From Sorghum bicolor (Eukaryota; Streptophyta; Magnoliopsida; Poales; Poaceae), in assembly GCF_000003195.3 (NCBI RefSeq), contig NC_012875.2, forward strand, positions 20,305,977 to 20,369,976: a stretch of 64,000 nucleotides of DNA, in the 5' to 3' direction. Position 1 is the first letter of the stretch. Each line of letters starts with the position of its first letter. Under the pieces are notes generated by a model, which was not told the origin of the DNA, did not search any database, and worked only from the letters and a program-made list of their open reading frames with translations. This document shows positions 1 through 64,000 of this stretch, piece after piece. The position numbers and the translations under genes were made by a program.

Positions 1-355
1 TAGTCCAACAAAATCACGAGGGATTTCGAACCAACCAACATACAAGCCAAGATCGTAGTGATTCAACATAACAAGTCACACGTTACATACATTTAGCAAG
101 TAGTTCGAATACATCGGAGTTCGATAAGGTTATTACAACTCAAGTTTTCAAATAGCGGAAGCAAAGTAATTTGAAACCAATATCACTTTTATTTCAAATA
201 CATGCCAGTACCATGGTCCATTCCAACAAAAGCATCATAGATGAGGTAAGTAGGAAGGATCATGCCCATGATCTTACTCCTTCCCTATAGCAGGAGTCAT
301 CCAAATCTTGCAGTAGCTATGATACATCACAACCTGCAACAAGTGGGAATAAACC

Positions 356-377
356 CTGAGTACGAGAATGTACTCAG
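356..377. promoter_or_regulatory. Perfect palindrome inside the LARD-like LTR
   Basis: CTGAGTAC (356-363) and GTACTCAG (370-377) form a perfect 8-bp stem with a 6-base loop. The right LTR has the same at 9508-9529, and the Tekay-type LTRs have it at 35398-35419 and 43714-43735. Its distance from the LTR 3' end is similar in both families (about 450 bp). A role in the transcript, such as 3'-end formation or packaging, is a guess. Confidence 0.55.
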
Positions 378-644
378 CTAGACTTACCCGTCATAAACCA
401 GAAATAAATGACACCAAGGAGTATGCAAGGCTGATATATAAGTGGAGCTTGTTGGACAACATTTTGCATAAAAAGCTTAAGTATAAATAGTTAAACTTTT
501 CTTATTTAGCATCATTTAATTCTCATTAACCTATCAACTAGATTAGCACCTGTACTATAGCAATCACTTGATTAATATCAATCAATAATAACCATATCAG
601 GTTTATCAAGGATGTGATCATCATCATCATCATAGAACCATTAA

Positions 645-1050
645 GTTATTTAGTGAATGCTACGTTTGCCGCTGCTCTGTCAAGTTCTCACTATCCGGGA
701 GAGACGGCGATTCGAATCGATTCCTATCCAACTGTAGGGGTATTCCTAGCACTCACCAAAGCATCCCCCGTCGGAGAGCCAACGGGTCACCTTTGGTACG
801 ACTCAGGAATCGCGGTTCCGATCAGCGCCGCACTCCCAGGGCTACCACTCTGCCAGGGAGGTCAGGAATTTTAACTCACCTGCCTTTGGACTTACGCCAA
901 TGGTCCCCCGCACACCGCACTTCCTCTGGTAGTGCGCACTTTATACTTGTCGGTCTTCCGGCCTGAGTCATACTACTAGGCTTCGCGGTCGGAACGAGTT
1001 ATCCGGCCAACTAAGTGTTAGGCATGCGTTCAACATGACAAGAGGACGTG
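645..1050. repeat. GC-richer LTR block shared with the Tekay-type LTR
   Basis: This roughly 400-bp block recurs at about 9797-10200 in the right LTR and, clearly related, at about 35685-36090 and 44000-44400 in the Tekay-type element. It is by far the best conserved stretch between the two families. An 86-codon plus-strand ORF (614-874) is antisense to the element, so conservation as a cis-acting region is more likely than coding. Confidence 0.6.
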
Positions 1051-3589
1051 CAACGATCGGTCCTTAACCGACACAGACGGGGATAGATCCACACCCAAGA
1101 CCTCCATGCCTTGTTGCTTCACTATCATCATCCCGCCCGGTCTCCTTTCATATTATTAACACATGGTTCTTTTCCACGATAGCAAATATAGCCAACCGTG
1201 ATCCGGAATCCACCTATATCTCGCAGGTGACAGGAAATCACCTGTCTTCTACCGAGCTAAGCATGGCTAAGCATAGACGTGATCCTGACTAATTAGGATT
1301 CAGGTTATATATATACTGGACAAGGAAGGGTGTATATATGCAGCAAGGGTTTCATCCAACTCCTATACTTAATGCAACAATACATATATAACATATATAT
1401 ACTCATTCACTTTCAGAAAGTAGGAGGCTTATAATGCTCCGGGGCTTGCCTGGAATGTGACACCGAGTCAGATTTGTTAGCTTGCTCCGTCTTGGTGACA
1501 TCTAAGATCATAACACTTGCTTAATCATCCATCTTCGGGATGATCCACCATCACGTCCTTCACGTGGTTCATCTAGCGTACCTAGATGACATGCAAGATG
1601 CAAGTGCATGAACACATGGAAGTGCAATAGACAAAGCATTACACACAAGAAGCATGGCAAGAGCATGGTTACACTAAACACACTTAAGCACATCTCATTG
1701 CTCAACTTAATGATTACACAACCAACATGCTAAGCCAACAAGGAATGTAACACTAAACATATTAGACATGGCATACATGTTTCACTAGGTCTCAGGTATA
1801 TTAACTTGGCCATTACCAAAGACATGAGTCATTCATAGCAATATACCAAGCAACAGTAATACAAGGAATCTGCCATTTTTAGGACTGTTAACAGCAGCTG
1901 AGGAAATAAATCATAACTGGAGTTACACAACTCCAAAAGACATGAATTAAGACATTCTGGAAAGCTTAAGAAATTATCTACATTTCATATTTAGACATCA
2001 AAGCATGATTCTCAACTTAAGCTGGTCGAAATTATAAAGTTCCAGAATCTGTCCCTGACAAACAGAGAGCAGCCATTTCTGAAATCAAACTTTGAACAGA
2101 CATAACTCACAAACCACAAGGCTAAATACTACCAAATTTTAACAGCAGCTAGATAGGTGAATTATCTACAACTTTGCTATGAACAAGATTCCTAGAAAAC
2201 ACCATTTACGTATTGTAATCCAAACAGTTCCACAAACTGTCCAGAAACAATCAATTGCAAACAATTAATTATTAACTTATGTTTCAAACATGCATTTGAG
2301 CAAAACCATTGTTACCAACAGTTTGCACATATCTAAAGAACACCAGAAAACATAGTGGTCATTACCAAATAAATTTATTTAATGCATTTCTTAATTTATT
2401 TGTATAATAAGGTGAATTAAAGAACATATAACAAAAGTGCTCAATACATTCCACCAAAATTACAGTAGCTTCTAAACACTATACATAGCCCACTGTATAA
2501 ATTTCACTGTATTTGAATAAAGATATCAACATCTATGAAAAAGATAAATTGCTATTGCAATTAACCATGTGAGAATAAGATAAATGCACAAACCATATTT
2601 TCTTCACACACATGGCCATATCATAATAAACATGATACAAAAATATCATAGAATTGTACTGGAACAACATTTTCTATTTTTACATTTTTATTTATAATTA
2701 TAAACCATTTATCAAGCCCTATGAAGACATCTCTGTTCAAATCATGGACAGAATCTGTCATGCCACATTAAACAGCTATAACTTGAGGTTCACATGTCCA
2801 TAATTTATGGTTGTGTACTTTCTAGAAAGCTTACGAAATTGTAAACAACTTTGTTATAAACTTCTAGAGCTAAATCTACAACTAACAAGGTCTTACATAA
2901 CAAACAATGCAATCCAGTCTGGGTTTAGACAGAAACTGGAACAGTACTTTAAACCACTATAACTAAACATATGCTTAACCACAAATTGTGCTATTTATCT
3001 TTTTGGAAAGCTTATGAAAAGTACTACAACTCATATATTTTCATCCAGGCATGATTCACAACCTAACTGAGCCAAACAATATAAACATGCAGATCCACTC
3101 AGAATAGGAGCAAAGCAACACAGAGCAATTGTTATTTTTATAACTCTTAATCTATCAAGCCTAAATTCACCAAACTTTTTCCAGACATCAAATATAATAT
3201 GAAAAGCTTATCACAATATTTTCACATTTATTTTAGCAATAATACAGTGGTTATGAAAAAGACAAATATAGCAAGCAATTAAAACCGAACTGCATAAATC
3301 AATTTTTACAGCTAAAACTGCAAACGAAACATGGCATATTATCGATCTACTGCATAGAGAATTTCATAAGGATTACAAAAAGTCCACATTTGCTATTTTA
3401 CGACTTTTCTACGAATTTCTATGCATTTCCAAAGTTTAACCACGAAATCTGCAAAAACAAAACAAAAAGAAAAACACTTTTGCCTAGGGAACCCTGGATC
3501 TTCCATGAATCACGCCACAGCCCACAAACACTATTCATATGAGTCTTGGCTTCGCATCTGGAACCCTGAGTTATTTCATATTCTAACCC

Positions 3590-4040
3590 GAGGTCCTTTC
3601 TTCTGCCTGTTACTAACAGAGACCGAACCGGGAGATGAAGGAGGACTCCGGCCAGCCGACGGTTGCTGCAAGGGAAGGCATGGCCACGCCCTAGCCATGT
3701 CCTTGCGGTCGAAGCAGCAGCACAGAGGGGCGCAGCAGCATCTGCAGTTGGGCAGCAAGGGCACAGAGCAGAGCGCCGGCAGCCATGGTGGCTCCGCTCT
3801 GGAGGCGCTGGGGGTGGAGAGAGCGAGCCAGGGGGTGGAGAGGGGTGAGGAAGGCGCTGGCGTGTGTGTCCACTTCGACAGCCGGGCGTGGGGAGGGCTC
3901 TGGGCGAGCAGCAGAGGAGGAGGGGGCGCACTCGGGCATGGATGCCACGCAGCCGCGACGTGTCCACCCGTTGAGGCATTTCACCGAACACGTGTCGAGC
4001 AGCAAAGTGGCTTAGGTGGGACGCGCTTTGGGCCGGTTCT
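3590..4040. other. GC-rich island in the LARD-like LTR
   Basis: A sharp GC- and CpG-rich stretch in an otherwise AT-rich LTR, about 1.1-1.6 kb from the LTR 5' end on the minus strand. The second copy is at about 12740-13190. Overlapping long ORFs occur on both strands, as expected for GC-rich DNA with few stop codons. It could be the promoter or 5' leader of the element. No protein motif is recognisable. Confidence 0.5.
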
Positions 4041-5190
4041 GGACCGAATTTGGTAATGGACCAAAAACGAAGTTTGCTTTACTCTTGACACTCTCCAACT
4101 TTGGTTAAGGTGCCATGGTCATTAGAGTTATATATTAGAAGATAATTTGATGCCAATCTATGAGTGTCAATGAATTGACAATGATTAGCAAAACTCAAAA
4201 TTGGTGACCAAAATGAAGTCAAACTGGTGTCATCTTTTGGTATGCTCTAGCCCACAATATGTACTCCAACTTTTATTTTGGGACCCAAGCAAGTTGTTCA
4301 TAAGAATTAGGAGAACGCGGGATGCCAACATGACGAACTGAAATTCCACACTTAGAAATCCGAAATGCTGGAATTTACAGCAGATTCGAACTTGTGCCTA
4401 TTATTTGACAGGATTAGAAGATGATTCAGACTTGGGCACTTTAACAAAGTTTGTAGCATAAAAACTATACTACAACTTTTATTAAAGGACCTTGTACTGT
4501 TTCTGCGTGGTTAGTAAGATACAAAGCTCCCAACTAGGATATCCGAAACTGAGCACCTTGAGGACTTAGCCAAATTTCTGGGGTTCCAAAACAGCACTGC
4601 ATTGAATCTTGTGAGCTCAATTTGACTAGGATAGTTACCAAACTAGCTCTTGACCATTAAATAAAGTTTGTTCTACAGAAGCAAAACTACAACTTTTATT
4701 TAAGGTCAAACCTCATAACTGGTACCAAATTCAAACTTTCACTTTGGTCAAAGTATCAACTTGATAAAGCTCAAACTAGGATTTTAGAGCAAATAAAGCA
4801 TTTTCTCGGCACAAGCTCAACATGAACCCTTCATGACCTTTGTTGTAGAGTTCATCTAGAGTCGTTTGGTCAAGATTGCAAGATTAGGTTAGTAACCCAA
4901 GGTTCCATTCACTTAATAAGGTCATTCCAACAAGCATGTAACTTATTATTTCATTTGACCTTTTGAATCCAAACTCCATGAAACTTTTGAGTGATCAACC
5001 TAGGTAGAGATGGAGATGATACACATGAAAGAAGCACCATCAACAACCACAAGCTTTATTATGCAGGATCATCAAGCATTCACTTGTCGCAACATCAAAG
5101 TATGTTTCATACTATCATATATGAACAATTGATGCTTATGCTCATGAAACGTGAGTGCCAAAATGCAAGACAAACACCTGGGGTGTTACA

Positions 5191-5206
5191 GCCCTCCCCC
5201 TTAAAA
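5191..5206 (-). other. Polypurine tract of the LARD-like element
   Basis: On the minus strand this reads as a purine-rich run (AAGGGGGAGGGC) ending exactly where the LTR begins TGTAACACC. This is the position expected of the plus-strand primer of reverse transcription, and it fixes the left block as the 3' LTR. Confidence 0.75.
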
Positions 5207-5207
5207 A

Positions 5208-5226
5208 GAATCTCGTCCCGAGATTC
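5208..5226. promoter_or_regulatory. Conserved stem-loop next to the polypurine tract
   Basis: GAATCTCG (5208-5215), loop TCC, CGAGATTC (5219-5226): a perfect 8-bp stem. Equivalent stems sit at the same place in two other elements (26297-26316 and 39331-39349). The outermost pair is G-C here and A-T in the Tekay-type element, a compensatory change. Function unknown. Confidence 0.6.
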
Positions 5227-8200
5227 GGTGCGAAAGACTTTCAAGGGAAGAGAAATAATGTCATGCATTTCCCAACCTCATCGATAGCATTCGAACATCA
5301 GAGATGCTAAGTTGGACCAAAAGTTTTCTGATACTTACTTTTCATATAAGCTTTGGTCTGAAGATGAAGCATTGTTACTTTGGGAGGAATCCAAGAAAGC
5401 ACTGTTTTGTGCACTTTGTTCTCAAAGTATGAAGGGTGGTTCAGAGCATAAGCAGAGCTACGTGTATCATCAGTCTCTTTAATGAAACTAATACAAACCA
5501 TAAGAACCTTGCACCAAGTCACAAGCTTCTAAGGGTTTCTCATTATAGTGGTTCCAGGCTCATTCACAACGTTTGGAAAGTAGTCTTCTACCAAAATGGT
5601 TGGAGTACAAATTTCCAAGCATGGAGTTCTCTTTCTCTGATGACAAAAATTGTACTTACCAACCTGGTTAAGAGAACGATGAATGTGATAGCTGACTTTG
5701 TGGGTTCAACACATTCCATGATCACTTACTTCAAGGGAATCCTTGTATGCAAACAACAAAAGTTATTTGGGTTGAAACAGGTGCAACTTCTTGGGTAACA
5801 CATAGAAGGTATCCAAGGCATGTAGGAATTGGATAACCACTACTGAAGAAGGATGATTGTGTGACCCAGAGGTCTCCAACAGTTGCAAGTATTCAACCAA
5901 TTACCACTCAATTCTGCATGAAACTTGATAAAAATTCTGATCTATGAGTCTTCTAACCTCTGACCAAGATTCAGCTCAAACAGGCAACATTTGCATCAGC
6001 AGGACATGTACATACTAAACTTGTTCGGTGCTGCAATGGCAGTGTTCTAGACTGACAAGACATCTCTCAACTCCATGTTTAATTCACTATTTGATAAAAC
6101 ATATCCCTCGTGGCTGTCACTCCATCATTACTTTCCTTGAGATTAGCCTTGCTACTAGCAACCAATCAATTGCCTCTCAGCCCAAAATTTTCCAAAGCTT
6201 CACACTTAACCACAACAATTACGGTTGATGCTCAATAATTGGTAACCTCCAAAGCCAGGAGATAAGGATTCATGCCAAAGATGGTTGACTTTAGCTGTAT
6301 GACCGTGATGCACATAAAGATCAAGACTTAGGAAAACTAGGTCATAAGCACAACGGTGATGATCGATGCTTGTTTAACAGATAACTTGTCCCACATTAAG
6401 TGTTGGGTGTCCTTTTGGGTTCGATGAAGATGACCTATGTTGCTCGTTAAATGCTCATCGTCATTGTAGGGATAGAGAAATACTGTCATTTGTCTACCAT
6501 CTCTTGCAGTCTGTTAGTTTTTATGTCAGTGACTTGTTCTTCAAAGGTTAACCTCTAGTTGACTTCAGAAGAATGGCCTATGACATCTGGTTGGATATAG
6601 GGAAATGTTGATATGATATGGTGAGATTATCAAGGAAAGGTCACAAGAAAACATTTCATTGGTATAGTTCAATAATGGATCAGGACTAGAAACCTCGATA
6701 CCAGCGCGTGCCGAGCAGCACATCCTTGTGTCGGCCGCCCACAAGAGGCTCTCGGTTTCGTCGCGGCACCGTTAGCTACTGCTCATGACACCATTATTAA
6801 TCATACACTCAATGAAAAATTTCATGTGGCACAAAAGTTGGTTGTATGAACAAGCATTATGCTACGGAGGGATAGCAAAGCAAAGGTAGTCACAAGGTTG
6901 GGAGTCAACATGGAAGTGACCTGAAGATCCAAAACACAACACACGAGAACATATTTTACTTGTCGAAGACAACTGATCATGGATTCTTGCTTTAATTTCC
7001 ACAAAATCACTGTGTTAACCAAGATAGTTACCAGATAAATGATTAACATGAGATCATGACTGATAATATTTAAGATTAGGGAGAATTGGAGGTTCAATAA
7101 ACGAGATTCAAGAGACCAAGCTGATACTTAGATTAGGGCTTCATCGACACAGCAGCAACATGATCTGTCATGAAAAGATTATGAGGCTCATGCAACAACA
7201 GATAAGCATTGCACTAGATCCACTATAGGACAAGGAACCAAGTGGTCTGAGAGGATTCTTGGGGTAAGGTTTTCGCACATAGAAGGAAGACACCCAAGAC
7301 ATAAGCCAGCATGTGAGAACATAGATGAAATTATCTCCAGCAACCATTACTATAATCAAAGGTGGTAGATAGTAAACAGAACATGATGGGAATGTGTTGT
7401 TATCCTTTACTGAGTAGGTGCATACTCTTCTCCAGTCGAGAAGATAAATCTCACTTATGTCCAAAAAGGCCAGCCATCTCAAACATGTGCATCATGTTGA
7501 CGGATGGCACAAATTGACCAAAACATAAGCAAGCCATCGAGATAGATCAAAGGGTAACCCAGTTAAATGGGCAGCAAGCACAAGAGCTGAAGAATGTTCT
7601 TTAGAAAGATACTCACTAAGATGATTGCAGTTAGGATACAACATGAATATGGTGTACCCCACTAACTTTGAGCATACCTCCTTCTACATGCACGTGTGCA
7701 TGTGGTTCAAGGCTTTAGGGAATAATGACATTGATGCATAACCAATGTAGTAAGTTGCATGATTAAGAATGATTGGCATCATGATATGAGATTCATGATT
7801 TGACAGATAACCATTATGCAACCCAACATCTGGTTCTTAGGACAAGGATCATGATACGAGATTGTACCACAAAGTTGGTAGATATGATCATGTCTTTAGA
7901 AACAAGATGATTTTTTTAGATAGGTAGCAAAGGTTCCAAAAGAATTTGGGCAAAGCTCAAACAAGGACATATCATGGGCAAAAGTTGATATTCAAGAGAA
8001 CCCAACGAGGTTTGGTTAGGTACACACGAATAAGCTCATGTGTTCTAAGCGAGAAGGTGTTCTTGAGGCAAGTTATGAGATAAGCACAATGATAAGGCTT
8101 GATGACAACTCATGGTCTCACCGAGGACAAGAGGTTAGACAAGTTGTGCTACAACCACACCAAGAAAGCAAGGCAACCACACATAAAAAGAACTACTGTG

Positions 8201-9046
8201 TAGGTAACAAGAAAGAAAGAACCTAACATCAAGCATAGCTACTCAAGCAACATAGAGCAAGGCATTTTATCTAACTTTACACAAGCACAATGACATCATA
8301 TTAATTCACAAGTTACTTATTGTTAGAACAAGGGTGACAAGAGCAAAGTTATGCATAGGGCAATCAATCATGATGATGCATGCTTCGTCCTATTCGTCCT
8401 CACAAAATTACCAGCCTAAGGTGGTAATCACGTTCTATATCGGTGGCATAATACGCACACTCTCGATATATAGCTAGTCGTTAGCTACAAACAATCTACG
8501 CATTCGTGGTTAGCGTACCTGCAGAAAATTTCATTTCAGCCCAACCCAACAATGATATAAGTGCATGAAATGAAACACTAGACTCTAGGTTGAAAGCTAA
8601 ATGCTCCCACAACTCACACTTACCTGAGCGTAGGTGCGACGTTGCAAAATTTAAATCTATCAACATATATGGCTAATTCATATATGAGGGCTACCTCTAC
8701 CATTTGACCACAGGGTAGCATAGTGCGGTCATTATACATACATACCTTGGCCTGGGCGTAGATGTAAATTGATCCATACATTACCACTCAAGTGAATGGC
8801 ATCCATACAATAGCACGCCGTATGGACGACGAAATAAAAATTGCAGTAAGTAAATCCCCCCATAGTTAGTACATAACTAAGCCACCTAAAGGTCCTTAGT
8901 TGGGCATAGAGGAATGACCACTGGCATACTTAGATTAAAAGTTTAGATTTGAACACACCTATATATAGCTATAAGTTGTCAAAACTGATTTTTATAAGGA
9001 AAAGCTTTGTTTCAAATACACATGTGACATGTTTACTGTTGAACCT
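5227..9046 (-). other. Non-coding interior of the LARD-like element
   Basis: About 3.8 kb without a convincing gene. The longest minus-strand frames are 71 codons (5307-5522), 91 codons (6822-7097, hydrophobic) and 104 codons (7168-7482); none shows a retroelement motif. Near the 5' end of the element the minus strand has a consensus-like splice donor, CAG|GTAAGT, at about 8619-8626. A small GC-rich patch lies at 6696-6775. A conserved non-coding interior carrying packaging signals would fit a LARD, but conservation cannot be judged from one copy. Confidence 0.7.
6696..6775 (-). other. GC-rich patch in AT-rich non-coding interior
   Basis: About 80 bp rich in GC and CpG within AT-rich surroundings. 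One minus-strand frame is open through the patch and rich in Arg, but it does not extend. It may be a captured fragment or a structural element; I do not recognise it. Confidence 0.3.
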
Positions 9047-9059
9047 TGCTCCGATGCCA
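9047..9059 (-). other. Primer binding site of the LARD-like element (tRNA-iMet type)
   Basis: On the minus strand it reads TGGCATCGGAGCA, differing at two bases from the common plant PBS TGGTATCAGAGCA. It lies two bases inside the right (5') LTR that starts at 9062, as expected for minus-strand priming. Confidence 0.75.
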
Positions 9060-9061
9060 GC

Positions 9062-12000
9062 TGTCATGGAACCGTCCAAATTATAAGAGCACAAGTACAA
9101 AAACAATCACCGAAGCGATCAATTTATCATACTTGAGCCCATATAACTCCGGTAGTCCAACAAAATCACGAGGGATTTCGAACCAACCAACATACAAGCC
9201 AAGATCGTAGTGATTCAACATAACAAGTCACACGTTACATACATTTAGCAAGTAGTTCGAATACATCGGAGTTCGATAAGGTTATTACAACTCAAGTTTA
9301 CAAATAGCGGAAGCAAAGTAATTTGAAACCAATATCACTTTTATTTCAAATACATGCCAGTACCATGGTCCATTCCAACAAAAGCATCATAGATGAGGTA
9401 AGTAGGAAGGATCATGCCCATGATCTTACTCCTTCCCTATAGCAGGAGTCATCCAAATCTTGCAGTAGCTATGATACATCACAACCTGCAACAAGTGGGA
9501 ATAAACCCTGAGTACGAGAATGTACTCAGCTAGACTTACCCGTCATAAACCAGAAATAAATGACACCAAGGAGTATGCAAGGCTGATATATAAGTGGAGC
9601 TTGTTGGACAACATTTTGCATAGAAAGCTTAAGTATAAATAGTTAAACCTTTCTTATTTAGCATCCATTTAATTCTCATTAACCTATCAACTAGATTAGC
9701 ACCTGTACTATAGCAATCACTTGATTAATATCAATCAATAATAACCATATCAGGTTTATCAAGGATGTGATCATCATCATCATCATAGAACCATTAAGTT
9801 ATTTAGTGAATGCTACGTTTGCCGCTGCTCTGTCAAGTTCTCACTATCCGGGAGAGACGGCGATTCGAATCGATTCCTATCCAGCTGGAGGGGTATTCCT
9901 AGCACTCACCCAAGCATCCCCCGTCGGAGAGCCAACGGGTCACCTTTGGTACGACTCAGGAATCGCGGTTCCGATCAGCGCCGCACTCCCAGGGCTACCA
10001 CTCTGCCAGGGAGGTCAGGAATTTTAACTCACCTTCCTTTGGACTTACGCCAATGGTCCCCCGCACACCGCACTTCCTCCGGTAGTGCGCACTTTATACT
10101 TGCCGGTCTTCCGGCCTGCGTCATACTACTAGGCTTCGCGGTCGGAACGAGTTATCCGGCCAACTAAGTGTTAGGCATGCGTTCAACCTGACAAGAGGAC
10201 GTGCAACGATCGGTCCTTAACCGACACAGACGGGGATAGATCCACACCCAAGACCTCCATGCCTTGTTGCTTCACTATCATCATCCCGCCCGGTCTCCTT
10301 TCATATTATTAACACATGGTTCTTTTCCACGATAGCAAATATAGCCAACCGTGATCCGGAATCCACCTATATCTCGCAGGTGACAGGAAATCACCTGGCT
10401 TCTACCGAGCTAAGCATGGCTAAGCATAGACGTGATCCTGACTAATTAGGATTCAGGTTATATATATACTGGACAAGGAAGGGTGTATATATGCAGCAAG
10501 GGTTTCATCCAACTCCTATACTTAATGCAACAATACATATATAACATATATATACTCATTCACTTTCAGAAAGTAGGAGGCTTATAATGCTCCGGGGCTT
10601 GCCTGGAATGTGACACCGAGTCAGATTTGTTAGCTTGCTCCGTCTTGGTGACATCTAAGATCATAACACTTGCTTAATCATCCATCTTCGGGATGATCCA
10701 CCATCACGTCCTTCACGTGGTTCATCTAGCGTACCTAGATGACATGCAAGATGCAAGTGCATGAACACATGGAAGTGCAATAGACAAAGCATTACACACA
10801 AGAAGCATGGCAAGAGCATGGTTACACTAAACACACTTAAGCACATCTCATTGCTCAACTTAATGATTACACAACCAACATGCTAAGCCAACAAGGAATG
10901 TAACACTAAACATATTAGACATGGCATACATGTTTCACTAGGTCTCAGGTATATTAACTTGGCCATTACCAAAGACATGAGTCATTCATAGCAATATACC
11001 AAGCAACAGTAATACAAGGAATCTGCCATTTTTAGGACTGTTAACAGCAGCTGAGGAAATAAATCATAACTGGAGTTACACAACTCCAAAAGACATGAAT
11101 TAAGACATTCTGGAAAGCTTAAGAAATTATCTACATTTCATATTTAGACATCAAAGCATGATTCTCAACTTAAGCTGGTCGAAATTATAAAGTTCCAGAA
11201 TCTGTCCCTGACAAACAGAGAGCAGCCATTTCTGAAATCAAACTTTGAACAGACATAACTCACAAACCACAAGGCTAAATACTACCAAATTTTAACAGCA
11301 GCTAGATAGGTGAATTATCTACAACTTTGCTATGAACAAGATTCCTATAAAACACCATTTACGTATTGTAATCCAAACAGTTCCACAAACTGTCCAGAAA
11401 CAATCAATTGCAAACAATTAATTATTAACTTATGTTTCAAACATGCATTTGAGCAAAACCATTGTTACCAACAGTTTGCACATATCTAAAGAACACCAGA
11501 AAACATAGTGGTCATTACCAAATAAATTTATTTAATGCATTTCTTAATTTATTTGTATAATAAGGTGAATTAAAGAACATATAACAAAAGTGCTCAATAA
11601 ATTCCACCAAAATTACAGTAGCTTCTAAACACTATACATAGCCCACTGTATAAATGTCACTGTATTTGAATAAAGATATCAACATCTATGAAAAAGATAA
11701 ATTGCTATTGCAATTAACCATGTGAGAATAAGATAAATGCACAAACCATATTTTCTTCACACACATGGCCATATCATAATAAACATGATACAAAAATATC
11801 ATAGAATTGTACTGGAACAACATTTTCTATTTTTACATTTTTATTTATAATTATAAACCATTTATCAAGCCCTATGAAGACATCTCTGTTCAAATCATGG
11901 ACAGAATCTGTCATGCCACATTAAACAGCTATAACTTGAGGTTCACATGTCCATAATTTATGGTTGTGTACTTTCTAGAAAGCTTACGAAATTGTAAACA

Positions 12001-14343
12001 ACTTTGTTATAAACTTCTAGAGCTAAATCTACAACTAACAAGGTCTTACATAACAAACAATGCAATCCAGTCTGGGTTTAGACAGAAACTGGAACAGTAC
12101 TTTAAACCACTATAACTAAACATATGCTTAACCACAAATTGTGCTATTTATCTTTTTGGAAAGCTTATGAAAAGTACTACAACTCATATATTTTCATCCA
12201 GGCATGATTCACAACCTAACTGAGCCAAACAATATAAACATGCAGATCCACTCAGAATAGGAGCAAAGCAACACAGAGCATTTGTTATTTTTATAACTCT
12301 TAATCTATCAAGCCTAAATTCACCAAACTTTTTCCAGACATCAAATATAATATGAAAAGCTTGTCACAATATTTTCACATTTATTTTAGCAATAATACAG
12401 TGGTTATGAAAAAGACAAATATAGCAAGCAATTAAAACCGAACTGCATAAATCAATTTTTACTGCTAAAACTGCAAACGAAACATGGCATATTATCGATC
12501 TACTGCATAGAGAATTTCATAAGGATTATAAAAAGTCCACATTTGCTATTTTACGACTTTTCTACGAATTTCTATGCATTTCCAAAGTTTAACCACGAAA
12601 TCTGCAAAAACAAAACAAAAAGAAAAACACTTTTGCCTCGGGAACCCTGGATCTTCCATGAATCACGCCACAGCCCACAAACACTATTCATATGAGTCTT
12701 GGCTTCGCATCTGGAACCCTGAGTTGTTTCATATTCTAACCCAAGGTCCTTTCTTCTGCCTGTTACGAACAGAGACCGAACCGGGAGATGAAGGAGGACT
12801 CCGGCCAGCCGACGGTTGCTGTAGGGGAAGGCATGGCCACGCCCTGGCCATGTCCTTGCGGTCGAAGCAGCAGCACAGAGGGGCGCAGCAGCATCTGCAG
12901 TTGGGCAGCAAGGGCACAGAGCAGAGCGCCGACAGCCATGGTGGCTCCGCTCTGGAGGCGCTGGGGTTGGAGAGAGCGAGCCAGGGGGTGGAGAGGGGTG
13001 AGGAAGGCGCTGGCGTGTGTGTCCACTTCGACAGCCGGGCGTGGGGAGGGCTCTGGGCGAGCAGCAGAGGAGGAGGGGGCGCACTCGGGCATGGATGCCA
13101 CGCAGCCGCGACGTGTCCACCCGTTGAGGCATTTCACCGAACACGTGTCGAGCAGCAAAGTGGCTTAGGTGGGACGCGCTTTGGGCCGGTTCTGGACCGA
13201 ATTTGGTAATGGACCAAAAACGAAGTTTGCTCTACTCTTGACACTCTCCAACTTTGATTAAGGTGCCATGGTCATTAGAGTTACAGATTAGAAGATAATT
13301 TGATGCCAATCTATGAGTGTCAATGAATTGACAATGATTAGCAAAACTCAAAATTGGTGACCAAAACGAAGTCAAACTGGTGTCATCTTTTGGTATGCTC
13401 TAGAACACAATATGTACTCCAACTTTTATTTTGGGACCCAAGCAAGTTGTTCATAAGAATTAGGAGAACGCGGGATGCCAACATGACGAACTGAAATTCC
13501 ACACTTAGAAATCCGAAATGCTGGAATTTACAGCAGATTCGAACTTGTGCCTATTATTTGACAGGATTAGAAGATGACTCAGACTTGGGCACTTTAACAA
13601 AGTTTGTAGCATAAAAACTATACTACAACTTTTATTAAAGGACCTTGTACTGTTTCTGCTTGGTTAGTAAGATACAAAGCTCCCAACTAGGATACCCGAA
13701 ACTGAGCACCTTGAGGACTTAGCCAAATTTCTGGGGTTCCAAAACAGCACTGCATTGAATCTTGTGAGCTCAATTTGACTAGGATAGTTACCAAACTAGC
13801 TCTTGACCATTAAATAAAGTTTGTTCTACAGAAGCAAAACTACAACTTTTATTTAAGGTCAAACCTCATAACTGGTACCAAATTCAAACTTTCACTTTGG
13901 TCAAAGTATCAACTTGATAAAGCTCAAACTAGGATTTTAGAGCAAATAAAGCATTTTCTTGGCACAAGCTCAACATGAACCCTTCATGACCTTTGTTGTA
14001 GAGTTCATCTAGAGTCGTTTGGTCAAGATTGCAAGATTAGGTTAGTAACCCAAGGTTCCATTCACTTAATAAGGTCATTCCAACAAGCATGTAACTTATT
14101 ATTTCATTTGACCTTTTGAATCCAAACTCCATGAAACTTTTGAGTGATCAACCTAGGTAGAGATGGAGATGATACACATGAAAGAAGCACCATCAACAAC
14201 CACAAGCTTTATTATGCAGGATCATCAAGCATTCACTTGTCGCAACATCAAAGTATGTTTCATACTATCATATATGAACAATTGATGCTTATGCTCATGA
14301 AACGTGAGTGCCAAAATGCAAGACAAACACCTGGGGTGTTACA
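9062..14343 (-). repeat. 5' LTR of the LARD-like element (complete, about 5.28 kb)
   Basis: Runs from TGTCATGGAACC at 9062 to GGGGTGTTACA ending at 14343 on the plus strand. It is a full copy of the left LTR plus the ~91 bp that precede the window there. The next base starts SIRE-type LTR sequence. The palindrome (9508-9529) and GC island (about 12740-13190) are conserved. Confidence 0.9.
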
Positions 14344-14572
14344 GTGATGGCGATCACCAAGAGTAACAAGCAAAGAACTCTCACTTGACCCAAACAAGGC
14401 TCTAGAGAGTGGTGGATGCACACTTGACTCTAGGAACTCACTAGAGAAGGATTCTCTCAAGAAAACACTCAAATCTCAATCCTCTCTAGGCTCTTTGCAA
14501 CTCTCTTGCTCCACAACAAGTTTCTCTGATGTTCAAATGGGCAGGAGAGCTTTCATGGACGAGGTGGAGGAG

Positions 14573-14580
14573 TATAAATA
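14573..14580. promoter_or_regulatory. TATA-like box in the SIRE-type LTR
   Basis: TATAAATA on the plus strand (TATTTATA on the element's own minus strand), kept at 21638-21645 in the other LTR. It is the only TATA-like string near the expected position, but it is canonical on the strand opposite to pol, so its role is uncertain. Confidence 0.3.
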
Positions 14581-14631
14581 CTATCCACAAAGTCCAAAGG
14601 TCGGCCAACCGTTTTCCACTGAAAATGGGGT

Positions 14632-14994
14632 CACCGGACGCACATTATGTTGCACCGGACGCACTGCACCGAGCGTCCGGTGCTTCATAACGGCTAACTG
14701 TACTTCTTTCTGACAGGTCACCGGACGCTAACTTCCAGCGCCCGGTGCACCATCCGGTGCTTGGGGGAACCTTACAAGCTCCCTGCGCATGGGACCGGAC
14801 GCTACCCGGCGCATCCGGTGCTAGCGTCCGGTGCTTGGGGAAAGCTTGCAACCTCCCTAGGTAAGGGACCGGACGCTACCCGGTGTGTCCGGTGCTAGCG
14901 TCCGGTGCCTAACCCTAAGCACGGCACTGTTCTAACTGCTAAGGACCTCACCGGACGCACTCACAGAGCGTCCAGTACAGCGTCCGGTGCCCCT
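14632..14994. repeat. Cluster of CACCGGACGC direct/inverted decamers in the SIRE-type LTR
   Basis: More than ten copies or near-copies of CACCGGACGC and its reverse complement occur in about 360 bp, able to form many small hairpins. The same cluster occurs in the other LTR (about 21700-22060), and the same decamers recur inside the element at 19075-19336. Confidence 0.7.
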
Positions 14995-15433
14995 TTGGGC
15001 ACCTAAACTTCGTCGAAACGCGATCGCTCCAAAACGAAGTTGGTTTCTCTCGATCTAAGGACTACCTCTGAGCTGCCTAGTGCTAGGTTTACCAAGTGTG
15101 CACCACACCTAAACCTAAAGCCTTGCCTAAGTCAAGCTACTAGATCAAAGCCCCTCCTAATAGTACGGTCAAAGGAAAACAAAGTCCTAAACTACTCTAA
15201 GTGCCCTTCTTCACCGTGTGGCACTCAGACATAGTCTAGTCTTGACGATGTCCATCCGTCCTTTGAAAACTGAAACGATTTCCACTATTAAGTAGGCATG
15301 TACGTCCCTGTCCATCGAGTACCTATTTACCATGACCTTACCTATGACTTTGCCTCTACAAAACACACGTTAGTCATAGTAAACAACAATGTCATTAATC
15401 ACCGAAATCACTAGGGGCCTAGATGCTCTTTCA

Positions 15434-15449
15434 ATCTCCCCCTTTTTGG
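15434..15449 (-). other. Polypurine tract of the SIRE-type element
   Basis: Minus strand reads CCAAAAAGGGGGAGAT directly before the LTR start TGAAAGAGC, the usual form of this tract in SIRE/Opie elements. Confidence 0.8.
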
Positions 15450-15886
15450 TGATTGATGACAACCTCGAGTATGAAAAGAGTTGAGGTTTTTAAAGAGACT
15501 TGGTTTCAATAAGCATGTTACAATAAGAACAAAAAGGATTAGTCATGCTTATATCAACCAAGTCCAATACCCTGCATCCAAATATGTGAGTGGTATACGA
15601 CAGGATATAAACATAAGGCTCATAAGTACATCTGAGTAAAACGCGGAAGCAAAGGTAATATGAGCCAAAACACATGACATTAAGATATCACATAAAGCAC
15701 AAGTCATGTCTCACAACCAAAGTATCTCACACAAGTGCAATGCATAGAAGTAAACGTGATGCATGATAAGTAGCACACATGAAAAGTATCTCAAAAGAAT
15801 AAACACCTAAACACCCTCTCTAGCTCCCCCTAACTCCTAACTCTCTCATACGCCTCTCTCCCCCTTTGGCATCAAGCGCCAAAAAC
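15450..15886 (-). other. Spacer between the extra ORF and the purine tract
   Basis: AT-rich 3' untranslated part of the SIRE-type element. It has only a 61-codon minus-strand frame (15490-15675) with no recognisable motif. The 3' half, just downstream of the ORF, is rich in CTCTCCCC-type strings. No gene seen. Confidence 0.6.
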
Positions 15887-18487
15887 CTAAGAAGTAGGTG
15901 GAGGAGGCGGAGCAGTGGAGTCCCTCGGCACGGCCTCAAAGCGAGCTGCATCATCTGAACTGTCGACCGTCGAGGCAGAAGAGGTGGAGTGACCCTCTGA
16001 AGCTGTAGGTGTTGGCGAAGCTGTCCGGGTCTGCTTTGTGGGTACTGGAGCTGTCACGGGCTGTGCTGGCTGCTCGAGTCCGGATGACGAAGCGGGCACG
16101 GACTCGGTCACTGTAGCTGTCGTCTCTGGCACGGTGGAAGACGGTGCAAGCTGCTCGGACGACGCTACAGACGACGACAGAAGCTCTGTGGTGGTGACTG
16201 GCGCCGTAAAGACTGTAGGGGCCTGCAGAGGAGGAGGCATAGGGTCACCAGTCAGAGCACTGTAGGTGAAGCTAAGGTGCAGATCTGTCGACGAGTCCCA
16301 CACAAGCTGTGACGCTGACACTGACTGAGGAGTGAAGCCGGAGCGGAGAGGAGTAAACTGAGGTACCTGCTCAAAGCCTGAAGAGATAGCACCCTGCGAG
16401 ACCTGGTGCTGTGGCGTCGAGAACGGCTGACTCTGAGCAGGTAGCTGGAGAGGCTGCTGGGACTGGCTCTGAGTCTGTGGCGCAGGAGTGGGTGGCCTGA
16501 CAGTCGAAGTGCCTGGGAGCTGAATCTGCGGTAGCTGAATCCCTGAGGCGGCCATGAGAGCGGCCATCATCGCTGTCTGCTGAGCCTGGAACGCAAGCTG
16601 CTGCTCCTGAAAAGTGAGAAGCTGTCGCTGGAGCTCATCCTGCCTGGCCTGCACGGCTGCATTGATGGCAGCCTGGTCCCTGTCACGCCTCGCCTGCTCC
16701 TCAGCTGCATGGCGCTGGTCTGCCCTCATACCCAATAGAATAGGAAGAAGAGCTGGGTCTGAGGCACTAGAAGAACCCCCTGTCTCGTGGTCGTGAGCTC
16801 TAGGAGGGAGGTCGGACACTGGCGGATGATAGTCATCATCCGAGCTGTCTGAGGCGAAGTCAAACTCTCAATCTGCCTCTGCATCTGCGAAAGCTCCAAT
16901 CGCTATGTCCTGCTGCTCCTCTGTCTCCGGTACAGCTGCTGTACTGCGAGTGCCCCTAGGAGAAGGTGGGGGCACCAGTCCACGTGGTGCACGAGGAGGA
17001 GGTGTAGCTCTGAGGTCGTGATGGGCTCTCAACATCTGCCTGGGGTCGTAGTGGGGGAAGACAGTGTCTGACTCTGTCAACTCCCTCTGCAAGTGAGCTG
17101 GCAGGGGTAGTGGCCTGGCACGAAGAATAAGTAGGGTAATCCAATGTGCATACGGCAACTGACGCCGTCCCCTGAAACTCTCTGAGATGGTGTCCTCAAT
17201 CTCTGAGACGATCAGATCCCACAAGTCAAACAGCGTCTGAGTGATGAGATGAGCAACGAGCCACTGCTGGATATGAGTGAATCCATCTCTGTAACCTGTC
17301 CTGGGGAGAAGAGTCTTCCTCAACACAAAGTCAAGGATCCTAGCTGGTCGAGTCAGGTCTCCCACTGTCCTGCTGGAGCCCTCTCCAAACGGCGGACGGA
17401 AACAGGGAGCCACGAAGTCAACTGGTGGTATCTCACCACTGTGAGGACGACGGGGAGGCTCAACGTTCCCGTAGCAGAGCTGGTGAATCCTGGTGGTGTA
17501 GGCTCTCAACCCCAGCACCTCTCTGGCCCTCTGTGCTGTCACCCTGTAGTCTGTCCCGGCCAGTGCGTAGTGGATATAACTGTGATCTGGAGAAACCCAC
17601 ACTGACGCGTAGAACTCTCTGACCCACTGCTCACAGTAAGTACCAGGGAGAGCTAGCAACTCTGGAAGTCCGTGGAGGTAGGTGAAGTACTGACGGATCT
17701 CTGCTCCAACCACGTTCCCCAGTATCTCTAGGTCAATCACTCTGTGCTCCTTGAACTCTGACTGAGAGCGAACCAGTGCCTCGTAGATGTCCTCCTAGAC
17801 GACTGTGTAGAACCTGGCACCGGCTCTGGGATCCCTGGTAGCTGGGAACCAGGTGGGGAACGGAACGAACCGCAGCTGCTGGATCTCTCTGGCTGACACG
17901 AGAGTGAGATCCCTGTGGATCCTGACTGGCCTCTGTCGTGAAGCTGGAGTACCTCTAGCTGGTGTGGCACGAGCAGTGGAGGTAGACTGATCCTGCGTAC
18001 CAGTCCGAGGAGTGGCCTGGGTACGAGCGTGAGTCGACCTCCTGAGGGTCTGCTCCTGCTCCTGCTCCTATGCTGGACCCTCTGCCTGGGTCTCTGTCTT
18101 AGTGTCTGGATCCTCCTGAGCTGGATCCCTAACCACGAGCCTAATCCTCTGTCCTCCAATCGTCGCGGTGCCTGGAGGGGATCCATGTAGAGCCTCTACC
18201 TGAAGAACTGCACGCCGCTACTGTGGCGTGAGATCATCCCCAATCCTCAGAGCACCAGAGCGACCACCTCTCTCAGCTGCCTCGGCCGCTGCTGCAACTG
18301 CATGTGCGACCTCTGCATCTCTGTCACTGGCCTTGCGCTTCTTGGTGGCCAGCTTCTTGCCCTTGCCTTTTTCTGCCACTAATAGGCGACGGGGAGGATC
18401 ACCTCCACCATCACCACCTGAGGAACCTCCAGTGCCGGCTACCGGACTGCTGACATTCTTGCATCGAGCCATTGCAAAGACTACCAA
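15887..18487 (-). pseudogene. Extra ORF downstream of pol in the SIRE-type element, broken by four stops
   Basis: One minus-strand frame runs about 867 codons from a Met at 18487 (or 18472) to the stop at 15887, with no frameshift but in-frame stops at 18220, 18070, 17797 (TAG) and 16870 (TGA). The N-terminal ~90 residues are Lys/Ala-rich and basic. The middle (17740-16870, 290 codons open) has a block with Trp-Val-Arg-Glu-Phe-Tyr followed by a Tyr-Arg-Val-Thr-Ala motif, resembling the putative plant transposon protein domain seen in grass retroelements. The last 310 codons (16819-15887) have an Arg/Glu/Gln-rich helix with coiled-coil character, then a Ser/Thr/Pro/Gln-rich tail. SIRE-type elements often carry such an ORF, sometimes called env-like; I see no signal peptide or membrane segment supporting an envelope role. 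All four stops fit C-to-T change on the coding strand. Confidence 0.7.
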
Positions 18488-19849
18488 CCGATCAAGCGTC
18501 CAACAAACAATCGACGGACAACGGAGAACAACGCGCTGCAGAGAATAGACAAGATAGGGTATACATAAGAAATTATAATGACTAGAGGTGAGAAAACCCT
18601 ATAGATGGCGCGAACGACTAGATGGAGAAACCCACACTGTAGCTCTGAGGTCGTGATGGCGCGAAGACGGGACGCGTTCCGGAAGAGATGTCGCGATCGG
18701 AAACCTCTGGAGAACACGAAACAAATCCTCAAAGTGCTGCACGGGTGAGACGATGAAAGGATCAAGATCAAAAACTCAATTGAATCCTTTTGCACATAAG
18801 AACAAGCACCTTGGGGGCATGGATCAAGAGACTCACCCAAACCCTAGAAATTTTCGCGAGATTTTGGATCCACGCGAGAGGAGGGAGAGGAGAGCCTCTG
18901 CAGTAGATCTGGTGCGAGGGAAAAACTTCGAGATCGCCGGAGTAGCCAAATCCCGGCGGCGGCGACGAGCTAGGGCACAGAGGAGGAGTTGTGCGGCTCG
19001 GGCGATGGAAAGAAGATGGAGAAAACCTCCACGAGATGCCCTTGGGCGCGGGCTTTATGCGCCCGCCGCGGGGTCACCGGACGCTCTTTATGTGGCACCG
19101 GACGCGTCCGGTGACCACCGGACTCATGCGTAGAGAAGGTTGCAAATCGGCATTGCACCGGACGATGGCCACCGGACGCTGGCTTTAGCGTCCGGTGCTT
19201 CAGGTCACGCCAGGTGAGCACCGGACGCTCCTCACCGGACGCTGCAGGAACACTGTTCCTGCGTCCGGTGAGTGCAGTCTGGCACACTCACCGCACCGGA
19301 CGCATGGAGGCAGCGTCCGGTGCATCGTCCGGTGCTCCTCTGAGCACTTTTTCAACGAAGCACTACGCCCGACTTTGACCCAACCAAGTTCCATCTCCAA
19401 AAACACACAAAAGAACACCAAATGGAACTGGTATGAGTGACTTCTCTCAAACCCTCAAATTTTCACAAATATTTAGCCATAGGCTTAGTAGATTTTTATG
19501 AAAATAATCCAAGAAATCGCTAAGGAGCATCATATGGACATAAAGCTAGGGGTTTGAATCACAATGAGCTTTGAATGCTCCCCCTATCTATGGACGAACA
19601 CAGTGGATGCTCAACGAATAATCGAAAAGAAACGGTCAAGTAACAAGCATGCACATGATATGAGTTGTGATGCAATACTAGAAAGTAAACTAATGCTTGT
19701 CAAGTTTGATCCAAGGTTAAGCTTTTTCACACACACGAGGGGGTTATCTTAACCATGTTAGACAAGCCCTACATGCAAGTTTTGTATTTTAGATTTAGTA
19801 TGCATGATATGCAAAGCAAAAGTTATTTACAAGTTTCAACACACAACAT
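18488..19849 (-). other. Region between pol and the extra ORF of the SIRE-type element
   Basis: About 1.36 kb without a convincing gene. It holds a GC-rich part around 18850-19340 with overlapping short frames on both strands and a decamer cluster (19075-19336), then AT-rich sequence up to the end of pol. In transcription order it is the leader of the extra ORF, so a splice acceptor or subgenomic promoter might lie here, but none is clear. Confidence 0.5.
19075..19336. repeat. Second cluster of CACCGGACGC / GCGTCCGGTG decamers
   Basis: At least eight direct or inverted copies in 260 bp, including a fused inverted pair at about 19098-19112. It is the same motif as in the LTRs of this element, but here it lies upstream of the extra ORF, far from either LTR. 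Confidence 0.7.
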
Positions 19850-21673
19850 TTATCTTTTAGTGAAGTTAGAGAGATCAAGCACATTTAGTTCATTTCTCAA
19901 CATACAAAACCTAGCTTCATCTAGAGGTTTTGTGAAGATATCCGCCAATTGATTTTCCGTTCCCACATTCTCTAGAGATATGTCACCTTTAGCAACATGA
20001 TCCCTAAGGAAGTGATGGCGGATGTCAATATGTTTTGTGCGGGTGTGTTGAACCGGGTTGTTTGCAAGTTTTACGGCACTTTCGTTGTCACAAAACAATG
20101 GTACTTTGTCTAGTACTACTTCATAGTCTAGTAAAGTTTGTTTCATGTAGAGTATTTGTGCACAACAAGCACCGGCAGCAATGTATTCCACCTCGGCCGT
20201 TGACAAGGCAACACTGTTTTGTTTCTTTGATATCCAAGAGACAAGAGATCTACCTAGGAAGTGGCACCCTCCGGATGTGCTTTTTCTATCAATCCGGCAC
20301 CCGGCATAATCCGAATCGGAATAGCCTACAAGTTGGAATCTTGCACCTTTGGGATACCACAAGCCTAGGCAAGGTGTGTATTTTAGATACCTAAGAATTC
20401 TCTTGACCGCAATCAAGTGAGATTCCATAGGCATTGCTTGATATCTAGCACACATACACACACTAAACATGATATCAGGCCTAGATGCGGTGAGGTAGAG
20501 TAGACTTCCTATCATGGAGCGATAGAGAGTCTTGTCAATTGGGTTACCTCCCTCATCCAAGTCGAGATGCCCATTTGATGCCATAGGAGTCTTGATTGGC
20601 TTGCAATCCATGATCTTGAACCTCTTGAGAAGATCTTGAGTGTACTTCTCTTGAGAGATGAAGACTCCTTCCTTCATTTGCTTGACTTGAAATCCTAGGA
20701 AGAAGGATAGCTCACCAATCATGGACATCTCAAACTCCTTGGACATCAAATCACCAAATTCCTTGCAAAAATCTTCATTAGTAGAGCCAAAAATAATATC
20801 ATCAACATAAACTTGGAAAATGAAGATTTCCCCATTCATTTTCTTGGTGAAGAGTGTTGTGTTAACTTTCCCAATCTTGAAGTCCTTCTCAATGAGGAAG
20901 TCCCTAAGTCTCTCATACCAAGCTCTAGGAGCTTGCTTTAGACCATAGAGAGCCTTGGACAATCGGTAGACATGCTTGGGGTACCTAGGGTCTTCAAAAC
21001 TGGGGGGTTGCTCAACATAGACAAGCTCATTAATATATCCATTTAAAAAAGCACTTTTCACATCCATTTGAAATAACTTGATATCATGACTAGATGCATA
21101 TGCAAGTAGGATACGGATTGCTTCAAGTCTTGCCACCGGTGCAAAGGTTTCACCAAAGTCAAGACCTTCTACTTGTGAAAAGCCTTTTGCCACAAGTCTT
21201 GCCTTGTTGCGCACCACTTTGCCTTGATCATCCTTCTTGTTTCGGAAGACCCACTTTGTTCTAATCACTCTTGCATCTTTGGGTTGCTCTTCAAGTGTCC
21301 ATACTTGATTGCGCGAGAAGTTGTTCAACTCCTCTTGCATGGCCATGATCCAGTCCGCATCACGAAGAGCTTCCTCTATAGTCTTTGGTTCATCTTCAAG
21401 AGACACAAAAGTGTGATGTTCAATAAATAAAGCATGTCTAGAACGAGTAGTTACACCACGTGATGGACTCCCGATGATGAGATCTTGAGAGTGATCTTGG
21501 AGGCGATGTGATGTTCTTCTTGGCGCCACTTGAGGGGTTGGTTGGGGAGCATCAACATCTTGCAACTCTCTTGCTCCACAACAAGTTTCTCTGATGTTCA
21601 AAAGGGCAAGAGACCTCTCATGGACGAGGTGGAGGAGTATAAATACTATCCACGAAGTCCAAAGGTCGGCCAA
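19850..21673 (-). CDS. Copia pol fragment: reverse transcriptase and RNase H, fused to LTR sequence
   Basis: A 607-codon frame without a stop. Residues 1-38 are read from 5' LTR sequence, and pol-derived sequence begins at about residue 39 (21560), where a deletion joined LTR to pol. The Copia-type RT (RVT_2) spans about residues 120-360, with the catalytic Tyr-Val-Asp-Asp at 289-292. RNase H follows from about 450, with acidic residues at Asp455, Glu494 and Asp529, and the usual Copia C-terminus. An intact pol would have protease and integrase before this, all absent. RT copies RNA into DNA and RNase H degrades the RNA strand, acting within a Gag particle. The LTR-derived N-terminus is unlikely to be functional. 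Transcription from the truncated LTR is possible but not shown. Confidence 0.85.
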   Translation of the reverse strand: MADLWTSWIVFILLHLVHERSLALLNIRETCCGARELQDVDAPQPTPQVAPRRTSHRLQDHSQDLIIGSPSRGVTTRSRHALFIEHHTFVSLEDEPKTIEEALRDADWIMAMQEELNNFSRNQVWTLEEQPKDARVIRTKWVFRNKKDDQGKVVRNKARLVAKGFSQVEGLDFGETFAPVARLEAIRILLAYASSHDIKLFQMDVKSAFLNGYINELVYVEQPPSFEDPRYPKHVYRLSKALYGLKQAPRAWYERLRDFLIEKDFKIGKVNTTLFTKKMNGEIFIFQVYVDDIIFGSTNEDFCKEFGDLMSKEFEMSMIGELSFFLGFQVKQMKEGVFISQEKYTQDLLKRFKIMDCKPIKTPMASNGHLDLDEGGNPIDKTLYRSMIGSLLYLTASRPDIMFSVCMCARYQAMPMESHLIAVKRILRYLKYTPCLGLWYPKGARFQLVGYSDSDYAGCRIDRKSTSGGCHFLGRSLVSWISKKQNSVALSTAEVEYIAAGACCAQILYMKQTLLDYEVVLDKVPLFCDNESAVKLANNPVQHTRTKHIDIRHHFLRDHVAKGDISLENVGTENQLADIFTKPLDEARFCMLRNELNVLDLSNFTKR

Positions 21674-22498
21674 CCGTTTTCCACTGAAAACGGGGTCACC
21701 GGACGCACATTATGTTGCACCGGACGCACTGCACCGAGCGTCCGGTGCTTCATAACGGCTAACTGTACTTCTTTCTGACAGGTCACCGGACGCTAACTTC
21801 TAGCATCCGGTGCACCATCCGGTGCTCGGGGGAAGTTTACAAGCTCCCTGCGCATGGGACCGGACGCTACCCGGCGCGTCCGGCGCTAGCGTCCGGTGCT
21901 TGGGGAAAGCTTGCAACCTCCCTGGGTATGGGACCGGACGCTACCCGGTGCGTCCGGTGCTAGAGTCCGGTGCCTAACCCTAAGCACGGCACTGTTCTAA
22001 CTGCTAAGGACCTCACCGGACGCACTCACAGAGCGTCCGGTACAGCGTCCGGTGCCCCTTTGGGCACCCAAACTTCGTCGAAACGCGATCGCTCCAAAAC
22101 GAAGTTGGTTTCTCTCGATCTAAGGACTACCTCTGAGCTGCCTAGTGCTAGGTTTACCAAGTGTGCACCACACCTAAACCTAAAGCCTTGCCTAAGTCAA
22201 GCTACTAGATCAAAGCCCCTCTTAATAGTACGGTCAAAGGAAAACAAAGTCCTAAACTACTCTAAGTGCCCTTCTTCACCGTGTGGCACTCAGACCTAGT
22301 CTAGTCTCGACGATGTCCATCCGTCCTTTGAAAACCAAAACGATTTCCACTATTAAGTAGGCATGTACGTCCCTGTCCATCGAGTACCTATTTACCATGA
22401 CCTTACCTATGACTTTGCCTCTGCAAAACACACATTAGTCATAGTAAACAACAATGTCATTAATCACCGAAATCACTAGGGGCCTAGATGCTCTTTCA
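21560..22498 (-). repeat. 5' LTR of the SIRE-type element (3' end deleted)
   Basis: Same length (939 bp) as the matching part of the left LTR (14495-15433), with about 27 substitutions by eye. Homology stops at 21560, where TTGCAA joins pol sequence. The missing ~150 bp of LTR, the primer site, gag, protease and integrase were lost together. Satellite starts at 22499. Confidence 0.85.
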
Positions 22499-23239
22499 CA
22501 CACGTAATCTACTAGTTCCATTAGGTGCGTCCAAATTGATTTCTTAACATATGGTACGTGCCATGCAAATTGTGCAACTATCTTGCATCAAGATTAGCAC
22601 TATATCTGAACAGACCAAATCAAGCCTCCACTTGAGCCTCTTCAACTACCAGTACCATCGGATGCGTCTAAAATGGTCTCTTAGCCTATGGTGCATTAGG
22701 CGTAAACCGTGCACATATCTTCTACCAAAACTAACACTATCTCTAAACAATCCGAAGCAAGATTCCATATGACACACATCATCAAGGAGTTATATCTGGT
22801 GTGTCCTAATTGATTTCTGACCAAATCGTATGTTCCATGCAAATCGTGCACCTATCTTGCATCAAGATCAGCACTAACTCTAAACAGACCGAACCGAGCC
22901 TCCACTTAAGCCTCTTCACCTAGGAGTACCAATAGGTGCTTCCAAAATGGTTTCTTAAACTTTGGTGCATTAGGCGCAAACCGTGCACATATCTTGCAGC
23001 GAAACTAATACTGTCTCTAAGCACACCAAAGCGAGATTCCATATGACACACGTCATGAAGGAGTTCTATCAGGTGTGTCCAAATTAATTTCTAAGCATAT
23101 GGTACGTTCCATGCATACCGTGCATCTAACTTGCATCAAGATTAGCACTATCTCCAAACAGATCAAACCGAGCTTCCACTTGACCCTCTTCACCGAAGTA
23201 CCAAAAGGTACTTCCAAAATAGTTCTTAGACTATGGTGC
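22499..23239. repeat. Centromere-type satellite, block 1 (about 5.4 monomers)
   Basis: Alternating A and B monomers of about 137 bp. A-type monomers contain CATCAAGATTAGCACTATCT; B-type contain GGTGCATTAGGCGCAAACC. Diagnostic variants in order: A2, B2, an A3/A4 hybrid (about 22790-22925, marking loss of two monomers), B4, A5 and the start of B5. The block ends at the insertion point of the next element, whose TSD GGTGC is 23235-23239. Confidence 0.9.
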
Positions 23240-23540
23240 TGTAGCACCCGGTTTGAAGAACAAAACCAGGTTCACACCATATGTGAGCCCAGGAAGTCAA
23301 ATCTCATATATAGCCACAAATAGGGGTAATATCAATAGACAATGCTTATATATAATGAACTTAGTATAAAAGATATAACCTTAGATAGCAAACAGCGGAA
23401 AGACACTCCGTTCTTCAGGCGAAAGCTCCAAATCCACAGGGACAACTGACTGGTTGAGCACAAGCCTAAACTCTTCTCCAAACTTGCAATCTGGTACCCA
23501 TCCGAGATTTTTATCCAAATAAAATGTAAAGGCAAGCGTA

Positions 23541-23555
23541 AGTACATCTCGTACT
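23541..23555. promoter_or_regulatory. Short palindrome in the LTR
   Basis: AGTAC, 5-base loop, GTACT; the right LTR copy is at 30910-30924. It resembles the longer CTGAGTAC/GTACTCAG palindrome of the LARD-like and Tekay-type LTRs and lies at a comparable position, about 300 bp from the LTR 3' end. Confidence 0.4.
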
Positions 23556-25129
23556 CAGCAAGAATAACATAGGGTTCATGAGGCTCAAAGGCTAGACACT
23601 AGTTGAACTGCACGTAGCTTTTAGTTGTCACAATTTTAGCATAAGAGTAGCATCAAGTTGTCAAGTTCCATAGTGAACTCATGATCAAGTAAAGTGAATA
23701 AAAAATAGCATAAACAACATATTATCAATAACACCATTAATGATTTGCCATTAGTGATCATTTATTCTGTATTGGTCCAAGGCCGCTCGTGACCGTGAGC
23801 ACGGCTGATATATCAGTTTTACACTCTGCAGAGGTTGTACACTTTCACTGTGAGTCGTGATTTACCCTTTCGCCCGAGGTCACGAGTCTCTTAACCCCCT
23901 TCCTAGGGAGGTCGGTAGGGTTCACTATGAAGCCTTTCAAAGGTTTGTCTAACAAGTTAGGGCCGCTTGGTTTCATTAGTCAGTCCATGTGATTCACCCG
24001 CAGGAATCCACGGTCTGCTATTCCCCATTTGCGCCACACGGGTAACCTCTAACAAGCTAGAAAAGGTCCCCATACTGAGCTAAAGCCAGAGCCATGTAGC
24101 CCTCACAGTTGTACTGTATGTCCCGGATGGTCAGATACAGATAAGTCCTTATGGAGAGAAACTAGAGCACCATAAGATAGCCCAATGCTCCAGCCCTCTT
24201 TTCCAAAGTTGCTAAAATGTCATCTTTTAATGTTTATTGCATATTCCATTAATCAAATTACAAGATCATGGTTTAGTGGAGCACTAGCATAAGCTACCCA
24301 ATGCAAAATCATAGGTGACAAGGTATAAGATCAATACTAGGAAATCCTTAGCAAAGAGACACATGCAATATGAATTGTGTGATTAAAGTTATTAGGAAAC
24401 AAGGATGATCCCATGCTATACTTGCCTTAAAACTCAGATCCTTCTTTTAGTTCCAAACTTTCCACAAACTGCTTCTTGATCACCACGTAAAAGCTCACCG
24501 ACTAAACTCTGTCATCACATCAACAACAATCATCCAGAGGCAAACATACAAAGCAAACAAACCTATAATTAGAACAATACACCAACAGTAGAAAATAAAG
24601 ATGAAAAGTTTATCAAACAAATCTACATCGCACTACGATCACACAGACGTAAAGATCACGAAAATCGGAGCTATAACGAAGAAGTTTTGATTTAAATAAG
24701 ATTTCCTTTAATAAAATAATAGATTAAATCTAAGTTCAGATTTAAAAAGTTGGAAGCATGTATAACAGAGCTACTAATCTATAGATTACACAAAAACAAA
24801 TCTAACGAAATGTGAACGGATCAAAACAGAGTTAAAACGAAGAATATATGAATTTTCTAAGATTTTCTTTAGAAAAACAATTAATTAATTTGAGTCACGG
24901 AATGAAAAAGTTTCAAACTGAGAAAATAGTGTTACTAACATGTAGATCTTTTGAATACAAAACCAACACAATTTGAACGAGTCAAAACGGAATTAAGATG
25001 AATATTTTATGAATAAAACAAATCCAGTGGCAATTTGGTAATTTGCTGAAAATGTATTTTTGAATAAAACCAGCACGGAGTACGTTTTTAAACTGTGAAA
25101 GCGTAATTTCCAGGTGTGTTTTGGACGGT

Positions 25130-25990
25130 GGGTTAGATCTTTAAAAAGTAGGGGGGCTATTTTGCAAAACGTGCGGCCGAAACGGTATCTTCCATCTGGA
25201 ACCGTTGGATCGGGGATGGACGACTGGAATTAGATTAGAGAGGGGAGGGGGAGGTTGGCCGGCCGGAGCTAGGGACGGCGGCGCCATGGCCGAGATGACC
25301 GTAGTGGTTCAAACTGGCGACACAGAGCAGTAGAGCGCAATCTAAAAGCACGGGGTCGCTCAGGAGCTCAGTGCGCACTCACGTGAGGCAAAAATCGGGG
25401 CGGAGCGAAGCCGGCTAGCGCTCCCGACGGCGAGAGGCGGACGGCGGCCCTGCAGGGAATCCGGTGAGGGTTAGCTACGTGTAGAAAGCACGAAAACGCG
25501 AAACGAGAGCTTTGGCGACTTCGCAAGAGAGAAACGAGGCTTGACCCGGAGCACACGGGGGAAAAAACACGACGCAACAGAGAATTGAGCTCAGCGTGGA
25601 TCTTGGCGGCGCTGCGGCTTGGCTAGGGCTGGGAATCGCGCTAAGATTGGGGGTAGCGGGTTGCGGCGGAGCGGAGGCCGCTATTTAAAGCCTCCTCGGC
25701 GTGCGAGGCAAGCCAGCCGCAGGGATCGCGCGTGGCCGGTGCGAAATCTCCACCGATTCCAGCTCGGTTACGAGGTGGGAGATGGATCCGACAGGTGGGC
25801 CCCACCTGGCAGTGACACGGGGCGTGGGCTAGCTCTGTCAGCGACCGCAGCGAAGAGGAGGGCGAGCGGCTCGCTGGGCTGCTCAGCATGGGCCGGGAGC
25901 TGGGCCGCGTAGAGAAGAAATAAGGAATGGGGGGAAAAAGAAAGCAGGCTGCGGGGGAAGGGGGGAACTGGGCCGAGCCCAAGAGCAGCG
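25130..25990. other. GC-rich island in the LTR, possible promoter region
   Basis: A CpG-rich stretch 0.3-1.1 kb from the LTR 5' end on the minus strand, repeated at about 32450-33320. A TATA-like string (CTTTAAATA on the minus strand, 25682-25690; copy at 33011-33019) lies inside it and would direct minus-strand transcription. Frames such as 25619-25912 are by-products of GC richness and differ between the two LTR copies. Confidence 0.4.
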
Positions 25991-26277
25991 ATGGAGAGAG
26001 TAAAACCTTTTCCTTTTTATTTCCTATTTCTCTTTTCTTTTAAAACAAACCTATTTCAAAACATTTTCAAAACCAAATTTAAATCCCTTTTCAACTTTTA
26101 GCCAAAACCACTCATCACAATAAATCAAATGCAGAGGCATGCATGCTCAAACAAGTTGTTAACTCCTATGGTATATTTTAATAAAAATATTATTTTTACT
26201 ATGTTTTATGAGCAAAAAAATAAACAATTAAAACCATTTCCCCTATTTTGGAAAATTGCAAATTTTGGGGTGTTACA

Positions 26278-26316
26278 ATTCTACCCCCCTTAAAATGAAT
26301 CTCGTCCTCGAGATTC
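26278..26316 (-). promoter_or_regulatory. Polypurine tract and adjoining stem-loop
   Basis: The minus strand carries TCATTTTAAGGGGGGTAG (26281-26298), three bases before the LTR start. It overlaps by two bases a perfect stem GAATCTCG (26297-26304) / CGAGATTC (26309-26316) with loop TCCT. The same stem with a 3-base loop abuts the purine tract of the LARD-like and Tekay-type elements. Confidence 0.65.
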
Positions 26317-26324
26317 GTTGGGTG

Positions 26325-26950
26325 CTTACTCCAACCTAGGTGGGTATGCTTTTCTTAGATCCTCTTCTCTATTACAAACAGCCTCCTCTTCGGTGCACTG
26401 ATTCCACTAGACTTTGTACATCCTGACAATCCAACTCCCGGTAACCCTTTCTGTTGTTTCCAACATTCTTACCAGGTACTCTTGGTATGTGAAATCTGAT
26501 TTAACAGTCAGTTCTTCTAACGACATCTGCTCTTATGGCACATGCAAGTACTTCTTAAGTTGAGGCACATGGAAGACATCATATACTCCTTCTGAACTTT
26601 CAGGTAGCTCTATTTGGTAAGCCACTTCGTTCCATATTTCTTACATCTTGAAAGGCTCGACATATCTTGGTGCTAACTTTCCTTTCATATTGAACCTCCA
26701 CACACTTCTCTTAGGTGACATCTCCAAATAACGTAGTTTCCCCCTTCAGATCTAATTCTCTTCTCAGATGTCAACATAACTCTTATGTCGAGACTGTGCC
26801 ACCCTCAAATTATCTCTGATCATTCTCAATTGCTGCTCTGCATCACTTAGAATCTCTAGCCCAACACTTGTGTTCTCCCGTTTGATTCCAAATCAACAGG
26901 GTTCTACACTTACATCCATACAAGCTTTCAAAAGGCTCCCACTCAAGGCT
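26325..26950 (-). pseudogene. Relic of Gypsy integrase C-terminus and chromodomain
   Basis: Translated on the minus strand with frame changes, three pieces match the pol C-terminus of the Tekay-type element at 39356-40270. Near 26880-26950 is a Glu-Pro-Phe-Glu-Ser-Leu-Tyr-Gly stretch like the integrase segment after the catalytic core. Near 26660-26720 is Gly-Lys-Leu-Ala-Pro-Arg-Tyr-Val, and near 26560-26590 Val-Phe-His-Val-Pro-Gln-Leu-Lys-Lys. Near 26330-26450 is a chromodomain-like end with Tyr-Lys-Val, a TAG stop and a Glu-Glu-Glu-Ala run. Stops and frameshifts rule out function. It shows the element descends from a chromodomain Gypsy. Confidence 0.75.
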
Positions 26951-29655
26951 CTTCTACTAACTGGTGTTCTAAGAAAACTTTGCAGACGGTGAACTCTTTG
27001 TACCATACTGCAATACACAAGCTCTCCATACATCCTACAAATTCTGATTAGTTCTTTTAATCTGCGTAATAGATTTGATCAGAAACTATCTTCTTAGGGA
27101 CCCTTTGCAAACACACTACTTTTCTTAGCTATCTCTTTCAACTTCCCATCCTATAATTGATCCCTCATAATACCAATTTCATAACATTGATGACTATACT
27201 CAGGTTAAGTCGCTCCACTCTTACACATAGCTTCTGAGTCTTCTAACTTAACTCTTAATTAATCTTGCAGTCCCTCTTGTTCCCAAGTGAGTAATTAGTA
27301 GAGCTCATTTGACAGTACTAGTGACATCACTCCAGTTCAACACTCAACTCCTCAAACCTTGGTGTTATTTGAACTCCTCTAGCACACTCTTTATGCTCTG
27401 AGCATTCACAAAAAAATTTTCTCCTTCAAGTGATAGCATTTTTCCCAGTCATAACTCTTGATTCACTCAAATCCATCGACAATGTGACCAGCTCAAATCC
27501 AACTTCCTAAAGATGCCCTTTAGATTCTTACGTTCTACACAGATATCACTCCTTAGACCCAAGAAGGCAGTATCTCCATGCTCCACTATGGATACCTCCA
27601 CATCACACGTCAGTTAATCCAACCCACTTAGTTGACTTATGCACAAGCCACTACTTTTCTTGTATGGAGCACATCTAAGATCTCGATGGAATAGAAGAAC
27701 TCTATTTGACAATCTTCATAACACTTTCAGTGAACCACTGATAGAATCTTATCATTCCAAGTCAATCTCTTAGTCACTCCTATGTCAAGATCACACTGGC
27801 TCTAGCAAACCTATCATAGCCTCTTGCCATATCTATAAAACTCTGAGTCTCCTTCACTTTCCTTTGGTGGTTTCCAACTCTTGTATCTTTAACTGTCTTA
27901 AGTCCGTCATTAAAGATGACATATCCTAGACGACAACTAGAACATACTGGTCGTGCTCTCTTTAGCAATAAAGCCTTTTGAGTCTCCGTAGAATCAATAG
28001 TAGATGTAGCTTATCCACTTCCTAAGTTGTCAAGTGACCAATTTCACTAACTTGAGCCAGGATAGATGATTATAACCATGGGATACCTTCAGTGACAACT
28101 TCTCTCTTCATGATAAATTGAAAGGGCATTAACCAATAATGTCAAGGTACTACCCCCCTTAAAATGAGATAGGTCGGGGGACAGTATGGACTAGCTCTCA
28201 TATTCTGTTTAGATGCTACACATCATATAGTCTTTCAAATTCACTGTACCAAGTCTCATGGTCTGGAGTTGGTTCTATCACTAAGTTCCAACTATTGGTA
28301 CCTCTATCATAGTTGAATTGCTTTGCTCTCGCCTCCCATGTATAACTTCGTACACTTTGGTGTCACCTGATTCTCATAAGCACCACTTCCAAGCTATGAG
28401 TACTGGCAATGACCTATATCTCCATCCATATTAGCACACTTCAATGGAACTATTTCTTGCATCAAAACCCAAATTTACCAAACACTTGAGGTCCTTATCG
28501 ATGATCCAACATTAACCGATACTTCTTCTTGTACCTCCTTTGATAAGACTACCCCCCTTAGTAAAGGTAACTAGGGGTTTAAATGGGTAGTTTAGTCCAC
28601 CTCTCAAGTGTGTTTCTTATCATAAGATCTTCTACTACCGAGGAGAAACTTATGTGCACTGATGTGTACAAGAAATCTGAATTTCCTCACAACACGAGAA
28701 ACACCAGCGCAGTAAAAAAGACATAAATCCTTTTTTGTTAATCCAATAAGGTCTTAGCTTATACTGTTAGAAACCTTATCAAAATCCCTACAACTTTCAT
28801 GTAGAAGGCTTCCTTAGTTTCTGTCTTTAAACCCAGGTAAAATAGCCCAACATGATATCCATCCCAACAATGTCTCAGCATCGATACAGCAACTTACAGA
28901 AGTCATATCTCGAGCTACTTAGATCATACAGGGACGAGTCTTACATGGTTAAAAAGCTTATGAAGTCCTCCACATCTTCTGTATATCACACTTTTCCAGA
29001 TTCTGATGCTAAGTTGGCTGAAAAGTAGGAGCTAACTAGAACTGTCCAGATTTTGAACTGTGCAGCAACAGCAAATTGTAGGTGTCATAACTCAAGTTCT
29101 GTTAATCCGATAAAGTTGCAGTTTGCATCGTTGGAAAGCTTATCAAATTATCTACAACTTTATTATAGAACCTTTTCCCAAATTCCGGAGTTACTTTTGT
29201 CTAAATCGGTAGACAGCTAAACTGGTCCAGATTCCTGACAGCTCCGCGGTACCAACTTGTGATTTTTGTAATTCCCAAACCACAACAGCTATGTGGGTGA
29301 TTCTTGAGGTCGGAGAAGGATCTTGAAGTCTACTATTACCCAGAATTTTCACAACATTTTATGGTCCTCCAAGAATAGGGATTTTGAACTAAAGAAGATA
29401 AGTTGCCCCCTAAAAGACAGGACAGAGAAACAAGAGAAACTAAAACCCATATATTTATTCAACTAATCCTTATACCTTAGACCTATAAACTAAATGAAAT
29501 TGTGGAGAAACCCACAAGATCATTGCACTCATTACAAAAATCCAACTCAAACATAAGCACTAAAACAAACCAACCAAACATTAAAGGTTCACAAAGCACA
29601 CATATAAGTCTAAACTAAACTTTTGCTACTAACGTTTATTACAAAAGGGGACTTC
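26951..29655 (-). other. Non-coding interior of the GGTGC-flanked element
   Basis: About 2.7 kb with no frame over about 65 codons and no recognisable pol motif. It may hold unrecognisable pol remains near 26950-27200. It contains two extra copies of the purine-tract core (28150-28167 and 28549-28560) and, at about 28700-29350, modules of the GGAAAGCTTATNAAATT type that also occur in the LTRs of the other Gypsy elements. Confidence 0.6.
28150..28167 (-). repeat. Internal copy of the polypurine tract
   Basis: Eighteen bases (minus: TCATTTTAAGGGGGGTAG) identical to the terminal tract at 26281-26298 but 1.87 kb inside the element. A shorter copy (12 bases) is at 28549-28560. It could be a central purine tract giving a second priming site, or a relic of rearrangement; no LTR start follows it. 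Confidence 0.55.
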
Positions 29656-30414
29656 CTACTTCTTAAACACGGTGTGACTGCAGCGGCATCCAGGGTAGCA
29701 TCTCTTGCGTGGAGTTAAGTGAGGTATGTCCTCCACCTCATTGATCTTAGGTAATCCACCACGACTTCTCCACTCATCAATCTCAGCAAGGGCTTCTTCA
29801 TAGTGTTGCCTTACTTCTGCCAATTCAAGTTGACTATCTTCTAGCTTTTGATGCATGACTTGGATAGTCAAAGCCATCTCCTTTAGTTGTTCATTCTGCT
29901 CCAAGTAGGGGTCAGCCATCACACATTGCAAAGTGCCTGGTGGACGACGAGGAAGATACTTTTGTTTGCCATTCTTCCTCTCTTCGTAGTGCTTTCCATG
30001 ATATGCCAGAAGAGCTTGATGGGCAGCATCAGATATGCTAGCATGCTTACTGAAACGGTCACTGAGAGACGAATGAATGGATTCCACCACACGTGAACCA
30101 GTAAACTCATTCCACCTTGTGATGTGTGCTTCTGTGCTCCAGTGGCTCTCATACTTGGGATGAGTCCACTTAGTGCACTTATATTCCACCTTGGCTTGCT
30201 GTTCAGGATAGTGATCTTGTAGTATACGCACAAGCCGAGGGTGAAAGAAAACTTCACCACTAAAGGATGTGGTAACATACTCCTTTCGCCAACAAATATG
30301 TCTTGATGGGACAGGGCGAGCTTCTTCATACTCTGGTTCCGTTAAGCCATAGAAACCCCGAGTTAAGCATGGTCTTCCAGAGTTGCTGCGAGCAATCTTT
30401 TCGTTACGAACCAT
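29656..30414 (-). CDS. Intact 252-aa ORF of unknown function in gag position
   Basis: An uninterrupted minus-strand frame whose Met (30414) lies about 180 bp after the primer binding site, where gag normally starts. Nothing matches Gag, a CCHC knuckle, protease or RT. Residues about 1-110 are mixed with many aromatic and basic residues. A Ser/Ala/His-rich part follows at about 110-140. From about 168 to 215 there is a strongly charged heptad-like stretch rich in Glu, Gln and Leu, very likely a coiled coil. The C-terminus has Cys-Tyr-Pro-Gly-Cys-Arg-Cys. From memory, similar hypothetical proteins with a Ser-Asp-Ala-Ala-His-Gln-Ala-Leu core and a coiled coil are common in grass genomes, so this is probably a family carried by non-autonomous elements. 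A structural or packaging role is inference. That it stays open while the pol relic is ruined suggests recent or continuing selection. Confidence 0.65.
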   Translation of the reverse strand: MVRNEKIARSNSGRPCLTRGFYGLTEPEYEEARPVPSRHICWRKEYVTTSFSGEVFFHPRLVRILQDHYPEQQAKVEYKCTKWTHPKYESHWSTEAHITRWNEFTGSRVVESIHSSLSDRFSKHASISDAAHQALLAYHGKHYEERKNGKQKYLPRRPPGTLQCVMADPYLEQNEQLKEMALTIQVMHQKLEDSQLELAEVRQHYEEALAEIDEWRSRGGLPKINEVEDIPHLTPRKRCYPGCRCSHTVFKK

Positions 30415-30592
30415 CTATGGAATTAGACCAAGAGGGAGTTAGAATAGAAGCAATAATTTTACAACCGAATTAGGTGGCAAAAGCATAAGAATTTTAGCAA
30501 ATAGCAAGGGTGAGATAGTAAGCATGAATGTAGTGAAGCAAAGATGACTAAAATGACCATTACTAACTAGGCTTGCGTCCTACAGTCAGCAT

Positions 30593-30605
30593 TGCTCTGA
30601 TATCA
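30593..30605 (-). other. Primer binding site (tRNA-iMet type)
   Basis: Minus strand TGATATCAGAGCA, one base from the common plant PBS TGGTATCAGAGCA, three bases inside the 5' LTR that starts at 30609. Confidence 0.8.
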
Positions 30606-30608
30606 CTT

Positions 30609-33607
30609 TGTAGCACCCGGTTTTAAGAACAAAACCAGATTCACACCATATGTGAGCCCAGGAAGTCAAATCTCACATATAGCCACAAATAGGGGTAATA
30701 TCAATAGACAATGCTTATATATAACGAACTTAGTATAAAAGATATAACCTTAGATAGCAAACAGCGGAAAGACACTCCGTTCTTCAGGAGAAAGCTCCAA
30801 ATCCACATGGACAACTGACTGGTTGAGCACAAGCCTAAACTCTTCTCCAAACTTGCAATCTGGTACCCATCCGAGATTTTTATCCAAATAAAATGTAAAG
30901 GCAAGCGTAAGTACATCTCGTACTCAGCAAGAATAACATAGGGTTCATGAGGCTCAAAGGCTAGACACTAGTTGAACTGCACGTAGCTTTTAGTTGTCAC
31001 AATTTTAGCATAAGAGTAGCATCAAGTTGTCAAGTTCCATAGTGAACTCATGATCAAGTAAAGTGAATAAAAAATAGCATAAACAACATATTATCAATAA
31101 CACCATTAATGATTTGCCATTAGTGATCATTTATTCTGTATTGGTCCAAGGCCGCTCGTGACCGTGAGCACGGCTGATATATCAGTTTTACACTCTGCAG
31201 AGGTTGTACACTTTCACTGTGAGTCGTGATTTACCCTTTCGCCCGAGGTCACGAGTCTCTTAACCCCCTTCCTAGGGAGGTCGGCAGGGTTCACTATGAA
31301 GCCTTTCAAAGGTTCGTCTAACAAGTTAGGGCCGCTTGGTTTCATTAGTCAGTCCATGTGATTCACCCGCAGGAATCCACGGTCTGCTATTCCCCATTTG
31401 CGCCACATGGGTAACCTCTAACAAACTAGAAAAGGTCCTCATACTGAGCTAAAGCCAGAGCCATGTAGCCCTCACAGTTGTACTGTATGTCCCGGATGGT
31501 CAGATACAGATAAGTCCTTATGAAGAGAAACTAGAGCACCATAAGATAGCCCAATGCTCCAGCCCTCTTTTCCAAAGTTGCTAAAATGTCATCTTTTAAT
31601 GTTTATTGCATATTTCATTAATCAAATTACAAGATCATGGTTTAGTGGAGCACTAGCATAAGCTACCCAATGCAAAACCATAGGTGACAAGGTATAAGAT
31701 CAATACTAGGAAATCCTTAGCAAAGAGACACATGCAATATGAATTGTGTGATTAAAGTTATTAGGAAACAAGGATGATCCCATGCTATACTTTCCTTAAA
31801 CTCAGATCCTTCTTTTAGTTCCAAACTTTCCATAAACTGCTTCTTGATCACCACGTAAAAGCTCACCGACTAAACTCAGTCATCACATCAACAACAATCA
31901 TCCAGAGGCAAACATACAAAGCAAGCAAACCTATAATTGGAACAATACACCAATAGTAGAAAATAAAAATGAAAATTTTATAAAACAAATCTACATCGCA
32001 CTACGATCACACAGACGTAAAGATCACGAAAATCGGAGCTATAACGAAGAAGTTATGATTTAAATAAGATTTCCTTTAATAAAATAATAAAATAATAGAT
32101 TAAATCTAAGATCAGATTTAAAAAGTTGGAAGCATGTATAACAGAGCTATTAATCTATAGATTATGCAAAAACGAATCTAACGAAATTTGAACGGATCAA
32201 AACGTAGTTAAAACGAAGAATATATGAATTTTCTAAGATTTTCTTTAGAAAAACAATTAATTAATTTTGGTCATGGAATTAAAAAGTTTCAAACTGAGAA
32301 CGAGTCAAAATGGAATTAAGATGAATATTTTATGAATAAAACAAATCCAGTGGCAATTTGGTAATTTGCTGAAAACGTATTTTTTAATAAAACCAGCACG
32401 AAGTACGTTTTTATACTGTGAAAGCGTAATTTCCACATGCGTTTTGGAAGGCGGGTTAGATCTTTAAAAAGTAGGGGGGCTATTTTGCAAAATGTGCAGC
32501 CGAAACGGTATCTTCCATCTGGAACCGTTGGATCGGGGATGGACGGCTGGAATTAGATTAGAGAGGGGAGGGGGAGATTGGACGGCCGGTGCTGGGGAAA
32601 ATCGCGGCGGCGCCATGGCCGAGATAACCAGAGTGCTTCAAACTGGCGATACAGAGCAGTAGAGCGCAAACTAAAAGCACAGGGTCGCTCAGGAGGTCAG
32701 TGCGCACTCACCTGAGGCAAAAATCGGGGCGGAGCGATGCCGGCTAGTGCTCCCGACGCCGAGAGGCGGACGGCGGCCCTACAGGAAATCCGGCGAGGGT
32801 TAGCTACGTGTAGAAAGCACGAAAACGCGAAACGAGAGCTTCGACGACTTCGCAAGAGAGAAACGAGGCTCGGCCCGGAGCTCACGGGGGCAAAAACACG
32901 ACGCAACGGAGAATTGAGCTCGGCGTGGATCTTGGCGGCGCTGCGGCTTGGCTAGGGCTGGGAATCGCGCTAAGATTGGGGGTAGGGGGTTGCGGCGGAG
33001 CGGAGGCTGCTATTTAAAGCCTCCTCGGCGTGCGAGGCAAGCCAGCCGCGGGGATCGCGCGTGGCCGGTGCGAAATCTCCACCGAGTCCAGCTCGGTTAC
33101 GAGGTGGGAGATGGATCCGACAGGTGGGCCCCACCTGGGAGTGACACGGGGCGTGGGCCAGCTTTGTCAGCGACCGGAGCGGAGAGGAGGGCGCGCGGCT
33201 CGCTGGGCTGCTCAGCGTTGGCCGGGAGCTGGGCCGCGTAGAGAAGAAAGAAGGAAGGGGGAAAAAAGAAAGCAGGCCGCGGGGGGGGGGGGGGGAACTA
33301 GGCCGAGCCCAAGAGCAGCGATGGAGAGAGTAAAACCTTTTCCTTTTTATTTCCTGTTTCTCTTTTCTTTTAAAACAAACCTATTTCAAAACATTTTCAA
33401 AACCAAATTTAAATGCCTTTTCAACTTTTAGCCCAAACCACTCATCACAATAAATCAAATACACAGGCATGCATGCTCAAACAAGTTGTTAACTCCTATG
33501 GTATATTTAAATAAAAATATTATTTTTACTATGTTTAATGAGCACAAAAATACACAATTAAAACCATTTCCCCTATTTTGGAAAATTGCAAATTTTGGGG
33601 TGTTACA
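30609..33607 (-). repeat. 5' LTR of the GGTGC-flanked element (2999 bp)
   Basis: Runs TGTAGCACCC to GGGGTGTTACA on the plus strand. It differs from the left LTR by a 53-bp deletion near 32299, a small ATAAAATA duplication near 32090 and a 15-base G run at 33281-33295. GC island at about 32450-33320. No gene. Confidence 0.9.
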
Positions 33608-34943
33608 GGTGCATTAGGCGCAAACCATGCACCTATCTTGCACCGAAACGATCACTGTTTCTAAACAGACCAAAGAGAGATTCCATATGACACACGTCAT
33701 CAACGAGTTCCATCGGGTGCATCCAAATTGATTTCCAAGCATATGGTATGTTCCATGCAAACCGTGCACCTATCTTGCATCAAGATTAGCACTATCTCCA
33801 AACAGACCGAACCGAGCTTCCACTTGAGCCTCTTCATCTAGTAGTACAAACAGGTGCATCAAAAATGGTTTCTTAGACTATGCTGCATTAGGCACAAACT
33901 ATGCACCTATCTTGCACCGAAACTAACATTATCTCCAAACAGACCGAAGCGAGATTCCATATGACACACATCATCTAAGTTCCATTGGGTGCGTCCAAAT
34001 TGATTTCTTAACATATGGTACGTTCCATGCAAACTGTGCAACTATCTTGCATCAAGATTAGCACTATATCTGAACACACCAAATCGAGCCTCCACTTGAG
34101 CCTCTTCAACTACGAGTACCATCAGATGCGTCTAAAATGGTTTCTTAGTCTATGGTGCATTAGGCGTAAACTGTGCACATATCTTCTACCAAAACTAACA
34201 CTATCTCTAAACGAACCGAAGCAAGATTCCATATGACACACATCATCAAGGAGTTATATCAGGTGCGTCCTAATTGATTTCTGACCATATCGTATGTTCC
34301 ATGCAAACCGTGCATCTATCTTGCATCAAGATTAGCACTATCTCCAAACAGACCAAACTGAGCTTTCACTTGAGCCCCTGACCTAGGAGTACCATCGGGT
34401 GCGTCCAAAATGGTTTCTTATCCTATGGTGCATTAGGTGCAAACCGTGCACCTATCTTGCACCGAAACTAACACTATCTCTAAACGGACCGAAGTGAGAT
34501 TCCATATGACACATGTCATCTAGGAGTTCCATCTAGTGCATCCAAATTGATTTCTAAGCATATGGTATGTTCCATGCAAATCGTGCACCTATCTTGCATC
34601 AAGATTAGCACTATCTATAAACAGACCGAACCGAGCCTCCGCTTGAGCCTCTTCACCTAGGAGTACCAACAGGTGCTTCCAAAATGGTTTCGTAGACTTT
34701 GGTGCATTAGGCGCAAACCGTGCACATATCTTGCAACGAAACTAATATTGTCTCTAAGCACACCAAAGCGAGATTTCATATGACACACATCATGAAGGAG
34801 TTCTATTGGGTGTGTCCAAATTAATTTCTAAGCATATGGTACGTTCCATGCAGACCGTGCATCTATCTTGCATCAAGATTAGCACTATCTCCAAACAGAT
34901 CAAACCGAGCTTCCACTTGACCCTCTTCACAGAACTACCAATA
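33608..34943. repeat. Centromere-type satellite, block 2: one full 10-monomer higher-order unit
   Basis: Starts with the TSD copy GGTGC and the rest of monomer B5, then A1 (33718), B1, A2, B2, A3, B3, A4, B4 and A5 (from about 34809), each with diagnostic variants. It ends at the TSD CAATA (34939-34943) of the next element. Joined to block 1 across the insertion the monomer phase is unbroken. Confidence 0.9.
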
Positions 34944-37900
34944 TGTCACAGAACCGACCAAATTATAAGAGTTCAAGTGCAGAAACGATTGCCAAGCAAT
35001 CAAGTTTCCAAACTTGAGCCCATATAATCCCGGTAGTCAATTGAAATCACGAAGTACTTCAAACCAACTCGCAACAAACCAAGATCATAATAGTTCAACA
35101 TAAACACAGCGAATGTTACATAGTCATACACTGCTGTCGAAGCGGCACCACATCGGAGTATTAAGTTATTACAACACTTGTTCGAAGTAGCAGAAGCAAA
35201 ATAGTTACACACACTTGTTCAAAGTTCAATTCATAAGTTCAGGTTACTGCCAGAGTCTATGCCATCCTTCCAAAAGCATCAGGGACGAATTGTTAGAGAA
35301 CCGTGCCCAACGTTTAGTCCTCATCCCCAGCGGGATGGAGACAGGTCTTGCAGAAACCGTCATAGAAGATGTCATCTGCAACAGGTGGGAATAAACCCTG
35401 AGTACGAGAATGTACTCAGCTAGACTTACCCGTCTAGAAAAACATAAAAGACACCAAGGATCATGCAAGGCTAGATGTCAAGTGGAGCTGGTTGACTCAC
35501 CTTTTTGCCAAAAGCTTAACTTATAACTAAATTACTTTGAGAGCATCATTTTTATTTATCATCAGCCTACCACTAGATTAGCACCTGTACTACAACACAT
35601 CACTTGATTATTACAAACAATAATAACCATATCAAATTCATCATATGTTCCTCTTGCTATCATCATTATCATGAACCAACTTCATTAATGAATGCTACGT
35701 TTGCCGCTGCGCTGTCAAGTTCTCACTAACCGGGAGAGACGGCGATTCGAATCGGATTCCTATCCAGCTGGAGGGTTATTCCTAGCACCCACCCAAGCAT
35801 CCCCTGCCGGAGAGCCCACGGGTCACCTTTGGTACAACTCAGGAATCGCGGCTCCGATCAGTGCCGCACTCCCAGGGCTACCACTCCGCCAGGGAGGTCA
35901 GGAATTTTAACTCACCTGCCTTTGGACTTACGCCAATGGTCCCCCGCACACCGCACTTCCTCCGGTAGTGCGCACTTTATACTTGCCGGTCTTCCGGCCT
36001 GAGTCATACTACTCGGCTTCGTGGTCGGAACGAGTTATCCGGCCAACTAAGTGTTAGGCATGCGTTCAACATGAGAAGAGGACGTACAACGATTGGTCCT
36101 TAGCTGCCACAGACGGAGTTACTACAAACTTGCAAAACTCCGCCCGGCTTAAGTCAAATTAATCAGGTTCCATCCACGATAGCACATATAGACCATCGTG
36201 ATCCGACATAACCCTATATCGCGCAGGTGACAGGATATCACCCGACTTCTACCGATTAAACAAGGCTAAGCTGCTACTCGATCATAACTCTACAACCAGG
36301 GTGTGGAGAGTTATCTGGACAAGGATAGAGTAGAATGCAGCAAAAGTTTCATCACAACTCCTATATGTAATGCATCAATAGATAGAACATATTAAGTGAA
36401 CTTTCGAAAATAAGGGAGACTTAGAATGCTCCGGGGCTTGCCTTTCACGAACGACGCCGGCTCGTGATTCGGGCACTCAACTTCTTCTTCTGGCTCCTCG
36501 GGTTCGGCTTGCTGGACCTCCACCTCCTGGTTGCCTTCCTGGCCTTCGGGGTTCGCTTGGAGCTCGAAGGAAACGGTCACGTCCGGTGCACCTATTGCAT
36601 GCTCGAACAATAACAAGATGCACATGCTAAAGATGAATGCTTAATAACATAAGCAACTCACTGGACACTCATTTACGGAGCAAAAGTTATACAAGCTCAC
36701 ACAAGTAAACAAGTTAGCTTAGCCCAAAACCTATCATGATACCAAATCAGCAATCAACACAAAACAGGAGTAACCTGGTAAATAAATCATAACTAATGAT
36801 AGACAGATCCAACAAACACAAATAAATACATTCTGGAAAGCTTATGAAATTGTCTACAAATCATCTTTAAACATCACAGCATGATTCAAACATTAAACCA
36901 GTTAATTAAACAAAGTTCCAGGTTCTGTCCCAGAAAAACAGAGAGCACCTATTTCTGGAACCCAACTTGGAACAGCCATAACTTTTAAACTACTGGACCA
37001 AATGATTCCGAATTTAAACCACCGCTAGTTCAATAAGTTTACTACAACTTTGATTTAGACAAGCTTCCCAGAAAAGCAAGTTATCATCAAGCAACAGTTA
37101 AATTACTCCCTTGCTGTCCAGAACAGCTTTTTAACCCACTAATTAATTATTTAATGACATGACCAAGACACAAACCATGCCAACCACATGGCTTATGACC
37201 ACAAGCATATTATAATACAACCAGAACACCAGATGGAAACTTCCAAACATTTACTTAACAAGGCATTTATTAATTAATCCTAAATAAGAGCATAATTACA
37301 AGATACTAGTCACAATGCTCAGAAAAATCTACAAACATTACACAAGCACAAGGATAGCATCAAAGCTTTGCCATAAAAATTTCAAAGCAATTGCACATAC
37401 CAAATTAAAGATATACATTTAACATGTAACTAGGTGCTTATTTCATAAATTGGAAAACATGACTTATATGGTGTCAAACAACAGATTTCAGATTATTTAT
37501 ATCTTAGGAATACCATAAACATGTTTACTACCAAAGTAGAACACCAGCATAAGCACCAATTATTTTGTATGATTTAATTAAAGAAACAATCCACATTTCA
37601 ATCATAAAATCTATATCAAATCTGCAGTACTCCAAAAATCATGACATATTTATCAAAGCATTCTAATACCATACAGAGACTACCATAAAATTTTCAGAGC
37701 AAACTAAGTAGTATAACAAGAGATATGAATTTATCCATGAATAACAAGATTAAATCCTTAATAAATATTTTTCCAGAAAACATGGTTCATTTTATATTTT
37801 TATTAAAAACTAGACATCTCAAGGAATACCACAAAATTTGTTTCACAATTTTTGGATCTCAGAAGCAGGAGATATGATTTTTACAAAAACAGCTCAAACC

Positions 37901-39313
37901 CTAGTTTAAACAAAGGAGAAAGAGAGACTGACAGAGGGGACCCGCGAGTCAACGGACCCCACCTGCCAGCGACCCGAAAGCAGAGGCGTGGCTTGACCGC
38001 CGGAGATCTCATCTACGGCGAGGTCTCGGCGCTGGCCAAAGGCACCATCGTGCTCCCCACATCATTCCGCATCGAGCGGTACCCAAAACCCTAACTCTAC
38101 CGGACTCTAGGCACCGCGCCCTCGCGAATGGCGGCACGACGGTGGTGCGCGGCCGACCGCCGGCGTCTCTGGTCGGAGACAGAGCAGAAGAGAATGCGGA
38201 CGAGCAACAGCAAGATCTAGCGAAGCTTTTGGGACAAGAATGACCATGGCGGAACTCCGGCGAGGTAAGCTCGCGTCGGAGAAGGCAATGCGGGCTCACC
38301 GAGGCTCGGCAATCGCAGCCAACTTGACGACGGTGGAGTGGAGAGGCTGGCGGAGCGCTGGGCGGAGTTGCTTGACCGGAGACAAGGAGACACGCGCGCG
38401 CGAGCTCGCCGAAGCAACGGCGGCGACGCGGAAACGACGACGCACGCGAGAGAGAGGACACCGGGAGAGGAATGGCGCTGTCCACGCGACCGGGGGCGCC
38501 GTGGCGAGCTGAAGGACGCGTCGCGGACTGACGTGCGGGACCAACGGCGACGTACGGACGCCACGAGTCCAGACACGCGGCAACACCGGCGAGCTCCCCC
38601 TGCCTGACGGCGGCTCCATTCAGTCCCCAAACCGACTGAAACCCGATTTTGCCCGACGATTAACTCCCTAACCACTCGATAAATTTGCTGGCTAATTGCT
38701 CCATGCTGGAGAGCTACATGAGCACTCCAACATTGCTTACTAGATCAAAGCTTGATTCGGCCTAGAATTAAAACTGGAAGATGAACAATACCCCCTCGAG
38801 CAAACTGCAGAGATTCCACACTTAGAAAATTTTTTAAGTGTTGGAGACAGCCCCAAATCTGCCTTGTGGGTCACTTTTGAGATGTTTGTGTTCATTTTCA
38901 TGAGATGGCCATAAAACAACTTTTGTTCCTTATAAACTTTGCTACAACTTTGCTGTAGGAAGTTTTGACATGCAAACATTTTATGAAACCCTTTTTAAAA
39001 GTCTAAGCAAAAGAGGTTTCTAGGGCCTATTTGGATAAGTATGACTTCAAAGCATAATTTGGAGTGATCAACATGAACATTGTTCCCAAAGTCAAGTTAA
39101 GCATAGATAAACTAATTACCAAGGCATTAAGCACAAACACAAGCATGGTTCACTCAAACATAAGCATAGGAAGCCTATTTTAAGCAATTTAAAACACATT
39201 TTTGCATAGAATGACATGGCTCAAGAGAGATGATGATCATAATATGCTTTGAGTAGATGATGATGCTTATGCTATGCACATGATTGATGCAACCATAACA
39301 CTGGGGTGTTACA
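34944..39313 (-). repeat. 3' LTR of the Tekay-type element (4370 bp)
   Basis: Complete LTR. It has a palindrome at 35398-35419, a block shared with the LARD-like LTR at about 35685-36090, an AT-rich middle, and a GC-rich island at about 37900-38640. Long frames in the island (for example 38009-38485 minus and 38240-38512 plus) overlap on both strands and are not genes. Compared with the right LTR it lacks 43 bp at 38243. Confidence 0.9.
37900..38640. other. GC-rich island in the Tekay-type LTR
   Basis: A sharp CpG-rich island 0.7-1.4 kb from the LTR 5' end, repeated at about 46220-47000. Like the islands in the other two Gypsy families it is a candidate promoter/leader region for minus-strand transcription. 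No clear TATA box was found. Confidence 0.45.
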
Positions 39314-39349
39314 GCCCTCCCCCCTTACAAAAATCTCGTCCCGAGATTT
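39314..39349 (-). promoter_or_regulatory. Polypurine tract and stem-loop of the Tekay-type element
   Basis: A purine run on the minus strand (39314-39327) abuts the LTR. Then AAATCTCG (39331-39338), loop TCC, CGAGATTT (39342-39349). The stem lies just downstream of the pol stop codon (39356-39358), so it is not constrained by coding. The outer pair is A-T, where the LARD-like element has G-C. Confidence 0.7.
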
Positions 39350-39355
39350 GAAAGC

Positions 39356-40315
39356 TTACTGATTTTCGAAGAATGTTTTGTAAACTTCTTTTAAATAATC
39401 CTCCGTCTCCCAAGTGGCATCTTCTTCCCCGTGGTTACTCCACAACACTTTGTAGAGCTTAACCACACGATTACGCGTCTCCCGTTCCTTGCGATCAAGA
39501 ATCGCTACGGGTTTCTCCTCATACACCAAGTCAGACTTCAACTTGATATCTCGAATTTCCACTCGTTCCTCCGGTACACGAAGGCACTTCTTCAATTGTG
39601 ATACGTGGAATACAGGGAAAATAGCCCGAAGCGCAACTGGAAGTTGAATTTTGTACGCCACATTTCCTTTCTTTTCGAGAATCCGATAAGGTCCCACATA
39701 GCGAGGTGCAAGCTTTCGCTTGACTCCGAACCTTTGTACACCCTTCATCGGAGACACCTTGATGTACACATGGTCACCGACTGAAAACTCAATCGGCTTC
39801 CTTCTCTTGTCGGCATAACTTTTCTGACGAGCTTGAGCAGCTTCCAGATGTTGCTGGATAGTTCGGACTTTCTGCTCGGCTTCGTTCACGAAATCGATGC
39901 CGTAAAACCTTCTCTCTCCGGCTTCTACCCAATTCAACGGGGTTCGACACTTTCGACCGTACAAGGCTTCAAATGGAGCCATCTTGATACTCTCCTGATA
40001 ACTATTGTTGTAGGAGAACTCGGCTAATGGCAACCACTTAACCCAAGATCCTTTTGAAGAGAGAGCGCATGCCCTCAACATGTCTTCGAGGATTTGGTTA
40101 ACTCGCTCAGTTTGACCAGCTGTTTGGGGATGATAAGCAGAGCTGCGGACTAAATGAGTACCAATTTGCTCATGCAGACATTCCCAAAAACGAGCAGTGA
40201 ACTGTGGTCCACGATCTGATATGATTGTTCGGGGCACACCATACTGACGAACAATGTGCTCGAAATACAATTCCGCATACCGATGTGGACGATAGTCAGT
40301 TCGAACTGGAATAAA
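39356..40315 (-). pseudogene. Segment 4: integrase core, C-terminal domain and chromodomain
   Basis: Open after the TGA at 40318; first Met at 40270. Contains the second catalytic Asp (Ser-Asp-Arg-Gly-Pro-Gln-Phe) and Glu (Gly-Gln-Thr-Glu-Arg-Val), then the Lys-Leu-Ala-Pro-Arg-Tyr-Val-Gly motif typical of Gypsy integrases. The last ~50 residues look like a Tekay-type chromodomain: Tyr-Lys-Val-Leu-Trp and Ala-Thr-Trp-Glu. Confidence 0.9.
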
Positions 40316-40441
40316 TCAAGCAACCTTGGTCAAGCGATCTACAATCACCCAGATGGAGTCGTAACCCTTAACAGAAGTTGGGAGTCCACTGATGAAATCC
40401 ATGCTGACTTCTTCCCATTTCCAACCAGAAATTGACAAGGG

Positions 40442-41515
40442 CTAAAGCAGACCAGCTTTCATGTGAACAGCTTTCACACGACAACAATTGTCACAACGAG
40501 CGACAAAAGCAGCTATCTCCTTTTTCATCTTTGTCCACCAAAACAAAGGTTTCAGATCCTGATACATCTTGCTACTACCAGGATGGATAGACAATTTGGA
40601 TGAATGAGCTTCAGATAAGATCTGATTTCGCAGCTCACGGTCTTTTGGGACCACAAGTCGATCCTTGAACCAAAGAATTCCGTTCTCATCAACCCAGAAA
40701 TGCTTGGTCTCTTCTTCCTTCATTTTCCTCTTTATATGGTGGATGCCCACATCTATCCGCTGCAATTCGATGACTCGATTGCGAATGGTACTTTCCAGAG
40801 AAATCTGGTTGAGTACCAGTGGATGCATAAGATGTGACAACAACGGATCTTCCACTTGGATTGAGTGACAGTGCGCTTTCCGACTCAAGGCGTCCGCCAC
40901 CACGTTTGCCTTGCCCGGATGGTAGTGCACTTGAAGATTATAATCTTTAATCAACTCAAGCCACCTTCGCTGCCGCATATTCAGTTCAGGTTGAGTGAAG
41001 ATATACTTGAGACTCTTATGATCAGTGTAGATATTACACAGATTACCCAGCAAATAATGCCTCCAAATTTTTAAAGCATGAACAACTGCTGCCAATTCTA
41101 AGTCATGAGTAGGGTAATTGACCTCATGCTTTTGAAGTTGGCGCGAGGCATACGCGATAATGTGACCTTCCTGCATCAACACACAGCCTAAACCAATGCC
41201 CGACGTGTCACAAAAGACATCGAAAGGCTTCTCGATATCAAGTTGAGCTAGGAGAGGAGCTGATGTCAGCAATGTCCTCAACTTGTGGAATGCCTCTTCA
41301 CACTCAGGTGTCCACACGAACTTTTCATCTTTCTGAAGTAGACGAGTCATAGGCTTGGATATCTTTGAAAATTCAGGAATGAATCGACGATAATATCCAG
41401 CCAGACCGAGAAAACTCCGAACCTCGTGTACCGAAGTTGGAACTTTCCAATCCAGCACTTCTTGCACCTTAGCCGGATCCACCGATATGCCTTCTTCAGA
41501 TAAGACATGGCCCAA
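40442..41515 (-). pseudogene. Segment 3: RT thumb, RNase H and integrase zinc finger
   Basis: 357 codons open. Begins at Met-Gly-His-Val in the RT connection and contains RNase H with Asp-Thr-Ser-Gly, the Glu of the Leu-Glu-Leu-Ala motif and Tyr-Thr-Asp-His. The integrase HHCC zinc finger follows (final Cys-Asp-Asn-Cys). It stops at 40444. Confidence 0.9.
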
Positions 41516-41569
41516 GAAAGGTACTTTCTTCAGCCAAAACTCGCATTTGCTAAACTTGGCATAAAGCTA

Positions 41570-41818
41570 ATGTTCACGCAAACGCGACAACACTACACGC
41601 AGATGCTCTGCATGCTCCTCTTCATTGCAGGAATATACCAAGATATCATCAATAAAGACCACCACAAACTTGTCCAATTCGGGCATGAACACCGAATTCA
41701 TAAGATACATGAAATGAGCAGGTGCATTCGTCAGACCGAAGGACATGACAAGGTACTCATACAGCCTATACCTTGTCGAGAAAGCTGTCTTAGGTACATC
41801 TTCAGGACGGATCTTGAT
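41570..41818 (-). pseudogene. Segment 2: RT palm with catalytic Asp-Asp
   Basis: Lies between the stops at 41821 and 41569, in frame. It holds the RT palm with Phe-Ile-Asp-Asp at 41656-41645. It has no Met near its start and is cut off from the rest of RT by stops on both sides. Confidence 0.85.
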
Positions 41819-43606
41819 CTAATGGTACCCAGATCGCAAATCAATCTTGGAGAATACCTTAGCTTTAGACAACTGATCAAACAAGATATCAATGCGAGGA
41901 AGAGGGTATTTGTTCTTGATGGTCACCGCATTTAGGGGACGATAGTCCACACATATGCGCAAAGATTGATCCTTCTTCACAAAGATAGCTGGGCAACCCC
42001 AAGGAGAAGAACTAGGACGAATAAGACCCTTCTTCAACAACTCATTTAGTTGGGTCTTAAGCTCAGCTAATTCATTGGGTGGCATTCTATAAGGTCTTCT
42101 AGAGATAGGAGCGGTACCTGGAATCAATTCAATTTTGAACTCCACATCCCGATCCAGAGGAAGCCCGGGTAAATCATCAGGAAACACGTCCGGAAACTCG
42201 CACACCACCGGAATGTCCTGAATAGCCTTAGATGTAACTGCATTCACAGTGCTACGGATTTGAACATCACGAGGGAGTTGCACTAGGAATGCCTCCTTGG
42301 TATTTGAGTCTTTCAACATCACTACACGAGTAGTGGTGTCGATAAGAACTCCATTACCACTCATCCACTTCATCCCCAGAATTACATCTATGCCCACACC
42401 GGGTAGAACAACCAAATCAGCAAGAAACTGACGGCCACCTATTTCCAGAGTTGCCCCCAAAACCACTTGATTGGTGGAAATATCATTTCCCGCAGCACTA
42501 ATACAATAACTGCCCTTATCAAGTGTAATTGCCTTGAGATTATGCTTAGACACAAATTCAGAACTCACAAAGGAATGCGATGCTCCAGAATCAAAAAGCA
42601 TAAGTGCATCATGTTGATTAACCAGAAACTTACCAGCTGTGACTACCTCACCAGCAGGGATTGCTTCCACAGTCGTGTAGTGAACACGTCCCTGACGAAC
42701 GTTCCCTTGGTTGCCCTTCATAGGCGGGTAAGGACAGTTGCTCTGCCAATGCCCGGTCTGATTGCAGTTCCAGCACGGACGGTTGGTAGGCGGAGTCTTG
42801 GCATAGTTGGGACCCGTGTTGCCCCTAGGAAGGGCAATAGAGTATCCCTTGCGAAAACCGATCTTGGCCTGATTCATCTTCACTGGAGGGCGGTACCTTT
42901 GATTCGGCGTTGGAGCACGGAACGGTGGCTTGGCTGCCACTGGAGCCTTAGACTGAGATGACCCAGCCCCAGCCTCAAAAGCCCTCTTGCGAGTCTTGGT
43001 CGCAGTGTACACAGTGTTATAGTTCTCTTGAGTGAGAGCATCACTGACAAACTCATTGAAAGTTGCACACTTAGTGCGGCCCATAGTCTTCAGCAATTTG
43101 GGGCCCAAACCCCGCTTGAAACTAGCAATCTTTTTCGTCTCTGTGTTCACAAACTCAGGAGCATACCTAGACAAATGATTGAAAGCATGCAAATACTCCT
43201 TCAAAGTCCTGTTGCCCTGAGTTAACTGCATGAACTCAGTATGCTTCATCTCCATAACACCAGGAGGAATGAAATGCCCTTTAAAAGCATCACGGAAAAG
43301 ATTCCAATCAAGCACGGTGTCGGCTGGAAGAGCTTCCCGATACTGATTCCCCCAGATACCGGCCGGTCCTTGTAGTTGGTGACCTGCATACTCTGCCTTC
43401 AGACCTTCAGTCAACCGAAGCAAGCGGAACTTTTGTTCCACCGTGTTCAGCCATTCCTCAGCTTGAAGGGGTTCTTTAGCTTCTCTGAAAGGTGGGGGCT
43501 TCGTATCCATGAAGTCCTTGAAGCTACTGTACTGGTTAGGAGCTGGCCCTTCCTGTGCATTACGACCACCCTGATTCGCCATCCGATTGATGGTCTCAGT
43601 GAGCAT
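41819..43606 (-). pseudogene. Open segment 1: gag, protease and start of RT
   Basis: 595 codons open. Contains the Trp-rich Gag region with a Phe-Ile-Pro-Pro motif, a Lys/Arg/Pro-rich linker, the CCHC knuckle Cys-x2-Cys-x4-His-x4-Cys, the retropepsin Asp-Ser-Gly-Ala-Ser motif, and the RT fingers with Val-Asp-Tyr-Arg-Pro-Leu-Asn. It ends at a TAG just after Ser-Gly-Tyr-His. If translated it could yield Gag and protease but no active RT. Confidence 0.9.
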
Positions 43607-43611
43607 CCTCT

Positions 43612-46600
43612 GAGAACCGTGCCCAACGGTTAGTCCTCATCCCCAGCGGGATGGAGACAGGTCTTGCAGAAACCGTCATAGAAGATGTCATCTGCAACAG
43701 GTGGGAATAAACCCTGAGTACGAGAATGTACTCAGCTAGACTTACCCGTCTAGAAAAACATAAAAGACACCAAGGATCATGCAAGGCTAGATGTCAAGTG
43801 GAGCTGGTTGACTCACCTTTTTGCCAAAAGCTTAACTTACAACTAAATTACTTTGAGAGCATCATTTTTATTTATCATCAGCCTACCACTAGATTAGCAC
43901 CTGTACTACAACACATCACTTGATTATTACAAACAATAATAACCATATCAAATTCATCATATGTTCCTCTTGCTATCATCATTATCATGAACCAAGTTCA
44001 TTAATGAATGCTACGTTTGTGGCTGCGCTGTCAAGTTCTCACTAACCGGGAGAGACGGCGATTCGAATCGAATTCCTATCCAGCTGCAGGGTTATTCCTA
44101 GCACTCACCCAAGCATCCCCTGCCGGAGAGCCAATGGGTCACCTTTGGTACAACTCAGGAATCGCGGCTCCGATCAGTGCCGCACTCCCAGGGCTACCAC
44201 TCCGCCAGGGAGGTCAGGAATTTTAACTCACCTGCCTTTGGACTTACGCCAATGGTCCCCCGCACACCGCACTTCCTCCGGTAGTGCGCACTTTATACTT
44301 GCCGGTCTTCCGGCCTGAGTCATACTACTCGGCTTCGCGGTCGGAACGAGTTATCCGGCCAACTAAGTGTTAGGCATGCGTTCAACATGACAAGAGGACG
44401 TACAACGATCGGTCCTTAGCTGCCACAGACGGAGTTACTACAAACTTGCAAAACTCTGCCCGGCTTAAGTCAAATTAATCAGGTTCCATCCACGATAGCA
44501 CATATAGACCATCGTGATCCGACATAACCCTATATCGCGCAGGTGACAGGATATCACCCGACTTCTACCGATTAAACAAGGCTAAGCTGCTACTCGATCC
44601 TAACTCTACAACCAGGGTGTGGAGAGTTATCTGGACAAGGATAGAGTAGAATGCAGCAAAAGTTTCATCACAACTCCTATACGTAATGCATCAATAGATA
44701 GAACATATTAAGTGAACTTTCGAAAATAAGGGAGACTTAGAATGCTCCGAGGCTTGCCTTTCACGAACGACGTCGGCTCGTGATTCGGGCACTCAACTTC
44801 TTCTTCTGGCTCCTCGGGTCCGGCTTGCTGGACCTCCACCTCCTGGTTGCCTTCCTGGCCTTCGGGGTTCGCTTGGAGCTCGAAGGAAACGGTCACGTCC
44901 GGTGCACCTATTGCATGCTCGAACAATAAGAAGATGCACATGCTAAAGATGAATGCTTAATAACATAAGCAACTCACTGGACACTCATTTATGGAGCAAA
45001 AGTTATACAAGCTCACACAAGTAAACAAGTTAGCTTAGCCCAAAACCTATCATGATACCAAATCAGCAATCAACACAAAACAGGAGTAATCTGGTAAATA
45101 AATCATAACTAATGATAGACAGATCCAACAAACACAAATAAAGACATTCTGGAAAGCTTATGAAATTGTCTACAAATCATCTTTAAACATCACAGCATGA
45201 TTCAAACATTAAACCAGTTAATTAAACAAAGTTCCAGGTTCTGTCCCAGAAAAACAGAGAGCACCTATTTCTGGAACCCAACTTAGAACAGCCATAACTT
45301 TTAAACTACTGGACCAAATGATTCCGAATTTAAACCACAGCTAGTTCAATAAGTTTACTACAACTTTGATTTAGACAAGCTTCCCAGAACAGCAAGTTAT
45401 CATCAAGCAACAGTTAAATTACTCCCTTGCTGTCCAGAACAGCTTTTTAACCCACTAATTAATTATTTAATGACATGACCAAGACACAAACCATGCCAAC
45501 CACATGGCTTATGACCACAAGAATATTATAATACAACCAGAACACCAGATGGAAACTTCCAAACATTTACTTAACAAGGCATTTATTAATTAATCCTAAA
45601 TAAGAGCATAATTACAAGATACTAGTCACAATGCTCAGAAAAATCTACAAAAATTACAGAAGCACAAGGATAGCATCAAAGCGTTGCCATAAAAATTTCA
45701 GAGCAATTGCACATACCAAATTAAAGATATACATTTAACATGTAACTAGGTGCTTATTTCATAAATTGGAAAACATGACTTATATGGTGTCAAACAACAG
45801 ATTTCAGATTATTTATATCTTAGGAATACCATAAACATGTTTACTACCAAAGTAGAACACCAGCATAAGCACCAATTATTTTGTATGATTTAATTAAAGA
45901 AACAAGCCACATTTCAATCATAAAATCTATATCAAATCTGCAGTACTCCAAAAATCATGACATATTTATCAAAGCATTCTAATACCATACAGAGACTACC
46001 ATAAACTTTTCAGAGCAAACTAAGTAGTATAACAAGAGATATGAATTTATCCATGAATAACAAGATTAAATCCTTAATAAATATTTTTCCAGAAAACATG
46101 GTTCATTTTATATTTTTATTAAAAACTAGCCATCTCAAGGAATACCACAAAATTTGTTTCACAATTTTTGGATCTCAGAAGCAGGAGATATGATTTTTAC
46201 AAAAACAGCTCAAACCCTAGTTTAAACAAAGGAGAAAGAGAGACTGACAGAGGGGACCCGCGAGTCAACGGACCCCACCTGCCAGCGACCCGAAAGCAGA
46301 GGCGCGGATTGACCGCCGGAGATCTCATCGACGGCGAGGTCTCGGCGCTGGCCAAAGGCACCATCGTGCTCCCCACATCATTCTGCATCGAGCGGTACCC
46401 AAAACCCTAACTCTACCGGACTCTAGGCACCTCGCCCTCGCGAATTGCGGCACGACGGTGGTGCGCGGCCGACCGCCGGCGTCTCTGGTCGGAGACAGAG
46501 CAGAAGAGAATGCGGACGAGCAACAGCAAGATCTAGCGAAGCTTTTGGGACAAGAATGAGGAAGAATGGTGGGCTACAGAGCCCTGGCCACGACGCCGGT

Positions 46601-47674
46601 GACCATGGCGGAACTCCGACGAGGTAAGCTCGCGTCGGAGAAGGCAATGCGGGCTCACTGAGGCTCGGCAATCGCAGCCAACTTGACGACGGTGGAGTGG
46701 AGAGGCTGGCGGAGCGCTGGGCGGAGTTGCTTGACCGAAGACAAGGAGACACGCGCGCGCGAGCTCGCCGAAGCAACAGCGGCGACGCGGAAACGACGAC
46801 GCACGCGAGAGAGAGGACACCGGGAGAGGAATGGCGCTGTCCACGCGACCGGGGGCGCCGTGGCGAGCTGAAGGACGCGTCGCGGACTGACGTGCGGGAC
46901 CAACGGCGACGTACGGACGCCACGAGTCCAGACACGCGGCAACACCGGCGAGCTCCCCCTGCCTGACGGCGGCTCCATTCAGTCCCCAAACCGACTGAAA
47001 CCCGATTTTGCCCGACGATTAACTCCCTAACCACTCGATAATTTTGCTGGCTAATTGCTCCATGCTGGAGAGCTACATGAGCACTCCAACATTGCTTACT
47101 AGATCAAAGCTTGATTCGGCCTAGAATTAAAACTGGAAGATGAACAATACCCCCTCGAGCAAACTGCAGAGATTCTAGACTTAGAAAATTTTCTAAGTGT
47201 TGGAGACAGCCCCAAATTTGCCTTGTGGGTCACTTTTGAGCTATTTGTGATCATTTTCATGAGATGGCCATAAAACAACTTTTGTTCCTTATAAAATATG
47301 CTACAACTTTGCTGTAGGAAGTTTTGACATGCAAACATTTATGAAACCCTTTTTAAAAGTCTAAGAAAAAGAGGTTTCTAGGGCCTATTTGGATAAGTAT
47401 GACTTCAAAGCATAATTTGGAGGAGTGATCAACATGAACATTGTTCCCAAAGTCAAGTTAAGCATAGATAAACTAATTACCAAGGCATTAAGCACAAACA
47501 CAAGCATGGTTCACTCAAACATAAGCATAGGAAGCCTATTTTAAGCAATTTAAAACACATTTTTGCATAGAATGACATGGCTCAAGAGAGATGATGATCA
47601 TAATATGCTTTGAGTAGATGATGATGCTTATGCTATGCACATGATTGATGCAACCATAACACTGGGGTGTTACA
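43612..47674 (-). repeat. 5' LTR of the Tekay-type element (3' end deleted)
   Basis: Matches 35296-39313. Homology begins at GAGAACCG (43612). The missing ~350 bp of LTR plus the primer site and leader were removed by the deletion that joins the LTR to gag. It has the palindrome at 43714-43735, the GC island at about 46220-47000, and 43 bp (about 46560-46602) absent from the other LTR. Confidence 0.9.
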
Positions 47675-47679
47675 CAATA

Positions 47680-50600
47680 GGTGCATCCAAAATGTTTTCT
47701 TAGACTATTGTGCATTAGGCACAAACCATGCACATATCTTGCAACGAAACTAACAATGTTTCTAAACAGATCAAAGAGAGATTCCATATGACACACGTCA
47801 TCAAAGAGTTCCATCGGGTGCATCCAAATTGATTTCCAAGCATATAGTATGTTCCATGCAAACTGTGCACCTATCTTGCATCAAGATTATCACTATCTCC
47901 AAATAGACTGAACCGAGCTTCCACTTGAGCCTGTTCATCTAGGAGTACAAACAGGTGCGTCAAAAATGGTTTCTCAGACTACGGTGCATTAGACACAAAC
48001 TATGCACCTATCTTGCACCGAAACTAACATTGTCTCCAAACAGACCGAAGCGAGATTCCATATGACACACGTCATCTAGGAGTTCCATTGGGTGCGTCCA
48101 AATTGATTTCTTAACATATGGTACGTTCCATGCAAACTTTGCAACTATCTTGCATCAAGATTAGCACTTTATGTGAACAGACCAAATCGAGCCTCCACTT
48201 GAGCATCTTCAACTACGAGTACCATCGGATGCGTCTAAAAATGGTTTCTTAGCCTATGGTGCATTAGGCGTAAACCGTGCACATATCTTCTACCAAAACA
48301 AACACTATCTCTAAACGAACCGAAGCAAGATTCCATATGACACACATCATCAAGGACTTATATCAGGTGTGTCCTAATTGATTTCTGACCATATCGTATG
48401 TTCTATGCAAACCGTGCATCTATCTTGCATCAAGATTAGCACTATCTCCAAACAGACCAAACTGAGGTTTCACTTGAGCCCCTTGACCTAGGAGTACCAT
48501 CAGGTGCGTCCAAAATGGTTTCTTATCCTATGGTGCATTAGGTGCAACCGTGCACCTGTCTTGCACCGAAACTAACACTGTCTCTAAATGGACCGAAGTG
48601 AGATTCCATATGACACATGTCATCTAAGAGTTCTATCTGGTGCATCCAAATTGATTTCTGATCATATGGTATGTTCCATGCAAATCGTGCACCTATGTTG
48701 AATCAAGATTAGCACTATCTCGAAATAGACCGAACCGAGCCTCCACTTGAGCCTCTTCACCTAGGAGTACCAATAGGTGCTTCCAAAAAGGTTTCTTAGA
48801 CTTTGGTGCATTAGGAGCAAACGGTGCACATATCTTGCACCGAAACTAATAGTGTCTCTAAGCACACAAAAGCGAGATTCCATATGACACACGTCATGAA
48901 GGAGTTCTATCGGGTGTGTCCAAATTAATTTCTAAGCATATGGTACGTTCCATGTAGACCGTGCATCTATCTTGCATCAAGATTAGCACTATGTCCAAAT
49001 AGATCAAACCAAGCTTCCACTTGACCCTCTTCACCGAAGTACCAAAAGGTACTTCCAAAATGGTTTCTTAGACTATGGTGCATTAGGCGCAAACCATGCA
49101 AATATATTGCATCAAGATTAGTACTATATCTGAACAAACCAAATCGAGCCTCCACTAGAGCCTCTTCAACTACGAGTACCATCGGATGCGTCTAAAATGG
49201 TTTCTTAGCCTATGGTGCATTAGGCGTAAACCGTGCACATATCTTCTACCAAAACTAACTCTATCTCTAAACGAACCGAAGCAAGATTCCATATGACACA
49301 CATCATTAAGGACGTATATCAGGTGCGTCCTAATTGATTTCTGACCATATCGTATGTTCCATGCAAACTGTGCATCTATCTTGCATCAAGATTAGCACTA
49401 TCTCCAAACAGACCAAACTGAGCTTTCACTTAAGCCCCTTGACCTAGGAGTACCATCGGGTGCGTCCAAAATGGTTTCTTATCCTATGGTGCATTAGGTG
49501 CAAACCGTGCACCTATCTTGCACCGAAACTAACACTGTCTCTAAACGGACCGAAGTGTGATTCCATATGACACATGTCATCTAGGAGTTCCATACGGTGC
49601 ATCCAAATTGATTTCTAAGCATATGGTATGTTCCATGCAAATCGTGCACCTATCTTGCATCAAGATTAGCACTATCTCTAAACAGACCGAACCGAGCCTC
49701 CACTTGAGCCTCTTCACCTAGGAGTACCAACAGGTGCTTCCAAAATGGTTTTTTAGACTTTGGTGCATTAGGCGCAAACCGTGCACATATCTTGCACCGA
49801 AACTAATACTATCTCTAAGCACACCAAAGCGAGATTCCATATGACACACATCATGAAGGAGTTCTATTGGGTGTGTCCAAATTAATTTCTAAGCATATGG
49901 TACGTTCCATGCAGACCGTGCATCTATCTTGCATCAAGATTAGCACTATCTCTAAACAGATCAAACCAAGCTTCACCTTGACCCTCTTCACCGAAGTACC
50001 AATAGGTGCTTCCAAAATGGTTTCTTAGACTATGGTACATTAGGCGCAAACCATGCACCAATCTTGCACCGAAACTAACATTGTTTCTAAACAGACCAAA
50101 GAGAGATTCCATATGACAAACGTCATCAAGGAGTTCCATCGGGTGCATCCAAATTGATTTCCAAGCATATGGTATGTTCCATGCAAACCGTGGACCTATC
50201 TTGCATCAAGATTAGCACTATCTCCAAACAGACTGAACCGAGCTTCCACTTGAGCCTCTTCATCTAGGAGTACAAACAGGTGCGTCAAAAATGGGTTCTT
50301 AGACTATGGTGCATTAGACACAAACTATGCACCTATCTTGCACCGAAACTAATATTATCTCCAAACAGTCCGAAGCGAGATTCCATATGACACACATCAT
50401 CTAGGAGTTCCATTGGGTGCGTCCAAATTGATTTCTTAACATATGGTACGTTCCGTGCAAACAGTGCAACTATCTTGCATCAAGATTAGCACTATATCTG
50501 AATAGACCAAATCGAGCCTCCACTTGAGCCTCTTCAACTACGAGTACCATCAGATGCGTCTAAAATGGTTTCTTAGTGTATGGTCCATTAGGCGTAAACT

Positions 50601-51369
50601 GTGCACATATCTTCTACCAAAACTAACACTATCTCTAAACGAACCAAAGCAAGATTCCATATGACACACATCATCAAGGAGTTGTATCAGGTGCATCCTA
50701 ATTGATTTCTGACCATATCGTATGTTCCATGCAAACCGTGCATCTATCTTGCATCAAGATTAGCACTATCTCCAAACAGACCAAACTGAGCTTCCACTTG
50801 AGCCCCTTCACCTAGGAGTACCATCGGGTGCGTCCAAAATGGTTTCTTATCCTATGGTGCATTAGGTGCAAACCGTGCACCTATCTTGCACCGAAATTAA
50901 CACTGTCTCTAAACGGACCGAAGTGAGATTCCATATGACACATGTCATCTAGGAGTTCCATCCGGTGCATCCAAATTGATTTCTAAGCATATGGTATGTT
51001 CCATGCAAATCGTGCACCTATCTTGCATCAAGATTAGCACTATCTCTAAACAGACCGAACCGAGCCTCCACTTGAGCCTCTTCACCTAGGAGTACCAATA
51101 GTTGCTTCCAAAATGGTTTCCTAGACTTTGGTGCATTAGGCGCAAGCCGTGCACATATCTTGCACCGAAACTAATACTGTCTCTAAGCACACGAAAGCGA
51201 GATTCCATATGACACACATCATGAAGGAGTTCTATCGAGTGTGTCCAAATTAATTTCTAAGCATATGGTACGTTCCATGCAGACCGTGCATCTATCTTGC
51301 ATCAAGATTAGCACTATCTCCAAATAGATCAAACCGAGCTTCCACTTAACCCTCTTCACTGAAGTACCA
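47680..51369. repeat. Satellite super-repeat copy 1 (about 3.69 kb, 27 monomers)
   Basis: Contains two 10-monomer units and one 7-monomer unit. It shares rare variants with 51370-55060 at a lag of about 3.69 kb: ACCAAAACAAACAC at about 48293 and 51985, AAGGACTTATATCA at about 48352 and 52044, and CACCTATGTTGAATCAAG at about 48690 and 52381. Confidence 0.75.
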
Positions 51370-54300
51370 ATAGGTGCTTCCAAAATATTTTCTTAGACTA
51401 TGGTGCATTAGGCGCAAACCATGCACATATCTTGTACCAAAACTAACACTGTTTCTAAACAGACCAAAGAGAGATTCCATATGACACACGTCATCAAAGA
51501 GTTCCATCGCGTGCATCCAAATTGATTTCCAAGCATATAGTATGTTCCATGCAAACCGTGCACCTATCTTGCATCAAGATTATCACTATCTCCAAATAGA
51601 CTGAACCGAGCTTCCACTTGAGCCTCTTCATCTAGGAGTACAAACAGGTGCGTCAAAAATGGTTTCTTAGACTAAGGTGCATTAGGCACAAACTATGCAC
51701 CAATCTTGCGCCAAAACTAACATTGTCTCCAAACAGACCGAAGCGAGATTCCATATGACACACGTCATCTAAGAGTTCCATTGGGTGCGTCCAAATTGAT
51801 TTCTTAACATATGGTACGTTCCGTGCAAACTGTGCAACTATCTTGCATCAAGATTAGCACTATATCTGAACAAACCAAATCGAGCCTCCACTTGAGCATC
51901 TTCAACTACGAGTACCATCAGATGCGTCTAAAATGGTTTCTTAGCCTATGGTGCATTAGGCGTAAACCGTCTACATATCTTCTACCAAAACAAACACTAT
52001 CTCTAAACGAATCGAAGCAAGATTCCATTGACACACATCATCAAGGACTTATATCAAGTGCGTCCTAATTGATTTCAGAGCATATCGTATGTTCCATGCA
52101 AACCGTGCATCTATCTTGCATCAAGATTAGCATTATCTCCAAAGAGACCAAACTGAGGTTTCACTTGATCCCCTTGACCTAGGAGTACCATCAGGTGCGT
52201 CCAAAATGGTTTCTTATCCTATGGTGCATTAGGTGCAACCGCGCACCTGTCTTGCACCGAAACTAACACTGTCTCTAAATGGACCGAAGTGAGATTCCAT
52301 ATGACACATGTCATCTAGGAGTTCCATCTGGTGCATCCAAATTGATTTCTGAGCATATGGTATGTTCCATGCAAATCGTGCACCTATGTTGAATCAAGAT
52401 TAGCACTATCTCTAAATAGACCGAACCGAGCCTCCACTTGAGCCACTTCACCTAGGAGTACCAATAGGTGCTTCCAAAATGGTTTCTTAGACTTTGGTGC
52501 ATTAGGCGCAAACCGTGCACATATCTTGCACCGAAACTAATAGTGTCTCTAAGCACACCAAAGCGACATTCCATATGACACACGTCATGAAGGAGTTCTA
52601 TTGGGTGTGTCCAAATTAATTTCTAAGCATATGGTACGTTCCATGTAGACCGTGCATCTATCTTGCATCAATATTAGCACTATCTCCAAACAGATCAAAC
52701 CGAGCTTCCACTTGACCCTCTTCATCGAAGTACCAAAAGGTACTTCCATAATGGCTTCTTAGACTATGGTGCATTAGCGCAAACCATGCAACTATCTTGC
52801 ATCAAGATTAGCACTATATCTAAACAGACCAAATCGAGCCTCCACTTGAGCCTCTTCAACTACGAGTACCATCGGATGCGTCTAAAATGGTTTCTTAGCC
52901 TATGGTGCATTAGGCGTAAACGGTGCACATATCTTCTACCAAAACTAACACTATCCTAAACGAACCGAAGAAAGATTCCATATGACACACATCATCAAGG
53001 AGTTATATCAGGTGCGTCCTAATTGATTTCTGACCATATCGTATGTTCCATGCCAACTGTGAATCTATCTTGCATCAAGATTAGCACTATCTCCAAACAG
53101 ACCAAACTGAGCTTTCACTTAGGCCCCTTGACCTAGGAGTACCATCGGGTGCGTCCAAAATGGTTTCTTATCCTATGGTGCATTAGGTGCAAACCGTGCA
53201 CCTATCTTGCACCGAAACTAACACTGTCTCTAAACGGACCGAAGTGAGATTCCATATGACACATGTCATCTAGGAGTTCCATCCGGTGCATCCAAATTGA
53301 TTTCTAAGCATATGGTATGTTCCATGCAAATCGTGCACCTATCTTGCATCAAGATTAGCACTATCTCTAAACAGACCGAACCGAGCCTCCACTTGATCGT
53401 GTTCACCTAGGAGTACGAACAGGTGCTTCCAAAATGGTTTCTTAGACTTTGGTGCATTAGGCGCAAACCGTGCACATATCTTGTAGCGAAACTAATACTG
53501 TCTCTAGGTACACCAAAGCGAGATTCCGTATGACACGTCATGAAGGAGTTCTATCGGGTGTGTCCAAATTAATTTCTAAGCATATGGTACATTCCATGCA
53601 GACCGTGCGACTATCTTGCATCAAGATTAGCACTATCTCCAAACAGATCAAACCGAGCTTCCACTTGACCCTCTTCACTAAAGTACCAAAAGGTACTTCC
53701 AAAATGGTTTCTTAGACTATGCTGCATTAGGCGCAAACTATACACATATCTTGCACCGAAACTAACACTATTTTTAAACAGAACAAAGAGAGATTCCATA
53801 TGACACACGTCATCAACATGTTCCATCGGGTACATCCAAATTGATTTCTAAGCAAATGGTATGTTCCATGCAAACCGTGCACCTATCTTGCATCAAGATT
53901 AGAACTATCTCCAAACAGACCGAACCGAGCTTCCACATGAGCCTCTTCATCTAGGAGTACAAACAGGAGCGTCAAAAATGGTTTCTTAGACTATGGTGCA
54001 TTAGGCACAAACTATGCACCAATCTTGCGCCACAACTAACATTGTCTCCAAACAGACCGAAGCGAGATTCCATATGACACACGTCATCTAGGAGTTCCAT
54101 TAGGTATGTCCAAATTAATTTCTTAACATATGGTTCGTTCCATGCAAACTGTGCAACTATCTTGCATCAAGATTAGCACTATATCTCAACAGACCAAATC
54201 GAGCCTCCACTTGAGCCTCTTCAACTATGAGTATCATCGGATGCGTCTAAAATGGTTTCCTAGGCTATGGTGCATTAGGCGTAAACCGTGCACATATCTT

Positions 54301-55060
54301 CTACCAAAACTAACACTATCTCTAAACGAACCGAAGCAAGATTCCATATGACAAACATCATCAAGGAGTTATATCAGGTGCGTCCTAATTGATTTCTGAC
54401 CATACCGTATGTTCCATGCAAACCATGCATCTATCTTGCATCATGATAAGCACTATCTCCAAACAGACCAAACTAAGCTTTCACTTGAGCCCCTTGACCT
54501 AGGAGTACCATCGGGTGCGTCCAAAATGGTTTCTTATCCTATGGTGCATTAGGTGCAAACCGTGCACCTATCTTGCACCGAAACTAACATTGTCTCTAAA
54601 CGGACCGAAGTGAGATTCCATATGACACATGTCATCTAGGAGTTCCATCTGGTGCATCCAAATTGATTTCTGAGCATATGGTATGTTCCATGCAAATCGT
54701 GCACCTATCTTGCATCAAGATTAGCACTATCTCTAAACAGACCGAACCGAGCCTCCACTTGATCGTGTTCACCTAGGAGTACGAACAGGTGCTTCCAAAA
54801 TGGTTTCTTAGACTTTGGTGCATTAGGCGCAAACCATGCACATATCTTGCACCGAAACTAATACTGTCTCTAAGCACACCAAAGCGAGATTCCATATGAC
54901 ACACGTTATGAAGGAGTTCCATCGGGTGTGTCCAAATTAATTTCTAAGCATATTGTACGTTCCATGCAGACCGTGCATCTATCTTGCATCAAGATTAGCA
55001 CTATCTCCAAACAGATCAAACCGAGCTTCCACTTGACCCTCTTCACCGAAGTACCAACAG
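51370..55060. repeat. Satellite super-repeat copy 2 (about 3.69 kb, 27 monomers)
   Basis: Second copy of the 27-monomer block. The A5 variant (GGTGTGTCCAAATTAATTTC) occurs at 51230, 52596, 53549 and 54917, spacings 1366, 953 and 1368, parallel to 1368, 957, 1368 from 34801 onward (joined across the insertion). The boundary with copy 1 is approximate. Confidence 0.75.
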
Positions 55061-56479
55061 GTGCTTCCAAAATGGTTTCTTAGACTATGGTGCATTAGGC
55101 GCAAACCATGCACATATCTTGCACTGAAACTATCCCTATTTCTAAACAGACCAAAGAGAGATTCCATATGACACACGTCATCAAGGAGTTCCATCGGGTG
55201 CATCGAAATTGATTTCCGAGCATATGGTATGTTCCATGCAAACCATGCACCTATCTTGCATCAAGATTAGCACTATCTCCAAACAGAACGAACCGAGCTT
55301 CCACTTGAGCCTCTTCATCTAGGAGTACAAACAGGTGCATCAAAAATGGTTTCTTAGACTATGGTGCATTAGGCACAAACTATGCACCTATCTTGCACTG
55401 AAACCAACATTGTCTCCAAACAAACCGAAGCGAGATTCCATATGACATACGTCATCTAGGAGTTCCATTGGGTGCGTCCAAATAGATTTCTTAACATATG
55501 GTACGTTCCATGCAAACTGTGCAACTATCTTGCATCAAGATTAGCACTATATCGGAACAGACCAAATCGAGCCTCCACTTGAGCCTCTTCAACTACGAGT
55601 ACCATCAGATGCATCCAAAATGGTTTCTTAGCCTATGGTGCATTAGGCGTAAACCGTGCACATATCTTCTACCAAAACTAACACTGTCTCTAAACGAACC
55701 GAAGCAAGATTCCATATGACACAAATCATCAAGGAGTTATATCAGGTGCGTCCTAATTGATTTCTAAGCATATCGTATATTCCATGCAAACCATGCATCT
55801 ATCTTGCATCAAGATTAGCACTATCTCCAAATAGACCAAATCGAGCTTTCACTTGAGCCTTTTACCTAGGAGTACCATCGGGTGCGTCCAAAATGGTTTC
55901 TTAGCCTATGCTGCATTATGTGCAAACCTTGCACCTATCTTGCACCGAAACTAACACTATCTCCAAACATGCCAAAGCAAGATTTTGTATGGCACACGTC
56001 ATCTAGGAGTTCCATCATGTGCGTCCAGATTGATTTCCATGCATTTGGTATATTCCATGCAAACCGTGCACCTATCATTCATCAAGATTAGCACTATCTC
56101 CAAACAGAACGAACCGAGCATCCACATGAGCCCCTTCACCAAGGAGTACCAACAAGTGCGTCCAAAATGGTTTCTTAGACTATGGTGCATTAGGTGCAAC
56201 CTGTGCACCTATCTTGTACCAAAACTAACAATGTCTCCAAATGGACCAAAGCGAGATTCCATATGACACACGTCGTCAAGGAGTTCCATCGGGTGCATCC
56301 AAATTGATTTCCAAGCATATGGTATGTTCCATGCAAACCATGCACCTACCTTGCATAAGGATTAGCACTATCTCCAAACTGACCGAACCAAGCTTCCACT
56401 TGAGCCTCTTCACCCAAGAGTACCAAATAGTGCGTCCAAAATGGCTTCTTAGACTATAGTGCATTAGGCGCATACTGTG

Positions 56480-59400
56480 CACCTATCTTGCACTAAAACT
56501 TACAGTGTCTACAAATGGACCGAAGCAAGATTCCATATGACACACATCATCTAGGAGTTCCATTAGGTGTGTCCAAATTGATTTCTAAGCATATGGTATG
56601 TTCCTCGCAAATCATTCAGGTATCTTCAATCAAAATTAGCACTATCTCCAAACAGATCAAACCGAGCTTCCACTTGAGCCTCTTCACCGAAGTACCAACA
56701 GGTGCTTCCAAAATGGTTTCTTAGACTATGGTGCATTAGGCGCAAACCATGCACATATCTTGTACCGAAACTAACACTATTTCCAAATGACACACGTCAT
56801 CAAGGAGTTCCATCGGGTGCATCCAAATTGATTTCCAAGCATTTGGTATGTTCCATGCAAACCGTGCACCTATCTTGCATCAAGATTAGCACTATCTCCA
56901 ATCAGACCGAACCGAGCATCCACTTGAAACCCTTCACCTAGGAGTACCAACAAGTGTGTCCAAAATGGTTTCTTAGACTATGGTGCATTAGGTGCAAAAT
57001 GTGCACCTATCTTGCACCGAAACTAACAATGTCTCCAAATGGACCAAAGCGAGATTCCATATGACACACGTCGTCAAGGAATTCCATCGGGTGCATCCAA
57101 ATTGATTTCCAGGCATATGGTATGTTCCATGCAAACCATGCACCTACCTTGCATAAGGATTAGCACTATCTCCAAACTGACCGGACCAAGCTTCCACTTG
57201 AGTCTCTTCAACCAAGAGTACCAAACAGTGCATCGAAAATGGATTCTTAGACTATGGTGCATTAGGCGCAAACTGTGCGCCTATCTTGCACTAAAACTTA
57301 CAATGTCTACTAACGGACCGAAGCAAGATTCCATATGACACACGTCATCTAGGAGTTCCATTGGGTGCATCCAAATTGATTTCTAAGCATATGTTATGTT
57401 CCTTGCAAATCATGCACCTATCTTGCATCAAGATTAGCACTATCTCCAAACATATCAAACCGAGCTTCCACTTGAGCCTCTTCACCGAAGTACCAACAGG
57501 TGCTTCAAAAATGGTTTCTTAGACTATGGTGCATTAGGCACAAACCATGCACACATCTTGCACCAAAACTAACACTATTTCTAAACAAATCAAAGTGAGA
57601 TTCCATATGACACTCGTCATCAAGGAGTTCCAACAGGTGCATCCAAATTGATTTCCAAGCATATGGTATGCTCCATGCAAACCGTGCACCTATCTTGCAT
57701 CAAGATTAGCACTCTCTCCAAACAGACCGAACCGAGCTTCCACTTGAGCCTCTTCAACTAGGAGTACAAATAGGTGTGTCAAAAATGGTTTCTTAGACTA
57801 TGGTGCATTAGGCACAAACTATGCACCTATCTTGCACCGAAACTAACATTGTCTCCAAACAGACCGAAGCGAGATTCCATATGACACACGTAATCTAGGA
57901 GTTCCATTGGGTGCGTCCAAATTGATTTCTTAACATATGGTACGTTGCATGAAAACTGTGCAACTATCTTGCATCAAGATTAGCACTATATCCGAACAGA
58001 ACAAATCGAGCCTCCACTTGAGCCTCTTCAACTACGAGTACCATCGGGTCCGTCTAAAATGGTTTCTTAGCCTATGGTGTATTAGGCGTAAACATATCTT
58101 CTACCAAAACTAACACTATCTCTAAACGAACCGAAGCAAGATTCCATATGACACAAATCATCAAGGAGTTATATCTGGTGCGTCCTAATTGATTTCTAAG
58201 CATATCGTATGTTCCATGCAAACCATGCATCTATATTGCATCAAGATTAGCACTATCTCCATACAGACCGAACCGAGCATCCACTTGAGCCCCTTCACCT
58301 AGGTGTACCAACAAGTGCGTCCAAAATGGCTTCTTAGACTATGTTGCATTTGGTGCAAACTGTGCACCTATCTTGCACCGAAACTAACAATGTCTCCAAA
58401 TGGACCGAAGCGAGATTCCAAATGACACACGTCATCAAGGTGTTCTATCGGGTGCGTCCAAATTGATTTCCAAGCATATGGTATGTTCCATGAAAATCGT
58501 GCACCTATCTTGCATCAAGACTAGCACTATCTCTAAACAAACCGAACCGAGCTTCCAGTTGAGCCTCTTCACCTAGGAGTAACAACAGGTGCTTCCAAAA
58601 TGGTTTCTTAGACTTTGGTGCTTTAGGAGCAACCGTGCACATATCTTGCACCGAAACTAATACTATCTCTAACCACACCAAAGCGAGATTCCATATGACA
58701 CACGTCATCATGGAGTTCTATCGGGTTTGTCCAAATTAATTTCTAAGCATATGGTACGTTCCATGCAGACCGTGCATCTATCTTGCATCAAGATTAGCAC
58801 TATCTCCAAATAGACCAAATTGAGCTTTCACTTGAGCCTTTTACCTAGGAGTACCATCGGGTGCGTCCGAAATGGTTTCTTAGACTATAGTGCATTAGGT
58901 GCAAACTGTGCACCTATCTTGCACTAAAACTTACAATATCTACAAATGGACCGAAGCAAGATTTCATATGACACACATCATCTAGGAGTTCCATTGGGTG
59001 CGTCCAAATTGATTTCTATGCATATGGTATGTTCCTCGCAAATCATGCACCTATCTTGCATCAAGATTAGCACTATCTCCAAACTGATCAAACCGAGCTT
59101 CCACTTGAGCCTCTTCACTGAAGTACCAACAGGTGCTTCAAAAATGGTTTCTTAGACTATGGTGCATTAGGCGCAAACCATGCACATATCTTATACCGAA
59201 ACTAACACTATTTCTAAATAGACCAAAGTGAGATTCCATATGACACGTCATCAAGGAGTTCCATTGGGTGCATCCAAATTGATTTCCAAGCATATGGTAT
59301 GTTCTATGCAAACCGTGCACCTATCTTGCATCAAGATTAGCACTATCTCCAAACAGACCGAACCGAGCATCCACTTGAAACCTTTCACCTAGGAGTACCA

Positions 59401-60940
59401 ACAAGTGTGTCCAAAATGGTTTCTTAGACTATGGTGTATTAGGTGCAAACTGTGCACCTATCTTGCACCGAAACTAACAATGTATCCAAATGGACCAAGG
59501 CGAGATTCCATATGACATACGTCATCAAGGAGTTCCATCGGGTGCATCCAAATTGATTTCCATGCATATGGTATGTTCCGTGCAAACCATGCACCTACGT
59601 TGCATAAGGATTAGCACTATCTCCAAACTGACCGAACCAAGCTTCCACTTGAGTCTCTTCACCCAAGAGTACCAATAAGTGCATCCAAAATGGTTTCTTA
59701 GACTATGGTGCATTAGGCGCAAACTGTGCACCTATCTTGCACTAAAACTTACAATGTCTACAAACGGACCGAAGCAAGATTCCATACGACACACGTCATC
59801 TAGGAGTTCCATTGGGTGCATCCAAATTGATTTCTAAGCATATGGTATGTTCCTTGCAAATCATGCACCTATCTTGCATCAAGATTAGCACTATCTCCAA
59901 ACATATCAAACCGAGCTTCCACTTGAGCCTCTTCACCGAAGTACCAACAGGTGCTTCAAAAATGGTTTCTTAGGCTATGGTGCATTAGCCACAAACCATG
60001 TACATATCTAGCACCAAAACCAACACTATTTCTAAACAGAACAAAGTGAGATTCCATATGACACACGTCATCAAGGAGTTCATCGGGTGCATCCAAATTG
60101 ATTTCCAAGCATATGGTATGTTCCATGCAAACCGTGCACCTATCTTGCATCAATATTAGCACTATCTCCAAACAGACCGAACTGAGCTTCCACTTGAGCC
60201 TCTTCATCTAGGAGTATAAACAGGTGTGTCAAAAATGGTTTCTTAGACTATGGTGCATTAGGCACAAACTACGCACCTATCTTGCACCAAAACTAACATT
60301 GTCTCCAAACAGACCGATGCGAGATTTCATATGACACACGTAATCTAGAAGTTCCATTGGGTGCATCCAAATTGATTTCTTAACATATGGTACGTTGCAT
60401 GCAAACTGTACAACTATCTTGCATCAAGATTAACACTATATCCGAACAGACCAAATCGAGCCTCCACTTGAGCCTCTTCAACTACGAGTACCATCAGGTG
60501 CGTCTAAAATGGTTTCTTAGCCTATGGTGCATTAGGCGTAAACCGTGCACATATCTTCTTCTCTAAACGAACTGAAGCAAGGTTCCATATGACACAAATC
60601 ATCAAGAAGTTATATCAGGTGCTCCTAATTTATTTCTAAGCATATCGTATGTTCCATGCAAACCATGCATCTATCTTGCATCAAGATTAGCACTATCTCC
60701 AAACAGACCGAACCGAGCATCCACTAGAGCCCCTTCACCTAGGAGTACCAACAAGTGCGTCCAAAATGGTTTCTTAGACTATGGTGCATTAGGTGCAAAC
60801 TGTGCACCTATCTTGCACCGAAACTAACAATGTCTCCAAATCAACCGAAGCAAGATTCCAAATGACACACGTCATCAAGGAGTTCCATCGGGTGCATTCA
60901 AATTGATTTCCAAGCATATGGTATGTTCCATGCAAATCGT
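56480..60940. repeat. Satellite domain with about 2.45-kb higher-order repeat (nearly two copies)
   Basis: Variant pairs recur at about 2.45 kb: TTGCATAAGGATTAGC at 57147 and 59598, ACACGTAATCTAG at about 57886 and 60338, CACTAAAACTTACAATGT at 57289 and 59740. A sub-period of about 0.8 kb (six monomers) is seen at 56349/57147 and 58922/59740. One unit has lost about 20 bp near 56780. Confidence 0.7.
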
Positions 60941-60944
60941 TAGC

Positions 60945-61402
60945 TGTGGGGGTATAAACCCCTATACCCTTACGGCTAGACTTGGGCCAGGAGGCTTGGC
61001 CCATTACGAGACAAGTCCGAGGCTTGTTCCAACTGTTTGGAGTTTCGCGCAAGGAAACAAGACGTGGAGATCAGGCAGGATTCTAGTCGGTTAGAATAGG
61101 AATTGATATCAAACTATCTATGGCAATTGTAACCGACTAGGATTAGTTTTCAGATCTATAACCCTGCCCTCCGGACTAATAAGGAGGGGCAGGGGACCCC
61201 CCTTAGACACATTATCTCTCAACACAATCCAATACAATCAGACGCAGGACGTAGGTATTACGCCCACACGGCGGCCAAACCTGGATAAAATCCTTGTCTG
61301 TGTCTTGCGTCACCATCGAGTTCGTAGCTTGCGCACCGTCTACCGATAAAGTACTATCGTGGGTATACCCCAAGGTAGACTGCCGACTAGCTTTCGTCGA
61401 CA
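60945..61402 (+). repeat. 5' LTR of the Tat/Retand-type element (458 bp)
   Basis: TG...CA bounded, short compared with the other LTRs here. It holds the inverted motif GGGGTATAAACCCC near its start, a TATA-like CTATAA at about 61156, and a C/G-rich hairpin-like AGGGGCAGGGGACCCCCCTT near 61183-61204. The second LTR is outside the window. Confidence 0.75.
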
Positions 61403-61403
61403 G

Positions 61404-61421
61404 TGGCGCGCTAGGTAGGGG
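61404..61421 (+). other. Primer binding site of the Tat/Retand-type element
   Basis: TGGCGCGCTAGGTAGGGG, one base after the LTR end. It begins TGGCGC as for tRNAs ending GCGCCA; beyond that I cannot name the tRNA. Confidence 0.6.
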
Positions 61422-61450
61422 GTGTGCGTACAGCTCTCTCGGCGAACAAG

Positions 61451-63980
61451 ATGGTCATCGTTCTAGCTTCCACGGCCGTACCTGAAGGCCACAGGCTCAC
61501 TGTCGGTCAGATCACATGGAAGACTCGTGGCGGTGGCCTCACGACCACGACTTCGGAAGAAACCCAGATCCGATCTGGGACGACAGCGGCGTCAACTCCG
61601 ATCACGCTGACACCGAGCACTCGACCACCGCCCCCTCGTTATAGGGGAAAGAAGGTCGACAGCTCAGATCTTTTCTGAGCCCTTGATCACGCTGATCTCA
61701 AGCTCCTCGAAGCCTCCTGACTGGTAGATGGGATCTCGCGCCGATCTGATCAAGTGGTGTCAACGGACCCTTTCGACTCCCGCCGGCCAACTCGTGTCGT
61801 CACACACGAACAGCTGGGGACGTCCCTGATAATAACTTCCACCCCCACGGGGCGGTCCGTCGAACAAAAGGCAGACCCAGACCAGAGTCCTCCCTATGGG
61901 CTAAACAACTTGGCCGTTCACTACTCACGGCACATCCAATTCCTCTTCAATAGGGCGGGATGGTCGCCAAAACAGAGGAATCGACCAACTCGTCACTACG
62001 TCAACATGGTGTCAATCCAACAAATACCGGACGACCAGGTTTCTAGCACAAACTCCAGCACAGGATCCGTCCCCACCGAGGTTATAAACTCTGAGGACCA
62101 AGATTACGACCTGAATTTACCACCGTACCCTCCGGGTTTCTCTCGCTTCCCGGTCTTTCCCCCCCCCGACAGGGAGATCTTATCTTCAATGTCAGCAACG
62201 ACGAACCGGTCATCGATGGAGAGACAGATGAGCAGAAGCAGCTCCGTGAACAGCGCAATGCCGACCGTGCTCGGCGACGCATGGATGAGGAACGACAACT
62301 CGCGCCCCATAACCTCAGTGATGCTTTCGACATGGTCAGAGATCAGCAAGACTACAAAACGCCAAGTGCTAACGTGGCTGTTGCTATGGCAAACCTGGAC
62401 CGACTCCCTAATACTCCTGAATGCCAGGGCGTCCGATCCAGCGTGCGTGCACACCTGATCGCCGCGATGGGACAGACAACCACCTTACTCAAAAGGGTCC
62501 AAGCTATCTCCTACGCAGAGGTCTCTTCTGACCAGACTCATCGCAGCCGGACTTCACCAAACTCAGCGAGCACCACCGCAGCCGCTCCCCCAATAATCGC
62601 AGGCAGGACGCAAGGCGTGGCAACGGCGATCGGGACGCCGGCGGCTACCGCGAGGAGAAGCGAGGGCGTGGTCAGGAAGTTAACCAGGACATGGATCTAC
62701 GATACAACATCCCTCCCAAAGACGCCCGGGACCACATCAACAGGTGTGCCACGGAAAGAGCGGTACACGAAAACTTGCGGCGCATTGAGTACGACGCCAC
62801 ACACGGCCCCCCCGGCCTAAGACAGTTTTCCTCGCACCTTCGCCAAGTTGTATGGGCCCGCAACTTCAAACTCGAGAAGCTTAAAAAATACAACGGCAAG
62901 GAAAACCCAGAAAACTGGATCACTCTCTACGAGATTGCAGTCCGTTCAGCAGCAGGAGATGAGCACGTCATGGCTAACTACTTCCCAGTTGTCCTCGACC
63001 AGGCTCGTCATCAATGTCTCCTTGGCCTGCCCGAAGACTCTTTCGATTCCTAGGAAGAACTGCGCCAGGCATTTATCGACAACTTCATCGCTACCTGCGA
63101 GCAGCCTGGGAACAAGTACGACCTCGAGAGGATAAGGAACAGGAAAAACGAACCTCTGCACGATTACATCCGACGATTCTCGGATATGCGTCTTAAAATC
63201 CCGAAAATTTCTCATGACGAGGCCATATCTGCTTTCATCAAAGGGAGACGCTTCCACGAAGCACTGAGGAACAAGCTACTGCGCAAAAGGCCAACCACGA
63301 TGGCCGAGCTCCTTGCCACAACAAAAAACTACACCGACGCCGATGACGCAGAAAAGCTCATCCGAGATGATGCGAGAGGCCCCGACCAGCCTCCTCAACG
63401 GGACGACAGTCGTGGTCGTTTTGACAACAGGAACCATCGTCGCCCTGACAACCGTGACCTCAGAGACGGTTGGGATAGGCGGCGTGATAATCGTGATGAC
63501 CTTAGGGGCAAGCGCCCTCGCGACCACGATCACGAGGTGAATACGGTCAAACGCCCCAATGGGTGGCGGGACTACTAGGAAGACTACAACAAGACGTTGA
63601 AGGGACCGTGCCAACTCCACCCCAAGTCCAATCACACGATGGAAGAATGCCGTGTCCTTAAAAGCATCAACACGCAGCGGGCTGCTCAAGACGACTCTGC
63701 CAAGAATAACGGGAAGCAGGACGGGCGCGGTCACGAAGATGAGGACAATGACCAGGATAGGGACCCACGACACCAGTATGTCAGTCCCACCGACGTGGTC
63801 CACTCCATCTTCGGAGGCAAAGTTTCTATCGAGTCTAAGTGCGAAAGAAAGCTCCTGAAGAGAGCTTGCCTCAACGTGGACAGCATAGACGGCCTGATCG
63901 CTGATCCGAAATTTCCCCCTCGTCGCACAGGGAGATCTCCTTCAGCAGGAAGGATCAATGGGCCGCCATCTCGGAACTAG
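61451..63980 (+). pseudogene. gag of the Tat/Retand-type element, broken by stops and frameshifts
   Basis: Pieces in three frames. A leader piece starts at Met 61451 and stops at 61678. A Pro-rich piece (61754 to about 62200) is followed by a frame change to an Arg/Asp-rich helix region (about 62230-62540). After another frame change, a long frame (about 62560-63930) carries the Gag core: Lys-Leu-Lys-Lys-Tyr-Asn-Gly, then Trp-Ile-Thr-Leu-Tyr-Glu and Val-Met-Ala-Asn-Tyr-Phe-Pro. That frame has TAG stops at 63051 and 63576. A basic Arg/Asp-rich region (about 63380-63570) and Cys-Gln-Leu-His-Pro follow. A further frame change at about 63925-63935 puts the final sequence into the frame leading to the protease. 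Gag would form the particle; this copy cannot. Confidence 0.75.
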
Positions 63981-64000
63981 GACGTTTCCCTCTAATCCTG

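Follow-up and report, generated by a model that had tools for sequence, protein, structure and literature searches.

A ten-monomer higher-order repeat and compound units in a 137-bp centromere-type satellite array of Sorghum bicolor

The 64,000-nucleotide stretch of Sorghum bicolor DNA that we analyzed (the window) contains a ten-monomer higher-order repeat (HOR) of a grass centromere-type satellite. A preliminary description of this DNA had recognized the ten-monomer unit but missed a 27-mer order, an 18-mer domain and an A3/A4 hybrid in the first five monomers. The units in the window follow one another head to tail; five of them are full 10-mers, two are 7-mers and one is an incomplete 10-mer. 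The satellite extends from 22499 to 60940 rather than ending at 54920 as first described, and the 10-mer order stops within it at about 55881. Once two LTR retrotransposons were excised, nhmmer resolved 113 contiguous monomers of about 137 bp at 22525-60939, all on the + strand, in tandem and most of them 137 bp. The monomers alternate between type A and type B, which are about 67.5% alike, and there is no N anywhere in the window. Scanning with the CENP-B box motif found no full box on either strand of the array and one match to a shortened motif. An exact satellite word gave 0 matches in viral and 0 in prokaryote contig collections, from which the window's own genome was possibly left out, and six satellite words searched as printed text in papers gave no match.

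The ten-position cycle is 1,368 bp long, spans 23208 to about 55881 and reads B5 A1 B1 A2 B2 A3 B3 A4 B4 A5, with every copy on the + strand. Copy a lies at 23208-47680, with its B5 split by the first retrotransposon (element 1) and its final base past the second (element 2). Copies b (47681-49048), d (50006-51373), e (51374-52739) and g (53693-55060) are the other full 10-mers, and the order ends in partial copy h (B5 A1 B1 A2 B2 A3; 55061-55881). Across the five aligned 10-mers, monomers at the same position had an identity of 0.947 (100 pairs), compared with 0.841 for the same type at a different position (400 pairs) and 0.675 for A against B (500 pairs). Whole 10-mer copies within the window are 93-96% alike, a divergence of 4-7%. 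Diverged monomers thus recur in a fixed order, unit identity is well above monomer identity and the units are reiterated head to tail, the features that define an HOR.

The data also bear on whether the array is an A-B dimer array alone, with the ten positions arising from chance similarity. Lag-2 identity is indeed high, and the crude lag-10 mean is near it: over the core at 47681-56292, crude mean identity was 0.836 at lag 10, 0.825 at lag 2 and 0.836 at lag 17. However, the crude excess at lag 10 is small because the 7-mers shift the phase, and the far higher lag-10 identity that had been predicted appeared once these shifts were allowed for. When monomers were shuffled 5,000 times with A/B alternation preserved, mean identity was 0.859 and the maximum 0.879, against 0.947 in the true order. 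These shuffles, together with the cycle order in 12 stretches fetched from other loci, where 96% of confident steps obey the cycle, refute the dimer-only array, which we regard as having a negligible probability. Monomer clustering gave nine classes instead of ten, since A1 and A4, with consensus sequences 93% alike, grouped together at 0.12, 0.10 and 0.085. The nine diagnostic words occurred in the order first given, but some copies lack some of the words; the A1 word, for example, is absent from the copies at 53693 and 55061. All eight A5 positions originally listed are present, but each word start lies 16 bases further right: CAAATTAATTTC starts at 23080, 34817, 48921, 49878, 51246, 52612, 53565 and 54933, and additionally at 54111 and 58732. 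The spacings held: after excision of the elements together with a single target duplication the first two come to 1364 and 1368, and those from 48921 onward are 957, 1368, 1366, 953 and 1368.

The seven-monomer spacings reported earlier have their source in a B5/A2 chimera, which we call K and whose formation took out three monomers. Two 7-mers on the + strand, c7 (49049-50005) and f7 (52740-53692), each open with K (49049-49185 and 52740-52875, respectively), which keeps the full length of 136-137 bp. Both copies were best explained as B5/A2. Their breakpoints, at columns 49-64 in one and 49-53 in the other, fall within the most strongly conserved stretches of the monomers, which are 17 columns long and begin at columns 43-49.

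The units are arranged 10+10+7 to form a 27-monomer compound repeat of about 3.7 kb on the + strand. Copy 1 (23208-50005) and copy 2 (50006-53692), the only two full copies on which the 27-mer is based, show 95.8% identity and a K2P distance of 0.040 (interval, 0.033-0.047). The in-phase 10-mer pairs a-d and b-e had K2P distances of 0.037 and 0.040, versus 0.049-0.060 for the four out-of-phase pairs, and two-against-two site splits favored ad|be at 23 sites, with 1 and 4 for the alternatives. Copy g, the expected opener of a third 27-mer, shows no special affinity to a and d (K2P, 0.053 and 0.064) compared with the remaining copies. On the left, five + strand monomers at 22525-23207 (A2 B2 [A3/A4 hybrid] B4 A5) form an 8-mer variant with its left side cut off; the hybrid monomer is at 22799-22935, with a breakpoint at columns 30-46. 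On the right, transition monomers (55882-56701, + strand) link the 10-mer domain to an 18-mer HOR domain (56702-60939, + strand), a related repeat that replaces the 10-mer order from 56702. Its unit 1 (6+12; 56702-59132) and partial unit 2 (59133-60939) are 93.0% identical over 13 monomers. The best 3 of 5,469 candidates in a search for the 18-mer, in which the query's own place was absent from the matches listed, were all on one contig (C6), and the full-length ones were 86-91% alike; the three stretches fetched differ from it in monomer order, and one of them peaks at lag 14.

Two retrotransposons lie inside the array. Element 1 (23240-33607, strand unassigned) is an LTR retrotransposon inside a B5 monomer, with LTRs of about 3.0 kb and the 5-bp target duplication GGTGC. 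Element 2 (34944-47674, - strand) is a Ty3/gypsy-type LTR retrotransposon with a chromodomain and the target duplication CAATA. Both 5-bp duplications are perfect, and the cycle is interrupted in phase, each element lying within a single copy. The LTR K2P distance was 0.035 for element 1 and 0.014 for element 2 (shared part only). The interval for the 27-mer distance includes the element 1 value, so the relative order of these two events is read from anatomy and not from a clock, and absolute dates would be estimates. Among the 120 of 527 matches listed for a retrotransposon protein, the named organisms were Miscanthus floridulus (49-59% identity), Paspalum notatum (38-49% identity) and Oryza brachyantha (39% identity).

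We fetched 12 stretches as the best matches to the 10-mer; they lie on contigs C2 and C6, which we take to be sorghum chromosomes 2 and 6, and on a small contig, C128. The ten-position cycle was present in 12/12 stretches, with 442 of 460 confident steps (96%) following it, although agreement among stretches chosen as best query matches says nothing about other chromosomes. In 200 within-type shuffles, the fraction of cycle steps averaged 0.19 and reached at most 0.25. Ten of the 12 stretches contained 20 more full 10-mers, and six carried chimera K with the same breakpoint. Thirteen K monomers were called by likeness to the window's K, a procedure that could miss a chimera with a different breakpoint; one fragment was dropped, and all 12 scored had breakpoints at columns 49-53. 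By assembly placement, the 10-mer and K are on both C2 and C6, C128 has the chimera and a partial cycle, and the unit is not confined to one chromosome. On C2 and C6 the blocks that carry it are scattered across several megabases, their placement on C2 coming from the assembly alone. Mean 10-mer identity was 0.9385 between C2 and C6 (156 pairs), 0.939 between blocks of the same chromosome (119 pairs) and 0.949 within a block (25 pairs), the last value being raised by stretch L014, and the C2 and C6 copies interleave in a tree. The three 10-mers of L014 are nearly identical, with 99.9% identity between two of them, which shows that turnover still goes on in places. When the 12 stretches were pooled, the crude lag-10 mean (0.814) was below that at lag 2 (0.824).

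If repeat-rich contigs had been misjoined in an older reference, the compound orders, and likewise the occurrence of the unit on a second chromosome, would be assembly artifacts. One report describes 6.28 Mb of BTx623-v3 as misoriented around the centromere of chromosome 6, with 36.25 Mb newly assembled there (PMC11170960). However, the lack of N, the recurrence of K in other stretches and the perfect target duplications of elements that each sit in a single copy all argue against misjoining, which also does not create 10-mer and 27-mer copies that have diverged by 4-7%. We consider this explanation quite improbable.

A further alternative is that the array is an active CENH3-bound core, with the 10-mer a functional HOR kept uniform by ongoing homogenization. 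At the family level, the 137-bp satellite is described in PMC8407070 as the sole satellite interacting with CENH3 nucleosomes in Sorghum bicolor chromatin immunoprecipitation, and the L014 copies are consistent with ongoing homogenization. This alternative is unlikely for the window, where the copies differ by 4-7% and two retrotransposons with LTR distances of 0.035 and 0.014 reside in the array, while unit-bearing blocks are dispersed over several Mb. By allele frequency, transitions in the array are also concentrated at CG (frequency 0.084) and CHG (0.073) relative to CHH (0.019), as in methylated heterochromatin, but the contrast vanished with singletons only (CHG versus CHH, P = 0.89), and this excess is suggestive only as a possible methylation signature.

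We conclude that this array of the sorghum 137-bp satellite very probably lies in the pericentromere or at the edge of a centromere, where any CENH3 loading would be conjectural, and that it very probably grew stepwise from dimer to 10-mer to 7-mer to 27-mer. An A-B dimer ancestor would have diverged first, and five successive dimers would then have been multiplied together as a single unit of ten monomers and 1,368 bp, possibly by out-of-register exchange or break-induced replication. Recombination between B5 and A2 within their most-alike stretch may have deleted three monomers to produce the 7-mer, and the 10+10+7 block would then have been copied as the 27-mer. Because the 10-mer and the 7-mer chimera are on at least two chromosomes, they presumably spread or were exchanged between chromosomes before or during this growth. 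Homogenization at the window locus would subsequently have slowed to a low present turnover, leaving copies 4-7% diverged and letting retrotransposons settle in the array. More tentatively, chromosomes 2 and 6 may share a "suprachromosomal" satellite family, in which a ten-monomer unit with a founder chimera spread between nonhomologous centromeric regions and acquired block-specific compound units (the 27-mer, the 18-mer and a 14-mer-like block) by primate-type nested growth; its present blocks, invaded by retrotransposons and dispersed across several megabases, would be relicts.

The array can be read as an ordered, datable growth record of a dimer, a ten-mer, one identifiable out-of-register recombination and a compound 27-mer, in which the inserted retrotransposons serve as internal time marks. 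Descent can be followed cleanly by chimera K, which is traceable through sorghum lines and relatives, and since its one breakpoint is common to two chromosomes, exchange between nonhomologous centromeres is directly testable in telomere-to-telomere assemblies.

Layered HOR organization is best known from human centromeres. The 137-bp centromere satellite that Sorghum has in common with Saccharum and Miscanthus goes by the names CEN38, SorSat137 and pSau3A10. The window satellite would belong to this type, judging by its 137-bp tandem monomer in sorghum; the A-B dimer and the LTR elements inside the array are further likenesses. The passages of the CEN38 literature cited here describe a sorghum HOR made of an AB dimer (PMC4053949) and, for Miscanthus, unspecified "higher-order repeat units" and a 3,866-bp cluster (PMC2872872), whereas the ten-position order, 27-mer and 18-mer are explicit in the window. 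The earlier view of grass satellites as "monomeric or dimeric" is out of date, judging from those passages and from others on multi-monomer centromeric HORs, including blocks of up to 24 monomers of CentP in Pennisetum (PMC12933667) and HOR arrays of CentBd/CentBs in Brachypodium (PMC10910784). These are other satellites, of 156-157 bp, and the CentP HORs are described there as chromosome-specific, unlike the sorghum 10-mer on at least two chromosomes. Switchgrass, as described in PMC4053949, also has HORs with rearranged members, in which four to six monomers are joined by a truncated one, but in another satellite and with shortened monomers in place of a full-length chimera. Human alpha-satellite HORs, as described in PMC8997354 and PMC12321929, resemble the array in organization only (sequence kinship is not expected), with diverged monomers in fixed order, whole-monomer-deletion variants, nested units, a unit common to several chromosomes and older diverged layers. 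The window array differs from them in having no full CENP-B box, in copies that are 93-96% alike rather than near-identical and in its invading retrotransposons. HORs as such are already known, in other forms, from several plants, and the window array adds a well-resolved example.

Profile searching identified 113 satellite monomers in the window, all on the + strand, and these are contiguous from 22525 to 60939 once each inserted element and one target duplication are removed. Monomer clustering gave a cluster string with the period-ten cycle B5 A1 B1 A2 B2 A3 B3 A4 B4 A5, where A and B are the two alternating monomer types. The ten-class cycle anticipated in the preliminary description was recovered as an order, but A1 and A4 fell into a single cluster and were separated by position and diagnostic bases. 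The diagnostic words follow one another as claimed, although some copies lack some words, and the words marking A5 are present, each 16 bases to the right of its noted coordinate. The region from 23208 to 55881 holds five full 10-mers (a, b, d, e and g), two 7-mers and one partial 10-mer, which agrees with the proposed spacing of 10 or 7 monomers.

Monomers at the same position of the window 10-mers had an identity of 0.947 (100 pairs), versus 0.841 for the same type at different positions (400 pairs) and 0.675 for A against B (500 pairs). Shuffles that kept the A/B alternation (n = 5,000) reached a mean of 0.859 and a maximum of 0.879. The expected excess of identity at lag 10 over lag 2 held by position, but crude lag means were only 0.836 versus 0.825, a contrast that looks weak because the 7-mers shift the register. 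These results confirm and extend the ten-monomer repeat observation.

The units in the window run 10, 10, 7, 10, 10, 7, 10. The two 10+10+7 blocks, each a 27-mer compound unit, were 95.8% alike (K2P, 0.040 [0.033 to 0.047]), and in-phase pairs were closer (a-d, 0.037; b-e, 0.040) than out-of-phase pairs (0.049 to 0.060). Among a, b, d and e, the sites that divide the copies two against two joined a with d at 23 sites, a with b at 1, and a with e at 4. When copy g was included, b and e still shared the most sites (15), and g did not clearly ally with either a or d, so the sequence does not support a third 27-mer copy.

Each 7-mer opens with a full-length chimeric monomer, K, whose left part is B5 and right part is A2; three monomers were lost through K, and the A/B alternation is broken there. 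Its breakpoint maps to columns 49 to 64 in the first window copy and 49 to 53 in the second, within the segment best conserved across the monomer set (the best 17-column windows begin at columns 43 to 49). There is also an A3/A4 hybrid among the first five monomers, with a breakpoint at columns 30 to 46.

The window is G000:C6:20305977-20369976 in a genome of 709,120,108 bases, which was searched with the 10-mer. With 13 of 6,546 first-look candidates scored, all 90 matches to the 10-mer lay on contigs C2 (77,742,459 bases), C6 (61,277,060 bases) and C128; we take C2 and C6 to be sorghum chromosomes 2 and 6 of BTx623 version 3. In 12 stretches taken from outside the window, 685 monomers were labeled with the window-derived classes. 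Restricting the count to adjacent + strand monomers that each reached 90% likeness to one of the ten classes left 460 steps; 442 of these obeyed the ten-position cycle, whereas within-type shuffles (n = 200) followed it at a mean of 19% and a maximum of 25%. At least one full 10-mer was present in 10 of the 12 stretches (20 in total). Identity by lag alone gave a mixed picture: lag-10 identity was 0.946 in stretch L012, 0.922 in L016 and 0.885 in L014, and the pooled stretches gave 0.814 at lag 10 versus 0.824 at lag 2. In L011, L012, L013, L017, L019 and L020, satellite blocks switch strand internally or at their margins; these switches may in part be true inversions and in part faults of the older assembly.

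K was called 13 times outside the window, and after one fragment was dropped, all 12 kept copies, from 6 of the 12 stretches and from C2, C6 and C128, had the breakpoint at columns 49 to 53, although recognition by likeness to the window's K could have let other breakpoints escape. The 10-mers of C2 and C6 were 93.85% identical, matching the 93.9% between blocks of one chromosome and approaching the 94.9% within blocks, the last value being raised by three near-identical L014 copies. In a tree of 25 ten-mers, C2 and C6 copies interleave (6 changes needed per label), and window copies b and e cluster with a C2 copy (support, 97/94). Two of the three L014 copies (G000:C2:36537500-36547499) are 99.9% alike, a recent local amplification.

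After a short transition from the 10-mer domain, a different order begins at 56702 and runs to 60939, in which a 6-mer and a 12-mer form an 18-mer higher-order repeat (HOR); the 12-mer has B5 A1 B1 A2 B2 in common with the 10-mer. Thirteen monomers of two 18-mer units were 93.0% alike (K2P, 0.045). A genome search in which 3 of 5,469 candidates were scored gave full-length matches that were 86 to 91% alike and all on C6, but it missed the query's own place and is no gauge of the rarity of the unit. Three stretches fetched for the 18-mer show other orders. One of them, L029 (G000:C6:20779900-20788900), has a lag-14 identity peak of 0.899, versus 0.829 at lag 2, and adds another HOR order to those on C6.

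Two LTR retrotransposons lie within the array: element 1 at 23240 to 33607 (target duplication GGTGC; LTR-pair K2P, 0.035) and element 2 at 34944 to 47674 (CAATA; 0.014, for the shared LTR part only). Removing element 1 makes the B5 monomer that it split whole again. No Pfam match was obtained for the two reading frames of 90 or more amino acids inside element 1, and so it looks nonautonomous. A copia-type element at 14495 to 22498, with RVT_2 on the minus strand and LTRs 97.1% alike (K2P, 0.030), directly adjoins the left array end, and the monomer profile found no satellite to its left in the window. Direct repeats of 5.2 kb at 1 to 5191 and 9153 to 14344 are 99.2% identical and probably represent the LTR pair of a large, young retrotransposon that the window edge truncates; some segments of these repeats are 75 to 88% like the element 2 LTRs.

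The 10-mers in the window differ by K2P distances of 0.037 to 0.069. The array anatomy supports an order of events from 10-mer to 27-mer to insertions: each element is confined to a single copy and leaves the cycle in phase on either side of it. Among 23 ten-mers (the 25 minus two near-duplicates), transitions were about four times as frequent at CG and CHG as at CHH, with similar transversions; the contrast was gone when singletons alone were counted, so we treat this excess as a lead and not a result.

The 137-bp repeat is described as the only sorghum satellite interacting with CENH3 nucleosomes (PMC8407070). The sorghum telomere-to-telomere paper covers satellites and version 3 errors, and no HOR analysis was seen in the first of its two parts (PMC11170960). 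A 10-mer HOR in sorghum or Saccharinae was not found among the papers listed by the literature searches, which included few subscription papers. The arrays probably grew in nested fashion via out-of-register recombination, by unequal exchange or break-induced replication; HORs are commonly explained in this way, and the common breakpoint supports such growth here. An AB dimer HOR is reported from sorghum reads and longer HORs from switchgrass (PMC4053949), higher-order CEN38 units are stated for Miscanthus (PMC2872872), HOR arrays are present in Brachypodium (PMC10910784), and HOR blocks in Pennisetum reach up to 24 monomers (PMC12933667).
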